This document shows positions 1 to 64,000 of a stretch of 64,000 nt of DNA, piece after piece (within the stretch, counting starts at the first letter, position 1; the number at the start of each line of letters is the position of its first letter). The notes below the pieces were generated by a model that did not search any database, was not told the DNA's origin, and was given only the letters and a program-made list of their open reading frames with translations. The stretch is from Serratia plymuthica. Lineage in GTDB: Bacteria > Pseudomonadota > Gammaproteobacteria > Enterobacterales > Enterobacteriaceae. The stretch spans positions 1,922,001-1,986,000 of the forward strand of contig NZ_CP068771.1 in the NCBI RefSeq assembly GCF_018336935.1, read 5' to 3'. The translations under genes and the position numbers were made by a program.

Positions 1-855
1 CAGCGTAATGTTCACGCCGCGTTGGCTGTGCGCCAGATCCGGGTACAGGTCATAGCTTTGGTCGGCCTTGGCCTGTTGGCCGTCGGGTGGTGAATCAAAG
101 GCTATCGCGCCGTTGACCAGCGCCGCCAGGCTTTCCATTTGCACCGAGGCGCCCGCCAGGCTGAAATCGCCCTTGAAGCCCGAGACGTTCCAGAAACGGC
201 TGCTGCCCTTCACCAGATTGGCGAAGCGGCGATCGATCAGCACGTCAATGGTGACGCCTTTATTACCTTCGGAAATGGTGTAGTCGTACACCTTGCCTAC
301 CGGGATTTTACGGTAGTACACCAGAGAGCCGCTGTTGAGCGAGCCGAGGTCGTCGGCGTGCAGGTGAATCATCAGTTCACCGGTGTTCAGGCGGTATTTG
401 GGCTGGGTGTCGAGCGCGGTAAAGTGGCTCTGCGGCTGGCCGCTGCCCGGCATCATGCCGATGTAGTTGCCGCCGACCAGCGCATCCAGGCCGGAAACGC
501 CGGCGAGCGAAGCTTTAGGCGTAACCAGCCAGAATTGGGTACCATCGCGCAGCGAGTCTTCCAGATCGCTCTTGATGCTGGCTTCGACCACAATGCTGCG
601 CAGATCCTTACTCAGGCTGATGGTCTGCACGGTGCCGACATCCACCCCCTGATAACGCACGGGAGTGCGGCCCGCGACGATACCCGCCGCAGATTGGAAA
701 TCGATGGTAACCGTGGTGCCGCGCTCCTGGAAGTTGCTATAAACCAACCACCCCGCGATCAGCAGGGCGATAAACGGCAGTAACCAGAATGGCGAAATGC
801 GGCGCTTGTTTTTGACCCGCGCTTCAGTCGGTGTATTCGGCGTTTCCTGTTGCAT
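1..855 (-). CDS. letB: LetB (YebT), MCE-domain lipid-transport tube, N-terminal part (cut by window edge)
   Basis: The N-terminal ~285 residues of the multi-MCE-domain protein LetB; the C-terminal part lies left of the window. Known role: LetB forms a periplasm-spanning hexameric tube that, with LetA, moves lipids between inner and outer membranes. Visible: a short basic N-terminus, one TM helix ([14 protein letters not shown]), then MCE repeats beginning RGTTVTIDF and continuing through [22 protein letters not shown], which matches E. coli YebT closely. I chose the ATG at 855 (MQQETP); an in-frame ATG two codons upstream is possible. The start overlaps the end of letA by 32 nt, as expected for a coupled letAB operon. 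Confidence 0.95.
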
Positions 856-2074
856 GTGCATCCCAAATCAATCGGCTATCCAGCCACTCTACGGCAAGAA
901 TAGTTAAAATGACCGCAGTGCCAAAATAAAAGGCTGCCGGCCCCATAGTAAAAGATAATAACTGGTCGCGATTCACCAGCGACATCATCAACGCAATGAC
1001 GAACAGATCCAGCATCGACCAGCGGCCGATCCAGGTGACCAGCCGCAGCAGGCGAATACGCGTTTTCAGGCTGTGCGAGGTCTTGAAATGTATGCTGAAC
1101 AGCAGGGTGATCAGCACTATGACTTTGGTAAAGGGCACCAGCACGCTGGCGATAAAAACGATAGCGGCGATCGGTGCGTTGCCGGAGGTCGCCAGCGATA
1201 CGACCCCGGAGAAAATGGTGTCTTCGAGCCGTGCGCCGTTGGCGTAAACGATGGAAATCGGCAGCAGGTTGGCCGGGATCAGCAGGATCATCGCCGCAAT
1301 CAGCGCCGCCCAGGTTTTTTGCAGACTATAGGGCTGGCGGTGACACATGGGAATATGGCAGCGCGGGCAGCGTCCCCGTTCGTCCGGATAACCGGTGAAA
1401 TGGCACGACAGGCAAACATGCAGCGCCGCCGGCGGGCCTTTCGGCTGTTCCTGCGGGTAATAGCGCTCCCACAGCTGTTCCAGATTGAGGTGGATCAGGG
1501 TCAGGATGCTGAGCAGCGTGAGCGACAGATAGGCTATCAACGCGCTGCCGGCCTGGATATCGGCATACTCTTTGACTTTTATCGCCGCTACCGCCATGCC
1601 GATCAGGTAAATATCGAGCATCACCCATTCTTTCAACCGCTCCAGCATCAGCAGTACCGGACGCAAATTCATGCCGATGGCGTGGCCGAAACGCAGGTAA
1701 AGCAGCGACAGCGCCAACGTCAGCGGGGCGCCCAAGGTACAGAATGCCACCATGCTGGCGGTGAGAGGGTCGCCCTGGCGGCTCATTTGCCAGATGCCTT
1801 CCAGCAGGCTGGCGTCAATGCGGGTGCCAAGCAGACGGATGCTGATCAGCGGCTCGCTGAAGGCGAACGGCATCAGCAGCAGCATGGCGACCGCCATGGC
1901 CGTCAGGCGGGTCATCGACCAGTCGCGGCCATGCACCACTTTAGCGTTGCAGCGCGGGCAATAGGCGGCCTGATTGCCGTTCAGCGGCGGCAGCATAAAC
2001 AACAGATCGCATTCGCGACAGCGCTGGTGGCGCGCTTTGGAAAGGGGGCCGGTGATCGCGTGTATTTTCATCAT
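824..2074 (-). CDS. letA: LetA (YebS), inner-membrane partner of LetB
   Basis: A 416-residue polytopic protein of the PqiA/LetA family. It has two zinc-ribbon-like cysteine motifs (CRECDLLF...CPRC near the N-terminus and [19 protein letters not shown] mid-protein), each followed by a four-helix membrane domain. It aligns along its whole length with E. coli YebS (e.g. [39 protein letters not shown]). Known role: it works with the periplasmic tube LetB in lipid trafficking for envelope integrity. The frame is open up to 2176, but the ATG-ATG pair at 2074/2071 gives the length expected for the family. It is transcribed away from msrC and overlaps letB. Confidence 0.94.
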
Positions 2075-2661
2075 GACAAAAGCTGCTCTATAGCCCGCCG
2101 GATGGGTAGCGTAGCTGAAAAATAAACCTGCTGTAACCGCGCGGGGCGGTAAACAGGGTTTCTGCGAGGCAAACATACCTTGCCCGGCAGGGGTTTGTGA
2201 AGCAACAGATGAATAACCCGATGGCTATACGCATTTTTTGTAGGAAGGGCAATGTGGGCCGGCCTTCACCGTCGCGTTTTCCGGGGGGGCCTTTCTGGAC
2301 ATGGTTTCATTATAGTCGTGGCAGTCGTTTGAGGGCCGCCGGAGGCGAAACCTTTTGCCTGCCCCGGGCGTCGTTGAACGTTCGATTCCTCAATGCATTG
2401 ATATTAAAAGAATAAAACCCAGGGTGTTTGATCATGGGTTCCTTACGCTAACTCCCTGTTTCAAAACGTCTCATGATTGCTTTGGACAACGCGGCGCAAT
2501 AGCAATTATGCTGGGGGCAAGCCGACAGGAAAATGGCAAGACAGCGAAACTACCTGCATGATATACAATAGAAAATCAAATCTATTGTAGTCTGCGCACA
2601 TTATGACTGGTTCCTGTGTTTCTCTCTGCTCTGCACGGGAATAGATAACCATGGTTAACAA
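2075..2661. other. Intergenic region between divergent letA and msrC
   Basis: About 590 bp separating the divergent starts of letA and msrC. I see no convincing gene; the short open frames here lack a ribosome site and any recognisable product. An AT-rich stretch (2560-2600) before msrC could hold its promoter. Confidence 0.5.
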
Positions 2662-3159
2662 ATGACAAAAGAAGAATTCTACGCGGAATTAAAACGCGAT
2701 TTGAATGCGTTGCTCGACGGGGAAACCAACTTCATTGCCGCACTGTCCAACGCCAGCGCGTTGATTAATGAACGCCTTGACGACGTCAACTGGGCCGGTT
2801 TTTACCTGATGGACGGCAACCAACTGGTGCTCGGCCCGTTCCAGGGGAAAATCGCCTGCGTGCGCATTCCGGTGGGCAAGGGCGTATGCGGAACCGCGGT
2901 GGCGGAAAATCGCGTGCAGCGCGTTGACGACGTCCACGCATTCCCGGGCCACATCGCCTGCGACGCGGCCAGTAATGCGGAAATCGTACTGCCGCTGCAG
3001 GTTAGCGGTCAGATCATCGGCGTTCTTGATATCGACAGCACAGTTTATCAACGTTTCGACGAACAGGACCAACGGGGCCTGGAAGCAGTGGTGGCGGGGC
3101 TTTGCGTGCAACTGGAACACTGTGATAGTGCGAAATACGTCACTGTGGCGGCAAGTTGA
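2662..3159 (+). CDS. msrC: Free methionine-(R)-sulfoxide reductase (GAF domain)
   Basis: A 165-residue single GAF-domain protein equivalent to E. coli YebR/MsrC. Known role: it reduces free L-methionine-(R)-sulfoxide in the cytoplasm, using thioredoxin as reductant. The three conserved cysteines are visible at residues 66, 76 and 100 (IACVRIP, KGVCGTAV, GHIACD), with the same spacing as the catalytic and resolving cysteines of the E. coli enzyme. Full length for the family. It lies upstream of proQ in the same direction, and the order msrC-proQ-prc is conserved in enterobacteria. Confidence 0.95.
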   Translation: MTKEEFYAELKRDLNALLDGETNFIAALSNASALINERLDDVNWAGFYLMDGNQLVLGPFQGKIACVRIPVGKGVCGTAVAENRVQRVDDVHAFPGHIACDAASNAEIVLPLQVSGQIIGVLDIDSTVYQRFDEQDQRGLEAVVAGLCVQLEHCDSAKYVTVAAS

Positions 3160-3254
3160 TCTACGGTTAACGTGGCATTTACCGATGGCGTCATTATAAT
3201 GACGCCTGTTCATGCCTGTGGCTTGTTGGCAACCCGTTGTAATCAGGAAATTTC

Positions 3255-3965
3255 ATGGAAAATCAACCTAAGTTGAACTCTAGTAAAGAAGTCATTGCTT
3301 TTCTTGCCGAGCGTTTTCCGCTCTGCTTTAGCGCCGAGGGCGAAGCTCGCCCGTTGAAAATCGGTATTTTTCAAGATCTGGTAGAGCGTGTTCAGGGGGA
3401 AGAAAGCTTAAGCAAAACGCAATTACGTTCTGCACTGCGCCTGTACACCTCAAGCTGGCGTTATCTGTACGGCGTCAAAGTTGGCGCGCAGCGCGTCGAC
3501 CTGGACGGTAACCCGTGCGGCGAGCTGGAACAGCAGCATGTCGATCATGCCCGCCAACAGCTTGAAGAAGCCAAAGCGCGCGTTCAGGCACAGCGTGCCG
3601 AACAAAATGCCAAAAAACGTGAAGCTGCCGGTGAATCAACCGATGCCGAGCCACGCCGTCCACGTCCAGCCGGTAAAAAACCTGCTGCACGTCGCGAAGG
3701 CGGAGCCGCACCGGAGAACCGCAAGCCGCGCCCACAAACTCGTCCACAGCAAGCTCGTCAACCTCGTGCAGCAAAAGAGGAAAGCCAGCAGCGTCATGTG
3801 CCAGTCACGGATATCTCTAAACTGCAAATTGGCCAAGAAATCAAAGTCAGAGCAGGCCAGAGCGCGATGGATGCAACCGTACTTGAAATCGCTAAAGATG
3901 GCGTACGTGTGCAGCTCTCTTCCGGTCTGGCGATGATTGTGCGCGCAGAACACTTGCAGTTCTGA
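3255..3965 (+). CDS. proQ: RNA chaperone ProQ
   Basis: A 236-residue ProQ: an N-terminal FinO-like RNA-binding domain (about residues 1-120, [19 protein letters not shown]...[15 protein letters not shown]), a basic Lys/Arg/Pro/Ala-rich linker (~125-180), and a C-terminal Tudor/SH3-like domain ([15 protein letters not shown]). Known role: a global sRNA- and 3'-UTR-binding protein that also affects ProP and osmotic stress. A good ribosome site (AGGAAA) lies 7-8 nt before the ATG. It is followed after 19 nt by prc, as in E. coli. Confidence 0.97.
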
Positions 3966-3984
3966 TACGGAGGCCAACCAAGGC

Positions 3985-6030
3985 ATGAACAAATTTGTCA
4001 GATTAACAGCAGTCGCGGGTCTGTTGTGGGCGGGTGTCAGTTACGGAGCGGATACAGCCAACATCCGCATCGACCAACTGCCTCAGCTTCATCAGGAGCC
4101 GCAGCATGCTACTGTGAGTGAGCGCGTAACCTCGCGCTTCACTCGCTCTCATTACCGCCAGTTTGCCCTCGATGCGGATTTTTCAGGCAAGATCTTCGAT
4201 CGTTACCTGAATATGCTGGACTACAACCATAACGTGTTGCTGGCCTCCGACGTGGCGCAGTTCGCCGACAAGCGCAATCAACTGGGCGAAGAACTGAAAA
4301 GCGGTAAGCTGGATACCCCCTACGCGCTGTACAATCTGGCCCAGAAACGCCGTTTTGAGCGTTACACCTATGCGTTGTCGTTGCTCGAAAAGCCGATGAA
4401 CTTTACCGGCAACGAAACTATCGATCTCGACCGCAGCAAAACGCCGTGGCCGAAAGACAAGGCCGAACTGGACAGCCTGTGGGATGCGAAAGTCAAATAT
4501 GACGAGCTGAACCTCAAGCTGACCGGCAAAACCGACAAAGAAATCCGCGAGACGCTGACCAAACGCTATCAGTTCGCCATTAAGCGCCTGACGCAAAGCA
4601 ACAGCGAAGACGTATTCCAGCTGGTGATGAATGCCTTTGCGCATGAGATCGACCCGCACACCAATTATCTTTCCCCGCGCAACACCGAGCAGTTCAACAC
4701 CGAGATGAGCCTGTCATTGGAAGGCATTGGTGCGGTACTGCAGATGGATGACGATTATACGTTGATCAACTCCATGGTACCGGGCGGCCCGGCGGCGAAA
4801 AGCAAGGCGATCACCGTGGGCGACCGCATTGTCGGCGTCGGCCAGACGGGGAAACCTGTGGTCGATGTTATCGGCTGGCGTCTGGACGACGTAGTTTCCC
4901 TGATCAAAGGGCCGAAGGGCAGTAAAGTGCGCCTGGAAATCCTGCCGGCCGGCAAGGGCACCAAAACCCGCGTTGTTACGCTGACCCGCGAACGTATCCG
5001 TCTGGAAGACCGTGCGGTGAAAATGACCATCAAGACCGTCGGCAAAGAGAAAGTCGCGGTGATGGACATCCCTGGCTTCTACGTGGGCCTGACCGATGAC
5101 GTGAAAGTGCAACTGCAGAAAATGGCCAAGCAGAACGTCAAGAGCCTGATCATCGATCTGCGTACCAACGGCGGCGGCGCGCTGACCGAAGCGGTCTCGC
5201 TCTCCGGCCTGTTCATTCCTAGCGGCCCGGTAGTACAGGTGCGCGACAACAATGGCAAAGTGCGTGAAGACGCCGACACCGACGGCATCGTTTACTACAA
5301 AGGTCCGCTGGTGGTGCTGGTTGACCGCTTCAGCGCCTCGGCTTCCGAGATCTTTGCTGCGGCGATGCAGGACTACGGCCGTGCGTTGATTGTCGGTGAA
5401 CCTACCTTCGGTAAAGGTACCGTGCAGCAGTATCGTTCGCTAAACCGCATTTACGATCAGATGCTGCGGCCGGAATGGCCGGCGCTGGGCTCGGTGCAAT
5501 ACACCATCCAGAAGTTCTACCGCGTTAACGGCGGCAGCACCCAGCGTAAGGGCGTAACGCCGGATATCCTGATGCCTACCGGCGTCGATCCAGCGGAAAC
5601 CGGCGAGGCGTTTGAAGACAACGCCATGCCGTGGGACAGCATCAATGCGGCTACCTACAGCAAAACCGGCGACCTGACGCCTTTCGATCCTGAACTGCTG
5701 AAAGACCATGAGCAGCGTATAGCCAAGGATCCGGAGTTCCAGTACATCGCGCAGGACATCGCCCATTACAAGGCGCTGAAAGACAAGCGTAACATCGTCT
5801 CACTCAATCTTGCTCAGCGCGAGAAAGAGAACCACGATGATGACGCTACCCGTTTGCAACGCATTAACGATCGCCTGCAGCGCGCCGGTAAAAAACCGCT
5901 GAAGGCGCTGGAAGATTTGCCGAAGGATTACCAGGAACCGGATCCATACCTGGATGAAAGCGTGCATATCGCGCTGGATCTGGCTCACCTTGAACAGGCG
6001 CAGCCAACCCAGCAGCCGGCGGCGAAGTAA
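3985..6030 (+). CDS. prc: Tail-specific periplasmic protease Prc (Tsp)
   Basis: A 681-residue carboxy-terminal processing protease. It has an N-terminal signal peptide (MNKFVRLTAVAGLLWAGVSYG), a PDZ domain (~230-330, SLEGIGAVLQMDDDYTLINSMVPGGPA) and the S41 protease core. The catalytic pair is visible at Ser452 (FSASASEIF) and Lys477 (TFGKGTVQ), matching E. coli numbering. Known role: degrades SsrA-tagged and other periplasmic proteins and, with NlpI, murein hydrolases such as MepS. The frame is open further upstream, but the ATG at 3985 follows a strong GGAGG and starts the signal peptide. Confidence 0.97.
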   Translation: MNKFVRLTAVAGLLWAGVSYGADTANIRIDQLPQLHQEPQHATVSERVTSRFTRSHYRQFALDADFSGKIFDRYLNMLDYNHNVLLASDVAQFADKRNQLGEELKSGKLDTPYALYNLAQKRRFERYTYALSLLEKPMNFTGNETIDLDRSKTPWPKDKAELDSLWDAKVKYDELNLKLTGKTDKEIRETLTKRYQFAIKRLTQSNSEDVFQLVMNAFAHEIDPHTNYLSPRNTEQFNTEMSLSLEGIGAVLQMDDDYTLINSMVPGGPAAKSKAITVGDRIVGVGQTGKPVVDVIGWRLDDVVSLIKGPKGSKVRLEILPAGKGTKTRVVTLTRERIRLEDRAVKMTIKTVGKEKVAVMDIPGFYVGLTDDVKVQLQKMAKQNVKSLIIDLRTNGGGALTEAVSLSGLFIPSGPVVQVRDNNGKVREDADTDGIVYYKGPLVVLVDRFSASASEIFAAAMQDYGRALIVGEPTFGKGTVQQYRSLNRIYDQMLRPEWPALGSVQYTIQKFYRVNGGSTQRKGVTPDILMPTGVDPAETGEAFEDNAMPWDSINAATYSKTGDLTPFDPELLKDHEQRIAKDPEFQYIAQDIAHYKALKDKRNIVSLNLAQREKENHDDDATRLQRINDRLQRAGKKPLKALEDLPKDYQEPDPYLDESVHIALDLAHLEQAQPTQQPAAK

Positions 6031-6048
6031 CGCAGTCGGGTAAATAAA

Positions 6049-6074
6049 AAACGCACCTTCGGGTGCGTTTTTTG
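6049..6074 (+). terminator. Rho-independent terminator after prc
   Basis: Stem AACGCACC / GGGTGCGTT around loop TTC, followed by a T run. It sits 20 nt after the prc stop codon and ends the msrC-proQ-prc unit. Confidence 0.9.
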
Positions 6075-6289
6075 TTAGGTGCCGCTGAAGGCACATTGAG
6101 GCGTTAAGCACTCTGTGAAGCAATGATGAGCGAACTGACTCTACCTCGGGCGTTTGAATAATAAACGCGACTGATTTGCCGTCAGAAAAACCACCGCCTT
6201 GTGCAACAATCGTTTACAATTTGAAAAGCCATGCTGGAATGCCGATTTTGTAAAGTTTCGTATTTTTAGTAGGTTAATGGCGCGCAACT

Positions 6290-6315
6290 CTTGAAACTGT
6301 GACGAATGCCCATAC
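6290..6315 (+). promoter_or_regulatory. Heat-shock (sigma-32) promoter of htpX
   Basis: CTTGAAA at 6290-6296, a 12-nt spacer, then CCCATAC at 6309-6315. This fits the sigma-32 consensus CTTGAAA-N(11-16)-CCCATNT very well and lies 57 nt before the htpX start. E. coli htpX is known to be heat-shock controlled. The rest of the 340-bp prc-htpX gap holds no gene that I can see. Confidence 0.8.
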
Positions 6316-6371
6316 GATCTAGGGTATCCAAAGCAGCGTTTTGTTAACATTTATGAGGAAGTAAACATTTT

Positions 6372-7250
6372 ATGATGCGTATAGCTCTGTTCCTGCTCAC
6401 CAACCTGGCGGTGATGTTGGTTTTCGGGCTGGTGCTCAGCCTGACAGGAATCCAATCCAGTAGCGTTCAGGGCCTGATGATCATGGCCGGTCTGTTCGGT
6501 TTCGGCGGTGCGTTTGTCTCACTGCTGATGTCCAAATGGATGGCGCTACGCTCCGTAGGCGGGGAAGTGATTGAACAGCCGCGTAACGAAACCGAAAACT
6601 GGTTGCTCGAAACGGTGCGCCGTCAGTCGCAGCAGGCAGGCATTGCCATGCCGCAGGTCGCTATTTATCACGCACCGGACATTAACGCTTTCGCCACCGG
6701 CGCACGCCGTGATGCCTCGCTGGTTGCCGTCAGTACCGGCCTGTTGCAAAGCATGAGCAGGGATGAAGCGGAAGCGGTTATCGCGCACGAAATCAGCCAC
6801 GTCGCCAACGGCGATATGGTCACCATGACGCTGATTCAGGGTATCGTGAACACCTTCGTGATCTTTATCTCTCGCCTGATTGCACAAGTCGCCGCCGGTT
6901 TCCTCGGCAACCGCGACGGTGAAGGCGAAAGCAACGGCAACCCGATGATTTATTTTGGCGTGTCGATGGTGCTGGAACTGGTGTTCGGCATTCTGGCCAG
7001 CATCATCACCATGTGGTTCTCACGCCACCGTGAGTTCTACGCCGACGCAGGCTCCGCCAAACTGGTGGGCCGCGAGAAGATGATTGCAGCGTTGCAGCGT
7101 CTGAAAACCAGCTACGAGCCGCAGGAAGCGGGCAGCATGATGGCGTTTTGCATCAACGGCAAATCCAAGTCGTTCAGCGAACTGTTCATGTCGCACCCGC
7201 CGCTCGATAAACGTATCGAAGCGCTGCGTTCAGGTCAGTACCTGAAGTAA
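6372..7250 (+). CDS. htpX: Membrane zinc metalloprotease HtpX
   Basis: A 292-residue M48-family protease of the inner membrane. Two N-terminal TM helices ([38 protein letters not shown]) precede the zinc site HEISH (~residue 140, [14 protein letters not shown]). Further TM segments follow, and then the third ligand region ([17 protein letters not shown]). Known role: quality control of damaged inner-membrane proteins together with FtsH, under heat-shock and Cpx control. Near-identical along its length to E. coli HtpX. It has its own promoter and terminator. Confidence 0.97.
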
Positions 7251-7266
7251 CGCTGAGAAGGTTAAA

Positions 7267-7292
7267 GACCCCGGCTTGCCGGGGTTTTTTTA
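7267..7292 (+). terminator. Terminator after htpX
   Basis: GACCCCGGC-TT-GCCGGGG stem followed by a run of seven T, 17 nt after the htpX stop. The converging yebQ gene ends just beyond it. Confidence 0.9.
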
Positions 7293-7298
7293 TGCCTG

Positions 7299-8693
7299 CT
7301 ATTTGGCTTGCGGGCTGTGTTCTGCCTGCTCCGCGCGCGGTTGGGTGATACGCAGGCTGCTGACCGCGGCCGCCAGTGTGGCGAAGGTGCCGGCCAGGAT
7401 AAGCGAGGCGTGCGTACCTGAAGTGGGGAACAGGTTGAACATCAGCGCCACCAGCGCGGCGCCGGAGGTTTGTCCTAACAGGCGGGCGGTGCCTAGCATG
7501 CCACTGGCACCGCCGCTACGGTTGCGGGGCGCGGCAGAAATGATGGTGTGGTTATTCGGCGACTGGAATAGTCCGAAGCCGGCGCCGCACAGCACCATGC
7601 GCCAGATGATGTCCAGATCCGACGGGTTATGCGGCAGCAGCGCCAGCAGGAACAGCCCCAGGGCAAACACTCCCAGCCCGATACAGCCCAACAGCCCGGC
7701 GTGAACGCGCTCCACCAGTCGCCCGGCGATCGGCGCCATGACGATAATCGCCAGCGGCCAGGGCGTCAGCAGTAGCCCGGTAGCCACCTCATCGCGGCCC
7801 AGCGTGCTTTGCAGAAAGAACGGCAGCGAGACCATTGCCAGCATTTGCGCGGTGAAAGAACAGATGGAGGTGCCCATCGACAGGGCGAAAATAGGGATAC
7901 GCAGCAGGTCGACCGGCAGCAACGGAAACTCTTGTCGCAGCTGGCGGCGGACGAAGAAGAAGCCGATAACCAGCAGTACGGCGATCTCGCTGAATATCAG
8001 CGTCAGGCTCTGCCCCTGGGCAAAGCCGCTGATGGCGGTGATCAACAGCCCGAAGGTCAGGGCGTTCATCGCGGCGCTGGTCGGGTCAAAACGCTGATTG
8101 CCGCTTTTCTGGCTGTTGCCGGGCAGGAACTTCATTCCCAACACCAGCGCCACAATGCCAATCGGCAGGTTGATGGCGAACAACCATTGCCAGGACGCCA
8201 CGGACAGTATCGCCGCCGCCACCGTGGGGCCCGCCGCCGAGGAAAAGGCGACAATCAGTGAGTTGATGCCCATGCCGCGCCCGAGAAAGCGCTGCGGGTA
8301 GATAATGCGGATCAGCGCAGTGTTGACGCTCATGATGGCGGCGGCGCCAAACCCCTGAAGCACGCGGGCAATGGTCAAGGTTGCAAGCGAATCGGACAGG
8401 GCGCAAAACAGCGAGGTAATGCTGAACACCAGCAAGCCGGCCTGATAGATGCGGCGATAGCCAATCAGGTCGCCGAGCGAGGCCAGCGAGAGCAGTGAAA
8501 TGGTGATGGCCAACTGATAGGCGTTAACCACCCAGATCGAACTGGCCGGGCTGGCGTTAAGATCGCGTGCGATGGTGGGCAGCGCCACATTGGCGATCGC
8601 ACCGTCAAGCACGGAAACGGTAATGCCCAGGGCGATGGCGAGGATGGCCCCATAGCGTTGCGGGACGGGGAGGCCGTCAGTACAAGAACGCAT
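7299..8693 (-). CDS. yebQ: YebQ, MFS drug-efflux-type transporter (DHA2, 14 TM)
   Basis: A 464-residue major facilitator with about 14 TM helices. The DHA2 signatures are visible: SVLDGAIANVALPTIARDL in TM1, the loop LGDLIGYRRIY (motif A), and motif C-like FSSAAGPTVAAAIL. It aligns along its full length with E. coli YebQ, which occupies the same place beside kdgR. Substrate unknown; multidrug export is a family-level guess. The frame continues upstream to 8777, but the ATG at 8693 (MRSCTDGLPVPQRYG) matches the E. coli N-terminus. A palindromic operator-like site lies just upstream. Confidence 0.9.
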   Translation of the reverse strand: MRSCTDGLPVPQRYGAILAIALGITVSVLDGAIANVALPTIARDLNASPASSIWVVNAYQLAITISLLSLASLGDLIGYRRIYQAGLLVFSITSLFCALSDSLATLTIARVLQGFGAAAIMSVNTALIRIIYPQRFLGRGMGINSLIVAFSSAAGPTVAAAILSVASWQWLFAINLPIGIVALVLGMKFLPGNSQKSGNQRFDPTSAAMNALTFGLLITAISGFAQGQSLTLIFSEIAVLLVIGFFFVRRQLRQEFPLLPVDLLRIPIFALSMGTSICSFTAQMLAMVSLPFFLQSTLGRDEVATGLLLTPWPLAIIVMAPIAGRLVERVHAGLLGCIGLGVFALGLFLLALLPHNPSDLDIIWRMVLCGAGFGLFQSPNNHTIISAAPRNRSGGASGMLGTARLLGQTSGAALVALMFNLFPTSGTHASLILAGTFATLAAAVSSLRITQPRAEQAEHSPQAK

Positions 8694-8706
8694 GTTGATC
8701 TCGAAG

Positions 8707-8729
8707 GTATTAATACGGGGGAGTATTAA
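8707..8729 (-). promoter_or_regulatory. Palindromic operator-like site upstream of yebQ
   Basis: GTATTAATAC (perfect 10-bp palindrome, 8707-8716), a 6-bp spacer, then GTATTAA (8723-8729). TTAATAC and GTATTAA form 7-bp inverted arms. It lies 14 nt before the yebQ start, where a repressor would act. It does not resemble the KdgR box. Confidence 0.45.
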
Positions 8730-8921
8730 CATGCTAATCATATTCGGCGGAGATTGCACCTGCACTGGCCGGCTCAATTGTAATAACCGATGAGAGTGGG
8801 CCTAATCCATTCATCTTATGGCATTTTCCTTGGCTCCATTGCGTGGCCTCAGGGCTTGCGCGTATACTGAAACCCTTGTTCAAATTTCTTAAAACAGAAA
8901 AAGCTGAGTAGGATATTTACC

Positions 8922-9713
8922 ATGGCTAACGCAGATCTAGATAAACAACCGGATTCTGTTTCATCAGTGCTGAAAGTGTTCGGTATCTTGCAAGCGCTGG
9001 GCGAGGAACGCGAGATCGGCATTACCGAGCTTTCCCAACGGGTCATGATGTCCAAAAGCACCGTCTACCGTTTTCTGCAGACCATGAAGTCGCTGGGCTA
9101 TGTTTCGCAGGAAGGGGAATCGGAAAAATATGCGCTTACTCTCAAGCTGTTTGAACTCGGCGCCAAGTCGCTGCAGAACGTCGATCTGATCCGCAGCGCC
9201 GATATCCAGATGCGCGAGTTGTCGAATCACACCCGTGAAACCATTCACCTCGGGGCGCGGGATGAAGACAGTATTGTCTACATCCATAAAATCGACTCGA
9301 TGTACAACCTGCAGATGTATTCGCGCATCGGCCGTCGTAACCCGCTGCACAGCACCGCCATCGGTAAAGTGCTGCTGGCCTGGCGCGATCGTGCTGAAGT
9401 GGAACAAATCCTGTCGCAGATTGAATTTACCCGCAGTACTCCGAATACCCTTACCAGCGCCGCTGAGCTGCTGTTGGTGTTGGATCAGGTGCGCGAGCAC
9501 GGAGTGGGCGAAGACATTGAAGAACAGGAAGAGGGGCTACGTTGCATTGCGGTGCCGGTATTCGATCGCTTTGGCGTGGTGATCGCCGGGCTTAGCATCT
9601 CGTTCCCCACGATCCGTTTCTCCGAAGATGCCAAGGCGGATTACGTTAAACGCCTGCATACCGCCGCACGCAACATTTCCGAGCAAATGGGCTACCACGA
9701 TTACCCCTTCTGA
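8922..9713 (+). CDS. kdgR: IclR-family repressor KdgR
   Basis: A 263-residue regulator: an N-terminal winged helix-turn-helix (~20-85, ITELSQRVMMSKSTVYRFLQTMKSLGYV) and a C-terminal IclR effector domain (~100-255, including STAIGKVLLAW and GLRCIAVPVFDRFG). Known role: represses pectin/hexuronate (KDG) catabolic and transport genes in enterobacteria; KDG relieves repression. Strongly conserved with E. coli KdgR and in the same position next to yebQ. None of its usual catabolic targets lies in this window. Confidence 0.95.
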   Translation: MANADLDKQPDSVSSVLKVFGILQALGEEREIGITELSQRVMMSKSTVYRFLQTMKSLGYVSQEGESEKYALTLKLFELGAKSLQNVDLIRSADIQMRELSNHTRETIHLGARDEDSIVYIHKIDSMYNLQMYSRIGRRNPLHSTAIGKVLLAWRDRAEVEQILSQIEFTRSTPNTLTSAAELLLVLDQVREHGVGEDIEEQEEGLRCIAVPVFDRFGVVIAGLSISFPTIRFSEDAKADYVKRLHTAARNISEQMGYHDYPF

Positions 9714-9796
9714 GCCTGCCGGCGTTTGATGCGTAAAGGCGTGCCGTTCACGGAAGCAGCCTTTATCCTTTAAATGAACCGCTATCGCAGACATAA

Positions 9797-9831
9797 AAAA
9801 ACCGGAGCATCGCAGCCCCGGTTTTTTTATT
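9797..9831. terminator. Terminator between convergent kdgR and tcyP
   Basis: AAAAAACCGG-GGCT-rich loop-CCCCGGTTTTTTT hairpin with A- and T-tracts on both sides, so it can act in both directions for kdgR and tcyP. Confidence 0.85.
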
Positions 9832-9842
9832 GCGGACGACAC

Positions 9843-11234
9843 TTACTGGTGAGCCAGTTCCACTTCGTCTTCGCTGTCCATAATGTTTTTGTCCGTCTGC
9901 TTCATCAATTGGCTGGTGACGGTGCCGGCGGTCATTGAACCGCTGACGTTCAGCGCGGTGCGGCCCATGTCGATTAGCGGTTCGACCGAAATCAGCAGGG
10001 CGACCAGCGTGACCGGCAGGCCAAGCGCAGGCAGCACAATCAATGCGGCGAAGGTGGCGCCGCCGCCGACACCGGCAACGCCGGCGGAGCTGACAGTGAC
10101 GATACCGACCAGCGTGGCGATCCACACCGGATCCAATGGGTTGATGCCAACGGTTGGGGCAACCATAACCGCCAACATTGCCGGATAGAGGCCTGCACAA
10201 CCGTTCTGGCCGATGGTGGCGCCGAACGAAGCGGAGAAGCTGGCGATGGATTCCGGAACGCCCAGGCGGCGAGTCTGCGCTTCAACGTTCAGCGGAATGC
10301 TGGCGGCGCTGGAGCGGCTGGTGAAGGCGAAGGTGATGACCGGCCAGACCTTGCGGAAGAATTTCGCCGGGTTAACGCCGGTGAAGGCCAGCAGCAGGGC
10401 GTGTACCCCAAACATGATTGCCAGACCGAGGTAAGACGCCACCACGAAGCTGCCGAGTTTGACGATGTCGTGGATGTTGGAACCGGCCACCACTTTGGTC
10501 ATTAACGCCAGCACGCCGTACGGGGTCAATTTCATCACCAGACGTACCAGCTTCATCACCCAGGCTTGCAGGGTATCGATAGCCACCAGCACGCGCTGGC
10601 CTTTCTCTTTATCGTCTTTCAACAATTGCAGCGAAGCCACACCCAGGAAGGCCGCGAAAATCACTACGCTGATGATCGAGGTCGGGCTGGCGCCGGTCAG
10701 ATCGGCAAACGGGTTTTTCGGCACGAACGACAATACCAACTGCGGTACGGTCAGATCCGCCACTTTACCGACGTAGTTGCTCTGGATGGCCGCCATGCGC
10801 GCGCTTTCTTGCGTGCCTTGCACCAGGCCTTCTGCGGTCAGGCCAAACAGGTTGGTCACCAGCACACCCACCAACGCGGCGATAAGCGTGGTGAACAGCA
10901 GAGTGCCGATAGTCAGGAAACTGATTTTTCCCAGTGAAGAGGCATTATGCAGCTTGGCGACCGCGCTCAGAATTGAGGCGAATACCAGCGGCATTACGAT
11001 CATTTGCAGCAGTTGCACATAGCCGTTACCGACAATGTTGAACCAACTGATGGATTCTTTCAGAACCGGGTTATCCGAGCCATACACCAGTTGCAGGCCC
11101 AGGCCGAACACTACGCCCATCGCCAGGCCGACCAGCACTTTTTTCGCCAGGCTCCATTGCTTATGGCGGGTTTGCGCCAACAGCAAAAGGAGGGCGACAA
11201 AAACCACCACGTTAATTACCAGCGGAAAATTCAT
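9843..11234 (-). CDS. tcyP: L-cystine symporter TcyP (YdjN)
   Basis: A 463-residue dicarboxylate/amino acid:cation symporter (DAACS/SLC1 fold). It has about eight TM helices and the two re-entrant hairpins; conserved stretches include [17 protein letters not shown] (HP1 serine-rich motif) and [20 protein letters not shown]. It matches E. coli YdjN/TcyP almost throughout, including its length. Known role: sodium- or proton-coupled uptake of cystine in the inner membrane. An in-frame ATG lies five codons earlier (11249); I prefer 11234 (MNFPLVIN) because it matches the known N-terminus. Confidence 0.95.
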
Positions 11235-11285
11235 CCCCAATGTCTCCAATCATTTTTCTTATATAAAAACGGCTAAGCACCAAAA

Positions 11286-11310
11286 TGTAACGATACGAAA
11301 TATCGTAACA
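11286..11310 (-). promoter_or_regulatory. Inverted repeat upstream of tcyP
   Basis: Arms TGTAACGATA and TATCGTAACA (9 of 10 pairs) around a 5-bp spacer, about 50 bp upstream of the tcyP start. It could be a regulator site in the tcyP promoter; I cannot name the regulator. The surrounding 11250-11417 is AT-rich with no gene. Confidence 0.35.
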
Positions 11311-11417
11311 GTTTGCGCAACGGCTCACTTATATCCAAATGGAATTTGATATAACTTCGAATATGAATTTGTTTGATTAATATACTTTGTGAATGTTTTG
11401 TGGGCGATTTTTTGTGA

Positions 11418-11966
11418 TTACAGTCTGATATTTTTGATTTGTTCAAAGTAGGACTGCACTGGAATGGTGCAGTCTCCCTGCCAATAGATGGCGAAAGCTA
11501 CCAGACACAGGCACAGGGCGCGCTCCAGCTGGTTGCCTTTCTGAGAATTTAGCACCGGCAAACGGAAACGCCAGCGACAGGGCCAAAGCAACGGCACGCC
11601 GGCAGGGGTGAGCATGTCGGCCAACAGGTGGCTGAAATAGCCAATGATCATGGCATGCAGCACGTCGGGTGGAATTGGCCAACTGCGTGGCACGTCTAAC
11701 TGGAACAGCGCCATACCGCCGACGATCGCCAGCAGGCTGTGGGTGAAACCGCGGTGCCCAAAGGCGCGGGAGATGGGAATGGCGATCCAGCGCAGGCGTT
11801 GGCCCAGCACCGATTTGGGGTGATCGATATCGGGCAGCAGTGAGGTCAGCAGCGCGGCAGGAATGATGTGCCACCAGTCCCCGCTGGCCAGTTCCGGCGT
11901 CACTTCGGCCTTCTTGGCGAAAATCGCGCAAGCGACAGAGAAAATAAGATGTCCTTCCGCGGTCAT
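11418..11966 (-). CDS. ydjM: YdjM, LexA-regulated inner-membrane metal-dependent hydrolase family protein
   Basis: A 182-residue DUF457/YdjM-type membrane protein with about four hydrophobic segments and the family's histidine/aspartate motifs (LLPDIDHPKS, FGHRGFTHS, GYFSHLLADMLTPAGV). It follows E. coli YdjM closely in the first ~150 residues; the C-terminus is shorter and diverged. Biochemical role unknown; the motifs suggest a membrane-embedded metal-dependent hydrolase. A LexA box just upstream agrees with its known membership of the E. coli SOS regulon. Confidence 0.9.
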   Translation of the reverse strand: MTAEGHLIFSVACAIFAKKAEVTPELASGDWWHIIPAALLTSLLPDIDHPKSVLGQRLRWIAIPISRAFGHRGFTHSLLAIVGGMALFQLDVPRSWPIPPDVLHAMIIGYFSHLLADMLTPAGVPLLWPCRWRFRLPVLNSQKGNQLERALCLCLVAFAIYWQGDCTIPVQSYFEQIKNIRL

Positions 11967-11988
11967 GCTGCTGTTGTTCCGGCTGGTA

Positions 11989-12008
11989 AACTGTTAATTT
12001 ATCCAGTA
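11989..12008 (-). promoter_or_regulatory. LexA (SOS) box of ydjM
   Basis: CTG at 11991-11993, ten AT-rich bases, then CAG at 12004-12006: the canonical CTG-N10-CAG. It lies 25 nt upstream of ydjM. E. coli ydjM is LexA-controlled, so the assignment is well supported. Confidence 0.85.
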
Positions 12009-12487
12009 TATGGGAAAATTAACAGTAGCGGAAGCGGTTACCCTGTAACTAATTGTTTATTTTCCCCGGTTTTACAACGAGTTGTTACGTGACAGGATTA
12101 TATATTGCGCGTTTGTGGAACCGCGGCGGTAAAAAAGGGCACCGGCCGGGTGCTGCGCAGCCATTACAGGGGAAAGGGGATCCGCGCAGTTCACTGACGG
12201 CAACATGGTCCATATCGCCAAAGAACTGGTTCTCAATGCCTCTTAGACTCAAGAAATGCGGGAGAAAGCGCCGAACGGCAGGGTTGCGCTGCGTGGCAGT
12301 GACAGCGCTCGCCGGCTACCCGGCGCTTTCTTGATGTCCCAGCATAGAGATGGCGGTACGTTTATTCAATAAAAATGAAATAATGTTTTATTTATTTTTT
12401 GACCTAAGGCAGAGTTTTGAACGTTAGCGGGGGACGCTGAAGATAAAAGAGAAGCAGGGCGGCAGCGGGATAACGCCGCCGCGAAGA
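12009..12487. other. Gap between ydjM and hxpB with a long imperfect hairpin and possible gene relic
   Basis: No convincing gene in about 480 bp. A short open stretch ending near 12246 reads as a plausible C-terminal tail (DGNMVHIAKELVLNAS) but has no upstream body, so it may be a relic. Downstream, GAAAGCGCCG and CGGCGCTTTC face each other across about 50 bp (12263-12334), forming a long hairpin that could be a structured RNA or a terminator-like element. Everything here is tentative. Confidence 0.35.
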
Positions 12488-13153
12488 TTAGGCCAGATGC
12501 TCGGGTGTGAGCTGTTCGAGGGTATCGAGCTTATGGTCCGCCAGTGCCCAGCGCGTGTCGTGGCGATACTCTGGCGCCGGGATGACGATTGAACGCATTC
12601 TCGCGGCCTTGGTGGCAATCATGCCGTTGAACGAGTCTTCCAGCGTGATGCAGCGCAACGGATCGCTGCCGAGACGTTCAGCGGCGATCAGGTAAACTTC
12701 CGGGTGCGGTTTGCTGTAAGGCAGATATTCGGCGGACACCAACTGGTCGAAATATCCCGCCAGATCGAACATCTTCAACACTTGTTGTTGCATGTGCAGT
12801 GGCGATGCGGAGGCCAGGCCAATATTCAGATCCCGGCTGCGGCATAGTTCCAATGCCTGTTGCACGCCCGGCAGCAACGGCCGTTTTTCATGCACCAGTT
12901 CAATGGCGCGTTCGATAATCCGCGCAGAGACGTCCTCCAGAGAAACGCCTTGCCACGGCATGGCCTGATACCACATTTTTACCACCAGATCGATGCGCAG
13001 CCCGAGGGTGTCCGGCAGTTTATGGCGGTCAGACAGATCCAGCCCCAGTGCGCCAAAGATATCCAGTTCCGCCTGTAGCCACAGAGGTTCTGAATCGATC
13101 AACAAACCGTCCATATCAAAAATAGCGGTTTCAATGCGTTGCGAATAGGCCAT
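12488..13153 (-). CDS. hxpB: Hexitol phosphatase B (HAD superfamily, YniC)
   Basis: A 221-residue HAD-superfamily phosphatase with the nucleophile motif FDMDGLLIDSEPLW (Asp nucleophile ~residue 13, acid/base two residues on). It also has a helical cap, the motif II serine (ASASPLH), Lys in PYSKPHPEVY, and the acidic motif (LEDSFNGMIA). It matches E. coli YniC/HxpB. Known activity: dephosphorylates 2-deoxyglucose-6-phosphate and hexitol phosphates in the cytoplasm. It diverges from yniB, with about 350 bp between them. Confidence 0.93.
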   Translation of the reverse strand: MAYSQRIETAIFDMDGLLIDSEPLWLQAELDIFGALGLDLSDRHKLPDTLGLRIDLVVKMWYQAMPWQGVSLEDVSARIIERAIELVHEKRPLLPGVQQALELCRSRDLNIGLASASPLHMQQQVLKMFDLAGYFDQLVSAEYLPYSKPHPEVYLIAAERLGSDPLRCITLEDSFNGMIATKAARMRSIVIPAPEYRHDTRWALADHKLDTLEQLTPEHLA

Positions 13154-13507
13154 TAGCGATTAACTCCTGCCGGCGTCGGTGAATGTATCCGTCACTTTAT
13201 CATCGCCAGGAACCAGACTAAAATTTTTGCCCGCCTGTTTGCGCCGCATTCGCTTTAGGTGCCTTGTCGAAACGCAGTATCGCCAGCATCCACGGGTGAA
13301 GGGCAAAACAGAAAACAACGCCTTTCCGAACGATTGAAGTAACGCTATAGCCTTTTAATGTGAATGCATTGTCGCCGTTAAGTTGTTGAAAACGGCCAAT
13401 CCCGGCTACGCTTGTAGCACCGCAAGGCTAAAGAAAACGGTGGGCGAGTTTCAGTAACTACAGGTAGACTTAGCCAATTACGGTTACGTCGCTTACAAGG
13501 GGAACAC
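13154..13507. other. Intergenic region between divergent hxpB and yniB
   Basis: About 350 bp of mixed composition. I see no gene or clear repeat. A purine-rich AAGGGG (13497-13502) just before the yniB ATG serves as its ribosome site. Confidence 0.5.
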
Positions 13508-14068
13508 ATGACGTATCAACAGGCTGGGCGCATCGCCATTGTAAAACGAATTCTTGGCTGGGTGGTTTTCATTCCCGCGTTGCTGTCGACGCTGATCTCG
13601 CTGCTGCTGTTTTTCTATCAACACAGTGAGAAGACCAAAGGCATTAATGCGGTGATGTTGGATTTCGTCCACGTGATGGTGGATATGGTGCGCTTCAATA
13701 CGCCGTTCCTGAATATCTTCTGGTACAACTCGCCGGTGCCGGACGTCGCGAGAAGCCTGTTCAGCGGCGCCAATCTGATGTTTATCATTATCTATTTTTT
13801 GATTTTTGTCGGGTTGGCGTTACAGGCATCAGGCGCGCGTATGTCGCGCCAGGTGAAGTTTATCCGTGAAGGCCTGGAGGACCAGATGATTCTCGAACAG
13901 GCCAAGGGTGATGAAGGGCATACGCGCGCACAACTGGAAGAGCGCATTACGCTGCCACATCACACCATTTTTCTGCAGTACTTCCCCCTGTACGTCTTGC
14001 CGGTGGTGATCGCGGTCATTGCCTGGTTCGTCATCAGGTTGCTTGGTCAACTGGCCGGCGCGGCTTAA
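13508..14068 (+). CDS. yniB: YniB family inner-membrane protein
   Basis: A 186-residue protein with about three or four TM helices: near the N-terminus (ILGWVVFIPALLSTLISLLL), in the middle (ANLMFIIIYFLIFVGLALQA) and at the C-terminus (LYVLPVVIAVIAWFVIRLLG). A hydrophilic helical stretch lies between (~115-150). It corresponds to E. coli YniB, which has the same neighbours (hxpB/yniC, yniA). Function unknown. Strong ribosome site AAGGGGA. Confidence 0.88.
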   Translation: MTYQQAGRIAIVKRILGWVVFIPALLSTLISLLLFFYQHSEKTKGINAVMLDFVHVMVDMVRFNTPFLNIFWYNSPVPDVARSLFSGANLMFIIIYFLIFVGLALQASGARMSRQVKFIREGLEDQMILEQAKGDEGHTRAQLEERITLPHHTIFLQYFPLYVLPVVIAVIAWFVIRLLGQLAGAA

Positions 14069-14106
14069 GGCGGGGCCAGGTCAAGGCGCTGCATAGCGCC
14101 TTGATA

Positions 14107-14976
14107 CTAGCGAGCTTGAGGGCGCAGCAATGCTTCTACCGCACGCTGCGCCTTGACCAGATGCTGGCCACCAAACAGATTGCTGTGGTTAAGCAGATAA
14201 TACAGCTGATACAGCGGTTGGCGTTCAATAAACCCATGCTCCAACGGCCAGACGCTCTGGTAACCGTCATATATCTGCGGCGGTAGCTCAGGGTATAGCG
14301 GCAGCATCGCCAGATCGCATTCGCGATCGCCCCAGTAGCTGGCGGGATCGAACAGGATCGGGCCGTTGGTGGTCATGCCGCAGTTGCCCGGCCACAGGTT
14401 GCCGTGCAGCAATGAAGGCTGCGGCTGATGGTGCTGCAGGCGCAAATACACCACGTCGATGATTTCATCAATATCGCCAAAGGTCATGCCTTTTTCCGCC
14501 GCCAACTGCAGTTGCCAGCCGATGCGTTGTTCGGCAAAGAATTCCGACCAGCGGCGTTGCCAGGCGTTGGGTTGCGGAGTGGTGGTCAGATCGTTATCGA
14601 AGTCGAGACCGAACTGCGGCTGTTCGCTCCATTTGTGCAGATGGGCCAGCTGTTGGCCGAGGCAATGGGCGCCGTGGGCGTCGAAGGGTTTCAGCGGCTG
14701 GTATTCCAGCAGCAGGAAGCTGTAGTCACGATCGCTGCCGACGCCATAAACCTGCGGCACCCGCACGGTTTTACTGCGCGCCAGCAATGCCAGTTGATCG
14801 GCTTCGGCGGTAAAGATCGGCAGCATTTCGCGGGCATCGCATTTGACAAATACCTCGTTGTCACCGTAACTCACGCGCCATGCCGGGTGGATTTCTCCCC
14901 CGGGCAGTTCAGTTCTTTCGCGGATTTCTGCGCTGCCAAGATGTTCACTTAACAGACGGCTAACGGCTTGCCACAT
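14107..14976 (-). CDS. yniA: YniA, fructosamine-kinase-family protein with Asn in the catalytic-loop Asp position
   Basis: A 289-residue fructosamine kinase / APH-fold protein like E. coli YniA. Known family activity: phosphorylates ketosamines (ribulosamine/erythrulosamine) on glycated proteins. Visible: LPGGEIHPAWRV near the N-terminus, the ATP-site lysine (EVFVKCDARE), the catalytic loop LLHGNLWPGNCG, and the metal-binding Asp in ILFDPASYWGDRECD. Odd: the family's loop is HGDLW, with the Asp as presumed catalytic base, but here it is HGNLW (Asn193, codon 14398-14400). The ATG at 14976 (MWQAVSRLL) was chosen by the match to E. coli; the frame stays open upstream. Confidence 0.88.
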   Translation of the reverse strand: MWQAVSRLLSEHLGSAEIRERTELPGGEIHPAWRVSYGDNEVFVKCDAREMLPIFTAEADQLALLARSKTVRVPQVYGVGSDRDYSFLLLEYQPLKPFDAHGAHCLGQQLAHLHKWSEQPQFGLDFDNDLTTTPQPNAWQRRWSEFFAEQRIGWQLQLAAEKGMTFGDIDEIIDVVYLRLQHHQPQPSLLHGNLWPGNCGMTTNGPILFDPASYWGDRECDLAMLPLYPELPPQIYDGYQSVWPLEHGFIERQPLYQLYYLLNHSNLFGGQHLVKAQRAVEALLRPQAR

Positions 14977-15237
14977 GGTACACCCCCTCTGTGTTGCCTG
15001 CGAATTCATTAGGTTAGCGTCTTTACCGTTGCGAAAACACGACCTGGCGCACACTGGCACCAACGGAAGGCGATTTTTTCGCCACCGCGTTTGCTCAAAG
15101 TATATACGCTATTGATTAATTTAAGCACTGTGCATGTTGCAACTTGGTGGTATGGGGGTGATGTTTATTAGGCTGATTGCACATGTCGCGACAGTAGAAA
15201 CTTTGGATGGTTTTCATTATCAATGAGATGAGAAGAA

Positions 15238-15687
15238 ATGGAGCAAAATCAGCAATGGCAACGCGGTGAATACCTGATCACCAGTGATAAAAGTGATTTA
15301 AATATTGTCTTTACGCATGCTTTTTTGACCACTTCAACGTGGGCGACCGGTATCTCGCTGCAGACGGTGCAACAGTCAATCGACAACAGCCTGTGTTTCG
15401 GTTTGTACCATCAGCAGCAACAAATTGGCTTTGCCCGTCTGGTGACGGATTACGCCACTTTCGGTTATCTGTGTGATGTCTTTGTCTCCCCGGATTATCA
15501 GGGGCAGGGGTTAGCGCGTTGGCTGATGGATTGCACGTTGGAACACCCTGTGCTGCAACGGTTGCGACGGATTATGTTGGTGACTGGCACTGCACCCTGG
15601 TTGTACCAAAAAGTGGGTTATGAAGCGATTAATCGTGAGGATTTTGTCTGGCATATTGTTCGGCCGGATATCTACCAGCAACACTAA
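15238..15687 (+). CDS. GNAT-family N-acetyltransferase
   Basis: A 149-residue GNAT-fold protein. It has the substrate-side beta strands (LCFGLYHQQQQIGFARLVTDYATFGYL), the acetyl-CoA loop (SPDYQGQGLARWLM, i.e. the Q/RxxGxG/A signature) and a typical C-terminal helix/strand (TGTAPWLYQKVGYEAI). The substrate cannot be told from sequence. Single gene, good ribosome site (GAGAAG). It converges on the sit operon. Confidence 0.85.
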   Translation: MEQNQQWQRGEYLITSDKSDLNIVFTHAFLTTSTWATGISLQTVQQSIDNSLCFGLYHQQQQIGFARLVTDYATFGYLCDVFVSPDYQGQGLARWLMDCTLEHPVLQRLRRIMLVTGTAPWLYQKVGYEAINREDFVWHIVRPDIYQQH

Positions 15688-15724
15688 TATGAAGTGGCGG
15701 TGCAATGACGCACCGCCACCCATT

Positions 15725-16585
15725 TTAGTGTTTATCGCTGAGTAAGCCCTCTTCGTGACGTTGTAACGGTTTGAGTTTGCTGTAGAGCAGGGCGATAACA
15801 AACGCAATTGCCTGAACGATCACAATACAGGGGCCGGTCGCACCGTCGATGTGAAAGCTTACCAGGGTGCCGAGCACGCAGGAGAATACCGACACCAGCG
15901 TCGCGATGATCAGCATGCGATCGAAACTGCGGCAGAGCATAAAGGCAATGATGCCAGGGGCTATCAGCATCGCAATCACCAGAATCACCCCGACTGCTTG
16001 CAGAGAAGCGACAATGGTCAGCGCCAGCAGGCACAGCAGCCCATAATGCAGCAGTTTTACCGGCAGACCTATGACCCTGGCATGGCCGGGATCGAAACAG
16101 TAGAGCATCAGATCTTTACGTTTTAGCAGTACCACCACCAACGTAATGCCGGCAATCAGCAGCGTTTGCTTCAGCTCGGCGTCGGTAATGCCCAGCATAT
16201 TGCCGAACAGGATGTGGCTCAGATGCTGGTCGGTATCGACACGGGAAAACAGCACCAGCCCGAAGGCGAACATGCCGGAGAAAACGATGCCCATTACCGT
16301 GTCCTCTTTCACCCGGCTGTTCTCTTTCAGATAGCCGGTGGCCACTGCGCAGAAAATGCCGGAGAAAAACGCACCGATCACCACCGGGATGCCAAGCACG
16401 AACGCCACGACGATGCCGGGCAGCACCGCGTGCGAGATGGCATCGCCCATCAGCGACCAGCCTTTGAGCACCAGATAGCACGACAGCACCGCGCACACCA
16501 CGCCGGTAACGATAGCGGCGAGGATTGCCCGCTGCATAAACGGGTAGGCGAAGGGTTCACTGAGCAGTTGATACAGGGTTTCCAT
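15725..16585 (-). CDS. sitD: Manganese/iron ABC transporter permease SitD (YfeD-like)
   Basis: A 286-residue ABC-3-family permease with about eight TM helices (e.g. GVVCAVLSCYLVLKGWSLMG, VVLLKRKDLMLYCFDPGHA). Together with SitC it forms the membrane channel for Mn2+/Fe2+. It is the last gene of sitABCD; its start overlaps the sitC stop by one base, indicating translational coupling. SitC and SitD are paralogues, both carrying the LKGWSLMGDA(I/L)SHxVxPG motif. Confidence 0.92.
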   Translation of the reverse strand: METLYQLLSEPFAYPFMQRAILAAIVTGVVCAVLSCYLVLKGWSLMGDAISHAVLPGIVVAFVLGIPVVIGAFFSGIFCAVATGYLKENSRVKEDTVMGIVFSGMFAFGLVLFSRVDTDQHLSHILFGNMLGITDAELKQTLLIAGITLVVVLLKRKDLMLYCFDPGHARVIGLPVKLLHYGLLCLLALTIVASLQAVGVILVIAMLIAPGIIAFMLCRSFDRMLIIATLVSVFSCVLGTLVSFHIDGATGPCIVIVQAIAFVIALLYSKLKPLQRHEEGLLSDKH

Positions 16586-17445
16586 CAGTGGCCTCCGGTC
16601 TGTTCGCGGGCAACGCGGCGCCGGGACGACAACAGGCCGTGTTTGGGGGCGAAGAAAAACGCCGCCAGGAACACCAGCGTCTGCAGGGTCACGATCACGC
16701 CGCCGGTCGCGCCGTCGAGGAAGAAGCTCAGATAGGCGCCGATGCCGCTGGTCAGCGCGCCGATGATGATGGCGATGATGACCAATCGGCTAAAGCGGTC
16801 GGTCAGCAGATAGGCGGTGGCGCCTGGCGTAATCACCATGGCGATCACCAAAATCGCCCCGACGGTTTGTAATGCCGCGACGGTACAGGCGCTGAGCAGG
16901 GTGAAGAACAGAATTTTCATCCGCAGCGGCGACAGGCCAATCGACACCGCGTGGCTTTCGTCAAAGAACACTGCCAGCAGGTCTTTCCACACCAGGCACA
17001 GAATCAGCAGCGAGACGCCGATGATAATCTCGACTTGCAGCACGTCTTCGTCGGCGATGCCGAGAATATTGCCGAAGATAATCGACTGCACGTTAATCGA
17101 CGTAGGATTGAGTGAAATGATCAGCAGCCCGACGGCGAAGAAGGTGGAAAAAATAAAGCCGATGATTGCGTCTTCACGCAGCCGGGTAACGTGGCGTACC
17201 AGCGTCATGGCCAGCGCGGCCAGCATGCCGGTGAAGAAGGCCCCGGCGGCGTACGGCAGCCCAAGGGCATAGGCCCCGGCGACGCCGGGCACCACCGAGT
17301 GCGACAGCGCATCGCCCATCAGCGACCAGCCTTTCAGCATCAGATAGGCCGACAGGAACGCGCAGGCGGCGCCGACGATGGCGCTGACCCAGATCGCTTT
17401 GACCATGTAGTTGTAATTGAAGGGTTGCAGCAAAATGTCCAGCAT
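16585..17445 (-). CDS. sitC: Manganese/iron ABC transporter permease SitC (YfeC-like)
   Basis: A 286-residue ABC-3 permease, paralogue of SitD, with about eight TM helices and the motif LKGWSLMGDALSHSVVPGVA. Known role: pairs with SitD as the transmembrane part of the SitABCD/YfeABCD importer, which supplies Mn and Fe under limitation and oxidative stress. Its start shares one base with the sitB stop and its stop shares one base with the sitD start, so the three genes are tightly coupled. Confidence 0.92.
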   Translation of the reverse strand: MLDILLQPFNYNYMVKAIWVSAIVGAACAFLSAYLMLKGWSLMGDALSHSVVPGVAGAYALGLPYAAGAFFTGMLAALAMTLVRHVTRLREDAIIGFIFSTFFAVGLLIISLNPTSINVQSIIFGNILGIADEDVLQVEIIIGVSLLILCLVWKDLLAVFFDESHAVSIGLSPLRMKILFFTLLSACTVAALQTVGAILVIAMVITPGATAYLLTDRFSRLVIIAIIIGALTSGIGAYLSFFLDGATGGVIVTLQTLVFLAAFFFAPKHGLLSSRRRVAREQTGGH

Positions 17446-18335
17446 CAGAGTTGCTTCTCCTTTGGCTGGCTTTGCGCCGGAGGGTCGCTTTTGCTATGGC
17501 CATAGAACACCGCCGGGCGTTCGTCATCGGTCAATACCGTCACGGTGCGCGGATCGTTATCGTCGTGCAGATCCGGGCCGGACAGGTTGATATGGCGCAA
17601 CACGCCGCCAAACGCCTGCTCCAGATTGCTTTGGGTAAAGGTGGTTTCGGTTGGGCCGGCGGCCAGCACCGTGCGGTTAATCAGGATCACCCGGTCGCAG
17701 AATTCCGGCACGCTGCCCAGGTTATGGGTGGAAACCAGGATCAGGTGACCCTCGTCACGCAACGCGCGCAGCAGATCGATAATCGCGTTCTCGGTTTTGA
17801 CGTCCACGCCGGTGAAGGGTTCATCCAGCAGCAGCACGGAACCTTGTTGCGCCAGCGCCCGCGCCAGGAATACGCGTTTTTTCTGCCCACCGGAAAGCTC
17901 GCCGATCTGGCGGGTACGCAATTCGCTCAGGCCAACGCGCTCCAGCGCTTTATCGACGCGCAGTCGATCTTCCCGGGAGGGAATACGCAGAAAATTCATC
18001 TTGCCGTAGCGGCCCATCATCACTACGTCTTCCACCAGAACCGGGAAGTTCCAGTCGACGTCTTCGGTTTGCGGGACGTAGGCAATAATATTTTTTTTCA
18101 GCGCCAGCGCCACAGGCCTGTCATTCAACTGCACGCGGCCGGTGGTGGGCTTGACCAGCCCCATGATGCTTTTGAACAGCGTCGATTTGCCGCTGCCGTT
18201 AACGCCTACCAACGCGCAAATGGCGCCGCCGCTCAGGTTAAAACTGGCGTTGTGGATCGCAGTATGGCCGTTGTTGTAGGTAACGGTAACGTCATCAACG
18301 TTTAACTCGGGGCGGACAAAAACCTCGGTGGTCAT
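17445..18335 (-). CDS. sitB: Manganese/iron ABC transporter ATPase SitB (YfeB-like)
   Basis: A 296-residue ABC ATPase with Walker [12 protein letters not shown]-loop ([11 protein letters not shown]), signature [15 protein letters not shown], Walker [13 protein letters not shown] and the H-loop ([10 protein letters not shown]). It energises import through SitC/SitD. It overlaps sitA by 4 nt (ATGA). The C-terminal ~40 residues beyond the core ([20 protein letters not shown]) look like an extra tail. Confidence 0.93.
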
Positions 18336-19276
18336 TGATCAAATCCTTTGGCGATGGTTTGTACTGTAACGTTCAGCAGGTCTATATATGTCGGCACCGG
18401 GCCGCCCTGGGTGGACAACGAGTCCACATACAGCACGCCGCCGTATTTCGCCCCGGTTTCTTTCGCCACCTGCCTGGCCGGTTTGTCGGAGATGGTGCTT
18501 TCGCTGAACACCACCGGAATGCGGTTGGCGCGAACGGCATCGATAACCCGGCGAACCTGCTGCGGCGAACCTTGCTCGTCGGCATTAATTGGCCACAGAT
18601 AGACTTCTTTCAACTGATAGTCTTTCGCCAGGTAGCTGAATGCGCCTTCGCTGGTAACCAACCAACGCTGGGCTGCGGGAATACGCGCAAGGCGCTCGCG
18701 CAGCGGGGCATCCAGCGCGCTGATTTTGGCGGCATAGGTTTTGGCGTTGCGGTTATAGGTTTCTGCATTGGCCGGGTCGTGTTGCACCAGCGCCTTACGG
18801 ATGTTTTCTATATAGATCAGCGCATTGCTGCCGGACATCCAGGCATGCGGATTCGGGTTGCCATTATACGGCCCTTCGTGGATGGGCAGCGGGGTGATGC
18901 CTTCGGTCACCACGGCGGCGGGCACCTGTTTGATATTCTCGAAGAAGCGCTGGAACCAACGTTCGAGGTTCATGCCGTTCCACAGGATAAGATCGGCGTG
19001 CTGAGCTTTAACGATATCGCGCGGCGTGGGCTGATAATCGTGGATTTCCGCGCCCGGCTTGGTAATGGACTCGACCACGGCGGCATCGCCTGCCACGTTT
19101 TGAGCGATGTCCTGAATGATGGTAAAGGTCGTTACCACGCGCAGTTTTTTTTCTGCCAGGGCGGCGTTACTGGCGAGGCCTGTGGCGAGCAGCAGACACA
19201 GCAGGGCAAAAGGGCGGTAAAAGCCCCTGGCCGGAATGAGTGACAGGCAGGGAAAAACGCGTTGTTTCAAAGGCAT
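18332..19276 (-). CDS. sitA: Periplasmic manganese/iron-binding protein SitA (YfeA-like)
   Basis: A 314-residue cluster A-I (PsaA/TroA-type) solute-binding protein with an N-terminal signal peptide ([17 protein letters not shown]). The metal-ligand regions are visible: His in [11 protein letters not shown] and NPHAWMSG, the acidic part of LYVDSLS, and the loop [16 protein letters not shown]. Known role: captures Mn2+/Fe2+ in the periplasm for SitBCD. First gene of the operon, 22 nt downstream of a near-perfect Fur box. Confidence 0.94.
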
Positions 19277-19298
19277 GGTGACATCTCCTGGCTCAAAT

Positions 19299-19317
19299 GA
19301 AAATGATTATCAATATC
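19299..19317 (-). promoter_or_regulatory. Fur box controlling sitABCD
   Basis: On the minus strand, GATATTGATAATCATTTTC matches 17 of 19 positions of the Fur consensus GATAATGATAATCATTATC. It lies 22 nt upstream of the sitA start. sit/yfe operons are known Fur targets (and often MntR targets; I see no clear MntR site). Confidence 0.85.
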
Positions 19318-19407
19318 ATTTGAGGTAAAGTCAAGCGTCACCTTTTAAGCTGACGGCAGGCTATCAATCCATTGAACAAATAATACCGTCAGGTGAGTTA
19401 TAGCATT

Positions 19408-19707
19408 TTATGTATCAATATGTAACCGCTTAACGTACTCCTCATAGCGAACTATGTCGACCTCCGGGGTTTTCCCCAGGGCAACTTCACCGAGCTTCTG
19501 CGCCAGCTGTTGAACATCTTCTTGATTCAATGGCGTTATAAACGCAAAACTGTTGCTGCCCAACAGATGCGGAACGCCCTGTTCGTCTGTCACCGAAGTG
19601 ACAAATCCATCACGGGTTAATTGTCCGGTAAGCTTGGCCAAATCAGCCAATCCTTCTTCCTGATAGTGGAAAGTCACCACAAAACACGTCGTTGCAGATT
19701 GACTCAT
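19408..19707 (-). CDS. ghoS: GhoS-like antitoxin endoribonuclease (orphan)
   Basis: A 99-residue protein resembling GhoS, the type V antitoxin that cleaves ghoT mRNA. Shared pattern: an opening strand CFVVTFHY, a central (V)TDEQGVPHLLGSNSFAFITPL block like E. coli ADEYGIPRQLNENSFAITTSL, and a C-terminal VDIVRYEEYVKRLH. The fold is ferredoxin-like (Cas2-like) in the known structure. No GhoT-type small membrane toxin is visible on either side, so its partner is elsewhere or absent. Good ribosome site (GAGGTG) upstream. Confidence 0.75.
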   Translation of the reverse strand: MSQSATTCFVVTFHYQEEGLADLAKLTGQLTRDGFVTSVTDEQGVPHLLGSNSFAFITPLNQEDVQQLAQKLGEVALGKTPEVDIVRYEEYVKRLHIDT

Positions 19708-19816
19708 AAATCACCTCTTGGTATATGGATAGCTTGAGATTAGACCAAAAAAATTATGCAGGCGTCCTTACAAGTTGTATATGCTACGCAACCCATTGAA
19801 AGGAGTGAGGGATTCT

Positions 19817-20482
19817 GTGAAAACAAAAATCGGTTGCCTGACGGCAATTTTGCTTTTGTCGGGGTGCGCCAAAGACCCGCAAACGACAAGTACTATTTCA
19901 GGCAGTGGCACATCGCGTGGCGGTTGGTTAAAAACCCCCCCGCAGGCTCCGGTCAATCGCACGGGGACACCGGTAGCCTATAACGATTACATTCGTCAGG
20001 CCGCCAGCAGTTATGGCGTTGACGAAACGCTGATTAAAGCGATTATTCAGGTGGAGTCCGGGTTTAACCCGAACGTGGTCAGCACCTCGAACGCTGTGGG
20101 ATTAATGCAGCTGAAACCTTCAACCGCCGGGCGCGATGCCTATCGTATGAAAGGAAGAAGTGGGCAACCCAGCTCACGTGAGTTGAAGGATCCGGCGGTT
20201 AATATTGATCTGGGAACGGCCTATATCAATATTCTTCAAAGCCAGCAGCTAGCCGGGATCAACAACCCACAAACTTTGCGTTACGCCACCATCGTTTCTT
20301 ATGTCAATGGAGCAGGCGCCATGTTGCGCACGTTCTCATCGGATAAGCGCGTGGCGGTAAACCGCATCAATCAGATGAGCCCGGATGAGTTTTATCAGCA
20401 CATCCAGAAAAAGCATCCGGCCCCGCAGGCGCCGCGCTATTTATGGAAGGTGACGACGGCTTATCAGGCAATGTCGCAGTAA
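19817..20482 (+). CDS. emtA: Membrane-bound endo-type lytic transglycosylase A (EmtA/MltE)
   Basis: A 221-residue outer-membrane lipoprotein and SLT-domain murein transglycosylase. Lipobox LLLSGC directly follows a short signal. The catalytic Glu lies in IIQVESGFNPN, and family motifs AVGLMQLKPSTAGRD and SYVNGAGAMLRTFSSD match E. coli EmtA. I chose the GTG at 19817, which follows AAGGAG by about 11 nt and gives a normal lipoprotein signal. An ATG at 19775 in the same frame would add 14 residues and spoil the signal. Confidence 0.9.
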   Translation: MKTKIGCLTAILLLSGCAKDPQTTSTISGSGTSRGGWLKTPPQAPVNRTGTPVAYNDYIRQAASSYGVDETLIKAIIQVESGFNPNVVSTSNAVGLMQLKPSTAGRDAYRMKGRSGQPSSRELKDPAVNIDLGTAYINILQSQQLAGINNPQTLRYATIVSYVNGAGAMLRTFSSDKRVAVNRINQMSPDEFYQHIQKKHPAPQAPRYLWKVTTAYQAMSQ

Positions 20483-20497
20483 GCTCTATTTCTCACA

Positions 20498-20531
20498 AAC
20501 ACCGGCCGCCCACAGCGGCCGGTTTTTCTTT
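20498..20531 (+). terminator. Terminator after emtA
   Basis: ACCGGCCGC-CCACA-GCGGCCGGT stem followed by TTTTCTTTT, 20 nt beyond the emtA stop. Confidence 0.88.
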
Positions 20532-20791
20532 TCGGCGTGACCACAATCGCGACATCGATCCCATTTTTCGTTATTTCCCATTCTGTTACCTCAAAAACCG
20601 CACAAATAGTTAAAATTACGTTGGCGGATAATTCTTTACGTTCATTCAATAAGTTACCGGTAACATTTTGGCTTGAGTTTACAAAGTAACCTTCAAAAAA
20701 TAGACAAATACGTAACAAATTGTTTTTAAATCCCGCAATGTTCACAAGGTTGAGGTTAAATAGTTGTGATTATCTTTGGATGGAATGTGAC
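20532..20791. other. Promoter region of the gluconate dehydrogenase operon
   Basis: About 260 bp, AT-rich toward its right end (20680-20770). I see no gene; it presumably holds the promoter of the next three genes. Confidence 0.4.
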
Positions 20792-21511
20792 ATGTCGGAC
20801 GATAAAACTAACAACTCACGGCGCGATTTCCTGCTGAAATCGATGACTTTAATTCCCGCAGCGGTGATTGGCGGCAGTGGCGTCAGCGCCCTGACGGCAC
20901 CTATGCCCGCTGTCGCGGCTACAGACACCCCAACGAACTACCAGCCTACATTTTTCACCCCGGAAGAATGGGCATTTATCAAGGCCGCCGTTGCGCGCCT
21001 GATCCCGGCTGACGATCGCGGCCCAGGTGCGCTGGAAGCCGGCGTGCCGGAGTTTATCGATCGCCAGATGAATACCCCGTATGCCACAGGTTCAATCTGG
21101 TACATGCAGGGGCCTTTCAACCCGGATGTGCCGAAAGAGATGGGTTACCAGCTGCCGCTGGTGCCGAAACAGATTTACAACCTGGGTATCAGCGACGCGG
21201 ATGCCTACTGCAAGAAAACCACCGGTAAAGCCTTTGCAGAGCTGGATGCTGCGCAGCAGGATGCGCTGCTGCAAAAATTTGAGTCTGGTGAGGCGGAATT
21301 CTCGCAGTTACCTTCCAAGCTGTTCTTCTCCTACCTGCTGCAAAACACCCGCGAAGGTTTCTTCAGCGATCCGATCCATGGCGGCAACAAAGACATGGTC
21401 GGCTGGAAGCTGATTAATTTTCCGGGCGCACGCGCCGACTTTATGGACTGGGTTGAGCGAGGGGAACGCTATCCCTTCCCACCGGTATCAATTCGCGGGG
21501 AGAGGGGGTAA
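20792..21511 (+). CDS. Gluconate 2-dehydrogenase, small (gamma / subunit 3) subunit
   Basis: A 239-residue gluconate 2-dehydrogenase subunit-3 family protein. It has a twin-arginine signal ([11 protein letters not shown], then a hydrophobic stretch ending AVAAT), so it is exported folded. Family role: needed for assembly and Tat co-export of the flavin subunit, which has no signal of its own. It is followed after only 2 nt by the flavoprotein gene. The frame opens earlier, but the ATG at 20792 follows a GGA-rich site and places the twin arginines correctly. Confidence 0.88.
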
Positions 21512-21513
21512 CG

Positions 21514-23295
21514 ATGGCAACGATAATGAAAAAAGTAGACGCGGTGATCGTCGGTTTCGGCTGGGTTGGCGCGATCATGGCCAAGGAGCTGACCGAGGCG
21601 GGCCTGAACGTGGTGGCGCTGGAGCGTGGCCCGATGCGCGATACCTATCCGGACGGTTCCTACCCGCAGGTGATTGACGAGCTGACCTATAATATCCGCC
21701 GCAAGCTGTTCCAGGACCTGTCGAAAAGCACCGTGACCATTCGGCATAATACCAGCCAGACTGCGGTGCCTTATCGCCAACTGGCCGCATTTTTGCCGGG
21801 CACCGGCGTGGGCGGGGCGGGCTTGCACTGGTCCGGCGTGCATTTTCGCGTTGACCCGATCGAGTTGCGCATGCGCAGCCACTACGAAGAGCGCTACGGC
21901 AAGAGTTTTATCCCGAAGGACATGACTATTCAGGACTTCGGCGTGACTTACGACGAGCTGGAGCCGTTCTTCGATAAAGCCGAAAAAGTGTTTGGCACCT
22001 CCGGCACCGCCTGGACGGTCAAAGGGCAGAAAGTGAGCCAAAAGGGCGGCAACCCGTTCGCGGCCGACCGTTCGAACCCTTTCCCGCTGCCGGCGCAGAA
22101 GAATACTTTTTCGGCGCAGCTGTTCGAGAAGGCGGCGCTGGAGGTGGGTTATCATCCGTATAATCTGCCTTCCGCCAACACCTCGGACTCCTATACCAAC
22201 CCTTACGGCGCGCAGATGGGGCCGTGCAACTTCTGCGGTTTCTGCAGCGGTTACGCCTGCTACATGTATTCCAAGGCGTCGCCGAACGTCAATATTTTGC
22301 CGGCGTTGCGCATGGAAAAACGCTTCGAGCTGCGTACCAACGCCAACGTGTTGAAAGTGAACCTGAGCGCTGACAAATCCCGCGCCACCGGCGTGAATTA
22401 TGTCGATGCGCAGGGCCGCGAAATTGAACAGCCGGCGGAGTTGGTGATCCTGGGCGCCTTCCAGTTCCACAACGTGCATCTGATGCTGCTGTCCGGTATC
22501 GGCAAACCTTACGATCCGGTGACCGGAGAGGGCGTTGTCGGGCGTAATTTCGCCTATCAGAACCTGACCACCATTAAAGCGTTCTTCGACAAAGACGTGT
22601 TCACCAACCCGTTCATCGGCGCCGGCGGCAACGGCGTCGGGGTGGACGATTTCAACGCCGATAACTTCGACCATGCCAAAGAAGGCTTCGTCGGCGGTTC
22701 ACCGTTCTGGGTCAACCAGGCGGGCACCAAACCGATTTCCGGCTTGCCGACGCCTCCGGGCACCCCGGCCTGGGGCAGCAAGTGGAAAGCGGCGGTAGCG
22801 GATGCCTACACCCATCACGTGTCGATGGACGCCCACGGCGCGCACCAGTCGTACCGCAGCAACTATCTGGACCTGGATCCCACCTACAAGAACGTGTTTG
22901 GTCAGCCGTTGCTGCGCATGACGTTCGACTGGCAGGAAAACGACGTCAAGATGGCGCAATTCATGTACGACAAAATGGCGCCGATCGCCAAAGCGATGAA
23001 CCCGAAGTTGATCGCCGGCAGCCCGAAAAACGCCAACAGCCATTTTGACACCACCAGTTACCAGACCACGCACATGAACGGCGGTGCGGTAATGGGCGAA
23101 GATCCGAAGACCAGCGCGGTAAACCGTTATCTGCAAAGCTGGGACGTGCACAACGTGTTTTCCATCGGCGCTTCGGCCTTCCCGCAAGGGTTGGGTTATA
23201 ACCCGACCGGTACCGTGGCCGCGTTGGCTTACTGGTCTGCCCGCGCGATTCGCGAGCAGTATCTGAAAAACCCAGGCCCTCTGGTGCAGGCATAA
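21514..23295 (+). CDS. Gluconate 2-dehydrogenase, FAD-containing (GMC) large subunit
   Basis: A 593-residue GMC-family oxidoreductase with the N-terminal FAD-binding beta-alpha-beta motif (AVIVGFGWVGAIMAKEL...VVALERG), a cysteine cluster (GPCNFCGFCSGYACY) that is common in membrane GADH-type enzymes, and the C-terminal GMC region with HMNGGAVMGEDP and NPTGTVAALAYW. Known role: oxidises D-gluconate (or a related sugar acid) at the periplasmic face and passes electrons to the cytochrome subunit and ubiquinone. No signal peptide: it likely travels with the Tat-signal small subunit. Exact substrate (gluconate versus 2-ketogluconate or similar) is inferred. Confidence 0.88.
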   Translation: MATIMKKVDAVIVGFGWVGAIMAKELTEAGLNVVALERGPMRDTYPDGSYPQVIDELTYNIRRKLFQDLSKSTVTIRHNTSQTAVPYRQLAAFLPGTGVGGAGLHWSGVHFRVDPIELRMRSHYEERYGKSFIPKDMTIQDFGVTYDELEPFFDKAEKVFGTSGTAWTVKGQKVSQKGGNPFAADRSNPFPLPAQKNTFSAQLFEKAALEVGYHPYNLPSANTSDSYTNPYGAQMGPCNFCGFCSGYACYMYSKASPNVNILPALRMEKRFELRTNANVLKVNLSADKSRATGVNYVDAQGREIEQPAELVILGAFQFHNVHLMLLSGIGKPYDPVTGEGVVGRNFAYQNLTTIKAFFDKDVFTNPFIGAGGNGVGVDDFNADNFDHAKEGFVGGSPFWVNQAGTKPISGLPTPPGTPAWGSKWKAAVADAYTHHVSMDAHGAHQSYRSNYLDLDPTYKNVFGQPLLRMTFDWQENDVKMAQFMYDKMAPIAKAMNPKLIAGSPKNANSHFDTTSYQTTHMNGGAVMGEDPKTSAVNRYLQSWDVHNVFSIGASAFPQGLGYNPTGTVAALAYWSARAIREQYLKNPGPLVQA

Positions 23296-23307
23296 GGACG
23301 GCGATCG

Positions 23308-24645
23308 ATGAAAGCATTTGTTCCCGCACTGATTCTCAGTGCACTGAGTTTTTCCGTTTGGGCGCAGGACGCGACGGTCAGCAGCGAGTTGATCAAACGC
23401 GGCGAGTACCTGGCGCGTGCCGGTGACTGCGTGGCCTGCCACACCAACGGTAAAAGCGGTAAAGAGTTTGCCGGTGGTTTGGCGATGGAAACGCCGATCG
23501 GCACCATTTACTCCACCAATATCTCGCCGGATAAAAAAACCGGCATCGGTGATTACAGCTTTGAAGACTTCGACAACGCGGTGCGCAAGGGGGTTGCCAA
23601 AAACGGCAGCACTCTGTATCCGGCGATGCCTTATCCGTCGTTCGCGCTGGTGAAAGAGGACGACATGCGCGCCATGTACGCCTATTTCATGCACGGCGTG
23701 CAACCGGTGGAGCAGGCCAACAAGGATTCCGATATCCCCTGGCCGCTGTCGATGCGTTGGCCGCTGAGCATTTGGCGCGGCATGTTTGCGCCGACGCCGG
23801 CGGATTTTGTCGCAGACGCCAAAGCCGATCCGGTGATCGAGCGTGGCCGCTATCTGGTGGAAGGGCTGGGACACTGCGGTGCCTGCCATACGCCGCGCAG
23901 CATTACCATGCAGGAGAAATCGCTGAGCAATAACGACGGCGACAATTATCTGTCCGGCAGCAACGCGCCGATCGACGGTTGGGTCGCCTCCAACCTGCGT
24001 GGCGACAATAAAGACGGATTGGGAACCTGGAGCGAAGCCGAACTGACCGAGTTCCTGAAAACCGGGCGCAACGACAAATCCATCGTGTTCGGCGGCATGA
24101 GCGACGTGGTGGAACACAGCCTGCAGTATCTCAGCGATGAGGACCTGACGGCGATCTCGCGCTACCTGAAAACGCTGCCGCCGAAAGACGGTAAACAGCA
24201 GGCGGCACCTGTCGAGGATAGCGTTGCCAAGGATCTGTGGCGCGGTAACGACAGCAAGCCTGGAGCGGCGTTGTACGTCGATAACTGTGCGGCTTGCCAC
24301 CGTACCGACGGCGTGGGTTACAAACGCGCCTTCCCGGCACTGAAGGGCAACCCGGTGGTGCAAACCGACGATGCGACCTCGCTGATCCACATCGTGCTGA
24401 CCGGTAATACCACGCCGGCGGTGAAAGGGGCGGTATCCAACATCACCATGCCGCCATTTGGTTGGCGTCTGAATGACCAACAGGTGGCGGATGTGGTCAA
24501 CTTTATCCGTTCCAGCTGGGGCAACAGCGCCAAGCCCATCGCTGCTTCAGACGTGGCCGGCGTGCGTAAAGACCGCTCGATGATCCGCAACGAGCAGGAG
24601 ATGGGTAGCGCCGCAGTGCCGGAGCACCCGGACGCCAACAAGTAA
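23308..24645 (+). CDS. Gluconate 2-dehydrogenase, triheme cytochrome c subunit
   Basis: A 445-residue exported cytochrome with signal peptide MKAFVPALILSALSFSVWA and three CxxCH heme sites: CVACHT (~residue 45), CGACHT (~192) and CAACHR (~330). Known role: membrane-associated electron acceptor for the flavin subunit, passing electrons to the quinone pool. Third gene of the operon, 12 nt after the flavoprotein gene with GGACGG-type spacing, and followed by a terminator. Confidence 0.9.
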   Translation: MKAFVPALILSALSFSVWAQDATVSSELIKRGEYLARAGDCVACHTNGKSGKEFAGGLAMETPIGTIYSTNISPDKKTGIGDYSFEDFDNAVRKGVAKNGSTLYPAMPYPSFALVKEDDMRAMYAYFMHGVQPVEQANKDSDIPWPLSMRWPLSIWRGMFAPTPADFVADAKADPVIERGRYLVEGLGHCGACHTPRSITMQEKSLSNNDGDNYLSGSNAPIDGWVASNLRGDNKDGLGTWSEAELTEFLKTGRNDKSIVFGGMSDVVEHSLQYLSDEDLTAISRYLKTLPPKDGKQQAAPVEDSVAKDLWRGNDSKPGAALYVDNCAACHRTDGVGYKRAFPALKGNPVVQTDDATSLIHIVLTGNTTPAVKGAVSNITMPPFGWRLNDQQVADVVNFIRSSWGNSAKPIAASDVAGVRKDRSMIRNEQEMGSAAVPEHPDANK

Positions 24646-24650
24646 ACCTC

Positions 24651-24676
24651 CAGGGGCCTCAAGGGGCCCCTGTTCT
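24651..24676 (+). terminator. Terminator after the gluconate dehydrogenase operon
   Basis: CAGGGGCC-TCAAGG-GGCCCCTG hairpin followed by TTCTTT, a few bases after the cytochrome stop codon. Confidence 0.8.
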
Positions 24677-24821
24677 TTGCCTCTTTCCATCCATTCCCGT
24701 ACTTATTCCCGCACTGAAAATCGCTCATGAAGCGCGCAGTTAGCCGCCAAGAGATAGACCCGCGCAGCGTTTTTAATTATCCTTTGCCGTCCTTTTATCA
24801 AGCACAAGAATGAAATACTGC

Positions 24822-24839
24822 ATTAATCCCTTGATTAAT
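24822..24839 (+). promoter_or_regulatory. Inverted repeat upstream of the amino-acid permease
   Basis: ATTAATC-CCTT-GATTAAT, a perfect 7-bp inverted repeat 74 nt before the permease start. Operator-like, regulator unknown. Confidence 0.35.
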
Positions 24840-24912
24840 GTTAAAAAATTCGCGGAGAAGGATATCCCATTGAGCGCAATCGTTGTCGCTGAAGAGTAAG
24901 GTGAGCTTTCCT

Positions 24913-26196
24913 ATGAGTACGATTTCTCCCGATTCAGGTACGCAGGCCGTTACCCAAGCGGCCAAATGGAACAAAACCGATACGGTGTGGATGTTTGGCC
25001 TCTATGCCACCGCTGTCGGCGCAGGTACGCTGTTCCTGCCGATCAATGCCGGTTTGAACGGCCCGTTGGTGCTGTTGCTGATGGCACTGTTCGCTTTTCC
25101 TCTGACCTATTTGCCGCATCGCGCACTGAGTCGCTTCGTGCTTTCCGGCTCCAGCCGCGACGGCAATATCCATGATGTGGTGGTCGAGCACTTTGGCGTG
25201 CTGGCGGGAAAAATCATCATGGTGTTGTACCTGATGGCGTTCTTCCCGATCGTGCTGGTGTACAGCATTTCGATTACCAACGCTCTGGACAGCTTCCTGA
25301 TCCATCAGTTTCACCTGACGCCGTTGCCGCGCATCTGGTTGAGCCTGGCGGTGGTGGTGGTGCTGAATCTGGTGTTGTTGCGCGGTAAAGACGCGATTGT
25401 CGCGGCGATGGGCATGCTGGTGTTCCCGCTGTTGGTATTCCTGATGGGCATTTCGCTGTACCTGATGCCGACCTGGCAGACGGCGAACTTCGTCAGCGGC
25501 CTGGCCAACACCCAGTTCAGCAGCCCGGATTTGTGGCATTCGTTGTGGCTGGCGGTACCTGTGATGGTGTTTTCCTTCAGCCATGCGCCCATTATTTCGT
25601 CCTTCGCCTCTACCCAGAAAAGCCTGTATGGCGACAAGGCCGAGCGCCGCTGCGCACGCATCATGCGTTACAGCTACGTGCTGATTTGCGTCACCGTGCT
25701 GTTCTTTGTCTTTAGCTGTGTGCTGAGCCTGTCCCATGCGGACATGCAGCAGGCGAAAGATCAGAACATCACCGTGCTGACCACGCTGGCGAACAAATTC
25801 TCCAATCCGCTGATTGCCTATCTTGGCCCGGTAATGGCGATGCTTGCGATGGCCAAATCTTATCTTGGCACCTCGCTTGGCGTGACCGAAGGGGCGACCA
25901 GCCTGATTGACGGTTTGACGCGAGCGGTCGGTAAGCCGTTAAGTTCGCGCGTCACGCACCGCCTTTCCGCCGTACTGTTGTTCCTGCTCACCTGGGCGGC
26001 CACGGTGTGGAACCCCAGCGCGTTGCATATTATCGAAACTATCAGCGGCCCGTTGATTGCGGTAATCCTGTTTATTTTGCCGATGTACGCGGTGCGTGCG
26101 GTGCCCGCGATGCGCCGCTACCGTGCGCCGAGCAACGTGTTCGTGCTGGTGATGGGGCTGATTGCGCTCTCTGCGCTGATTTACGGCCTGGTTTAA
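24913..26196 (+). CDS. HAAAP-family amino acid permease (serine/threonine type)
   Basis: A 427-residue hydroxy/aromatic amino acid permease with about eleven TM helices. Typical motifs: VWMFGLYATAVGAGTLFLPINAG in TM1, PLTYLPHRALSRFVLS, FSFSHAPIISSFA, and MAKSYLGTSLGVTEGA. Closest in feel to the SdaC/TdcC/YhaO/YhjV group; the exact substrate cannot be fixed, though serine or threonine is likely. The ATG at 24913 was chosen; the frame opens slightly earlier at a TTG. No adjacent deaminase gene, unlike sdaCB. Confidence 0.82.
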   Translation: MSTISPDSGTQAVTQAAKWNKTDTVWMFGLYATAVGAGTLFLPINAGLNGPLVLLLMALFAFPLTYLPHRALSRFVLSGSSRDGNIHDVVVEHFGVLAGKIIMVLYLMAFFPIVLVYSISITNALDSFLIHQFHLTPLPRIWLSLAVVVVLNLVLLRGKDAIVAAMGMLVFPLLVFLMGISLYLMPTWQTANFVSGLANTQFSSPDLWHSLWLAVPVMVFSFSHAPIISSFASTQKSLYGDKAERRCARIMRYSYVLICVTVLFFVFSCVLSLSHADMQQAKDQNITVLTTLANKFSNPLIAYLGPVMAMLAMAKSYLGTSLGVTEGATSLIDGLTRAVGKPLSSRVTHRLSAVLLFLLTWAATVWNPSALHIIETISGPLIAVILFILPMYAVRAVPAMRRYRAPSNVFVLVMGLIALSALIYGLV

Positions 26197-26346
26197 CCTC
26201 TGCGGCGCGCCGAAACCGGCGCGCCACGCTTCCCTCCGGATTCACATCCATTTTCAATTAAAGCGTAATCTGCTTAGCGTTATCTTTGATAATAGAAGCC
26301 ATTCTCATTATTATTTACCGATAATTTTTACGCTAAGGAGCTTTAC

Positions 26347-27480
26347 GTGCACCGTAGAATCACCCTGCTGGCATTGGCCTGCGCCTGCGTTTTATCTGCT
26401 CAGGCGATGGCGACCACCTATCCGTTGACCCTGACCGACACCTCCGGCGAAAGCGTGACGATTAAACAAGAGCCGAAACGCGTTGTGGTGCAGGACGGGC
26501 GCGATATTTTGACGCTGGCCTTGCTGGACCGCGCCGATCCCTTCACCCGGCTGGTGGCGTGGAACAACCTGCTGAAGAAAAGCGACGGTGAAACCTGGAA
26601 AATCCTGCAGAGCAAATGGCCCGAGGCGAAGAACATTATCGATATGGGCTTCAGCGACAAGGGCGAGATCAACCTGGAAAGCGTGATAGCGAAGCATCCC
26701 GATCTGATGGTGGCGCAATTACGTTCCAAGCCGTCTTTGAGCCAGACCGGCGTGCTGGACAAGCTGAAAGCGTTGAACATTCCGGTGCTGTTTATCGACA
26801 CCATGCTGAAGCCGGTGGAAAACACCCCGAAAAGCATTCAGCTGTTGGGGGAGACGCTGAACCGCGAGAGCGAAGCGAAGCAATACACCGATTTCTATCA
26901 GCAGCATTATCAGAGCATCCTCGATAAAACCAAAACGGTGGAACCAAAGCCGCTGGTGTTTATTGAAGCGAAAGCCGGTTTGAACGGGCTTGAGTCTTGC
27001 TGCTTCACGCATTCGCACGTTGGCTGGGGCGGGATGATCGAGGCGGTGGGCGCCCGTAACCTGGGTTCCGAACTGCTGCCCGGCGCGACCGGCGACGTCT
27101 CGCTTGAAAAAGTGATCAGCATGAAACCGGATGCCTATATCGTTTCCGGCTCCCAATGGGCCAGCAAAACCAATGCCGCAGTGCCCTTCGGTTATGGCGT
27201 TACCCGGCAGCAGGTCGACGAGGCTTTCAACCGCATGAAACAGCGCCCAGGCTTCGCTCAACTCTCGGCGGTGAAAGAGGGCCGTTTCTACGGCATTTAC
27301 CACAACTTCTATAACCACCCGTACAACATTGTCGGGTTGGAGTATCTGGCGAAGTTTATCTATCCGAATCAGTTTAAAGAGCTGGATCCGGCGAAAACCT
27401 ACAGCGAGATCCTCAGCCGCTTTACCGAAGTGCCGGAAGGCAAGGGGATTTTGGGCGCTCAGGCGCCGACAGGGAAGTAA
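26347..27480 (+). CDS. Periplasmic iron-siderophore-type ABC substrate-binding protein (orphan)
   Basis: A 377-residue class III (BtuF/FecB-type) binding protein starting at GTG, with a signal peptide (LLALACACVLSAQAMA). The two lobes are joined by a long helix, with recognisable EPKRVVVQDGRDILTLALL and the second-lobe motif PLVFIEAKAGLNGLESCC, which contains an unusual vicinal cysteine pair. The family imports ferric siderophores, heme or cobalamin across the inner membrane. No permease or ATPase gene adjoins, so it must use a distant transporter. The upstream AT-rich sequence (26283-26330) has weak Fur-like hexamers only. Confidence 0.8.
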   Translation: MHRRITLLALACACVLSAQAMATTYPLTLTDTSGESVTIKQEPKRVVVQDGRDILTLALLDRADPFTRLVAWNNLLKKSDGETWKILQSKWPEAKNIIDMGFSDKGEINLESVIAKHPDLMVAQLRSKPSLSQTGVLDKLKALNIPVLFIDTMLKPVENTPKSIQLLGETLNRESEAKQYTDFYQQHYQSILDKTKTVEPKPLVFIEAKAGLNGLESCCFTHSHVGWGGMIEAVGARNLGSELLPGATGDVSLEKVISMKPDAYIVSGSQWASKTNAAVPFGYGVTRQQVDEAFNRMKQRPGFAQLSAVKEGRFYGIYHNFYNHPYNIVGLEYLAKFIYPNQFKELDPAKTYSEILSRFTEVPEGKGILGAQAPTGK

Positions 27481-27482
27481 AG

Positions 27483-27512
27483 CGGACGGGCGCGGTGATT
27501 CGCGCCCGTTTT
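27483..27512. terminator. Terminator between the binding protein and marC
   Basis: ACGGGCGCG-GTGATT-CGCGCCCGT stem followed by TTTTAT, in the 33-bp gap between convergent genes. Confidence 0.8.
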
Positions 27513-27513
27513 A

Positions 27514-28200
27514 TCAGGCCGCAGGCGTGTAGGTGGTGATAATCTCCAGTACGCCGTTGATAATGAACTGCACGCCCATACATACCAACAGGAACCCCAT
27601 CAGGCGCGAGATTGCCTCGATGCCGCTCTTGCCTACCAGGCGCATGATGGCTCCGGAGCTTCTCAGGCAGGCCCACAGTATCACCGCCACCGACAGAAAA
27701 ATCGCCACCGGCGCCACCAACAGCACCCAGTGGTCAAACCCCAGCGCGTTATCTTTAATGCTCGACGCCGAACTGATGATCATGGCGATGGTGCCGGGGC
27801 CGGCGGTGCTTGGCATGGCCAGTGGCACAAAGGCGATGTTGGCCGAGGTTTTTTTGCGCAGTTCGTTTGACTTGGTTTCCACCTCCGGCGCTTCTTCTGC
27901 GCTTTGCTGCGGAAAAAGCATGCGAAAGCCGATAAACGCCACAATCAGCCCGCCGGCGATACGCAGGCCGGGAATGGAGATGCCGAAGGTATTCATGACC
28001 AACTGGCCGGCGTAGAACGCCACCGTCATGATTAAGAACACGTAGATGGACGCCATCAGCGACTGCTGATTGCGCTCTTCACGCGTCATATTGCCGGACA
28101 GACCGAGCAACAACGCCACGGTGGTCAGCGGGTTGGCCAGCGGCAGCAACAGCACCAGACCTAATCCGATGGCCTGGAATAACTGCATGATACTCGTCAT
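27514..28200 (-). CDS. marC: MarC family inner-membrane protein
   Basis: A 228-residue six-TM protein of the MarC/UPF0056 family, very close to E. coli MarC ([68 protein letters not shown], and the identical [29 protein letters not shown]). Function unresolved: E. coli marC lies beside marRAB but does not confer the Mar phenotype. Here no marRAB genes adjoin. Start at 28200 or four codons later (28188). Confidence 0.9.
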
Positions 28201-28336
28201 GAAACAGACCTCTGTTTTCAGTTAACGCCACAGCGCGGCGCAAAATGATAGAGTAGCCTGCCGGGAGATCACCAGCAATGGTGAGAGAGGGATATCATTT
28301 GAAAATTCACAATGTTGCCACGGGATGGGTGCCCTA

Positions 28337-28561
28337 TCAGCCGTGCGTATTGGGTGGCGTCAATTCGGGAGCGGAGTCTGCAGAGGCGTCATCGTCGTCG
28401 TTCACGCAGTCATTGGCGATGTCCGGGGCATCTTCACATTCCATCGGCGGTTCGTTGACCGCAATGGCCCGCGGGTGGCGATCGGTGCCGAGGTGAAGCA
28501 GAGCAAAACTCGCCACCAGCACTACGCAGACGCCAACAAGTAACTTGAATAACCGGTTCAT
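28337..28561 (-). CDS. Small exported or membrane-anchored protein with acidic tail
   Basis: A 74-residue protein with a clear N-terminal hydrophobic helix (RLFKLLVGVCVVLVASFALLHL) and an acidic C-terminal half (NDCVNDDDDASADSAPE) with two cysteines. It could be a single-pass membrane protein or, if cleaved, a small periplasmic one. I do not recognise the family. It is the only plausible gene in the gap between marC and thrS. Confidence 0.55.
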   Translation of the reverse strand: MNRLFKLLVGVCVVLVASFALLHLGTDRHPRAIAVNEPPMECEDAPDIANDCVNDDDDASADSAPELTPPNTHG

Positions 28562-28739
28562 GATGCGAAGGTATGTCTCAGTTCAGCCGTTAGTGGCGAC
28601 AGAATAGCGGTAGCGGGCAAGCTTCGCCATAGCTGTACGCAATGTTATTGCTCGCTCATTGCAGATAAATCGCTTACCGAGAGTTTAAAATACGTCGGCC
28701 GGCAAGTGGGGCATGCCCGACAAACTCTCAGGTAGATGG
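28562..28739. other. Upstream part of the thrS regulatory region
   Basis: No gene seen. The region carries AT-rich stretches that may hold the thrS promoter. Confidence 0.35.
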
Positions 28740-28934
28740 CGCGCTAATCATAGTGTTACACTCTCTGTTCCGTTATGGCGTCGCACCATGGCACATCGTA
28801 AATTGTGTGCTTATGAGGGTATATATTTGGCAGAGTGAAGCTGAATAGCGTTCATAACAACATGTAGTTAAACGATATTGTATTTCTTCATGTGATCTGT
28901 CGTGTGGGTCACCACTGTAGATAAGGAATCATTA
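28740..28934 (+). promoter_or_regulatory. thrS leader with translational operator (tRNA-Thr anticodon mimic)
   Basis: The untranslated leader just before thrS contains GTGATCTGTCGTGTGGGTCAC (28890-28910) and then TGTAGATAAGGAATC. This closely resembles the E. coli thrS operator, in which a stem-loop with a CGU loop mimics the tRNA-Thr anticodon arm and is bound by ThrRS to block its own translation. The ribosome site AAGGA lies in the last bases of the leader. The exact 5' end is not determined. Confidence 0.7.
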
Positions 28935-30863
28935 ATGCCTGTTATTACTCTTCCTGACGGAAGTCAGCGTCATTTCGACCGCGCCGTTTCCCCGCTGGAT
29001 GTTGCCCTTGATATCGGCCCTGGTTTGGCCAAAGCCTGTATTGCCGGCCGTGTAAACGGTGAACTGGTTGATGCCGGCGATCTGATCGAATCCGATGCGC
29101 AACTGGCGATCATCACCATCAAGGACGCCGAAGGCCTGGAAATCATGCGCCACTCCTGTGCGCACCTGTTGGGCCATGCTATCAAGCAACTGTGGCCGGA
29201 CACCAAAATGGCCATTGGCCCGGTGATCGACAACGGTTTCTACTATGACGTCGATATTGACCGCACCCTGACGCAGGAAGACCTGGATCTGCTGGAAAAG
29301 CGGATGCATGAGTTGGCCGACAAAGATTATGACGTCATCAAGAAAAAGGTCAGTTGGCAAGAAGCCCGCGACACCTTTGCCGCGCGTGGTGAAAACTACA
29401 AAGTGGCGATTCTGGATGAGAACATCAGCCATGACGACCGTCCTGGCCTGTATCACCATGAAGAATACATCGACATGTGCCGTGGTCCGCACGTGCCGAA
29501 CATGCGTTTCTGCCATCACTTCAAACTGCAGAAAACCTCGGGCGCCTACTGGCGCGGCGACAGCAAAAACAAAATGCTGCAGCGTATCTACGGTACTGCC
29601 TGGGCAGACAAGAAACAGTTGAATGCCTACCTGCAACGTCTGGAAGAAGCCGCCAAGCGTGACCACCGCAAGATCGGCAAGCAGCTCGACCTGTACCATA
29701 TGCAGGAAGAAGCGCCGGGCATGGTGTTCTGGCACAACGACGGCTGGACGATTTTCCGCGAGCTGGAAGCCTTTGTGCGCATGAAGCTCAAGGAGTACCA
29801 GTATCAGGAAGTGAAAGGGCCATTTATGATGGACCGTGTGCTGTGGGAAAAAACCGGCCACTGGGAAAACTATAAAGACGCCATGTTCACGACTTCGTCG
29901 GAAAACCGCGAGTACTGCATCAAGCCGATGAACTGCCCGGGACACGTGCAGATCTTCAACCAGGGCCTGAAGTCTTACCGCGATTTGCCGCTGCGTATGG
30001 GCGAGTTCGGCAGCTGCCACCGCAACGAGCCTTCGGGTTCTCTGCATGGCCTGATGCGCGTGCGCGGTTTCACTCAGGATGACGCCCATATCTTCTGTAC
30101 CGAAGAGCAGGTGCGCGCCGAAGTGAACGAATGCATCAGAATGGTTTATGATGTTTACGGCACCTTTGGTTTCGAAAAGATTGCTGTTAAACTCTCAACC
30201 CGCCCTGAGAAGCGCATCGGCACTGACGATATGTGGACTCGCGCGGAAGAAGACCTGGCTGCGGCGCTGACCGAAAACGGGATTCCGTTTGAATATCAGC
30301 CGGGTGAGGGTGCCTTCTACGGACCGAAAATTGAATTTACTCTGCATGATTGTTTGGATCGTGCATGGCAATGTGGTACCGTGCAGCTCGATTTCTTCTT
30401 ACCGGGTCGTTTAGGCGCGTCGTATGTTGGCGAAAACAACGATCGCGTGGTACCGGTAATGATCCACCGCGCTATTTTGGGCTCCATGGAGCGTTTCATC
30501 GGTATCCTTACCGAAGAGTACGCAGGGTTCTACCCAACCTGGATTGCTCCGGTGCAGGTGGTGGTGATGAATATCACCGACAGCCAGTCTGATTATGTCC
30601 AGCAATTGACCAAAAAACTGCAAGATGCAGGGATTCGTGTTAAAGCGGACTTGAGAAATGAGAAGATTGGCTTTAAAATTCGCGAACATACTTTACGTCG
30701 GGTTCCTTACATGTTGGTGTGCGGTGATAAAGAGGTCGAATCAGGCAAAGTCGCCGTTCGTACCCGCCGTGGCAAAGACCTGGGAAGCCTCGATGTAAAC
30801 GAAGTCGTAGACAAGCTGCTGAAAGAGATTCGCAGCCGTAGTCTTCATCAACTGGAGGAATAA
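28935..30863 (+). CDS. thrS: Threonyl-tRNA synthetase
   Basis: A 642-residue class II synthetase, same length as E. coli ThrRS. It has a TGS domain (1-62, [12 protein letters not shown]), the editing domain ([14 protein letters not shown], ~73-90), the catalytic core with motif 2 and zinc ligands ([22 protein letters not shown]), and the C-terminal anticodon-binding domain ([14 protein letters not shown]). Function: charges tRNA-Thr and clears mischarged Ser. The start at 28935 (MPVITL) follows the operator; an earlier in-frame ATG at 28902 lies inside the leader structure and is unlikely. infC follows after 3 nt. Confidence 0.98.
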
Positions 30864-30866
30864 AGT

Positions 30867-31418
30867 ATTAAAGGCGGAAAACGAGTTCAACCGGCGCGTC
30901 CTAATCGCATTAACAGAGAGATTCGCGCGCAAGAAGTTCGCCTAACCGGCGTCGATGGCGAGCAGATTGGTATTGTCAGTCTGAATGAAGCTCTTGAAAA
31001 AGCTGAGGAAGCGGGTGTTGATTTAGTAGAAATCAGCCCAAATGCCGAACCGCCAGTTTGCCGAATCATGGATTACGGCAAATTCCTCTACGAGAAGAGC
31101 AAGTCGACCAAAGAACAGAAGAAGAAGCAAAAAGTCATTCAGGTCAAGGAAATCAAATTCCGTCCTGGTACCGATGATGGCGACTATCAGGTCAAACTAC
31201 GCAACCTGATTCGCTTTCTGGAAGATGGCGATAAAGCCAAAATCACCCTGCGTTTCCGTGGGCGTGAAATGGCGCACCAACAGATCGGTATGGAAGTGCT
31301 TAACCGCGTCCGTAAAGACCTGTGTGAAGATTCTGATTTGGCCATTGTCGAATCCTTCCCTACTCGGATCGAAGGTCGTCAGATGATCATGGTGCTCGCA
31401 CCGAAAAAGAGACAGTAA
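30867..31418 (+). CDS. infC: Translation initiation factor IF-3 (AUU start)
   Basis: A 183-residue IF-3. The reading frame begins at the rare start codon ATT (30867-30869), encoding [20 protein letters not shown]. It is preceded by GGAGG of the thrS 3' end and lies only 3 nt after the thrS stop. The AUU start is the known basis of infC autoregulation: IF-3 rejects its own non-canonical start. Both domains are present: N-domain (~1-80), a lysine-rich linker helix ([14 protein letters not shown]), and C-domain ([15 protein letters not shown]...RGREMAHQQ). A search limited to ATG/GTG/TTG starts would truncate it by 67 residues. Confidence 0.97.
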
Positions 31419-31516
31419 AGGCTTCCAAGTAATCGAACCCGCGCAACGCTTGCGTTGTGTGGGTTTTATTCGCCTTACTGATCGTTGTTTAACAATGCGA
31501 AGTGGATTTAATTAAA

Positions 31517-31714
31517 ATGCCAAAGATTAAAACTGTACGTGGTGCAGCCAAACGCTTCAAAAAAACCGGCAGCGGTGGTTTTAAGCGCAAGCATGCTAAC
31601 CTGCGTCATATTCTGACCAAAAAAGCAACCAAGCGTAAACGTCACCTGCGTCCGAAAGGCATGGTGTCTAAAAACGATATGGTCCTGGTTGTTGCGTGCC
31701 TTCCGTACGCATAA
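31517..31714 (+). CDS. rpmI: 50S ribosomal protein L35
   Basis: A 65-residue highly basic ribosomal protein ([20 protein letters not shown]...), full length and nearly identical to E. coli L35. ATG at 31517. It lies between infC and rplT in the conserved infC-rpmI-rplT operon, where L20 represses rpmI translation through an mRNA pseudoknot involving the infC-rpmI region. Confidence 0.97.
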
Positions 31715-31739
31715 GCCATTTTTTTTGAATCCAGAATAA

Positions 31740-32114
<375 letters not shown>

Positions 32115-32123
32115 GTCAGTAGA

Positions 32124-32147
32124 AGAGGGAGCTTGCTCCCTCTTTTA
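32124..32147 (+). terminator. Terminator after rplT
   Basis: AGAGGGAGC-TT-GCTCCCTCT stem followed by TTT, 9 nt beyond rplT. Confidence 0.85.
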
Positions 32148-32232
32148 ATCTTTGTTTTTCAGCACAAATATTGACTTTTATTGACCGCCTCCTTATTACC
32201 GGTGGACAATCAATCGACAAGGTTAAGCAATC

Positions 32233-32277
32233 ATGCACGCTGCTATTTTTCGTTTCTTTTTTTACTTTAGCGCCTGA
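32233..32277 (+). CDS. pheM: pheST leader peptide PheM
   Basis: A 14-residue leader peptide MHAAIFRFFFYFSA with four Phe codons, three in a row. It is the counterpart of E. coli PheM. Ribosome stalling at the Phe codons when Phe-tRNA is scarce controls the attenuator 46 nt downstream. The start ATG lies at 32233. Confidence 0.95.
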   Translation: MHAAIFRFFFYFSA

Positions 32278-32323
32278 TCTCAGGAGGCTTTGCGCGTAAG
32301 AAAAGAAACGAAAAGTAGCGCCT

Positions 32324-32350
32324 AAGCCTCCCCTGTGGAGGCTTTTTTGT
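32324..32350 (+). terminator. pheST attenuator (leader terminator)
   Basis: AAGCCTCC-CCTGT-GGAGGCTT stem then a T run with one G. CAGGAGGCTTTGCGCG at 32281-32296 can pair with the left arm to form the antiterminator, as in classical pheS attenuation. Confidence 0.9.
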
Positions 32351-33535
<1,185 letters not shown>

Positions 33536-33549
33536 GGCGGGAATATCAC

Positions 33550-35937
33550 ATGAAATTCAGTGAACTCTGGTTGCGCGAGTGGGTAAACCCGGCCATCAGC
33601 AGCGAAGCATTATCCGATCAAATCACCATGGCAGGCCTGGAAGTGGACGGCGTGGAGCCGGTAGCCGGCGTTTTCAACGGCGTGGTGGTTGGCCAGGTGG
33701 TTGAATGCGGTCAGCATCCGAATGCGGACAAACTGCGCGTGACCAAGGTCAATGTGGGCGGCGATCGCCTGCTGGATATCGTCTGCGGCGCGCCAAACTG
33801 CCGTACTGGCCTGAAGGTGGCCGTTGCCACCGTGGGCGCGGTGTTGCCGGGCGATTTCAAAATCAAAGCCGCCAAATTGCGCGGCGAGCCTTCTGAAGGC
33901 ATGCTTTGTTCGTTCTCCGAACTGGGCATTTCAGACGATCACGACGGTATTATCGAACTGCCGGAAGATGCGCCGATTGGCACCGACATCCGTGAATACC
34001 TGAAGCTGAACGACAACACGATCGAAATCAGCGTAACGCCTAACCGTGCGGACTGTCTGGGCATCATCGGCGTAGCGCGGGATGTCGGCGTGCTGAATCA
34101 GGTGGCGCTGAGCGAACCGGACATGAGCCCGGTCGCCGCGACTATCGATGATACGCTGCCGATCCGCGTTGATGCACCGCAGGCCTGCCCACGTTACCTC
34201 GGCCGCGTAGTCAAAGGCATCAACGTTAAGGCTGCCAGCCCGTTGTGGATGCGTGAGAAACTGCGTCGTTGCGGCATCCGTTCCATTGACGCGGTGGTTG
34301 ACGTTACCAACTACGTGCTGCTGGAACTGGGTCAGCCAATGCATGCTTTCGACCTGAGCCGCATTGAAGGCGGGATCGTGGTGCGTATGGCCGAAGAGGG
34401 GGAAACCCTGACGTTGCTGGACGGCAGCGAAGCCAAACTGAATGCAGACACCCTGGTGATTGCCGATCACCAGAAAGCGCTGGCGATGGGCGGCATCTTT
34501 GGTGGCGAACATTCAGGGGTGAATGACGAGACCCAGGATGTGCTGCTGGAGTGCGCCTTCTTCAGCCCGCTGTCGATTACCGGCCGTGCGCGCCGTCAGG
34601 GCCTGCACACCGATGCCTCACATCGCTATGAGCGTGGCGTTGACCCTGCGCTGCAGTACAAAGCCATGGAGCGCGCTACCCGCCTGTTGATTGATATTTG
34701 CGGCGGCCAGGCCGGCCCGGTTATTGATGTTACCACCGAAAGCGAATTGCCGAAGCGCGCCACCATTACGTTGCGCCGTGAAAAGCTGGATCGTTTGATT
34801 GGCCACGTAGTGCCGAGCGAGCAGGTGAGCGATATTCTGCGTCGTCTGGGTTGCCAGGTGACCGAGCAGGGCGATAACTGGCTGGCGGTGGCGCCGAGCT
34901 GGCGTTTCGATATGGAAATCGAAGAAGACCTGGTGGAAGAAGTCGCGCGCGTTTATGGCTACAACAATATTCCTGACGTTCCGGTACGTGCCGATCTGGT
35001 CATGACCAAGCATCGCGAAGCCGATCTGACGCTGAAACGCGTGAAGACCCTGCTGGTCGATCACGGTTTCCAGGAAGCGATCACCTACAGTTTCGTTGAT
35101 CCTAAGGTGCAAGCCTTGCTGCACCCGGGTGAAGAGGCATTGATCCTGCCAAGCCCAATCTCGGTAGAGATGTCGGCTATGCGTCTGTCATTGTGGACCG
35201 GCCTGTTGTCCGCGGTGGTGTATAACCAGAATCGTCAGCAAAGCCGCCTGCGCCTGTTTGAAAGCGGCTTGCGCTTTGTGCCTGATACTGCGGCAAATCT
35301 GGGTATCCGTCAGGATGTCATGCTGGCAGGGGTGATTGCGGGCCATACGCACGAAGAACACTGGGATCTGGCGCGTAAGCCGGTCGACTTCTATGATTTA
35401 AAAGGCGATCTGGAATCGGTACTCGAACTGACCGGTAAATTATCCGAAATTCAGTTCAAGGCAGAGGCCAATCCGGCACTGCATCCGGGGCAAAGCGCAG
35501 CGATTTATTTACAGGGCGAACGCGTAGGTTTCATCGGTGTGGTTCATCCGGAACTTGAGCGTAAACTGGATCTTAACGGCCGCACAGTGGTGTTCGAACT
35601 GGAGTGGAACAAGGTCGCAAGCCGCGCTGTGCCTCAGGCGCGGGAGATTTCTCGCTTCCCGGCAAACCGTCGCGATATCGCCGTCGTAGTGGCTGAAAAC
35701 GTCGCCGCAGAAGATATTTTGGCAGAGTGTAAGAAAGTTGGCGAAAATCAGGTGGTTGGCGTAAACTTGTTTGATGTGTACCGTGGCAAGGGCGTAGCGG
35801 AGGGTGATAAGAGCCTGGCTATCAGTCTGGTATTGCAGGATACCGCTCGTACACTGGAAGAAGAGGAGATAGCCGCTACCGTTGCAAGATGCGTAGAGGC
35901 TCTAAAACAGCGATTCCAAGCATCCTTGAGGGATTGA
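33550..35937 (+). CDS. pheT: Phenylalanyl-tRNA synthetase beta subunit
   Basis: A 795-residue beta subunit of usual length: an N-terminal EMAP-like tRNA-binding domain (~40-150, [20 protein letters not shown]), the B3/B4 editing domain (~200-400), B5 (~405-475), a catalytic-like core, and a C-terminal anticodon-binding domain ([14 protein letters not shown]). Editing of Tyr-tRNA-Phe resides in this subunit. It is 4 nt from ihfA, preserving the pheST-ihfA arrangement. Confidence 0.98.
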
Positions 35938-35941
35938 ACCT

Positions 35942-36238
35942 ATGGCGCTTACTAAAGCTGAAATGTCAGAACACCTGTTTGAAAAGCTTGGGCTTAGCAA
36001 ACGGGATGCCAAAGACCTGGTAGAACTGTTTTTCGAAGAGGTGCGTCGTGCTCTCGAGAATGGTGAGCAGGTTAAACTGTCAGGTTTTGGCAATTTTGAT
36101 TTGCGTGACAAGAACCAACGTCCTGGGCGTAACCCGAAAACTGGCGAGGACATTCCGATTACGGCGCGCCGCGTGGTCACTTTCCGTCCGGGGCAAAAGC
36201 TGAAAAGTCGGGTAGAGAACGCCAGCCCGAAAGAGTAA
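35942..36238 (+). CDS. ihfA: Integration host factor alpha subunit
   Basis: A 98-residue HU/IHF-family protein ([22 protein letters not shown]...) with the DNA-bending arm RRVVTF and the conserved [22 protein letters not shown] segment. It pairs with IhfB to bend DNA at recombination, replication and sigma-54 promoters. Last gene of the pheMST-ihfA unit; a strong terminator follows. Confidence 0.98.
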
Positions 36239-36252
36239 GTTGCGTGAAACCA

Positions 36253-36283
36253 AAAAAGGCCGCTTTTGCGGCCTTTTTCTTTT
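36253..36283 (+). terminator. Terminator after ihfA
   Basis: AAAAAGGCCGC-TTTT-GCGGCCTTTTT hairpin with a long T tract. Confidence 0.92.
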
Positions 36284-36432
36284 TCTGCGTTAAATTCGGT
36301 TTATTCTTAAATTATATCGCTATTGGCATCGGCTGGTGAGGATATTACTTTCATTGTCCCATTGGTTCAAAATAATATATTTTATACGGATTATTCTTAT
36401 TGATATTTTATATTGATTGCTTTGTGAAATAA

Positions 36433-36452
36433 GAAAGGGGCCGAGGCCCCTG
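36433..36452 (-). terminator. Terminator of the small lipoprotein gene
   Basis: On the minus strand, AGGGGCC-TC-GGCCCCT is followed by TTCTT, a few bases after the stop of the small gene. The gap from 36284 to here is AT-rich, with no gene seen. Confidence 0.7.
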
Positions 36453-36456
36453 ATGG

Positions 36457-36585
36457 TTAATAATGGTTGTAGTAGTGACCCGGCCCGCCGCCACGGTGGC
36501 CGCCACCGTGTGGGCCGAAGCAGCAGGCGCTGAGCGCTGAAGCCAGTACGGCAACGGTCAATAGCATTCCAATACGCTTAATCAT
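36457..36585 (-). CDS. Small Gly/His-rich putative lipoprotein
   Basis: A 42-residue reading frame beginning MIKRIGMLLTVAVLASALSACC. The signal with lipobox LSAC suggests a lipoprotein whose mature part is only about 23 residues (CCFGPHGGGHRGGGPGHYYN...), rich in Gly and His with two cysteines. It has a purine-rich ribosome site (GGAGAAA), its own terminator, and a metal-binding-like composition. Function unknown. Too short for usual gene calling, but codon use and architecture support it. Confidence 0.65.
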   Translation of the reverse strand: MIKRIGMLLTVAVLASALSACCFGPHGGGHRGGGPGHYYNHY

Positions 36586-36818
36586 AATAATATTTCTCCG
36601 GTGGTTGTGGGCTTAATTATAAATAACCCTGTAGCGGTACGTACGTCAGTTATTCGTTAAGCGTTGTCAGTAATTATATTAATTACCCTGCATAGGAAGA
36701 GTGTATGGATTTCGTAAAGGAGATGAAAACGATCTGAAAATAGGCATTGGTGAGATAGGCGCTAAATAAATGCGCTGATATAACCACTCCGGCGAGAAAA
36801 ATAAAGTGAGAACATAAA

Positions 36819-37265
36819 ATGAAAAAGATCCTGTTGCTGGTTTGTTTACCGTTGCTGCTGCCGGTGGCAGCGCAGGCGGATGTCTCTATAGATATCAACG
36901 TGCCGGGCGTCTCGGTTCATCTGGGCGATCAGGATCGTCGGGGCTATTACTGGGATGGTTACGACTGGCGTCCGCCGCAGTGGTGGCATGCTCATCAGGG
37001 CCGCGGTATGGGGGAGCGGAATAGCCATGGCATGTATTGGGACGGGGGCCGTTGGCAACCGAAGCCACCGCGCGGTTATGAGCACCCTGGCCCGGATCGC
37101 GGCGGTAATCCATTCCGTGGCGAACGGGATAATCATGATAACGGTAACCGTCATGACAACGGCGGTCGCGGTAACGATCAGGGTCGTGGCAATGACAATG
37201 GGCGCGGTAACGGCCACGGTAATGGTGAACCCTATCCACCGAATGGCAATGGTCAGCGTCATTAA
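36819..37265 (+). CDS. DUF2502 (YpeC-like) small exported protein
   Basis: A 148-residue protein with a signal peptide (KKILLLVCLPLLLPVAAQAD), then IDINVPGVSVHLGDQDRRGYYWDGYDWRPPQWW as in YpeC-like DUF2502 proteins. The low-complexity C-terminus is of Gly/Asn/Asp/Arg/His repeats (NDNGNRHDNGGRGNDQGRG). Likely periplasmic; function unknown. It is divergent from the Gly/His-rich lipoprotein across about 230 bp. Confidence 0.8.
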   Translation: MKKILLLVCLPLLLPVAAQADVSIDINVPGVSVHLGDQDRRGYYWDGYDWRPPQWWHAHQGRGMGERNSHGMYWDGGRWQPKPPRGYEHPGPDRGGNPFRGERDNHDNGNRHDNGGRGNDQGRGNDNGRGNGHGNGEPYPPNGNGQRH

Positions 37266-37276
37266 TTGATTCTACA

Positions 37277-37328
37277 GCGGCTGCTTTTGCCACCACCTGC
37301 GGGTGACGGGCAGGGGCAGCCGCCGTTT
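37277..37328 (+). terminator. Terminator-like hairpin after the DUF2502 gene
   Basis: GCGGCTGC (37277-37284) pairs with GCAGCCGC (37316-37323) enclosing a smaller GC hairpin, then CGTTTT. Confidence 0.6.
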
Positions 37329-37430
37329 TCCTGCCATTGAATACTTCCCCTTCAGGCGCTAACCCCCTAATATTTGACCCAGACGTCAATTATTCGGCCG
37401 CAAATACGGCCTGCAGGGAATCGCGCGCCT

Positions 37431-38438
37431 ATGCCGACCAGCCAAACCTTTTCTTTATTGCTCCAGAATCAACGTACTCGCGACAAACGCCATTTGTGGC
37501 TGTTGGCGCTGGGCGTTGCGGTGGCTTTTGTTTTCAGCCTCAGTGCCGGTGACGTTTGGCTCTGGCCCTCACAGTGGTTGAGTGAATCCGCGCAGCTGTT
37601 TGTCTGGCAATTGCGGTTGCCGCGCGCGATGGCGGTGATGCTGGTAGGCGCCAGCCTGGCGGTGGCCGGGGCGGTTATGCAGGCGCTATTCGAAAACTCC
37701 TTGGCCGAGCCCGGCCTGCTCGGTGTCGCGAATGGTGCCGGTGTGGCGTTGGTGCTGACGGTGTTGTTGGGTAACGGTTTGCTGCCGGTGGCGTTGATGA
37801 GCCTGAGCGCTATCGTCGGTGCGCTAGTCATGACTTTTCTGCTGCTGAGCTTTGCCCGCCGCCGACGCTTAACCAATGCGCGCTTGCTGTTGGTGGGGGT
37901 TGCGCTGGGCATCGTTTGCAGCGCGGTGATGACCTGGGCGGTGTACTTCAGTTCCAGTCTGGATCTGCGCCAACTGATGTATTGGATGATGGGCGGCTTT
38001 GGCGGCGTTGACTGGCGGCAAAAGTGGTTGGTGCTGGCCCTGTTGCCGGTACTGCTTTGGCTGTGTTGCCAAGGCAAGGCGCTGAACTTTATGGCCCTGG
38101 GGGAGATTCAGGCGCGTCAGCTCGGGCTTTCCTTGCATCTGTGGCGCAATCTGCTGGTGTTGGCGATTGGCTGGCTGGTGGGCGTCAGCGTGGCGCTGGC
38201 CGGGGTGATTGGTTTTGTCGGACTGGTGATCCCGCATATGCTGCGTCTCAGTGGCCTGACCAATCAACGTTATCTGCTGCCCGGGTGCGCGCTGGCCGGT
38301 GGCGGCGTGTTGCTGGCCGCTGATGTGGTGGCGCGTATCACCCTGTTGTCGGCAGAATTGCCCATTGGGGTGGTGACCGCTACCCTCGGGGCACCGCTAT
38401 TTATCTGGTTACTGACCCGGGTAAAAAGCGTAAGGTAG
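37431..38438 (+). CDS. btuC: Vitamin B12 ABC transporter permease BtuC
   Basis: A 335-residue FecCD-family permease with ten TM helices, closely matching E. coli BtuC ([97 protein letters not shown]). Known role: imports cobalamin with BtuD (ATPase) and BtuF. The frame is open to 37374; I chose the ATG at 37431 because the extra residues have no counterpart in the family. I see no cobalamin riboswitch in the short leader. Confidence 0.95.
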
Positions 38439-38479
38439 TTTTTTCTGTTCACCTGCAAACAAAACAAGAGGATAAAGCT

Positions 38480-39031
38480 ATGTCTCAACCTATTTATGAC
38501 ATTCCGGTAAACACTATCGAAAATCATTCCACCACCCTGGGCGAATATGAAGGCAAAGCGCTGCTGGTGGTTAACGTGGCGTCGGAATGTGGCTTGACCA
38601 AGCAATATGAAGGGCTGGAAGCCTTGTACGAAACCTATCGCGCGCAGGGTTTTGAGGTGCTGGGCTTCCCGTCCAATGAGTTCCTGGGGCAAGAACCCGG
38701 CAGCAATGAAGAGATCCTGGCGTTTTGCCGCGGAACCTTCGGCGTTCAGTTTCCGATGTTCGCCAAAATTGAAGTGAACAGCGACGATCGCCATCCGTTG
38801 TACCAGGCGCTGATTGCCGCAAAACCGCAGGCCATTGCGCCAGAGGGCAGCGAATTCCTGGCGCGTATGAGCAGCAAAGGCCGTGCGCCGAAACAAACCG
38901 GCGATATCCTGTGGAACTTTGAGAAGTTCCTGATTGGGCGCGATGGCCAAGTGATTCAGCGTTTCTCGCCGGATATGACGCCGGAAGATCCGGTGCTGGT
39001 CGCGGCCGTGAAACAGGCCCTCGCCGGATAA
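38480..39031 (+). CDS. btuE: Glutathione/thioredoxin peroxidase BtuE
   Basis: A 183-residue GPx-family peroxidase with the peroxidatic cysteine in NVASECGLTKQYEGLE (~residue 36), the Gln in FPSNEFLGQEPGS, and the Trp region of the family tetrad (ILWNFEKFLI). Known role: reduces hydroperoxides with thioredoxin or glutathione; it is not required for B12 uptake despite lying inside btuCED. Good ribosome site (AAGAGGATAA). Confidence 0.95.
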   Translation: MSQPIYDIPVNTIENHSTTLGEYEGKALLVVNVASECGLTKQYEGLEALYETYRAQGFEVLGFPSNEFLGQEPGSNEEILAFCRGTFGVQFPMFAKIEVNSDDRHPLYQALIAAKPQAIAPEGSEFLARMSSKGRAPKQTGDILWNFEKFLIGRDGQVIQRFSPDMTPEDPVLVAAVKQALAG

Positions 39032-39050
39032 CAAGGAGCGGTAGTCTATC

Positions 39051-39806
39051 ATGCTGCAACTCAGTGAGGTTGGGGTAGAAGGGCGTTTGGCCCCATTTTC
39101 AGCGCAGGTTGATGCCGGGTTGCAGTATCACCTTATCGGCCCGAACGGCGCCGGTAAAAGTACGCTGCTGGCTCGCTTGGCGGGCATGCTGCCCGGCAGG
39201 GGAGAAATTCTGCTGTCAGGGCAACCGGTGGCCGATTTTCAGGGGAATGAGCTGGCGCTGCGTCGTGCTTATTTAAGCCAGCAGCAGCCCCCGGTCGCGT
39301 TGATGCCGGTATTTCAATATTTGGCGCTGCACCAGCCGGCGGGGGCCTCTGAAGCCGCGGTGGAGAGTGCCATCCTCTATCTTTGCCAACGTTTAAAACT
39401 GATGGACAAGTTGCCACGAATGCTGACTCAGCTGTCCGGCGGCGAATGGCAGCGGGTAAGGCTGGCGGCGGTGCTGCTGCAGGTGTGGCCGACGGTTAAC
39501 CCCAACAGTCAACTGCTGCTGCTGGATGAGCCGACCAATAGTCTGGATGTGGCGCAGAAGGTCGCTCTGGATCGTCTGCTTCGCGAGTTTTGCCAGAGCG
39601 GGCGCAGTGCTTTGGTTTGCGCGCACGATCTCAACCACACTCTGCAGCAGGCCGATCGGGTTTGGCTGTTGCACGCCGGTCGGTTGATCGCGCAGGGCGT
39701 TACGCGAGATGTGATGGAGCCGGTCTTGCTTTCACAGATTTATGATGTGGATTTTCATCTGCAGGCGGTCGGCGATCAGCGTTGGATCATGACCAAGACC
39801 GCGTAG
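39051..39806 (+). CDS. btuD: Vitamin B12 ABC transporter ATPase BtuD
   Basis: A 251-residue ABC ATPase with Walker A GPNGAGKSTLL, Q-loop (AYLSQQQPP), signature LSGGEWQRVRLA, Walker B LLLLDEPTNSLD and switch His (CAHDLNHTL). It powers cobalamin import through BtuC. Last gene of btuCED; 19 nt after btuE with an AGGAG site. Confidence 0.95.
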   Translation: MLQLSEVGVEGRLAPFSAQVDAGLQYHLIGPNGAGKSTLLARLAGMLPGRGEILLSGQPVADFQGNELALRRAYLSQQQPPVALMPVFQYLALHQPAGASEAAVESAILYLCQRLKLMDKLPRMLTQLSGGEWQRVRLAAVLLQVWPTVNPNSQLLLLDEPTNSLDVAQKVALDRLLREFCQSGRSALVCAHDLNHTLQQADRVWLLHAGRLIAQGVTRDVMEPVLLSQIYDVDFHLQAVGDQRWIMTKTA

Positions 39807-40193
39807 CGAGAAAAGCGGCTTAAACGAAAATTAAACGGACTCGATATAAATAGACGGCTAACCATCGGCCGTTATTTCCTTTTTCCCATTAAATTAACTC
39901 TCCCGCCTTGAAAACCGTCCCTGACGTGCTACGATAATTTAGTTCAAATAAAATAAGTAAGTAATTATTTATAACTATAATTCATTGTTTTTTAATGGAT
40001 TTTTATTTTTTTTGATGTGCCGCTCACATTTGATAGCCAACTGATAATTAATCTCACCTTAAGGTTTAGTTAAGCTTGCAGCCGTACATTGGCAGTTAAT
40101 CCACCAGGAACGATTCTCTCTGGCGTTTAATATTCGTTAAATAAAAGAGATCTACAGTGTCATTAAAGAAATTTGATGGGTTTGGGGTTAACT
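39807..40193. other. btuD-arnB intergenic region
   Basis: About 390 bp, strongly AT-rich from 39930 to 40020. It holds the arn promoter region and a PmrA-type box (40058-40074). No gene seen. Confidence 0.6.
40058..40074 (+). promoter_or_regulatory. PmrA/BasR-type box of the arn operon
   Basis: CTTAAG-GTTTA-GTTAAG: two hexamers 5 bp apart fitting the PmrA consensus YTTAAK-N5-YTTAAK except for one base. GGTTTA inside it also resembles a PhoP half-site. It lies about 120-140 nt before arnB. PmrAB/PhoPQ control of arn is well established in enterobacteria. Confidence 0.7.
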
Positions 40194-41348
40194 ATGGATG
40201 AATTTTTACCTTTTTCGCGCCCGGCCATTGGCGAAGAAGAGATCGCAGCGGTAGAAAAGGTATTGCGTTCCGGCTGGATCACCACCGGGCCACAGAACCA
40301 GCAATTGGAAAGCGAATTCTGCTCCACCTTCGGATGTAAACACGCCATCGCCGTTTGTTCCGCCACTGCGGGTATGCACATTACCCTGATGGCGCTGGGC
40401 ATTGGGCCGGGTGATGAAGTTATCACACCTTCGCAAACCTGGGTTTCCACCCTCAACATGATTGAATTGCTTGGCGCGATGCCGGTGATGATTGACGTTG
40501 ACCGCGATACGTTGATGGTCAGCGCCGCCGATGTCGAAGCTGCCATCACGGCTAAAACCAAAGCCATTGTCCCGGTGCATTACGCCGGCGCGCCACTGCA
40601 GATGGATGCCTTGCGCGATGTGGCAAAACGCCACAATATCCCCCTGATTGAAGATGCCGCCCATGCGGTGGGCGCTCGTTACAACGGCGAGTGGGTCGGC
40701 GCGCGCGGCACGGCAATTTTCTCCTTCCATGCGATTAAAAACCTGACCTGCGCCGAGGGCGGCCTGATCGCCACCGACGACGATGTACTGGCGGATCGCG
40801 TGCGTTGCCTGAAGTTCCACGGGCTGGCGGTTGACGCCTTCGATCGGCAACAACTGGGGCGCAAGCCGCAGGCCGAGGTGGTGGAACCGGGTTACAAATA
40901 CAACCTTTCGGATATTCACGCGGCCATCGCCGTCGTGCAGTTAGCCCGTCTGCCACAGCTGAACGCCCGCCGCAAAGCGCTGGCCGAGCGTTATTTGGCC
41001 GCGCTGGAGGGCTCGCCTTTCCAGCCGCTGGGGCTGCCTGATTACCCGCATGACCACGCCTGGCATCTGTTTATGGTGCGAGTCGATGCCGAGCGTTGCG
41101 GTATCGACCGCGACCAACTGATGGAGCGCCTGAAGGCGTTGGGCATAGGCACCGGCCTGCATTTCCGCGCTGCCCATACCCAGAAATTTTACCGCGAACG
41201 TTATCCGCAACTGGTTTTGCCGAACACCGAATGGAACTCGGCGCGTCTTTGCACCTTACCGTTATTCCCTGATATGACCGACGATGACGTTGATCGCGTG
41301 GTCAATGCCTTATCTTCTGTTGTGGAGTCATTACGTGTCTCGCGTTGA
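40194..41348 (+). CDS. arnB: UDP-4-amino-4-deoxy-L-arabinose:oxoglutarate aminotransferase ArnB
   Basis: A 384-residue PLP-dependent DegT/DnrJ-family aminotransferase. The PLP lysine lies in [15 protein letters not shown]. Other family motifs: [43 protein letters not shown], and [22 protein letters not shown]. Role: third enzyme of L-Ara4N synthesis, giving UDP-L-Ara4N in the cytoplasm. The ATG at 40194 ([11 protein letters not shown]) was chosen from the E. coli N-terminus; an in-frame ATG at 40173 exists. It overlaps arnC. Confidence 0.94.
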
Positions 41349-42315
41349 GCCAATAAAAAAAGTTTCGGTAGTGATACCGGTATACAACGAGCAGGAAAGT
41401 TTGCCTGCCTTGCTTGAGCGTACTACTGCCGCCTGTAAGCAACTGACTCAGTCTTATGAAATTATCCTGGTCGATGACGGCAGCAGCGACAACTCTGCCG
41501 ATATGCTGACCGCTGCGGCAGAACAACCGGGCAGTTGCGTGATTGCCGTTTTGCTGAACCGTAATTACGGTCAACACTCGGCGATTATGGCCGGTTTCAA
41601 TCAGGTGAGCGGCGATCTGGTGATCACGCTGGATGCCGATTTGCAAAACCCGCCGGAAGAAATCCCGCGTCTGGTGCGGGTAGCGGAAGAGGGCTATGAC
41701 GTCGTGGGCACCGTGCGCGCCAACCGTCAGGATTCCTGGTTCCGCAAAAGCGCCTCACGCATTATCAATATGATGATCCAACGCGCTACCGGTAAATCGA
41801 TGGGCGATTACGGCTGCATGTTGCGCGCTTACCGCCGCCATATTATCGAAGCCATGTTGAACTGCCACGAACGCAGCACCTTTATCCCGATTCTGGCGAA
41901 CACCTTCGCCCGGCGCACCACAGAAATCGACGTACTGCATGCCGAGCGCGAGTTTGGCGACTCCAAATACAGCCTGATGAAGCTGATTAACCTGATGTAC
42001 GACTTGCTTACCTGCCTGACGACGACGCCGCTGCGTATGCTTAGCGTCGTGGGTAGCGTGGTGGCGCTCTCAGGTTTTGTGCTGGCGGTGGTGTTGATCG
42101 CCCTGCGTTTGATTATGGGGCCTGAATGGTCGGGCGGCGGCGTGTTCACCCTGTTTGCGGTGCTGTTTACCTTTATTGGCGCTCAATTTGTCGGCATGGG
42201 CCTGTTGGGAGAGTACATAGGTCGTATCTATACCGACGTACGCGCTCGCCCTCGTTATTTTGTTCAGAAAGTGGTCGGTGAACAGCCGGTTCACAATACT
42301 CAGGAAGAAGAATGA
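41335..42315 (+). CDS. arnC: Undecaprenyl-phosphate 4-deoxy-4-formamido-L-arabinose transferase ArnC
   Basis: A 326-residue GT2 glycosyltransferase with [20 protein letters not shown], the metal motif in [14 protein letters not shown], and two C-terminal TM helices (~240-310). Role: puts Ara4FN on undecaprenyl phosphate at the inner face of the inner membrane. I chose the GTG at 41335 (14-nt overlap with arnB), preceded by GGAG at 8 nt spacing and matching the E. coli N-terminus. Earlier in-frame starts lie inside arnB. Confidence 0.93.
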
Positions 42316-44297
42316 TGAAAGCTATTGTATTTGCTTACCATGATATTGGCTGCGCGGGTTTGAAAGCGCTGACTGAGGCAGGTTATGACGTTCAGGCGGT
42401 ATTCACGCATACCGACGATCCTGGTGAGAACAACTTCTTCTCTTCCGTAGCACGTTTGGGCGCTGAATTGGAGTTACCGGTCTATGCGCCGGAAGACGTT
42501 AACCATCCGCTGTGGATCGAGCGTATTCGTCAGATGCAACCGGACGTTATTTTCTCATTCTATTATCGCAACCTGCTGAGCGATGAGATCCTGTCGCTGG
42601 CACCGCTTGGCGGTTTCAACCTGCACGGTTCGTTGCTGCCGCGCTACCGTGGCCGCGCGCCGGTGAACTGGGCGTTGGTCAATGGCGAAACCGAAACCGG
42701 CGCCACGCTGCACAAAATGGTCAAACGCCCGGACGCAGGGGATATCGTTGGTCAGCGTAAAGTGGCGATTGCCGCTGATGATACGGCGCTGACGTTGCAC
42801 AAAAAAGTGCTGGAAGCGGCGCAGGCACTGCTGAAAGACGAGCTGCCCAAACTGAAAAACGGCACCGCCTCATTCACTGCGCAAAATGAAGCCGACGCCA
42901 GCTATTTTGGCCGCCGCACTGCCGCGGACGGTGAAATTCTGTGGCATAAATCCGCACAGGAAATCAACAACCTGATCCGTGCGGTCACCGAGCCTTACCC
43001 TGGCGCATTCAGCTACCTCGGCCAGCGTAAACTGATCGTCTGGCGCGCCCGCGTGCTGGATGCCCAGCATGATAAACAACCGGGCACCGTGCTCAGCACC
43101 TCTCCGCTGATCATCGCTTGCGGTGAAGGCGCGCTGGAAATCGTTGCCGGGCAAAACGAGACCGGTCTGTACGTACAGGGCAGCCGTCTGGCGCAGGAAA
43201 TGGGGATCGTGACCGATGTGCGCTTGGCCGCCAAGCCGAATGCGGTTATGAAACGCAGAACCCGCGTGTTGATCCTGGGCGTTAACGGTTTTATCGGTAA
43301 CCACCTGACCGAACGCCTGCTGCGCGACGACCGTTACGACATTTACGGCCTGGATATCGGTTCGGATGCCATCAGCCGCTTCCTGGATAACCCGCGCTTC
43401 CACTTTGTGGAAGGGGATATCAGCATTCACTCGGAGTGGATCGAGTATCACATCAAGAAATGCGACGTGGTGCTGCCGCTGGTGGCCATCGCGACGCCTA
43501 TCGAATATACCCGCAACCCGCTGCGCGTATTCGAGTTGGATTTCGAAGAAAACCTGAAAATCGTCCGCGACTGCGTGAAATACAATAAGCGCATTATCTT
43601 CCCGTCCACCTCCGAGGTGTACGGCATGTGCGACGACAAAGAGTTTGATGAAGACCACTCGCGTCTGATCGTCGGGCCGATCAACAAACAGCGCTGGATT
43701 TACTCGGTGTCCAAGCAGTTGCTGGACCGAGTGATTTGGGCATACGGTGCCAAGGAAGGGTTGAAGTTCACGCTGTTCCGGCCGTTTAACTGGATGGGAC
43801 CGCGTCTGGATAATCTGGATGCGGCGCGTATCGGTTCATCACGCGCTATCACCCAATTGATTCTCAATCTGGTGGAAGGTTCGCCGATCAAACTGATGGA
43901 CGGCGGGGCACAGAAACGCTGCTTTACCGACATCAACGACGGTATCGAAGCGCTGTTTCGCATTATCGAAAACCGCGACGGTTTGTGTGACGGCCAGATC
44001 GTCAATATCGGTAATCCGACCAACGAAGCCAGCATCCGTGAACTGGCGGAAATGCTGCTCGAGAGTTTCAACAATCACCCGTTGCGCGACAGTTTCCCGC
44101 CGTTTGCCGGTTTCAAGGATGTAGAAAGCAGCAGCTATTACGGTAAAGGGTATCAGGACGTTGAGCACCGTACGCCGAGCATCAAGAATGCCCGCCGCCT
44201 GTTGGGTTGGCAGCCGACGATTGCTATGCAGCAGACCGTTGCAGACACGTTGGATTACTTCCTGCGCACTACCGTCCAGGAAGGTAAAGGTGAATGA
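42312..44297 (+). CDS. arnA: Bifunctional ArnA: UDP-Ara4N formyltransferase / UDP-glucuronate decarboxylase
   Basis: A 661-residue two-domain enzyme. The N-terminal formyltransferase domain (1-~300) shows [19 protein letters not shown] with the Asn/His catalytic pair. The C-terminal SDR decarboxylase domain (~315-661) shows [19 protein letters not shown] (NAD Rossmann), PSTSEVYGM and [11 protein letters not shown] (Tyr-x3-Lys). Roles: oxidative decarboxylation of UDP-GlcA, and N-formylation of UDP-L-Ara4N. ATGA overlaps at both ends couple it to arnC and arnD. Confidence 0.96.
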
Positions 44298-45199
44298 AGA
44301 AAGTCGGTCTGCGAGTTGATGTAGATACCTTCAGCGGCACCCGGGAAGGGGTGCCGCAGTTGCTGGAACTGTTCGACAAATACGATATTCAGGCCAGTTT
44401 CTTCTTCAGCGTAGGACCGGACAATATGGGGCGCCATCTGTGGCGCCTTTTACGTCCGAAATTCCTGTGGAAAATGTTGCGTTCGAACGCTGCGTCCCTG
44501 TACGGCTGGGATATCCTGCTGGCCGGTACCGCCTGGCCGGGGCGCAATATTTCGCGCGCGCTGGGGCCGTTGATGAAGCGCACCGCCGAGGCCGGGCATG
44601 AGGTGGGGCTGCATGCCTGGGATCATCAGGGCTGGCAGGCGAACGTCGGCCGCTGGTCCGAGGCGCAATTGACGCAACAGGTTCAACGGGGCGTGGATGC
44701 GCTAACCGCCAGCATTGGTCAGCCGGTAAAATGCTCGGCGGTCGCCGGCTGGCGTGCGGATACGCGGGTGCTGGAGGTGAAGCAGCGTTTCGGTTTTCAC
44801 TACAACAGCGACTGCCGCGGCACCCATCCATTCCGTCCGCTGTTAAGCGATGGTCGCATGGGAACGGTTCAGATCCCGGTAACGCTGCCCACCTTTGATG
44901 AGGTGATTGGCAGTGAAGTCAGTATGGCCGACTTCAACGATTACATTTTGCAAGCCATTGAAAACGATCGCGGCGTGCCGGTGTACACCATACATACCGA
45001 AGTGGAAGGGATGTCGCAGGCGGCGATGTTCGAACAGTTATTGCAGCGTGCGCAACGGCAGGGCATAGCATTCTGTCCGTTAAGCGAACTGCTGCCGCAC
45101 GATTTGGCGTCATTGCCATTGGGCCGCGTCAAGCGCGCTCCTTTCCCCGGCCGTGAAGGTTGGCTGGGTTGTCAAACCGATGTGAAGGACGATTCATGA
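44294..45199 (+). CDS. arnD: 4-deoxy-4-formamido-L-arabinose-phosphoundecaprenol deformylase ArnD
   Basis: A 301-residue polysaccharide-deacetylase-fold protein ([37 protein letters not shown] metal-site His pair, [18 protein letters not shown]). Role: removes the formyl group from Und-P-Ara4FN to give Und-P-Ara4N. It begins with an ATGA overlap with arnA and ends in one with arnT. Confidence 0.94.
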
Positions 45200-46860
45200 A
45201 GGCACTAAAAGGATCATGGGCCATTTTGCTGGCCATTTTTTTTGCTCTGGTTTACCTGATTCCCCTTAATGGCCGCCTGCTGTGGCAGCCAGATGAAACC
45301 CGTTATGCCGAGATCAGCCGCGAGATGCTGCAGCGCGGCGATTGGGTGGTGCCTAATCTGCTCGGCCTGCGTTATTTTGAAAAACCGGTAGCCGGTTATT
45401 GGTTTAACAACATCAGCCAATGGCTGTTTGGCGAGACCAATTTTGCGGTGCGTTTCGGTTCGGTATTCAGCACCGGCATAACCGCGCTGCTGGTATTTGC
45501 TCTGGCGATGCTGATGTGGCGCAATGCGCGCCGTGCCAGCCTGGCGACGCTGATTTTCCTGTCGATGGTACTGGTGTTCAGCATCGGTACCTACAGCGTA
45601 CTGGATCCGATGATCTCACTGTGGCTGGCCGCGGCGATGGTCAGCTATTACCTGACGTTGAAGGCCACCACGGCCAAAGGCAAGTTGGGCGGTTACGTGC
45701 TGTTGGGTTTGGCCTGCGGCATGGGCTTTATGACCAAGGGGTTCCTGGCGCTGGCGGTGCCGGTGATTGCGGTGATCCCGATTGTGATTCAGCAACGTCG
45801 GATTAAAGATCTTCTTATTTACGGCCCGGTGGCGATCGTGGTGGCGGTGTTGCTCAGCCTGCCTTGGGCGCTGGCCATTGCCCAGCGAGAACCGGACTTC
45901 TGGAATTACTTCTTCTGGGTGGAGCATATTCAGCGCTTCGCCGAGGACAATGCGCAGCATAAGGCACCGTTCTGGTACTATATCCCGGTTCTGTTTGCCG
46001 GGGTGCTGCCGTGGGCGGCGCTGCTGCCAGGCTCGCTGATCAAGGGCTGGCGTGAGCGCATCAATCGCCCGGAGCTGTTTTTCCTGCTCAGTTGGGTAGT
46101 GATGCCTTTGATATTCTTCAGTATCGCCAAAGGTAAGCTGCCGACCTATATTCTGCCGTGCATGGCGCCGCTGGCACTGTTGATGGCCGCCTATGCCGAG
46201 GATTATGCGGCGGCACTGCGCAGCAAGGCATTCAAAGTCAATGCGCTGCTAAACGGATTGTTTGGCGCGATAGGCGTATTGGCGTTGCTGATTATCGGTA
46301 GTGGTCTGTTGCCCAAGGTGCATTTGTTTAACGCCCAGGAATGGCCGAAGATCGTGATCGGTATTATCGCCTTTGCCGGGTGGCTGGCGTTCGCCGTGGT
46401 GTCGGTGCGGGATAATGCACGCCGCTGGCGTTGGGCGGCCGCCTGTCCGTTGCTGCTGTGCCTGCTGATTGGCTATGCGATTCCGCAGCAGGTGACCGAT
46501 TCCAAGCTGCCGCAAAACTTCGCGCGAGTGAACATGGCAGAACTAAGCCATAGCCGCTATGTGCTGACCGACAGCGTAGGCGTGGCCGCAGGCCTGGCCT
46601 GGGAACTCAAGCGCAGCGACGTGCTGATGTTCAGCGAGAAGGGCGAAGTGTCTTATGGTCTGGACTATCCGGATGCCCGCAGCCATTTCATCAGCGATGA
46701 CGATTTCCCGCAGTGGTTGGCACAGGCGCGAAAACAGGGCGATGTCTCGCTGGTATTGCAATTGTCGAGAGGGGATCACGTGCCGAAAAACTTACCGGCT
46801 GCCGACAAGATTGTTGAGATGAACCGCCTGGCGCTGGTTTGGTACCAACAACAACCATGA
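45196..46860 (+). CDS. arnT: Lipid A 4-amino-4-deoxy-L-arabinose transferase ArnT (PmrK)
   Basis: A 554-residue GT83 integral membrane transferase with about twelve TM helices. The first periplasmic-loop motif [15 protein letters not shown] carries the essential Asp/Glu, and [21 protein letters not shown] and [15 protein letters not shown] are typical. Role: moves L-Ara4N from Und-P to lipid A phosphates on the periplasmic face, lowering negative charge and giving polymyxin resistance. The ATG at 45196 forms ATGA with the arnD stop; longer in-frame starts lie inside arnD. Confidence 0.95.
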
Positions 46861-47204
46861 TGATCGGTTACCTGTTGGTGATTGTCGTCAGCCTGCTCAC
46901 TTGTGGTGGGCAGCTGTGCCAGAAACTGGCCGCCCAGTGTTGGCAATTGCCACCGGACGTTAGACGGGGGCCGACGCTGCGCTGGTTGGCGCTGGCGGTG
47001 TTGTTGCTGGGGGCCGGCATGGCGGTGTGGCTCAACGTGTTGCAACGTTTGCCGCTCAGCTTGGCATACCCGATGCTCAGCCTGAATTTTGTGCTGGTGA
47101 CGCTGGCTGCCCGCTGGCTGTTTCAGGAACCGACCACGTTGCGCCACTGGTGCGGCGTGGCGTCCATTATGCTGGGGATCCTGTTGATGAGTGTGCAACC
47201 ATGA
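46857..47204 (+). CDS. arnE: ArnE, subunit of the Und-P-Ara4N flippase
   Basis: A 115-residue small EmrE/SMR-like membrane protein with four TM helices ([24 protein letters not shown]..., [25 protein letters not shown]). With ArnF it flips Und-P-Ara4N to the periplasmic face. The ATG at 46857 overlaps the arnT stop (ATGA) and the gene ends in ATGA with arnF. Confidence 0.92.
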
Positions 47205-47593
47205 GGGGCTACGCCTGGGGCGCCGCCAGCGTGCTGCTGGTTACGCTGGCGCAACTGCTGATGAAGTGGGGCATGGCGCAGATCCCGCTGATGTCGTTCG
47301 CGGACGTGACGCCGGCGCTGCTCATGCATTATTGTTTGCCGCTGCTGGCAGTGTGCGGCGGTATCTTTGGTTATGCGCTGTCGATGCTGTGCTGGTTCTT
47401 TGCGCTGCATCATTTGCCACTAAATCGTGCTTATCCGCTGTTGAGCGTCAGCTATGCGCTGGTGTACCTGGCTGCGGTGATCCTGCCCTGGTTCAATGAA
47501 TCCGCCACCTTGCTGAAAACTCTCGGCACGTTGTTTATTCTGCTTGGGGTGTGGCTGATTAACAGCAAGGCTGGGGTAAAAACCGCCCAATAG
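47201..47593 (+). CDS. arnF: ArnF, subunit of the Und-P-Ara4N flippase
   Basis: A 130-residue SMR-like protein with four TM helices ([46 protein letters not shown]). It is the partner of ArnE and the last gene of arnBCADTEF. The ATG at 47201 (ATGA overlap) is chosen; the frame extends upstream inside arnE. Confidence 0.92.
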
Positions 47594-47766
47594 CGCAAAA
47601 ATTGGCTTCATCGCCATTATCTCCTTCACAGCACTTGCCTTTTTCCCCATGCGAGAGATAAATTAGCGCCAAATAGCTCTCTCCTAACGTGGTGCCGGCT
47701 TTGCCTCGCTGGTGGTGTGGTTGACCGGGCGGCATGATGCGGCTACGGGTTCAATGAAGGGATCGT
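47594..47766. other. arnF-nlpC intergenic region
   Basis: 173 bp without a gene. GAAGGGAT just before the nlpC ATG is its ribosome site. I see no strong terminator after arnF. Confidence 0.4.
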
Positions 47767-48231
47767 ATGAGGATGCGTGTTTGGTTTTTATTAGCCAGTT
47801 TAATCCTTGCCGGTTGCAGCAGCCATGCGCCGCCGCCAAGCGGCCGGTTGGCCGACTCGATCGTGGTGGTGGCTCAATTGAATGAGCAACTGCGGCAATG
47901 GTACGGCACGCCATATCGTTATGGCGGGATGGATCGCGGCGGCGTCGATTGCTCCGGATTTGTCTATCGCACCTTCCGTGACCGTTTCGATATGCAATTG
48001 CCGCGATCTACCGAGGAACAAACCGAGCTGGGCACCAAAGTCTCGCGTGATGAACTGATGCCGGGCGATCTGGTGTTTTTCAAAACCGGCGCGGGTGAAA
48101 ATGGTTTGCACGTGGGTATCTACGACACCAACGATCAATTTATCCACGCCTCAACCAGCCGTGGCGTTATTCGCTCCTCGCTGGACAATGTCTATTGGAA
48201 GCAAGCCTACTGGCAGGCGCGGCGTATTTAG
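47767..48231 (+). CDS. nlpC: NlpC/P60-family lipoprotein endopeptidase NlpC
   Basis: A 154-residue lipoprotein with signal and lipobox (LILAGC) and an NlpC/P60 papain-like domain. Catalytic Cys lies in GGVDCSGFVYRTFRD; His residues lie in NGLHVGIYD and QFIHAST. The family cleaves stem peptides of peptidoglycan (D-Glu-DAP type bonds). It matches E. coli NlpC. It normally follows btuD in enterobacteria; here the arn operon intervenes. Confidence 0.94.
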   Translation: MRMRVWFLLASLILAGCSSHAPPPSGRLADSIVVVAQLNEQLRQWYGTPYRYGGMDRGGVDCSGFVYRTFRDRFDMQLPRSTEEQTELGTKVSRDELMPGDLVFFKTGAGENGLHVGIYDTNDQFIHASTSRGVIRSSLDNVYWKQAYWQARRI

Positions 48232-48288
48232 CGTTAACCCTTTGATTAGGTGTATCATGGCGGTATCACGTCCTTAACGGTGACTGCC

Positions 48289-48426
48289 ATGAATAGCCTA
48301 CGCTTACTGATTTCCGACTCCTGCGATCCCTGGTTCAATCTTGCCGTGGAAGAGTGCATATTCCGCGAGATGACTACGCAAAAAATCCTGTTCTTATGGC
48401 GCAACGCCGAAACCGTGGTGTTCTGA
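48289..48426 (+). pseudogene. lplA: lplA 5' fragment (lipoate-protein ligase A), cut by the integrated element
   Basis: The first 44 codons of lipoate-protein ligase A ([28 protein letters not shown]...[11 protein letters not shown]) match E. coli LplA residues 1-46 and then stop one codon past the junction (TTC TGA). The reading continues at 62950 with [18 protein letters not shown], exactly as in E. coli. So the gene was intact before insertion at ACCGTGGT. Known role: ATP-dependent attachment of scavenged lipoate to E2 and H proteins. Confidence 0.93.
48412..48419 (+). other. attL core
   Basis: ACCGTGGT at the left boundary, inside lplA codons for Thr-Val-Val. It is identical to the right copy. 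The next base on each side differs (A/G here, T/C at attR), so the identical core is 8 bp. Short cores are typical of large serine recombinases. Confidence 0.85.
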
Positions 48427-48467
48427 TATTATTCACACATGAGAAAATTATCATTTGAGAGTTTGTC

Positions 48468-50180
48468 ATGACTACACGCCGCCCCCACGTTTACACCCGT
48501 ATAAGTAAAACGACCCAGACAGAAGGTAGTGGTCTGGACGAACAGACCGCTCGTATTGAACAGTACTTGAAGGATAAGAGGCACCTTTTTGAAGGTGACG
48601 TGACCTACTGGCAAGACATCGGGGTATCTGCTTACCGCGACATGAACATTCAACATGGCCAGCTCAGCGAGTTCATTAAACAAGTTGATGAAGGGCGTAT
48701 AGGGCAGGGTGATGCCCTTATCATTTATAGCCTTGACCGGCTTTCACGGCGTTCATCGTGGGATGAAACAACAATACAGCACCTCGTAAAAAAGGGTGTT
48801 GAAATCCATGATGTCAGTACACCTGTTGTACTGAATCGTGAAGACTCCATGTCAAAAATCATCATGGAACTCATCGTTACCCGTGGGAATAACGAAAGTA
48901 AGATTAAGTCTGAGCGGAGTACTGCCGGTTGGGAAAAGCGTCTAAACGATACGTTGAAAGATGGTCGTGTATTCACCAATAAACTACCGCGTTGGTTAGG
49001 GTCGAACGATGACCAGTATGTAGTACTCAAAAATGAAGCAGAAATCATAAAGCGAATCTTTCGTGAGTACACGAACGGTATGAGTAGCCCTATGATCGCC
49101 CGGAGGTTGAATGAAGAAGGGACTGGTAAATCGTTATGGCGTCCTAACACGATCACTAAACTCATCAAAGACGAGCGTCTCAGAGGTAATCTCGTTCGTG
49201 AGAAGATAACTTTAATTCCTAATGTATTTCCGAAAGTGATCGATGATGAGTTGTTTGTATTGGCGAACAGAATATTAAGTACTAATGCCGTATGTAAGAA
49301 GGGCAGGCCACGTGAGAACAATAAAACAAGGGAAGTTAATAATATCATAACGGGCTTAGTACGTTGTGGAAAGTGTGGTTCTAAAGTCACTACTACGAAA
49401 AATGGTAGAGGTATGCGATATATTACATGCCTTAATCGTTTGAACTATAAAATTTGTGGACAGAAAAGTATTCGTCTTGAAGAAGTTGAAAGAATAGTTA
49501 TCACTCACGTTAAGCAAGTTGATCTCAGTAAGGTACTTTCAATCTCTAATGCAGATACTTCAAACGAAGCACTGTTACAGGCAGAGCTGATAGAACTAAA
49601 AATAGAAGAACAGAGTTGTAGAGTAAAGATTGATGAACGGAAAAGATTAAAACAACGGGCTTCTTTGCCTTTGGCAAACGCATTGACGGATATTCAAGAT
49701 CGTATTGAAGAAATACAAAGTGAAATTTTAAACTTACAAGTACAAGAACCATTGCCGGATATTAGTAGTGATAGTATTTCAGCACTTCTGGATGCAAGTA
49801 ATGTTGAACTTCGAATGAGTCTTAGGAAGTACTTAGTTCAGGTGGTTGATAAATTAACTTTCATCAATATTGGTGATTATAACATCATAGAAGTGCAGTA
49901 CAATAATAATGTTTACTGCCACGCTCTGATAACTGATAAGAAACTTAAAGTACTACACGAAGTGGATATTACAGTTAGTGGTGATAATACTACTTATAAT
50001 AGTGGTGGTTTTAGTATTGTCGAGAGTGAGAGCGAAGGTGTTTGTACTTTTGAAGGTATCGATAATGTTAGTTACACCGATTATTTCTTGTTGGCTAATT
50101 ACATCGGTAGTTTGCCAGAAAAACAGTGGATTGTAGATGTTATATATTTACAACAGAATATGGACGCAGTTCTCAAATAA
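48468..50180 (+). CDS. Large serine recombinase (integrase of the element)
   Basis: A 570-residue large serine recombinase. The N-terminal resolvase domain (1-~150) has the nucleophile serine in YTRISKTTQ (~residue 13) and the arginine-rich YSLDRLSRRSSWDE. The recombinase domain (~155-260) begins GWEKRLNDTLKDGRVF. A zinc ribbon (CGKCGS...TCLNR...C, ~310-345) and a coiled-coil region (~370-420) follow. The C-terminal ~100 residues are less typical. It starts 48 nt inside attL, which supports its role in integrating the element into lplA. Excision would need a directionality factor; small candidates lie downstream. Confidence 0.93.
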   Translation: MTTRRPHVYTRISKTTQTEGSGLDEQTARIEQYLKDKRHLFEGDVTYWQDIGVSAYRDMNIQHGQLSEFIKQVDEGRIGQGDALIIYSLDRLSRRSSWDETTIQHLVKKGVEIHDVSTPVVLNREDSMSKIIMELIVTRGNNESKIKSERSTAGWEKRLNDTLKDGRVFTNKLPRWLGSNDDQYVVLKNEAEIIKRIFREYTNGMSSPMIARRLNEEGTGKSLWRPNTITKLIKDERLRGNLVREKITLIPNVFPKVIDDELFVLANRILSTNAVCKKGRPRENNKTREVNNIITGLVRCGKCGSKVTTTKNGRGMRYITCLNRLNYKICGQKSIRLEEVERIVITHVKQVDLSKVLSISNADTSNEALLQAELIELKIEEQSCRVKIDERKRLKQRASLPLANALTDIQDRIEEIQSEILNLQVQEPLPDISSDSISALLDASNVELRMSLRKYLVQVVDKLTFINIGDYNIIEVQYNNNVYCHALITDKKLKVLHEVDITVSGDNTTYNSGGFSIVESESEGVCTFEGIDNVSYTDYFLLANYIGSLPEKQWIVDVIYLQQNMDAVLK

Positions 50181-50325
50181 TTCTGACAAAAAATCTAATT
50201 TCGGCTATAATATGGGTGGGTATTTTATCTAAAAATGAAACGACTCGTTTTGTTATGCTATAATATAAGAGTGTTTCGGTGGTTATTCACTAAATAAGTA
50301 CAGTGAAATTGCACAGGAACACCTA

Positions 50326-50463
50326 ATGAAACAATTTATAAAAGACTTCATCGTACTATCTACAATTTTCGTAGTAATTATTTTAATACTCGCTAACCCA
50401 ATAAGTATAATTTGGGGAATTGCCTTCATATGGGCATTGGGAGTGCTAAATGTACAAGCTTAA
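50326..50463 (+). CDS. Small hydrophobic protein (45 aa)
   Basis: A 45-residue frame starting ATG at 50326: MKQFIKDFIVLSTIFVVIIL, a break at NP, then a second hydrophobic stretch. Probably a one- or two-helix membrane peptide. It overlaps the next gene by 14 nt, suggesting translational coupling. The upstream GGAAC is a weak ribosome site. Function unknown; small enough to be a toxin-like or regulatory peptide, but nothing proves that. Confidence 0.5.
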   Translation: MKQFIKDFIVLSTIFVVIILILANPISIIWGIAFIWALGVLNVQA

Positions 50464-50734
50464 TATTATAACGGCTTGTTGGCTAGTAAAAGTACTATTT
50501 CCCGATCTACCAGTACTAGATGTTTTGGTAAATGAGATACTACGATTTCTTCAAGACAATAATCTAGAATTAACCGAAGATGATATTGATCAATTCAATA
50601 GCGTATACTGGCCTGTATTGTTCACGCTTTATGACGTGAAATTAATAAATATAGATGATGGAAATACAATAGCCTTTGTGATTCGAGATGAAAAGCTTGG
50701 AATCGCATATGGAAACATTTTCTACTTTATCTGA
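50450..50734 (+). CDS. Hypothetical protein (94 aa)
   Basis: A 94-residue acidic, mostly soluble protein (MYKLNIITACWLVKVLFPDL...LRFLQDNNLELTEDDIDQFNS...IAFVIRDEKLGIAYGNIFYFI) of mixed helix and strand. I do not recognise the family. It overlaps the 45-aa membrane peptide gene by 14 nt and sits between the recombinase and a ribbon-helix-helix gene, the position where excision or regulatory factors often lie. Confidence 0.55.
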   Translation: MYKLNIITACWLVKVLFPDLPVLDVLVNEILRFLQDNNLELTEDDIDQFNSVYWPVLFTLYDVKLINIDDGNTIAFVIRDEKLGIAYGNIFYFI

Positions 50735-50828
50735 TAAATAATACAACAACAAATCTCCAAAGACAAAGTTACCGCCAATGTCACGAGGCGGTACTTTTTT
50801 ACGGAAAAAACATAGGGAATGTATAGCA

Positions 50829-50990
50829 ATGGAAAAGAAGAACAAGAAAAAGCAAATTAATGTACGTTTAAACGAAACGCAAATGCAGTACTTACAACAA
50901 TTAGTGGATAGTGGTAAGGCAAGTACTCAAAGTGGAGCACTAGTCTACCTGATAAATCAATATGCAATTTTAGGAGGTAATAAGAGCTAA
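50829..50990 (+). CDS. Ribbon-helix-helix DNA-binding protein (53 aa)
   Basis: A 53-residue basic protein: MEKKNKKKQINVRLNETQMQ, then YLQQLVDSGKASTQSGALVYLINQ. The strand KQINVRLNETQ followed by two helices is the Arc/MetJ/CopG fold. It may repress its own operon or serve as a recombination directionality factor. I chose the ATG at 50829 (AGGGA 10 nt upstream); the frame also opens at 50778, but those extra residues do not look like protein. Confidence 0.7.
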   Translation: MEKKNKKKQINVRLNETQMQYLQQLVDSGKASTQSGALVYLINQYAILGGNKS

Positions 50991-51049
50991 TAGGTAGTTT
51001 GCAGTAAGTAGTACAGAGGCATCACACGGACGTTGAGATGCAAATATAA

Positions 51050-51664
51050 ATGGAATTTGAAATGGAACAGGAAAATAATAAACTAGTCTACGGTATTGGT
51101 ACTAACGATCTAGCTCGCAAGAAACAAAAACAAATTGAAATCGGACTAATTACACCTGAGTTTCGAAAAGATTGCTATAAGGCGTGGAACAGTCGTTTAG
51201 CGGCACAGAAGAAGGGGAAAGCCACTGTTTGCACTGAATGGCTTACTTACTCTAACTTCACACGCTGGTGGCTAGACACTCACATTGAAGACTGGTGCAT
51301 TGACAAAGATTGGCTTACTGGTGGGAAAGAGTACTCTCCAAGTAATTGCGTTTGGATTCCGAATAAGATCAATTGTCTGATGTGTGATGGTCGTAAGAAA
51401 AGTAACAGTTTGCCAATGGGAGTGTCTCATAACAATGATAGTTATTGTGCGAAATGTTGGGTTGGTGGACTTCACGTAAATAAAACTTTCAAATGTCCCA
51501 ATCAAGCCCACAGACAGTGGCAAGAGTGGAAGATTGAAGAGATTGATAATGTGATCTCGCAATTCAGTACTGAACCACGTTTAGATAGTCGTATTATCGA
51601 CCGTCTCATTGAAGTAAGAGATAGTATCCAATCTGATTACGACAACAATATGAAAACGCAATAA
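51050..51664 (+). CDS. HNH/AP2-like nuclease protein of phage type
   Basis: A 204-residue protein. Its central part GGKEYSPSNCVWIPNKINCL resembles the stretch in phage free-standing HNH endonucleases where 'YSPENC.FVP..VN' precedes an AP2-like DNA-binding domain. Then LPMGVSHNNDSYCAKCWVGGLHVNK, followed by PNQAHRQWQEWK, is the AP2-like part. Trp-rich N-terminal region (TEWLTYSNFTRWWLDTHIEDWCIDKDWL). Several CxxC-like pairs could bind zinc. Likely a homing-type or relic nuclease; whether catalytic His residues remain is unclear. Start at 51050 or 51062. Confidence 0.6.
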   Translation: MEFEMEQENNKLVYGIGTNDLARKKQKQIEIGLITPEFRKDCYKAWNSRLAAQKKGKATVCTEWLTYSNFTRWWLDTHIEDWCIDKDWLTGGKEYSPSNCVWIPNKINCLMCDGRKKSNSLPMGVSHNNDSYCAKCWVGGLHVNKTFKCPNQAHRQWQEWKIEEIDNVISQFSTEPRLDSRIIDRLIEVRDSIQSDYDNNMKTQ

Positions 51665-51733
51665 AATAAAGCCCGGACGTGGGGCTTGTTTTTGGGAAAA
51701 TAAAAAACCAACTAAACTATTTATGGGTATATA

Positions 51734-52207
51734 ATGGCAGGAAAACAACAAAAAACAGATAACTCAAAATTCATTAGCATTGCTGGTAATAACCATAAGT
51801 ACTCAGACCTTACCACAGAGGGTAAATCCATAGTTATTGATGTTATTAGTAAATGTGCAGGCAAGAAAGGATACCCAAAAGAAAAAGTATACTTCGTACT
51901 ATTCAATTGTACTGAAATTAGCAGGGATAGGGTTAAGTACTGGCTCCAGTACTACTACGGGAAAACTAGTGGTGATTCGGCACCTACAGAGGACACAGTA
52001 CGCAAGTTTCTAACTATCACCAAGCAGCTATCGGCGGCAATGGTTGATGCTCATACTAAAGGTGTGAAGTTATTTAAAAATTCAAAAGACGGTCACTGTT
52101 ATTTAACGCCAGTACAGAAATATCGAATCGATAAAATATATAATGACGGCGGATCGGCAGAAGAAATGATAGTACTGATTCAGAAAATGATTGATGATGC
52201 GAAGTGA
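51734..52207 (+). CDS. Hypothetical protein (157 aa)
   Basis: A 157-residue mixed alpha/beta protein with a basic N-terminus (MAGKQQKTDNSKFISIAGNN) and Tyr/Lys-rich middle (DRVKYWLQYYYGKTSGD), ending in a helical stretch (MIVLIQKMIDDAK). It could bind nucleic acid, but I see no motif that proves a function. Preceded by a GGGTAT site and followed by a 640-bp gap carrying direct repeats. Confidence 0.55.
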   Translation: MAGKQQKTDNSKFISIAGNNHKYSDLTTEGKSIVIDVISKCAGKKGYPKEKVYFVLFNCTEISRDRVKYWLQYYYGKTSGDSAPTEDTVRKFLTITKQLSAAMVDAHTKGVKLFKNSKDGHCYLTPVQKYRIDKIYNDGGSAEEMIVLIQKMIDDAK

Positions 52208-52230
52208 TTTACTTTATGTTGCGACCACCT

Positions 52231-52288
52231 TACTTCGCAAGATGGTGGTTTACTTCGCAAGATGGTGTGTTTACTTCACATGATAACA
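52231..52288 (+). repeat. Tandem 20-bp direct repeats (iteron-like)
   Basis: TACTTCGCAAGATGGTGGTT (52231-52250), TACTTCGCAAGATGGTGTGT (52251-52270), and a degenerate third copy TACTTCACATGATAACA (52272-52288). The core CGCAAGATG recurs inverted at 52342-52350. Iteron-like spacing; a protein-binding array is likely. Confidence 0.65.
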
Positions 52289-52728
52289 AAATAAATCGTA
52301 GTAAAATCAATTGTTTGCGTTCAGATTGTGGTGTCAATTCGCATCTTGCGACGTTATATTAATATTACTCTTACTCAAAATTTTATAATAAACAATCGCC
52401 AAGTAAACTTGTCGTAGTCAAAGCTCGTAAACTCGCTTTAACTAAGAAAAATTAAATAGGGATTAAACTTGCGTTTTTTCCCTTTCGGTCAAAAGAACGC
52501 GGCATTTTGATTTTTTTAAAATAATTTATTAGTTATTGAAAAGAACTAAAATAATTTTGGGTATTTTAAATGACTTATTAGTAGCTACGCACTTCGTTTG
52601 TTTAGGGATCGGGCTGTTGAAAGCCCTTAGATAAAAACTACTCAAAATAACTACTGAAAAGACAGTAAGTAGAAAAGACAAGTCGTCGCCCCCGTTCGTG
52701 AGTAGGGAAGTCCAATGATTCGCCGGGC

Positions 52729-52779
52729 AGTACTAACGCGAAGCCACCCCCGATCAATTACAACCCCTCATGATAGTGA
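52729..52779 (+). repeat. Copy 1 of a repeated segment beginning AGTACTAACGCGAAGCCA
   Basis: The first 18 bases are identical to those at 55958; the following ~35 are similar with small gaps (both contain CCGATC-AATT-like and CATGATAGTGA / CTATGATGGTGA). Confidence 0.6.
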
Positions 52780-52853
52780 TTTCGACATGCAGCACTGGCA
52801 CTTGCATGAGACAATGATAAAGTACTGCAATGTTCAACTTCAAAGGACAATAG

Positions 52854-53315
52854 ATGATCGAGTTCGCGAGCAAGTACAAAGATTTGCTTACTATTAGTTT
52901 TAGTGCGTTATCATTCATAATTGCATGTACTGCATTGTTCTTCTCGGCAAGAACTGCTCTGCGAGACAGATCGAAACTATTGATCACCGCACGTACAGTA
53001 GCGGAGCCGTTCTACAAAAAGGTCTATAAAATTGAGGTTAAAGTTACAAATATAGGTAGACGAATTGCCGCAATAGAAGGTGTGCAATGCCATTATGAGC
53101 AAGGCTATACCTGTCGTGACTATATCGAGGAAGGAATTCATCTGAAGGAAAAAGAGAGGGTGGTACTCGATGTGGAAAGGCGTAGCACTATTCTCAATGG
53201 AGATGAAGGTGACGTCTATCAACTTGAAGATATCACTGTGTTAGATACTCAAGGGAAAGAGTACCGAATTAAGAACTCCAAAAAACTAGTAGAAAGATTA
53301 ATAGCAGAGGGATGA
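52854..53315 (+). CDS. Single-TM protein with a soluble beta-type domain (153 aa)
   Basis: A 153-residue protein with one N-terminal TM helix (LLTISFSALSFIIACTALFFSA), a basic stop-transfer (RTALRDRSK), then a strand-rich domain (YKIEVKVTNIGRRIAAIEGVQC, TILNGDEGDVYQLEDITVLD). Such anchor plus beta-domain proteins are common in mobile elements, with no known function. An AGG-rich site precedes the ATG. It is followed after 7 nt by a multi-TM gene, probably one operon. Confidence 0.65.
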   Translation: MIEFASKYKDLLTISFSALSFIIACTALFFSARTALRDRSKLLITARTVAEPFYKKVYKIEVKVTNIGRRIAAIEGVQCHYEQGYTCRDYIEEGIHLKEKERVVLDVERRSTILNGDEGDVYQLEDITVLDTQGKEYRIKNSKKLVERLIAEG

Positions 53316-53322
53316 CTTAGCT

Positions 53323-54039
53323 ATGGCATTAAATTGGAATGGAATAAAAAACATAGCAGATATTACTAAAATTACCATTTTTGCGTACTCATGCTATTTC
53401 TTCTTTAGGATGGGAGAGGCTGTTTTTTATGGCTATCCATTCAGTTACATCAGTGTAGATTCATCTAGTTTGTTTTCAGTACTGATAAAGTCATTAATTG
53501 CATTGTTATTTGCTTTCGCAATGATAAAGACTGCAATGAAATCATCACAAGGTGCTATTTGGAATACTTTTCTAGTACTTATTAGCTTGGTAGTACTTTC
53601 CGTAATGATGTATCTTAAAGATAGAAACTTACATGAGGTATCAACTGTTTTTGTTTTTTATATTATAATTTACTATTCATTGTTTTCCATTGCCGATTCA
53701 ATAAGAGAACTCAACAAAACTGATGAGGGAAACGTGCAAGGCAGGGGGCTGTTAAAGGCTGTATTTTATTCTTGGGTTATTTGTTTCGCGTTAGGGAATT
53801 ATTACTATGGTTTCGCACCTAATGGGTTATATCAGGATAAGGATGGACGTGTAATTATAGCTCAATACAATGACAAGTACATAATGAAAAAGTGTCAAAG
53901 TAATGGAGTTATGGCGACATATATAGCTGACATTCCAGATGGTATGTTAACTCCAGTACCGGAAAACTATTTTGATAGAGAATTTTTGAAAGCGAAATGT
54001 AAAGTACACTCAAGTACGCATGATAAAAAAATTGAATAA
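53323..54039 (+). CDS. Multi-TM membrane protein (238 aa)
   Basis: A 238-residue protein with about five TM helices (ITIFAYSCYFFFRMG, LFSVLIKSLIALLFAFAMI, FLVLISLVVLSVMMYL, VSTVFVFYIIIYYSLFSIA, AVFYSWVICFALGNYYYG) and a soluble C-terminal ~60 residues. It overlaps no other gene and is separated by 7 nt from the single-TM gene upstream, so the two may form a complex. Unknown family. Confidence 0.65.
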   Translation: MALNWNGIKNIADITKITIFAYSCYFFFRMGEAVFYGYPFSYISVDSSSLFSVLIKSLIALLFAFAMIKTAMKSSQGAIWNTFLVLISLVVLSVMMYLKDRNLHEVSTVFVFYIIIYYSLFSIADSIRELNKTDEGNVQGRGLLKAVFYSWVICFALGNYYYGFAPNGLYQDKDGRVIIAQYNDKYIMKKCQSNGVMATYIADIPDGMLTPVPENYFDREFLKAKCKVHSSTHDKKIE

Positions 54040-54114
54040 TGATAGTGATGTTGACATATGGACAGTAAAAAAATGACATTATATGGTTAAACTGCGAGCA
54101 ACTATGAGGGTGGA

Positions 54115-54336
54115 ATGATGATCGACTTCCTTGATATCGTTGATTTTGACCCACCGAGCTACAAACTGAAGCAGAATGAAAATGGTAACTGGGAAGCGAG
54201 ACGCACAAGTAATTCATGGTGCGTAGAATTTACTAACCTTTACCGTAACATACGAGACAACTACGAACTGATCCTAACACATCCCAAAAATCCTCGCTTT
54301 GATGAGGATGTTGATTATATTATATTCAGGAAATAA
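54115..54336 (+). CDS. Hypothetical protein (73 aa)
   Basis: A 73-residue acidic soluble protein (MMIDFLDIVDFDPPSYKLKQ...ARRTSNSWCVEFTNLYRNIRDNYELIL). A good ribosome site (GAGGGTGGA) precedes the double ATG. No family recognised. Confidence 0.55.
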   Translation: MMIDFLDIVDFDPPSYKLKQNENGNWEARRTSNSWCVEFTNLYRNIRDNYELILTHPKNPRFDEDVDYIIFRK

Positions 54337-54389
54337 TTAGCGGTAAAATAGTTTCACACTACACGCAAAAAACACTCTGGAGAGTCTAA

Positions 54390-54755
54390 ATGAGTCTTGA
54401 AATTTCTTTTGTTTCAGATCATGGAAACATTTCCATGGAGAGGATAGTGTTACGCTCCAATTCAAACGGAGTATTATTATGGAATTACTTACTATCGGAT
54501 AGTACTTATCATAGTGATGGTACTGTTTCTAATAAACTGCGTCACGTGTTCGATTTTGACTCTCTAACCGCAATTACTTTGAATGATGGGGATTTAATAA
54601 TTCTTTATACTTGTAAAGGTAATGATAGTGTCTATGAACATGAAGGTGTGAAGATTTATTCGATACATTGGGGCTTAAATGAAACAGTATGGAACAAAAA
54701 TGGCGATGAGGCTGTGTTGATTAAAGCCGAATCTAGAGCTAAAAAGAAAGTCTAA
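54390..54755 (+). CDS. Hypothetical protein (121 aa)
   Basis: A 121-residue strand-rich soluble protein (MSLEISFVSDHGNISMERIVLRSNSNGVLLWNYLL...) with a lysine-rich tail (ESRAKKKV). Ribosome site CTGGAGAG. It converges with the minus-strand block that follows. Function unknown. Confidence 0.55.
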   Translation: MSLEISFVSDHGNISMERIVLRSNSNGVLLWNYLLSDSTYHSDGTVSNKLRHVFDFDSLTAITLNDGDLIILYTCKGNDSVYEHEGVKIYSIHWGLNETVWNKNGDEAVLIKAESRAKKKV

Positions 54756-54811
54756 TAATTTAACGGCGAGGGTATGTAACCAATACCCTCATCAGAAACA
54801 TACGATTTTAA

Positions 54812-55553
54812 CTAACTCTGAAAAAGCTTATGTACTTTTACCGTCATAAGTTCATCGTAATATGAATCTAGTTTTTTAGATGCTTCTTCTTTAAGACCAT
54901 AGATATCTGCCATAGTGATCTTAGAAAATGAATTGATATCTTTGAATTGAATTTTATACATCAAGTACTGTTCATCTGGATGCTTAGATCTTAAGAATTG
55001 TTGTACTGTAAGGATGAAAATCGCAGAGGCAGTATGAAATCTAATTAAACAGTTGCATATTTTTTCAAGTTGTTCTTTATCGGATATAATTATTCCGAGT
55101 CGTTCAATAGAAAGAATTTCTCGTTTTAGTCTAATGGCTGAGGTTCTTGATTTTTTTTATTTTGTCATATTCGACTTTGGATTGTTCAATATATAATTCA
55201 AGTACTTCATCACGAAACTCATTTAATTGTTCTATTCTAGATGAAAACTTAGTTATACGCTCTTTACTATCCATTGCATCACTATACTGTTCATCAAGTT
55301 TAGAAATTTTTTCAATGGCAGCTTCTAGTCCTTTGGTTTTAGTTTGTGTTTTCAGCCAGTCTTTAGCTTTATAAGCAGCATAAAAAGCAGAGAATGCCAT
55401 AATAAAATTCGCTAAAACTAATAGCCAATCAGTTAAGGAGCCAAGTTCCATCTTCTTATCCGTGCTGTAGTATAGAGTACTGATCAATAGCAGTACTAAA
55501 ATAGAGAGCAGTACTATAACTAAACTAATTATAATTCTATTAGCCCATTTCAT
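54812..55553 (-). pseudogene. AKDW-family membrane protein gene with a +1 frameshift at an A8 run
   Basis: The frame starting at 55553 encodes 140 residues: one TM helix (LVIVLLSILVLLLISTLYY), DKKMELGSLTDWL, a second hydrophobic segment with FYAAYKAKDWLKTQ, then a helical region ending KIKKIKNLSH at 55131. Just before the end is an A8 run (minus strand, 55158-55151). Dropping one A lets the frame continue to 54812, giving 246 residues; the continuation aligns in pattern with the C-terminal parts of the two paralogues upstream. It is therefore a frameshifted gene or one that uses slippage. The start overlaps the hha stop (ATGA). Confidence 0.7.
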
Positions 55554-55753
55554 CTAACGTACTTCCAAACGGTAGGGGGGATTTTGTCGTACAACTTCCC
55601 CATTGTAAGTTCTGCAAGTCGATGATCAGACGCGGCGTAGAAGGTTTCAAGTTCATCATTAGATAGTTCGTACTTATTCTTATCAATTACTTTTTCAAGG
55701 GTATCAATACTGATGCAGCGGCGAAGCTGCATTATCCAATCTTGTTTGGTCAT
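55550..55753 (-). CDS. Hha/YmoA-family nucleoid co-regulator
   Basis: A 67-residue protein matching Hha/YmoA closely: [20 protein letters not shown], then [44 protein letters not shown]. Known role: Hha-type proteins bind H-NS and StpA and sharpen silencing of AT-rich, horizontally acquired genes, including those of conjugative plasmids. Its presence on an AT-rich island suggests the element manages its own silencing. Its stop overlaps (ATGA) the start of the following membrane-protein gene. Confidence 0.92.
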
Positions 55754-55858
55754 AGAGTCTCTGTGTTGTCTTGAACGAGAATACTTTGTACTGATTCTAC
55801 ACTAAGGTTAAGATACTGGCGATACTACTACAGTACAGAAAAAACAAGGACGACACAT

Positions 55859-55990
55859 ATGAGAAGAACTCTATTAGTACTGGCTATGTTATCTCCAGTA
55901 CTTCACGCAGCAACCATACCTAACTTCTCGTGTGAAGACATACGCTGTGCATCGTATAGTACTAACGCGAAGCCAACCCGATCTAATTGA
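55859..55990 (+). CDS. Small secreted cysteine-containing protein (43 aa)
   Basis: A 43-residue frame with a good signal peptide (MRRTLLVLAMLSPVLHA) and a short mature part ATIPNFSCEDIRCASYSTNA plus seven residues. The FSCED-RCASYST pattern recalls the start of small excalibur-like exported proteins, here cut short, so it may be a truncated copy. AAGGA lies 10 nt before the ATG. Its 3' end is made of the repeated segment also found at 52729. Confidence 0.5.
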   Translation: MRRTLLVLAMLSPVLHAATIPNFSCEDIRCASYSTNAKPTRSN

Positions 55991-56008
55991 GCTGCCCTAT
56001 GATGGTGA
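55958..56008 (+). repeat. Copy 2 of the repeated segment beginning AGTACTAACGCGAAGCCA
   Basis: 18 identical bases shared with 52729-52746, then diverged similarity. It lies at the 3' end of the small secreted-protein frame and may mark a recombination boundary between cargo modules. Confidence 0.6.
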
Positions 56009-56050
56009 AATTAAAGCCGCAATATTGCGGCTTGTTAAACGCATAGCGTA

Positions 56051-56560
56051 CTAGGAGAAGGAAAATAAGTTTTTAATATCCGCATCCAAATTCTTTTTGA
56101 ATCCATCGACTTTGAGATATTGCTGATCTAGATTCGCTCTTGCTTCTTTAAACATATTAATATCATCAAGTCGTAAAGCACTATAAAACTTCAGGCAAAG
56201 ATTATAAAATCTAACTAGATCTTTAAAATGCTGTTCAAGCTCCACTTTGCTCTTTATATTAAATCTTCTACAAGCCTTTAATCTATCTTGTAATGGCAAT
56301 ACAGTATATACGTGATCTTCAATATTCTTTATCGTGGTATGGAATTCATCATCTGTTCTTTTCAACTTTGACATATAGAAGTAAAAGCGATTCATTTCTA
56401 AAACTACTGTATCGTAATCTGCCATTAATTTTGCAACATGATCATAGCCAGCTGAATTGTGTTTGTCTTTAATCCAATCTTTAGCATTGAAGGCTGCATA
56501 AACAGCAGCCCCAGCCATCGTCCAATCTGCTATTGTACCTGTAATATCATACCAAGCCAT
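56051..56560 (-). CDS. AKDW-family protein (169 aa)
   Basis: A 169-residue protein that opens directly with the family's second hydrophobic segment (ITGTIADWTMAGAAVYAAFNAKDWIKDKHN), lacking the preceding TM helix of its paralogues. A long helical domain follows (LEMNRFYFYMSKLKRTDDEF, RFNIKSKVELEQHFKDLVRFY). It shares the YAAxxAKDW signature and the C-terminal pattern with genes at 54812-55553 and 56573-57958. Ribosome site AAGGAG overlaps the upstream gene's stop (12-nt gap), so it is translationally coupled to the 461-aa gene. Function unknown. Confidence 0.7.
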   Translation of the reverse strand: MAWYDITGTIADWTMAGAAVYAAFNAKDWIKDKHNSAGYDHVAKLMADYDTVVLEMNRFYFYMSKLKRTDDEFHTTIKNIEDHVYTVLPLQDRLKACRRFNIKSKVELEQHFKDLVRFYNLCLKFYSALRLDDINMFKEARANLDQQYLKVDGFKKNLDADIKNLFSFS

Positions 56561-56572
56561 ATAATATGCTCC

Positions 56573-57958
56573 TTAATCAATAAACAAATCAGCATAGTGT
56601 TTAATTATTTTACTGTGCGATGTACGAACGGTTTTGTACTTTTTGCTTAGCTCTCGATCATACTCAAAACTATTATTTAATCTATTTTGAGTGTCATAAG
56701 CTCCAATTGATAATGCATCTCTAATTGTATAAGATAAATTTAAATGTGCTTCAATTATTGCATAAAATTCATTCTTGTTTTTTGGTTTCAATCCCCAGAG
56801 CTCCATTCTTGCCATGTCAGATCTTAGAGATATTGTATTTTTCCTATAGATAGACTCTCTATCACGCAAGTTTCCCCAGCGTTTTGCAAAGCTATTTTTT
56901 TCACCTTGAATATCAGGATCGGTGTTAATAATGTGTTTCACATCAGTGTGAAGATATAAAGATTCTTGCTGTAATCTACAGAAATTATCTATTATTTCAT
57001 CTGCGAACTTTACTTTACGATCGTTTAATTTAGGTGAAAGCCAGTCTTTGGCATTAACGGCTGCATAAACAGCTGCACCAGCCATGCAGCTGTTTGCACC
57101 TGCACTTAGCCAATCAGTCAATGAACCTATTTCCATTTTCTTATCCGAGTTATAAAGAATAACACCAATCAATAGCAGTACTATAAGAGTGAGTAGTACT
57201 ATAACAAGTCCGGTGATTATTCGATTAGCCCATTTCATATGGAATTTTTCTGAAAGGTAATTTTTTGTATTTTTAATTTTTGTGGATTTCACTCTTCTAA
57301 TGTTGAATGTTATATCTATATCTGTATTTTTTGATCTTTTCAAAGACTTCCATAAATAAACCCCAGTTGTTATGCCTATGAAAGCCAAACCTATTAGCAT
57401 GAAGTTTACTGATATATATGACATGCTATATATACTAATGCCAAACCAAACAAAAGTAATAGATAATACTATAATTTCATTTGATAGTGATATTGAGTGT
57501 CTTATATTACCTTTGACGATGTTTAATTTATAAATATTTCCTGAAAAATAAGGTTCAAGTATATCAATATGTCTCTCCCAATTTTCCTGCCACTGTTTCC
57601 CACTAAGGCAGGTGATTAAAAATTGTAGACTAATAAAATAACCGAGCACGCTTGCACAAAACAAAAATGACAGTAGTTCTTTGGCAATCTTACCATCCTT
57701 TAAAAACGCAGCAGAGACAACACCACAAATTGCGACTAGTACTGATATGAGTGTCCAAAAATATGACGCCCGCTTCCAGTATAATTCAATTTCAAATTTG
57801 CGAATGTCATGAGCCTTATTATAAGCCTCTTCAATTTTTTTGTAGTCTTGCGTAGTGAATTTCTCCCCATCCGCGAGACTCTTCCCCAGTAAATGTTCAA
57901 AGTATTCTTTACTCTCAAGAGGGAAGGTATGATCAGTTAGTTTTGCATTATTTTCCAT
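56573..57958 (-). CDS. Two-part membrane protein: multi-TM N-terminal domain fused to an AKDW-family module (461 aa)
   Basis: Residues ~1-235 form a membrane domain: an N-terminal soluble helix region (AYNKAHDIRKFEIELYWKRA), TM helices (SYFWTLISVLVAICGVVSAAF, FLFCASVLGYFISLQFLITC), the motif SGKQWQENWERHIDILEPYF, and two more TM helices. This resembles a family sometimes called RipA-like octameric membrane proteins (low confidence). Residues 241-461 begin MKWANRII and repeat the AKDW module: TM helix, DKKMEIGSLTDWL, YAAVNAKDWL, then a helical C-terminal domain. About 68% identity over the first 66 residues to the 55553 gene suggests recent duplication. Function unknown. Confidence 0.7.
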   Translation of the reverse strand: MENNAKLTDHTFPLESKEYFEHLLGKSLADGEKFTTQDYKKIEEAYNKAHDIRKFEIELYWKRASYFWTLISVLVAICGVVSAAFLKDGKIAKELLSFLFCASVLGYFISLQFLITCLSGKQWQENWERHIDILEPYFSGNIYKLNIVKGNIRHSISLSNEIIVLSITFVWFGISIYSMSYISVNFMLIGLAFIGITTGVYLWKSLKRSKNTDIDITFNIRRVKSTKIKNTKNYLSEKFHMKWANRIITGLVIVLLTLIVLLLIGVILYNSDKKMEIGSLTDWLSAGANSCMAGAAVYAAVNAKDWLSPKLNDRKVKFADEIIDNFCRLQQESLYLHTDVKHIINTDPDIQGEKNSFAKRWGNLRDRESIYRKNTISLRSDMARMELWGLKPKNKNEFYAIIEAHLNLSYTIRDALSIGAYDTQNRLNNSFEYDRELSKKYKTVRTSHSKIIKHYADLFID

Positions 57959-57969
57959 GTTTTATTACC

Positions 57970-58068
57970 TCACATACTGCCATACAGTAGTCGGGTTAAT
58001 TTTTCACTAATATAGTACGGGAAGGTTGGTAGTGTAACAGCCACAGCTAAAGCAGTAATGGTGATCAT
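57970..58068 (-). CDS. Possible hydrophobic leader peptide (32 aa)
   Basis: A 32-codon frame directly upstream of the 461-aa gene: MITITALAVAVTLPTFPYYI, then SEKLTRLLYGSM. One hydrophobic segment. Its stop lies in GTGAGGT, the likely ribosome site of the 461-aa gene, which starts 11 nt later. It has no clear ribosome site of its own, so this is tentative. Confidence 0.3.
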   Translation of the reverse strand: MITITALAVAVTLPTFPYYISEKLTRLLYGSM

Positions 58069-58432
58069 GATAACGTCTATTCGTCTCACACCAAATTGTC
58101 CCCACCATTATATGTTTGATAGTATAGTACTATTGTCCGGTGGTACTAAACAATAAGGGCATCAACCTGAAGTAAAAAGTTAGTACCACCGGATAATCCA
58201 ACCTCCTGTACGCCTCTCTACGCGTTTTAAATCACACCACCTATATGATTACCTGGGTTTTCACTAAAACAGTTCACAGTGGCGTACACGTACGATATCA
58301 ATTTATTGATCGTTTAAAGTGATCAATTATCAATTATTGATCTGTAAATCCTATCAATGTAAGTGCTCGTCTGATATGATGCTTCCAGCCGTCAGCGGCC
58401 AATAAATAAAATAAAAATGTCTGGAGAACCTT
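58069..58432. other. Intergenic region with an inverted repeat
   Basis: About 360 bp between the minus-strand block and the following lipoprotein gene. It holds the inverted repeat at 58136-58193 and AT-rich promoter-like sequence. No gene seen. Confidence 0.45.
58136..58193. repeat. Perfect 14-bp inverted repeat with 30-bp spacer
   Basis: TCCGGTGGTACTAA (58136-58149) and TTAGTACCACCGGA (58180-58193). It could be a regulator site serving both flanking transcripts, or a tiny miniature-element-like insertion. No T tract follows either arm, so a terminator is unlikely. Confidence 0.7.
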
Positions 58433-58768
58433 ATGAAATTATTAGTAATCATATTATTTTCAATAGCCTTACTTACCGGTTGTAGTACCCCTTGGATGGA
58501 TCAAGCACTGGTAGGAACGGTTGATGGGAACAACGTAGTAGTACTGTTCCCGGCTGGTGATGGATTTTACAGGCCACAATTCAGCAGCGATTGCCGCAGA
58601 ACATACAATAAAAACTATCAGTTGGACAATAACAGTACGGGCTGTCGCATTGCAGCCGAGCGGGTTACTAATATCCGTGCCTATCGTGAACCGGGTGAAA
58701 CGGGTAACACTGTAGTAAAAACGAATAGCCTCGCACCGATTCACAGCAATAGTATTGAGAACCTATAA
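58433..58768 (+). CDS. Small lipoprotein (111 aa)
   Basis: A 111-residue lipoprotein: signal and lipobox MKLLVIILFSIALLTGC, then a mature part with VGTVDGNNVVVLFPAGDG and two further cysteines (SSDCRRTYN, NSTGCRIAAERV) that could form a disulfide. Unknown family. Ribosome site CTGGAGA. A terminator follows. Confidence 0.65.
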   Translation: MKLLVIILFSIALLTGCSTPWMDQALVGTVDGNNVVVLFPAGDGFYRPQFSSDCRRTYNKNYQLDNNSTGCRIAAERVTNIRAYREPGETGNTVVKTNSLAPIHSNSIENL

Positions 58769-58827
58769 AATTACCAACACCAGTGAATAGGGGATTTAAC
58801 CAATAATAGTAATAATAAATTACCCCC

Positions 58828-58859
58828 AGCCTCGGCCTAATCGCCGGGGCTTTTTTTTA
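58828..58859 (+). terminator. Terminator after the small lipoprotein
   Basis: AGCCTCGGC-CTAATC-GCCGGGGCT (imperfect pairing) followed by TTTTTTTT. Confidence 0.8.
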
Positions 58860-58885
58860 CCTAAATACAGTAGAGGTAATATGTA

Positions 58886-59050
58886 ATGAAACTGATAGCA
58901 GAATGCAAAACTTTTAAATTGAGTGAATCGTTATATCAATGTATTAACATTAATGGTTTTCAGATTGAAACGATAGTTACGATGTCGGGGGAATGGTCAT
59001 GTACTATCAAGGATACATACACCGATTTAGTACTAGACGCTCCAGTGTAA
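58886..59050 (+). pseudogene. 5' part of a cargo gene split by the IS3-family element
   Basis: Fifty-four codons, from MKLIAECKTFKLSESLYQCI to KDTYTDLVLDAPV; the last Val and the stop codon come from the IS end. Joined to the segment starting at 60253 in the same frame it gives a protein of about 176 residues. AGAGG lies upstream of the ATG. Family unknown. Confidence 0.65.
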
Positions 59051-59124
59051 GTATCCCTGCGAAACGAACCATTCACTTCTAGAGATCTTCCGACATACTG
59101 ATTATGTCCCCTGAGGAGATCACC

Positions 59125-59391
59125 ATGCGTAAAGCCCGATTCACCGAACACCAGATCATTGCCGTTCTGAAGTCCGTCGAAGCCGGACGTACCGTTAAGG
59201 ATGTCTGCCGTGAAGCCGGTATCTCTGAAGCCAGTTATTACAACTGGAAAGCGAAGTTTGGCGGTATGGAAGTCTCTGATATCAAAAAGATGAAAGATCT
59301 CGAGGACGAAAATCGTCGCCTGAAACAGATGTTTGCCGATCTCAGCCTTGAATGTCGGGCCCTGAAAGACGTTATCGAAAAAAAGCTTTAA
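59125..59391 (+). CDS. IS3-family transposase OrfA (HTH and leucine-zipper)
   Basis: An 88-residue protein: MRKARFTEHQIIAVLKSVEA opens the HTH, with VKDVCREAGISEASYYNWKAK, then a coiled coil (MKDLEDENRRLKQMFADLSLE). A -1 shift at A-AAA-AAG (59379-59385) just before its stop would make the OrfAB transposase. Closest in feel to the IS407-like subgroup. Confidence 0.92.
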   Translation: MRKARFTEHQIIAVLKSVEAGRTVKDVCREAGISEASYYNWKAKFGGMEVSDIKKMKDLEDENRRLKQMFADLSLECRALKDVIEKKL

Positions 59392-60236
59392 AACCAGCGA
59401 TAAAGCGTGAACTCGTTAACTATCTGACGGCGCAATTTGCCATGAGTTTACGCCAGGCCTGCAGGACATTATCGCTGAGCAGGACGGTGTATTTTTACCC
59501 GCCCGATACCCGGCGTGATGAACCGGTGATCCAGGCGCTGACTGAGCTGGCAGAGCGCTACCCGCGGTATGGGTTTAAGAAGCTGTTCCAGTTGCTGCGC
59601 AGGCAGGGTAACGCCTGGAATCATAAACGCGTTCACCGCATTTACTGCCTGCTGAAACTGAATTTTCGCCGCAAGGGAAAGCAGCGTTTGCCTGTACGCA
59701 ACCCGGCGCCGCTGGCGACGCCGGAAGCACTTAACCAGAGCTGGTCGATAGATTTTATGCATGATGCGCTGGTGTGTGGCAGACGCTTCCGGACCTTCAA
59801 TGTGGTTGATGACTTTAACCGCGAGGCTCTCGCAATAGAAATCGATCTGAATATCCCGGCGCACCGGGTGGTCAGAGTGCTGGACAGGATAGTGGCAAAC
59901 CGCGGCTACCCGCTGAAGATGCGGATGGACAACGGGCCAGAACTGGTCTCACTGGCGCTGGCACAGTGGGCCGAAGAACATGGTGTGCAGCTCGAATTTA
60001 TTAAGCCGGGTAAGCCTACACAAAATGCGTTTATCGAACGGTTTAACCGGACATACCGGACAGAAATCCTGGATTTTTACCTGTTCAGAACCCTGAATGA
60101 AGCACGGGAAATTACAGAGCGCTGGCTGATGGAATATAACAACGAGCGGCCTCATGAATCCCTGAACAACCTGACGCCGGAAGAGTACCGGCTAATGGCT
60201 GAAAACCCGGAAATCTCAAAAAGTGCGTGGAACTAA
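59352..60236 (+). CDS. IS3-family transposase OrfB (DDE integrase core)
   Basis: A 294-residue catalytic part with an rve integrase core. First Asp lies in WSIDFMHDALVCGRRF, second in RMDNGPELVS, and Glu in NAFIERFNRTYRTEIL. It is read mainly by -1 frameshifting from OrfA; the nominal ATG at 59352 lies upstream of the shift site. Full length with no internal stops. Confidence 0.92.
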   Translation: MSGPERRYRKKALKPAIKRELVNYLTAQFAMSLRQACRTLSLSRTVYFYPPDTRRDEPVIQALTELAERYPRYGFKKLFQLLRRQGNAWNHKRVHRIYCLLKLNFRRKGKQRLPVRNPAPLATPEALNQSWSIDFMHDALVCGRRFRTFNVVDDFNREALAIEIDLNIPAHRVVRVLDRIVANRGYPLKMRMDNGPELVSLALAQWAEEHGVQLEFIKPGKPTQNAFIERFNRTYRTEILDFYLFRTLNEAREITERWLMEYNNERPHESLNNLTPEEYRLMAENPEISKSAWN

Positions 60237-60252
60237 AGCTGGGATACTTACA

Positions 60253-60623
60253 CAAGTACTGGTGCAGTTAATGAAATCATTGTGAGGGATTATCAGGCCA
60301 AGTACTTACACGATATTACTGTGAAACCACGTAATCAAGTGAAAATAGTACCAACATCTGTTGCAAAACTCACTGCACAGGGAAATATCAGTGCAATGAA
60401 ATCCGGCATTAGGAATGGTAAATTTAAAATAGTAGATTCAGGTGGGAAGAAACGAATGATTGATACTACAAAGAAAGGTAGGAAAAACCGTTCTAAACGT
60501 GTTGTCGGTGTTCGTGAGGTTAAGAAACGTAAAATGGTATATGACTTTTACGCAAACGCCGAAGCCGGTGCACGTCTTATCTTATCTGACCTACAAGGCC
60601 AATATATATTTAGGAGAATGTAA
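60253..60623 (+). pseudogene. 3' part of the IS-split cargo gene
   Basis: Continuation of the gene that starts at 58886: an open frame from the IS edge (STGAVNEIIVRDYQAKYLHD...) to a basic C-terminal part (GGKKRMIDTTKKGRKNRSKR), then KMVYDFYANAEAGARLILSD. A GTG at 60282 could start a 113-residue product. The Lys/Arg cluster suggests nucleic-acid or membrane-surface binding. The next gene begins immediately after its stop. Confidence 0.6.
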
Positions 60624-60839
60624 ATGATAATGCAAGACCAACATCAATACTATGAAGATGATACACGTTCAATTCAAATTAATGATCTAGTACCGGATGG
60701 TAACTCACTGCCCACTAATGTTTGTTTTCTTGGTCAGAAGTTCAAGAAACTATTAAAGCAACAGCTAAAACTAATTAATGAAGAACTTGAAATGGAAGTT
60801 GATGTACAAGAAACAATGAATATCATCTTTGAGAAATAA
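60624..60839 (+). CDS. Hypothetical protein (71 aa)
   Basis: A 71-residue acidic protein (MIMQDQHQYYEDDTRSIQIN...LLKQQLKLINEELEMEVDVQ) with a helical C-terminal half. The ATG follows the previous stop directly, with GGAG 8 nt upstream, so the two are likely co-translated. Unknown family. Confidence 0.5.
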   Translation: MIMQDQHQYYEDDTRSIQINDLVPDGNSLPTNVCFLGQKFKKLLKQQLKLINEELEMEVDVQETMNIIFEK

Positions 60840-60973
60840 CAACAACAACTGGAACTTGGAAACATATACCAATGGTCATTGTTTGACGTTGAACGAACTA
60901 TCGTTGTCATTGAAAAAACAAGATTGTTTGTAAAGGGGAAGTACTTCTGGGTTTATTCAACAGGAATACTAAA

Positions 60974-61267
60974 ATGTTTGGAATAGGAGCGATCATTGAT
61001 TTGATCAAAACTGGTTTCAGTTTCTTCCAGAAAAAGGAACAGAGTAAGAAAGATTTAGATGCACAGAACAGCCATGAGCAGAATGAAATAACACTCGAAG
61101 AAACTCGTAAGGGCTTCACGTGGTGGCAGGCTCTTGGGTATGTACTAACGTTTATTGTTGCATGGAATTACGTGATTCTCCCAGTACTGGCTGTATGTGG
61201 GGTAGTACTGCCAATACCACTTGATGACGTATGGCGGGTACTGATAGTATTGATTGGTGGTGGTTAA
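60974..61267 (+). CDS. 3TM-holin-like membrane protein (97 aa)
   Basis: A 97-residue protein: an N-terminal hydrophobic/amphipathic segment (MFGIGAIIDLIKTGFSFFQ), a charged helix (KKEQSKKDLDAQNSHEQNEI), then two TM segments (GYVLTFIVAWNYVILPVLAV; VWRVLIVLIGG). The pattern, especially the FIVAWNYVILPVL stretch, resembles 3TM phage/GTA holins. With no lysin or virion genes nearby, its role here is unclear. Confidence 0.6.
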   Translation: MFGIGAIIDLIKTGFSFFQKKEQSKKDLDAQNSHEQNEITLEETRKGFTWWQALGYVLTFIVAWNYVILPVLAVCGVVLPIPLDDVWRVLIVLIGGG

Positions 61268-61282
61268 ATAACAGGGTGTTGT

Positions 61283-61975
61283 ATGGATAGTTGGTTATCA
61301 AAACAAAGAGCTGGATTTAATAAAGATGAATTTAGAGTGCGTGTTTCAGAAATAAACTGGAACATACATAAAAGATTAATTATTTCAGAATTTGAGAGCG
61401 TAGTCAGAGATGCGAAGTCAAATGGGATTGACTTGTTTTATTATGATTATAAAGACCAATCTATTCCTAATAAGGAAAGTGTTGGTTATGATGGTGTAGC
61501 CCTGAGGTTTTCTGCCGAATTTACTGGGAATGGGTATAGATATAAAAATAATGAAAGCATTCATACCGATCTTAACTTCCAGCACGGAGCAACTCTGCAT
61601 GTAACCTATAGTGCTATAGGTTTAGTATTGGTTTTTTTGACTCCAAGCACTTCCAAAGACTCATTAGCCGATCACCCAACGATAAATTTATATAGTACTT
61701 ATGATTCTGGGTCAATTAACGCTCATCGAATAAAACCTTGGATTAAGAAATTTTTTGCATATCAGAGAATAACAGGCGTGCTGTATCGGAGGACTTTATA
61801 CAGCAGGTTGTTAGTAACACGAATGAGGTTAAATAATTACTTTAAAAGTTATCTTTTGCCCGATGAGAAATTCAAAAGAATTAGCGGGATATACATACCG
61901 GGTTGGGCATTAATATTTGTGATAATTACGGTTATGATCACACTGTATCCAATACTTACTACGACTCCGAAATGA
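61283..61975 (+). CDS. Membrane-anchored hypothetical protein (230 aa)
   Basis: A 230-residue protein: a mostly soluble N-terminal domain (~1-105), a hydrophobic stretch (HVTYSAIGLVLVFLTP), a basic region (KKFFAYQRITGVLYRRTLYS), and a C-terminal TM helix (GWALIFVIITVMITLYPIL). It is 15 nt from the holin-like gene. Family not recognised. Confidence 0.55.
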   Translation: MDSWLSKQRAGFNKDEFRVRVSEINWNIHKRLIISEFESVVRDAKSNGIDLFYYDYKDQSIPNKESVGYDGVALRFSAEFTGNGYRYKNNESIHTDLNFQHGATLHVTYSAIGLVLVFLTPSTSKDSLADHPTINLYSTYDSGSINAHRIKPWIKKFFAYQRITGVLYRRTLYSRLLVTRMRLNNYFKSYLLPDEKFKRISGIYIPGWALIFVIITVMITLYPILTTTPK

Positions 61976-61978
61976 AAA

Positions 61979-62000
61979 GCCCCACTAGGGGCATTTTTAT
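61979..62000. terminator. Terminator between convergent cargo genes
   Basis: GCCCC-ACTA-GGGGC followed by ATTTTTATT, at the end of the 230-aa gene and facing the minus-strand lipoprotein. Confidence 0.75.
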
Positions 62001-62245
62001 TCACACTTCCATATGGTGTTCTGTACTCCAGATCCTTCCGGAAGGTGAGGATTCATATTCGCAGAGTGTGTATATGTAGCCTTGCCCTTGCCGTACTGTT
62101 GGCAAGCTGCGTTGGCTGTCTTTTGCAAGCTGTCCAAACCATACCAGCCATCGGACTGGATACTTACGGTTTTCCCATCGTTGTACTGAACTTGAGCACA
62201 TCCTACCAAAATCAACGGAAGGCAAATTAGAACCAATTTTTTCAT
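61997..62245 (-). CDS. Small lipoprotein (82 aa)
   Basis: An 82-residue lipoprotein: MKKLVLICLPLILVGC (lipobox LVGC), then QVQYNDGKTVSIQSDGWYGL and a cysteine pair (ANAACQQYG, TIWKCE). Start ATG at 62245, 5 nt after the stop of the gene upstream; a TTG at 62263 would add six residues and is less likely. Function unknown. Confidence 0.65.
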   Translation of the reverse strand: MKKLVLICLPLILVGCAQVQYNDGKTVSIQSDGWYGLDSLQKTANAACQQYGKGKATYTHSANMNPHLPEGSGVQNTIWKCE

Positions 62246-62250
62246 TGAGC

Positions 62251-62460
62251 TTACCAATTCCAATTCACCGTAGTGTTCAACTCGCGTAGGTTCGTATGTT
62301 CAGTTCTGGTTGGTTGTAGTACTACCTGCCCAGTTTCACGATCGATGATATCAAAAAACTCGATTTCGGTCTGACCCATAGTACCTTTGGTTCTCATATT
62401 GGTTCTAACGTACTCGTACTTGTCTTTCGGATAGTTATCTTCGAATTGTTCTTCTGTCAT
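62251..62460 (-). CDS. Hypothetical protein (69 aa)
   Basis: A 69-residue soluble protein (MTEEQFEDNYPKDKYEYVRT...IEFFDIIDRETGQVVLQPTR). I chose the ATG at 62460 because GGGA lies 9 nt upstream; other in-frame ATGs lie just before (62466, 62469) and the frame is open to 62562. It probably forms an operon with the following lipoprotein. Unknown family. Confidence 0.5.
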   Translation of the reverse strand: MTEEQFEDNYPKDKYEYVRTNMRTKGTMGQTEIEFFDIIDRETGQVVLQPTRTEHTNLRELNTTVNWNW

Positions 62461-62548
62461 TTTCATCATTCCCAGTGGGTAAGCAAGTAACCACATATAT
62501 CTTAGGGTAAGGATAGGGGGGGTGACAATCCATCTGGTTGCAAATTGT

Positions 62549-62567
62549 ACATTTTGTTTCAAAATGT
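62549..62567. promoter_or_regulatory. Palindrome between divergent cargo genes
   Basis: ACATTTTG-TTT-CAAAATGT, a perfect 8-bp inverted repeat lying between the divergent genes at 62460 (minus) and 62606 (plus). Operator-like. Confidence 0.5.
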
Positions 62568-62605
62568 GTAATCTGAAGTTGATATCCCATCAAGAGGACT
62601 TACAC

Positions 62606-62839
62606 ATGGCAAAAGGTAAAGATCAACACGTAACACCCCATGCTGATGGATGGCAAGTAAAAGGTGAAGGTAACAGTCGTGCTACGGTTGTTACTGGTAC
62701 AAAGAAGGAAGCCATTGATGCCGGTAGGGCAATTTCCCGTAATCAAGAAAGTGAGTTAGTGATCCATAATAAGGATGGGAGGATTTCGAATTCTGATTCA
62801 CATGGACATGATCCAAATCCACCAAAAGATACCAAGTAA
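62606..62839 (+). CDS. DUF2188-type small protein (77 aa)
   Basis: A 77-residue protein (MAKGKDQHVTPHADGWQVKG, then SRATVVTGTKKEAIDAGRAISRNQ and ELVIHNKDGRI) typical of DUF2188: a twisted sheet with the conserved W and the VIH-KDGRI end. Function unknown; such proteins are common on mobile elements. The ATG at 62606 with AGAGGA upstream is preferred over longer in-frame starts. Confidence 0.8.
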   Translation: MAKGKDQHVTPHADGWQVKGEGNSRATVVTGTKKEAIDAGRAISRNQESELVIHNKDGRISNSDSHGHDPNPPKDTK

Positions 62840-62842
62840 TTC

Positions 62843-62870
62843 GACAAAGGAGCCTTCAGGCTCCTTTGTC
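62843..62870. terminator. Strong hairpin terminator near the right end
   Basis: GACAAAGGAGCC-TTCA-GGCTCCTTTGTC, a perfect 12-bp stem, followed by ATTTAG. It closes the last cargo gene and shields the chromosomal junction. Confidence 0.8.
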
Positions 62871-62909
62871 ATTTAGAGTACCGTACCTGGCCTGACTCGA
62901 TGTCATTTT

Positions 62910-62928
62910 AATAATAATTATCGTTATC
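62910..62928 (+). promoter_or_regulatory. Fur-box-like sequence at the right end
   Basis: AATAATAATTATCGTTATC agrees with the Fur consensus at 15 of 19 positions and lies directly before the ATG of the truncated lplA frame. The AT-rich context makes a chance match possible. Confidence 0.35.
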
Positions 62929-63840
62929 ATGTTTGCAATACTAGCTAATACCGTGGTCATTGGCCAGTCACAAAACCCGTGGAAAGAATGCAACACCCGG
63001 CGGATGGAGCAAGATGGGATCCGGCTGGCGCGGCGCAGCAGTGGGGGCGGAGCGGTATTTCACGACCTGGGCAATACCTGTTTTACCTTTATGGCGGGTA
63101 AACCCGGCTACGATAAAACCGTGTCCACCGGCATTATTCTGGCGGCGCTGGCTCAGTTGGGGATCTCCGCCACGGCATCAGGGCGCAATGATCTGGTGAT
63201 CGATACCGCAGAGGGCGTACGTAAAATATCCGGGTCGGCCTACCGTGAAACTCAGGATCGCGGGTTTCATCACGGTACGTTGTTGCTGAATGCCAATCTC
63301 AATCGTCTGGCGGATTACCTTAACCCGGACCCCAAAAAATTGCAGGCCAAGGGCATCACCTCTGTGCGTTCTCGCGTTGCCAATCTGGCGGAGTTCCTGC
63401 CCGATATCAACCACCGGCAGATATGTGACGCCGTGACACAGGCCTTCTTTGACCACTATGGCGATACCGCCACGGCGGAAATCATCTCTCCGGATGTTTA
63501 TCCCGATCTGCCGGATTTCGCCGCCCAGTTCGCCAGGCAAAGCAGTTGGGAGTGGAATTTCGGCAAAGCGCCTGCATTTAGCCATTTGCTGAATGAGCGG
63601 TTCGTCTGGGGCGGAGTGGATATCTTCTTTGACGTGGAGAAAGGCGTCATTGAGCGGGCGCAGATTTTCACCGATAGCCTTAACCCTGCGCCGTTGCAAC
63701 AGTTGGCAGAGAGGCTGGTCGGGTGTGCCTATCGCAGCGAAGCTGTGGCAAGTTGCTGTGATAGCCTGACCGCGCAGTCTCCCGATCAAGCTGCCGAGTT
63801 GGCTGAGCTGCGGCAGTGGCTGATCGAGACGATTAAATAA
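62929..63840 (+). pseudogene. lplA: lplA 3' part with a start codon supplied by the element (303 aa)
   Basis: The remainder of lipoate-protein ligase [38 protein letters not shown] (lipoate/AMP site), [20 protein letters not shown] with the catalytic-site Lys region, and the C-terminal domain to LIETIK. It follows E. coli LplA to its end. The element provides an in-frame ATG (MFAILA) 21 nt before the core. The 303-residue frame lacks the first ~42 native residues, so activity is doubtful. Confidence 0.85.
62950..62957 (+). other. attR core
   Basis: ACCGTGGT, the right-hand copy of the 8-bp core, in the lplA frame as Thr-Val-Val. Confidence 0.85.
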
Positions 63841-63860
63841 CGTTCAGGCTCAGGTACCCT

Positions 63861-63884
63861 GGGATGAGGCAGCTCATCCCTTTT
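63861..63884 (+). terminator. Terminator after lplA
   Basis: GGGATGAG-GCAG-CTCATCCC followed by TTTT, 20 nt after the lplA stop. From here to 64000 I see no gene. Confidence 0.85.
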
Positions 63885-64000
63885 CAAACCGTGCTGGCCC
63901 CTGACTCTCTTGCAGCCTCCCATCGTCAAAAAGTCGTAAATTCCGCTACAGCATAAATCCGCTAAAATCAAGGTGGGCATTTTTTGGTTGTTTCAATTCT

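Follow-up and report, generated by a model that had tools for sequence, protein, structure and literature searches.

Why does a single palindrome, AGTACT, crowd into one integrated element of the Serratia plymuthica genome, and what might read it there? The whole stretch of DNA that was analysed (64,000 nt, here called the window) contains 47 copies of the word, 43 in the element and four upstream of position 30000 (Table 1). No printed description of an AGTACT enrichment was found in the open-access literature.

AGTACT in a decayed prophage

The element belongs, in decayed form, to a family of ~33 kb serine-integrase prophages. It splits a gene which, recognised by eye, we take to be lplA-like; the reading frame is interrupted at both element ends, where the 8-bp repeat was located at 48412 and 62950. 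A full relative, G019, has terminase, portal and head genes (identified with PHROGs), and its integrase, found by a match to the recombinase of the window, is split over two frames. The copy in the window is without structural genes, the terminase-to-tail block being missing at an insertion sequence that is, judged by eye, presumably IS3-like. The left flank of the insertion sequence matches the relatives just before terminase and its right flank begins within a late gene of G019. In G000, no portal match was found. Searches with the element of the window found no relatives in E. coli genomes or in phages, only Hha genes were among the best 20 of 2134 plasmid records, and scans of genome contigs gave nothing beyond one weak Nitrospira match. 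Of the small proteins, the ribbon-helix-helix(RHH)-like one had no match in Pfam or PHROG and the HNH-like one none in Pfam; the latter had 33 relatives in one search, and those with a named source are all from Serratia. Relatives of orf157 occur in Serratia, Enterobacter, Yersinia, Edwardsiella, Klebsiella and in RaK2-type phages; a fold search against the PDB gave no match at E 0.001.

Table 1 Features of the element in the window
Feature	Position	Strand	Evidence
Integrated element (decayed prophage) in lplA-like gene	48412..62957		8-bp repeat ACCGTGGT at both ends
Large serine recombinase (integrase)	48468..50180	+	Pfam Resolvase 5.7e-15, Recombinase 1.9e-14, Zn ribbon 1.9e-11; PHROG integrase 4.6e-67
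AGTACT sites, first to last	48562..62323		n = 43; none in the insertion sequence
Small RHH-like protein, 53 aa	50826..50990	+	One relative named CopG family
HNH-like protein, 204 aa	51050..51664	+	Distant phage relatives annotated HNH endonuclease
orf157, all-helical protein	51734..52207	+	Model pLDDT 89.5
Hha-family protein	55550..55753	-	Pfam HHA 1.1e-35
Later insertion sequence, AGTACT-free	59086..60245	+	ORFs; structural genes of the relatives missing here
Prophage right end: truncated late gene, small late genes, DUF2188 protein	60246..62949	+	89-96% aa matches to G019 late genes; Pfam DUF2188 2.2e-24

Without the insertion sequence, which has 0 copies, the element comprises 13,378 bp with 43 AGTACT, as compared to 4.5, 4.0, 8.9, 22.9 and 44.1 copies expected from Markov models of order 0, 1, 2, 3 and 4, respectively. 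Since the order-4 model includes AGTAC and GTACT, its match to the observed number shows only that the half-sites are independent given GTAC; indeed, the left A (64%) and the right T were independent of each other. AGTACT ranked first among all 6-mers of the element in a dinucleotide model (z 19.6), with TGATCA as the runner-up palindrome (10 copies, 4.8 expected), and GTAC was counted 108 times. The backbone (positions 1-48400) has 4 AGTACT with 3.1 expected, thus neither an excess nor an avoidance, and the whole genome has 338 in 5.46 Mb, 43 of them in the element. These numbers agree with the first-pass annotation, which had counted about 43 copies in the element, about 4 in the backbone, none in the later insertion sequence and about 107 GTAC, and had expected 4-5 AGTACT from base composition; the di- and trinucleotide models predicted 4.0 and 8.9 copies rather than about 40.

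Neither codon choice nor the imprint of a previous host has any real chance of being the cause. The element often uses AGT and ACT as codons, but the 33 sites within called genes are distributed over frames 0, 1 and 2 (7, 8 and 18) and over genes of the plus and minus strand (25 and 8), and 10 more fall outside called genes. Synonymous shuffles left about one fifth of the sites (6.9 versus 33 observed in the window, 16.9 versus 77 in G019), the observed number was never reached in 300 shuffles of each of eight elements, and Thr-Ser is not biased to ACTAGT (2/52). Codon choice had been discounted before on the same grounds of frames, strands and gaps. The idea of a previous host, raised in the same annotation, is not supported: the backbone has no excess, and the sites persist, conserved, in diverged prophages (see below). 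Gaps of less than 40 bp between sites were somewhat frequent in the window (9 versus 4.9 expected, p 0.04); a regular spacing was rejected, the short-gap excess being absent in six other elements tested.

Related prophages and jumbo phages

The enrichment is also found in related elements: among ten elements compared, AGTACT occurs once per 243-382 bp in nine and once per 605 bp in the tenth. More distant prophages are enriched as well and mostly have the same flank preferences. In the weakest element, G425, of which c068 is a part, the flank profile is not seen (34 sites; G 16%, C 16%). When 120 loci were scanned, 44 were dense in AGTACT and 34 in the control word ACTAGT. After masking, AGTACT was one of the top two hexamers in 43 of its 44 loci and ACTAGT came sixth or lower in all 34 of its own; unmasked, ACTAGT was second in one control locus, L292 (14 versus 2.6). 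Most of the ACTAGT-dense loci share other hexamers (AAGTGG, ACCTGA) in hundreds of copies, a pattern that repetitive genes would give. The genes flanking two of the distant loci, L181 and L191, resemble opgH, msyB and mdtG by eye, and if so suggest an enterobacterial host. A search with L144 against E. coli genomes found nothing. Nor was a distant-clade protein matched in 369 genomes from the class or in 140 from a single family, a search run with no positive control.

The jumbo phages RaK2, CBB and GAP32, which are unrelated to the prophage family, contain 937, 1235 and 1011 AGTACT, respectively, with 142-187 copies of the reversed word. Nine other phages had AGTACT at or below ~1.3 times their control, and no enrichment was seen in T4, P1, rv5, FelixO1, KIL1, helene 12B3, phiKZ and Csp-D17. 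The flank profile, about TTnCAGTACTGnAA, is largely common to prophages and jumbo phages, and G is avoided beside the core: of the 12 sets of sequences, 11 have it there at only 3-11%, whether from prophages or from jumbo phages. This bears on the nucleoid-occlusion protein SlmA of the host, which the sites might recruit, the phage DNA thereby keeping the cell from dividing. The SlmA consensus GTGAGTACTCAC contains the AGTACT core (PMC3116907, in excerpt) and a plasmid with SlmA sites in multiple copies stops division (PMC3573117, in excerpt), but the G flank of this consensus is the very flank that the phages avoid, and two or fewer mismatches to the 12-mer were found at just 14 of 937 sites in RaK2 and 6 of 1010 in GAP32. 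Hence, we consider a recruitment of SlmA very unlikely.

Within the dense region of small genes in RaK2, -35 and -10 boxes flank a minority of the sites. A role in promoters only was rejected: by raw counts, both boxes accompany 31 of the 1874 oriented sites of RaK2, 7 of 2022 in GAP32, 2 of 954 prophage sites and 0 of 344 in enterobacterial relatives.

Site conservation and the putative reader

Between G019 and c5498 (76% DNA identity), AGTACT was unchanged at 29 of 39 sites, as compared to 135 of 630 hexamers of equal composition (p 1.7e-11), and 15 comparisons, in which G019, c5160 and c106 were each set against five elements from the other clade, gave 61-77% versus 20-25%. With only identical amino acids considered, 16 of 16 sites were unchanged versus 38%; the corresponding samples from the window (5/5 and 6/7) are too small. 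The step from the window to G019 was not significant (13/23 versus 117/282, p 0.19). An independent pair, CBB and GAP32, gave 74/116 versus 820/2295 in segments of less than 85% identity (p 2.7e-9) and no significant difference in segments of at least 85% (11/16 versus 214/385, p 0.44). In these alignments, the sites look as if they were kept by natural selection. Of the interpretations offered in the first-pass annotation, that of a built-in label of the element is supported: the excess is family-wide, and neither codon nor protein constraint accounts for the conservation of the sites.

Biased repair or conversion could be another source of both the excess and the apparent conservation, with AGTACT as a by-product of mutation or repair and not a functional site. 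The independence of the half-sites given GTAC is in line with it, as is a mismatch-repair model proposed for some of the highly iterated palindromes (HIP) of cyanobacteria (PMC4390886, in excerpt). However, single-base variants of AGTACT are enriched in a graded manner, with the outer position tolerating most, rather than depleted, and since the host backbone has no excess, the bias would have to hit these phages only. We know of no repair system with AGTACT as target and regard this origin as unlikely.

The explanation that we consider probable is that AGTACT is a genome-wide, selected site for a putative dimeric, two-fold-symmetric, sequence-specific DNA-binding protein in two unrelated groups of Enterobacterales phages, the ~33 kb serine-integrase prophages and the RaK2/GAP32/CBB-type jumbo phages, at about one site per 250-400 bp. 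The protein reading AGTACT would be the same or similar in both groups and may act on the whole phage DNA by organising, marking, silencing or protecting it; bound between the -35 and -10 boxes of RaK2, it would block transcription as well. On this assumption, a host-encoded protein or one passed from phage to phage is likelier than an element-specific gene.

A phage-encoded repressor that silences from many sites, here the RHH protein or orf157, is unlikely. RHH genes are present in the left region of members of the small family where examined, orf157 is common to the element and the AGTACT-rich RaK2, and part of the RaK2 sites lie in promoter spacers. Against this, the strand with which the RHH protein presumably contacts the bases differs among relatives (KQINVRL, SHPVSVKL, RSVGVRI, VPVMVRL and others) with the motif unchanged, and a significant RHH relative was not found among the ORFs of RaK2 and GAP32. 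As a reader, orf157 had looked strong, since RaK2-type phages are the only holders of its relatives in the phage collection and RaK2 proved rich in AGTACT. It was rejected: GAP32 and CBB are equally rich and its profile finds nothing in them, and it was not found in the distant-clade loci. Its relative P0057 found nothing in plasmids. The jumbo phages are, moreover, taken to be lytic. Unrelated repressors of like specificity could exist in different phages. Hha, which like the RHH protein had been named as a candidate, was found in 4 of 5 Serratia-type relatives and not in the fetched parts of L074, L075 and L065; neither candidate tracks the motif.

The HNH-like protein might act on the sites by nicking, for replication or packaging, or by telling own from foreign DNA. 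Its gene is present in the Serratia members, in L074/L075, in distant-clade L181, L161 and L156, and in GAP32 and CBB, and the weakly enriched G425 carries a different HNH protein at that place. But none was found among the ORFs of RaK2, although one is present in KP13-7 and Muenster, two phages of the RaK2 type, and relatives occur in unenriched phages (Csp-D17 with 0 AGTACT, helene 12B3 with 40, KIL1 with 10); we give this role very little credence. RHH protein, orf157 and HNH-like protein each fail to track AGTACT. Since none of the phage genes tested tracks the word everywhere, a reader that is host-encoded or shared between phages is favoured and is our leading guess. A more specific version is tentative: AGTACT may serve temperate and jumbo phages that are unrelated to each other as a common address label. 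They would each have adapted their whole genomes, mostly through synonymous substitutions, to a single DNA-binding protein of the host by which their DNA is coated or marked, while avoiding SlmA flanks.

A single DNA bait might be enough to capture the reader; the AGTACT duplex considered is CAGTACTG and the contrast duplex GAGTACTC. If the reader is a host protein, unrelated phages write one signal into their genes to use or to escape it.

Comparison with known systems

Stoperators of the mycobacteriophage L5 type are many repressor sites dispersed over a phage genome, asymmetric and read by the repressor of the phage itself. The AGTACT sites are likewise many and dispersed over phage genomes, but their core is palindromic, the half-motifs are approximately balanced between the strands except in c068 (6 versus 1), the sites are denser and also present in jumbo phages, and no reader was found among the phage genes tested. 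DNA uptake sequences of naturally competent cells are dense, dispersed labels as well; AGTACT is shorter than these and, unlike them, palindromic.

SlmA sites number ~50 per E. coli genome, mainly within genes, with a 12-bp consensus (PMC3116907, in excerpt). The AGTACT sites have the identical palindromic core, occur in Enterobacterales and lie mainly inside genes; they share the core of the consensus and not its flanks, the G next to the core being avoided by the phages.

Cyanobacterial genomes have highly iterated palindromes, HIP1 (GCGATCGC) among them, whose function is described as unsettled and which contain internal sites of orphan methyltransferases (PMC4390886, in excerpt). Like these, AGTACT is a short palindrome, far above expectation and dispersed over the genome. 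HIP1 has 8 bp and is found in cellular genomes, whereas AGTACT has 6 bp, is found in phages of two unrelated lineages; no linked methyltransferase was detected with Pfam among 20 proteins of the window, and CBB encodes adenine and cytosine methylases (PMC5259590, in excerpt). Why some genomes are filled with one short palindrome, of which HIP1 is the best known, is an old question that is hard to approach when the genomes are cellular and large. AGTACT brings this phenomenon to ~33 kb prophages and cultivable jumbo phages in which site conservation can be measured, with unenriched phages of the same hosts as a contrast set.

The element and its relatives

The AGTACT-rich element is a decayed prophage on the 5.46 Mb chromosome that carries the window. 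It is flanked on either side by the 8-bp repeat ACCGTGGT, which is likely the crossover core of a serine integrase, and its genes code for a large serine recombinase, one small RHH-like and one HNH-like protein, the all-helical orf157, Hha and membrane proteins. The related G019 is a prophage of ~33 kb with terminase, portal and head genes assigned by PHROGs, and tape-measure, tail and lysozyme-like genes were also recognised by eye. Compared with its layout, both ends are kept in the window copy and the block between them is missing, with the IS at the gap. G019 is integrated between different flanking genes and the two recombinases are only 26-29% identical.

Features of the window element, with two cargo stretches of relatives
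Feature	Position	Remark
AGTACT-rich element	48412-62957	inside an lplA-like gene (gene recognised by eye)
lplA-like gene, split halves	48289-48419 and 62950-63840	start before 48419, remainder from 62950
Membrane proteins	55134-57958	here and in relatives, several with similar N-terminal segments and differing C-termini; one matches Pfam 8xMP
IS3-like insertion	59086-60245	where full relatives have the terminase-to-tail block, missing here
Cargo genes of relatives	L003:13988-17848 and L015:3001-6000	AGTACT few or absent, as if recently acquired; one gene resembles (by eye) an ATPase with a nuclease-like start

The first-pass annotation had counted about 43 AGTACT in the element, about 4 in the backbone and none in the IS, and exactly these numbers were recovered (43 in 13,378 bp, 4 and 0). 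AGTACT ranks top among the 6-mers of the element and is its sole strongly enriched palindrome. The excess also held against the Markov background suggested earlier, since dinucleotide and trinucleotide models predict 4.0 and 8.9 copies. A 4th-order model predicts 44: with GTAC given, the A on its left and the T on its right occur independently, as the two additive halves of a symmetric site would.

Codon choice, already dismissed in the annotation, was ruled out as the cause by shuffling synonymous codons within each of eight elements (300 shuffles). The genes of seven elements contain 33-85 AGTACT but 6.9-17.4 after shuffling, those of c068 (part of G425) 20 against 7.7, and the observed count was reached by 0 of 300 shuffles in each of the eight. 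In G019, Ser-Thr is encoded by AGTACT in 39 of 74 cases (8.6 expected from codon use) and Thr-Ser by the control word ACTAGT in 2 of 52 (6.0 expected).

Relatives were gathered via the HNH-like, orf157, portal and tail proteins, and enrichment in related elements, raised as a check in the annotation, was found across all ten elements or element parts compared, some of which are >90% identical to one another. Nine carry 43-94 AGTACT each (1 per 243-382 bp); the most distant, c068, is the weakest with 24 (1 per 605 bp). Two more IMG/VR prophages had 20 and 24 copies in the parts first fetched (3.6 and 5.3 expected), where AGTACT ranked second and first among 6-mers, and 67 and 71 on the whole contigs. 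Loci L181 and L191 belong to a distant clade of this small family, in which a 1020-aa replication-like protein follows the RHH-HNH pair, in the place of orf157 in Serratia members; their flanks resemble opgH/msyB and mdtG by eye.

Conservation and shape of the sites

Unchanged AGTACT sites, taken as a sign of selection, were compared pairwise between elements with hexamers of equal letters. From G019 to c5498 (76% DNA identity), 29 of 39 sites were unchanged against 135 of 630 hexamers (p 1.7e-11), and in the reverse direction 29 of 58 against 135 of 668 (p 1.7e-6). Where the amino acids are identical, AGTACT was kept in 16 of 16 cases forward (38% of 3734 other hexamers) and 16 of 23 in reverse (37%). 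Starting from the window, p was 9.8e-5 for c5498, 0.0033 for c8741, 0.0076 for c7588, 0.0095 for c5160 and 0.19 for G019. In an independent pair of jumbo phages, CBB to GAP32 (49 kb of CBB), segments below 85% identity gave 74 of 116 against 820 of 2295 (p 2.7e-9) and the remaining segments 11 of 16 against 214 of 385 (p 0.44). Stretches with matches in four or more other elements contain 4.03 AGTACT/kb versus 2.46/kb in the rest, a split that hinges on contig completeness.

For 11 of 12 sequence sets, the base adjoining the core is G in 3-11% of cases. The most frequent adjacent base is C in 8 of 12 sets, and three positions out it is T in 11 of 12; G425 (34 sites) departs from this profile throughout. 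One-change variants are enriched 2.2-3.2 fold when an outer position is changed and 1.2-2.0 fold inside. Half-motifs are roughly equal on both strands, except in c068, and spacing is close to random.

AGTACT in other phages

Whole phage records were counted, with the reversed word (in brackets) as control. RaK2, which has an orf157 relative, contains 937 (142) AGTACT, GAP32 1011 (169), and CBB, taken as a control, was also rich with 1235 (187). Counts were 128 (100) in phiR1-37, 29 (51) in T4, 16 (49) in rv5, 75 (92) in phiKZ, 40 (51) in helene 12B3, 10 (23) in KIL1 and 20 (31) in FelixO1. The word looks avoided in P1 (NC_005856, 94.8 kb), with 1 (35), and in Csp-D17 (PQ656801, 143 kb), with 0 (45).

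Within a small-gene region of RaK2, 47 kb were found to have 9.8 AGTACT/kb in gaps versus 3.8/kb in genes; L103 and L104 (RaK2 220-246 kb) have short genes and up to 10/kb. Some sites at 220-246 kb fall between -35-like and -10-like boxes. Among 177 sites in 26 kb, a TTGACA-like box starts 15 bp before the site in 21 (1.2 expected) and a TATAAT-like box lies 7 or 8 bp after the site start in 39 (2.9 expected at each); in whole RaK2, both boxes occur at 31 of 1874 oriented sites.

A scan of IMG/VR for three close AGTACT sites yielded at least 120 loci, and matched sites were masked before density was counted. Among the matches listed, 44 loci were AGTACT-dense after masking (some share one contig, some are known elements); by protein match 30 of these 44 belong to the small family and 10 to the jumbo phages, and in 43 of them AGTACT was one of the two top-ranked 6-mers. 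The dense loci L203 and L216 are on contigs whose other loci match (L144 and, weakly, L177), and L154 is on a 353 kb contig. L143, a 6.4 kb contig with 12 AGTACT (0.8 expected), matched neither the small family nor the jumbo phages. In a masked control scan, ACTAGT ranked first or second in 0 of 34 dense loci listed, with exceptions only without masking.

Candidate readers and known systems

orf157 occurs in Serratia, nearer relatives and RaK2 and was not found in GAP32, CBB or distant-clade loci; structural relatives of its model come from RaK2 and, at a weaker level, from Pseudomonas phages, 98PfluR60PP among them. Most small-family members, as well as GAP32 and CBB, carry the HNH-like protein, whose place in G425 is taken by a different HNH protein and which also occurs in phages without AGTACT enrichment; it was not found among RaK2 ORFs, though two RaK2-type phages carry one. 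The RHH protein is present in small-family left regions, where examined, but neither RaK2 nor GAP32 yielded a significant relative. The presumed base-contact strand of the RHH protein, a role known from Arc and MetJ, varies among relatives while the motif is constant. By sequence comparison, none of the tested genes was found to track AGTACT in every case. As the comparison covered orf157, the HNH-like and RHH proteins and proteins shared by BLAST, a putative reader may still be encoded by the phages. The simplest guess is a reader encoded by the host, because the named AGTACT-rich phages infect Klebsiella, Cronobacter and Pectobacterium, the small family resides in Serratia and relatives, and the flank profile is shared. 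A lysozyme-like gene is common to the small family and RaK2/GAP32 (38-48% identity) and, therefore, exchange occurs between the small family and jumbo phages.

No published account of AGTACT enrichment was found in the open-access literature. Stoperators, which are repressor sites, are dispersed like AGTACT but asymmetric, which sets them apart (PMC9283540). Nearest in kind is HIP1, for which selection is set against a repair by-product in the HIP1 paper (PMC4390886). Promoter motifs are given in the CBB paper, in which AGTACT was not found (PMC5259590). The SlmA consensus contains the AGTACT core (PMC3116907); the core is thus shared, but the SlmA flank is avoided in the phages.
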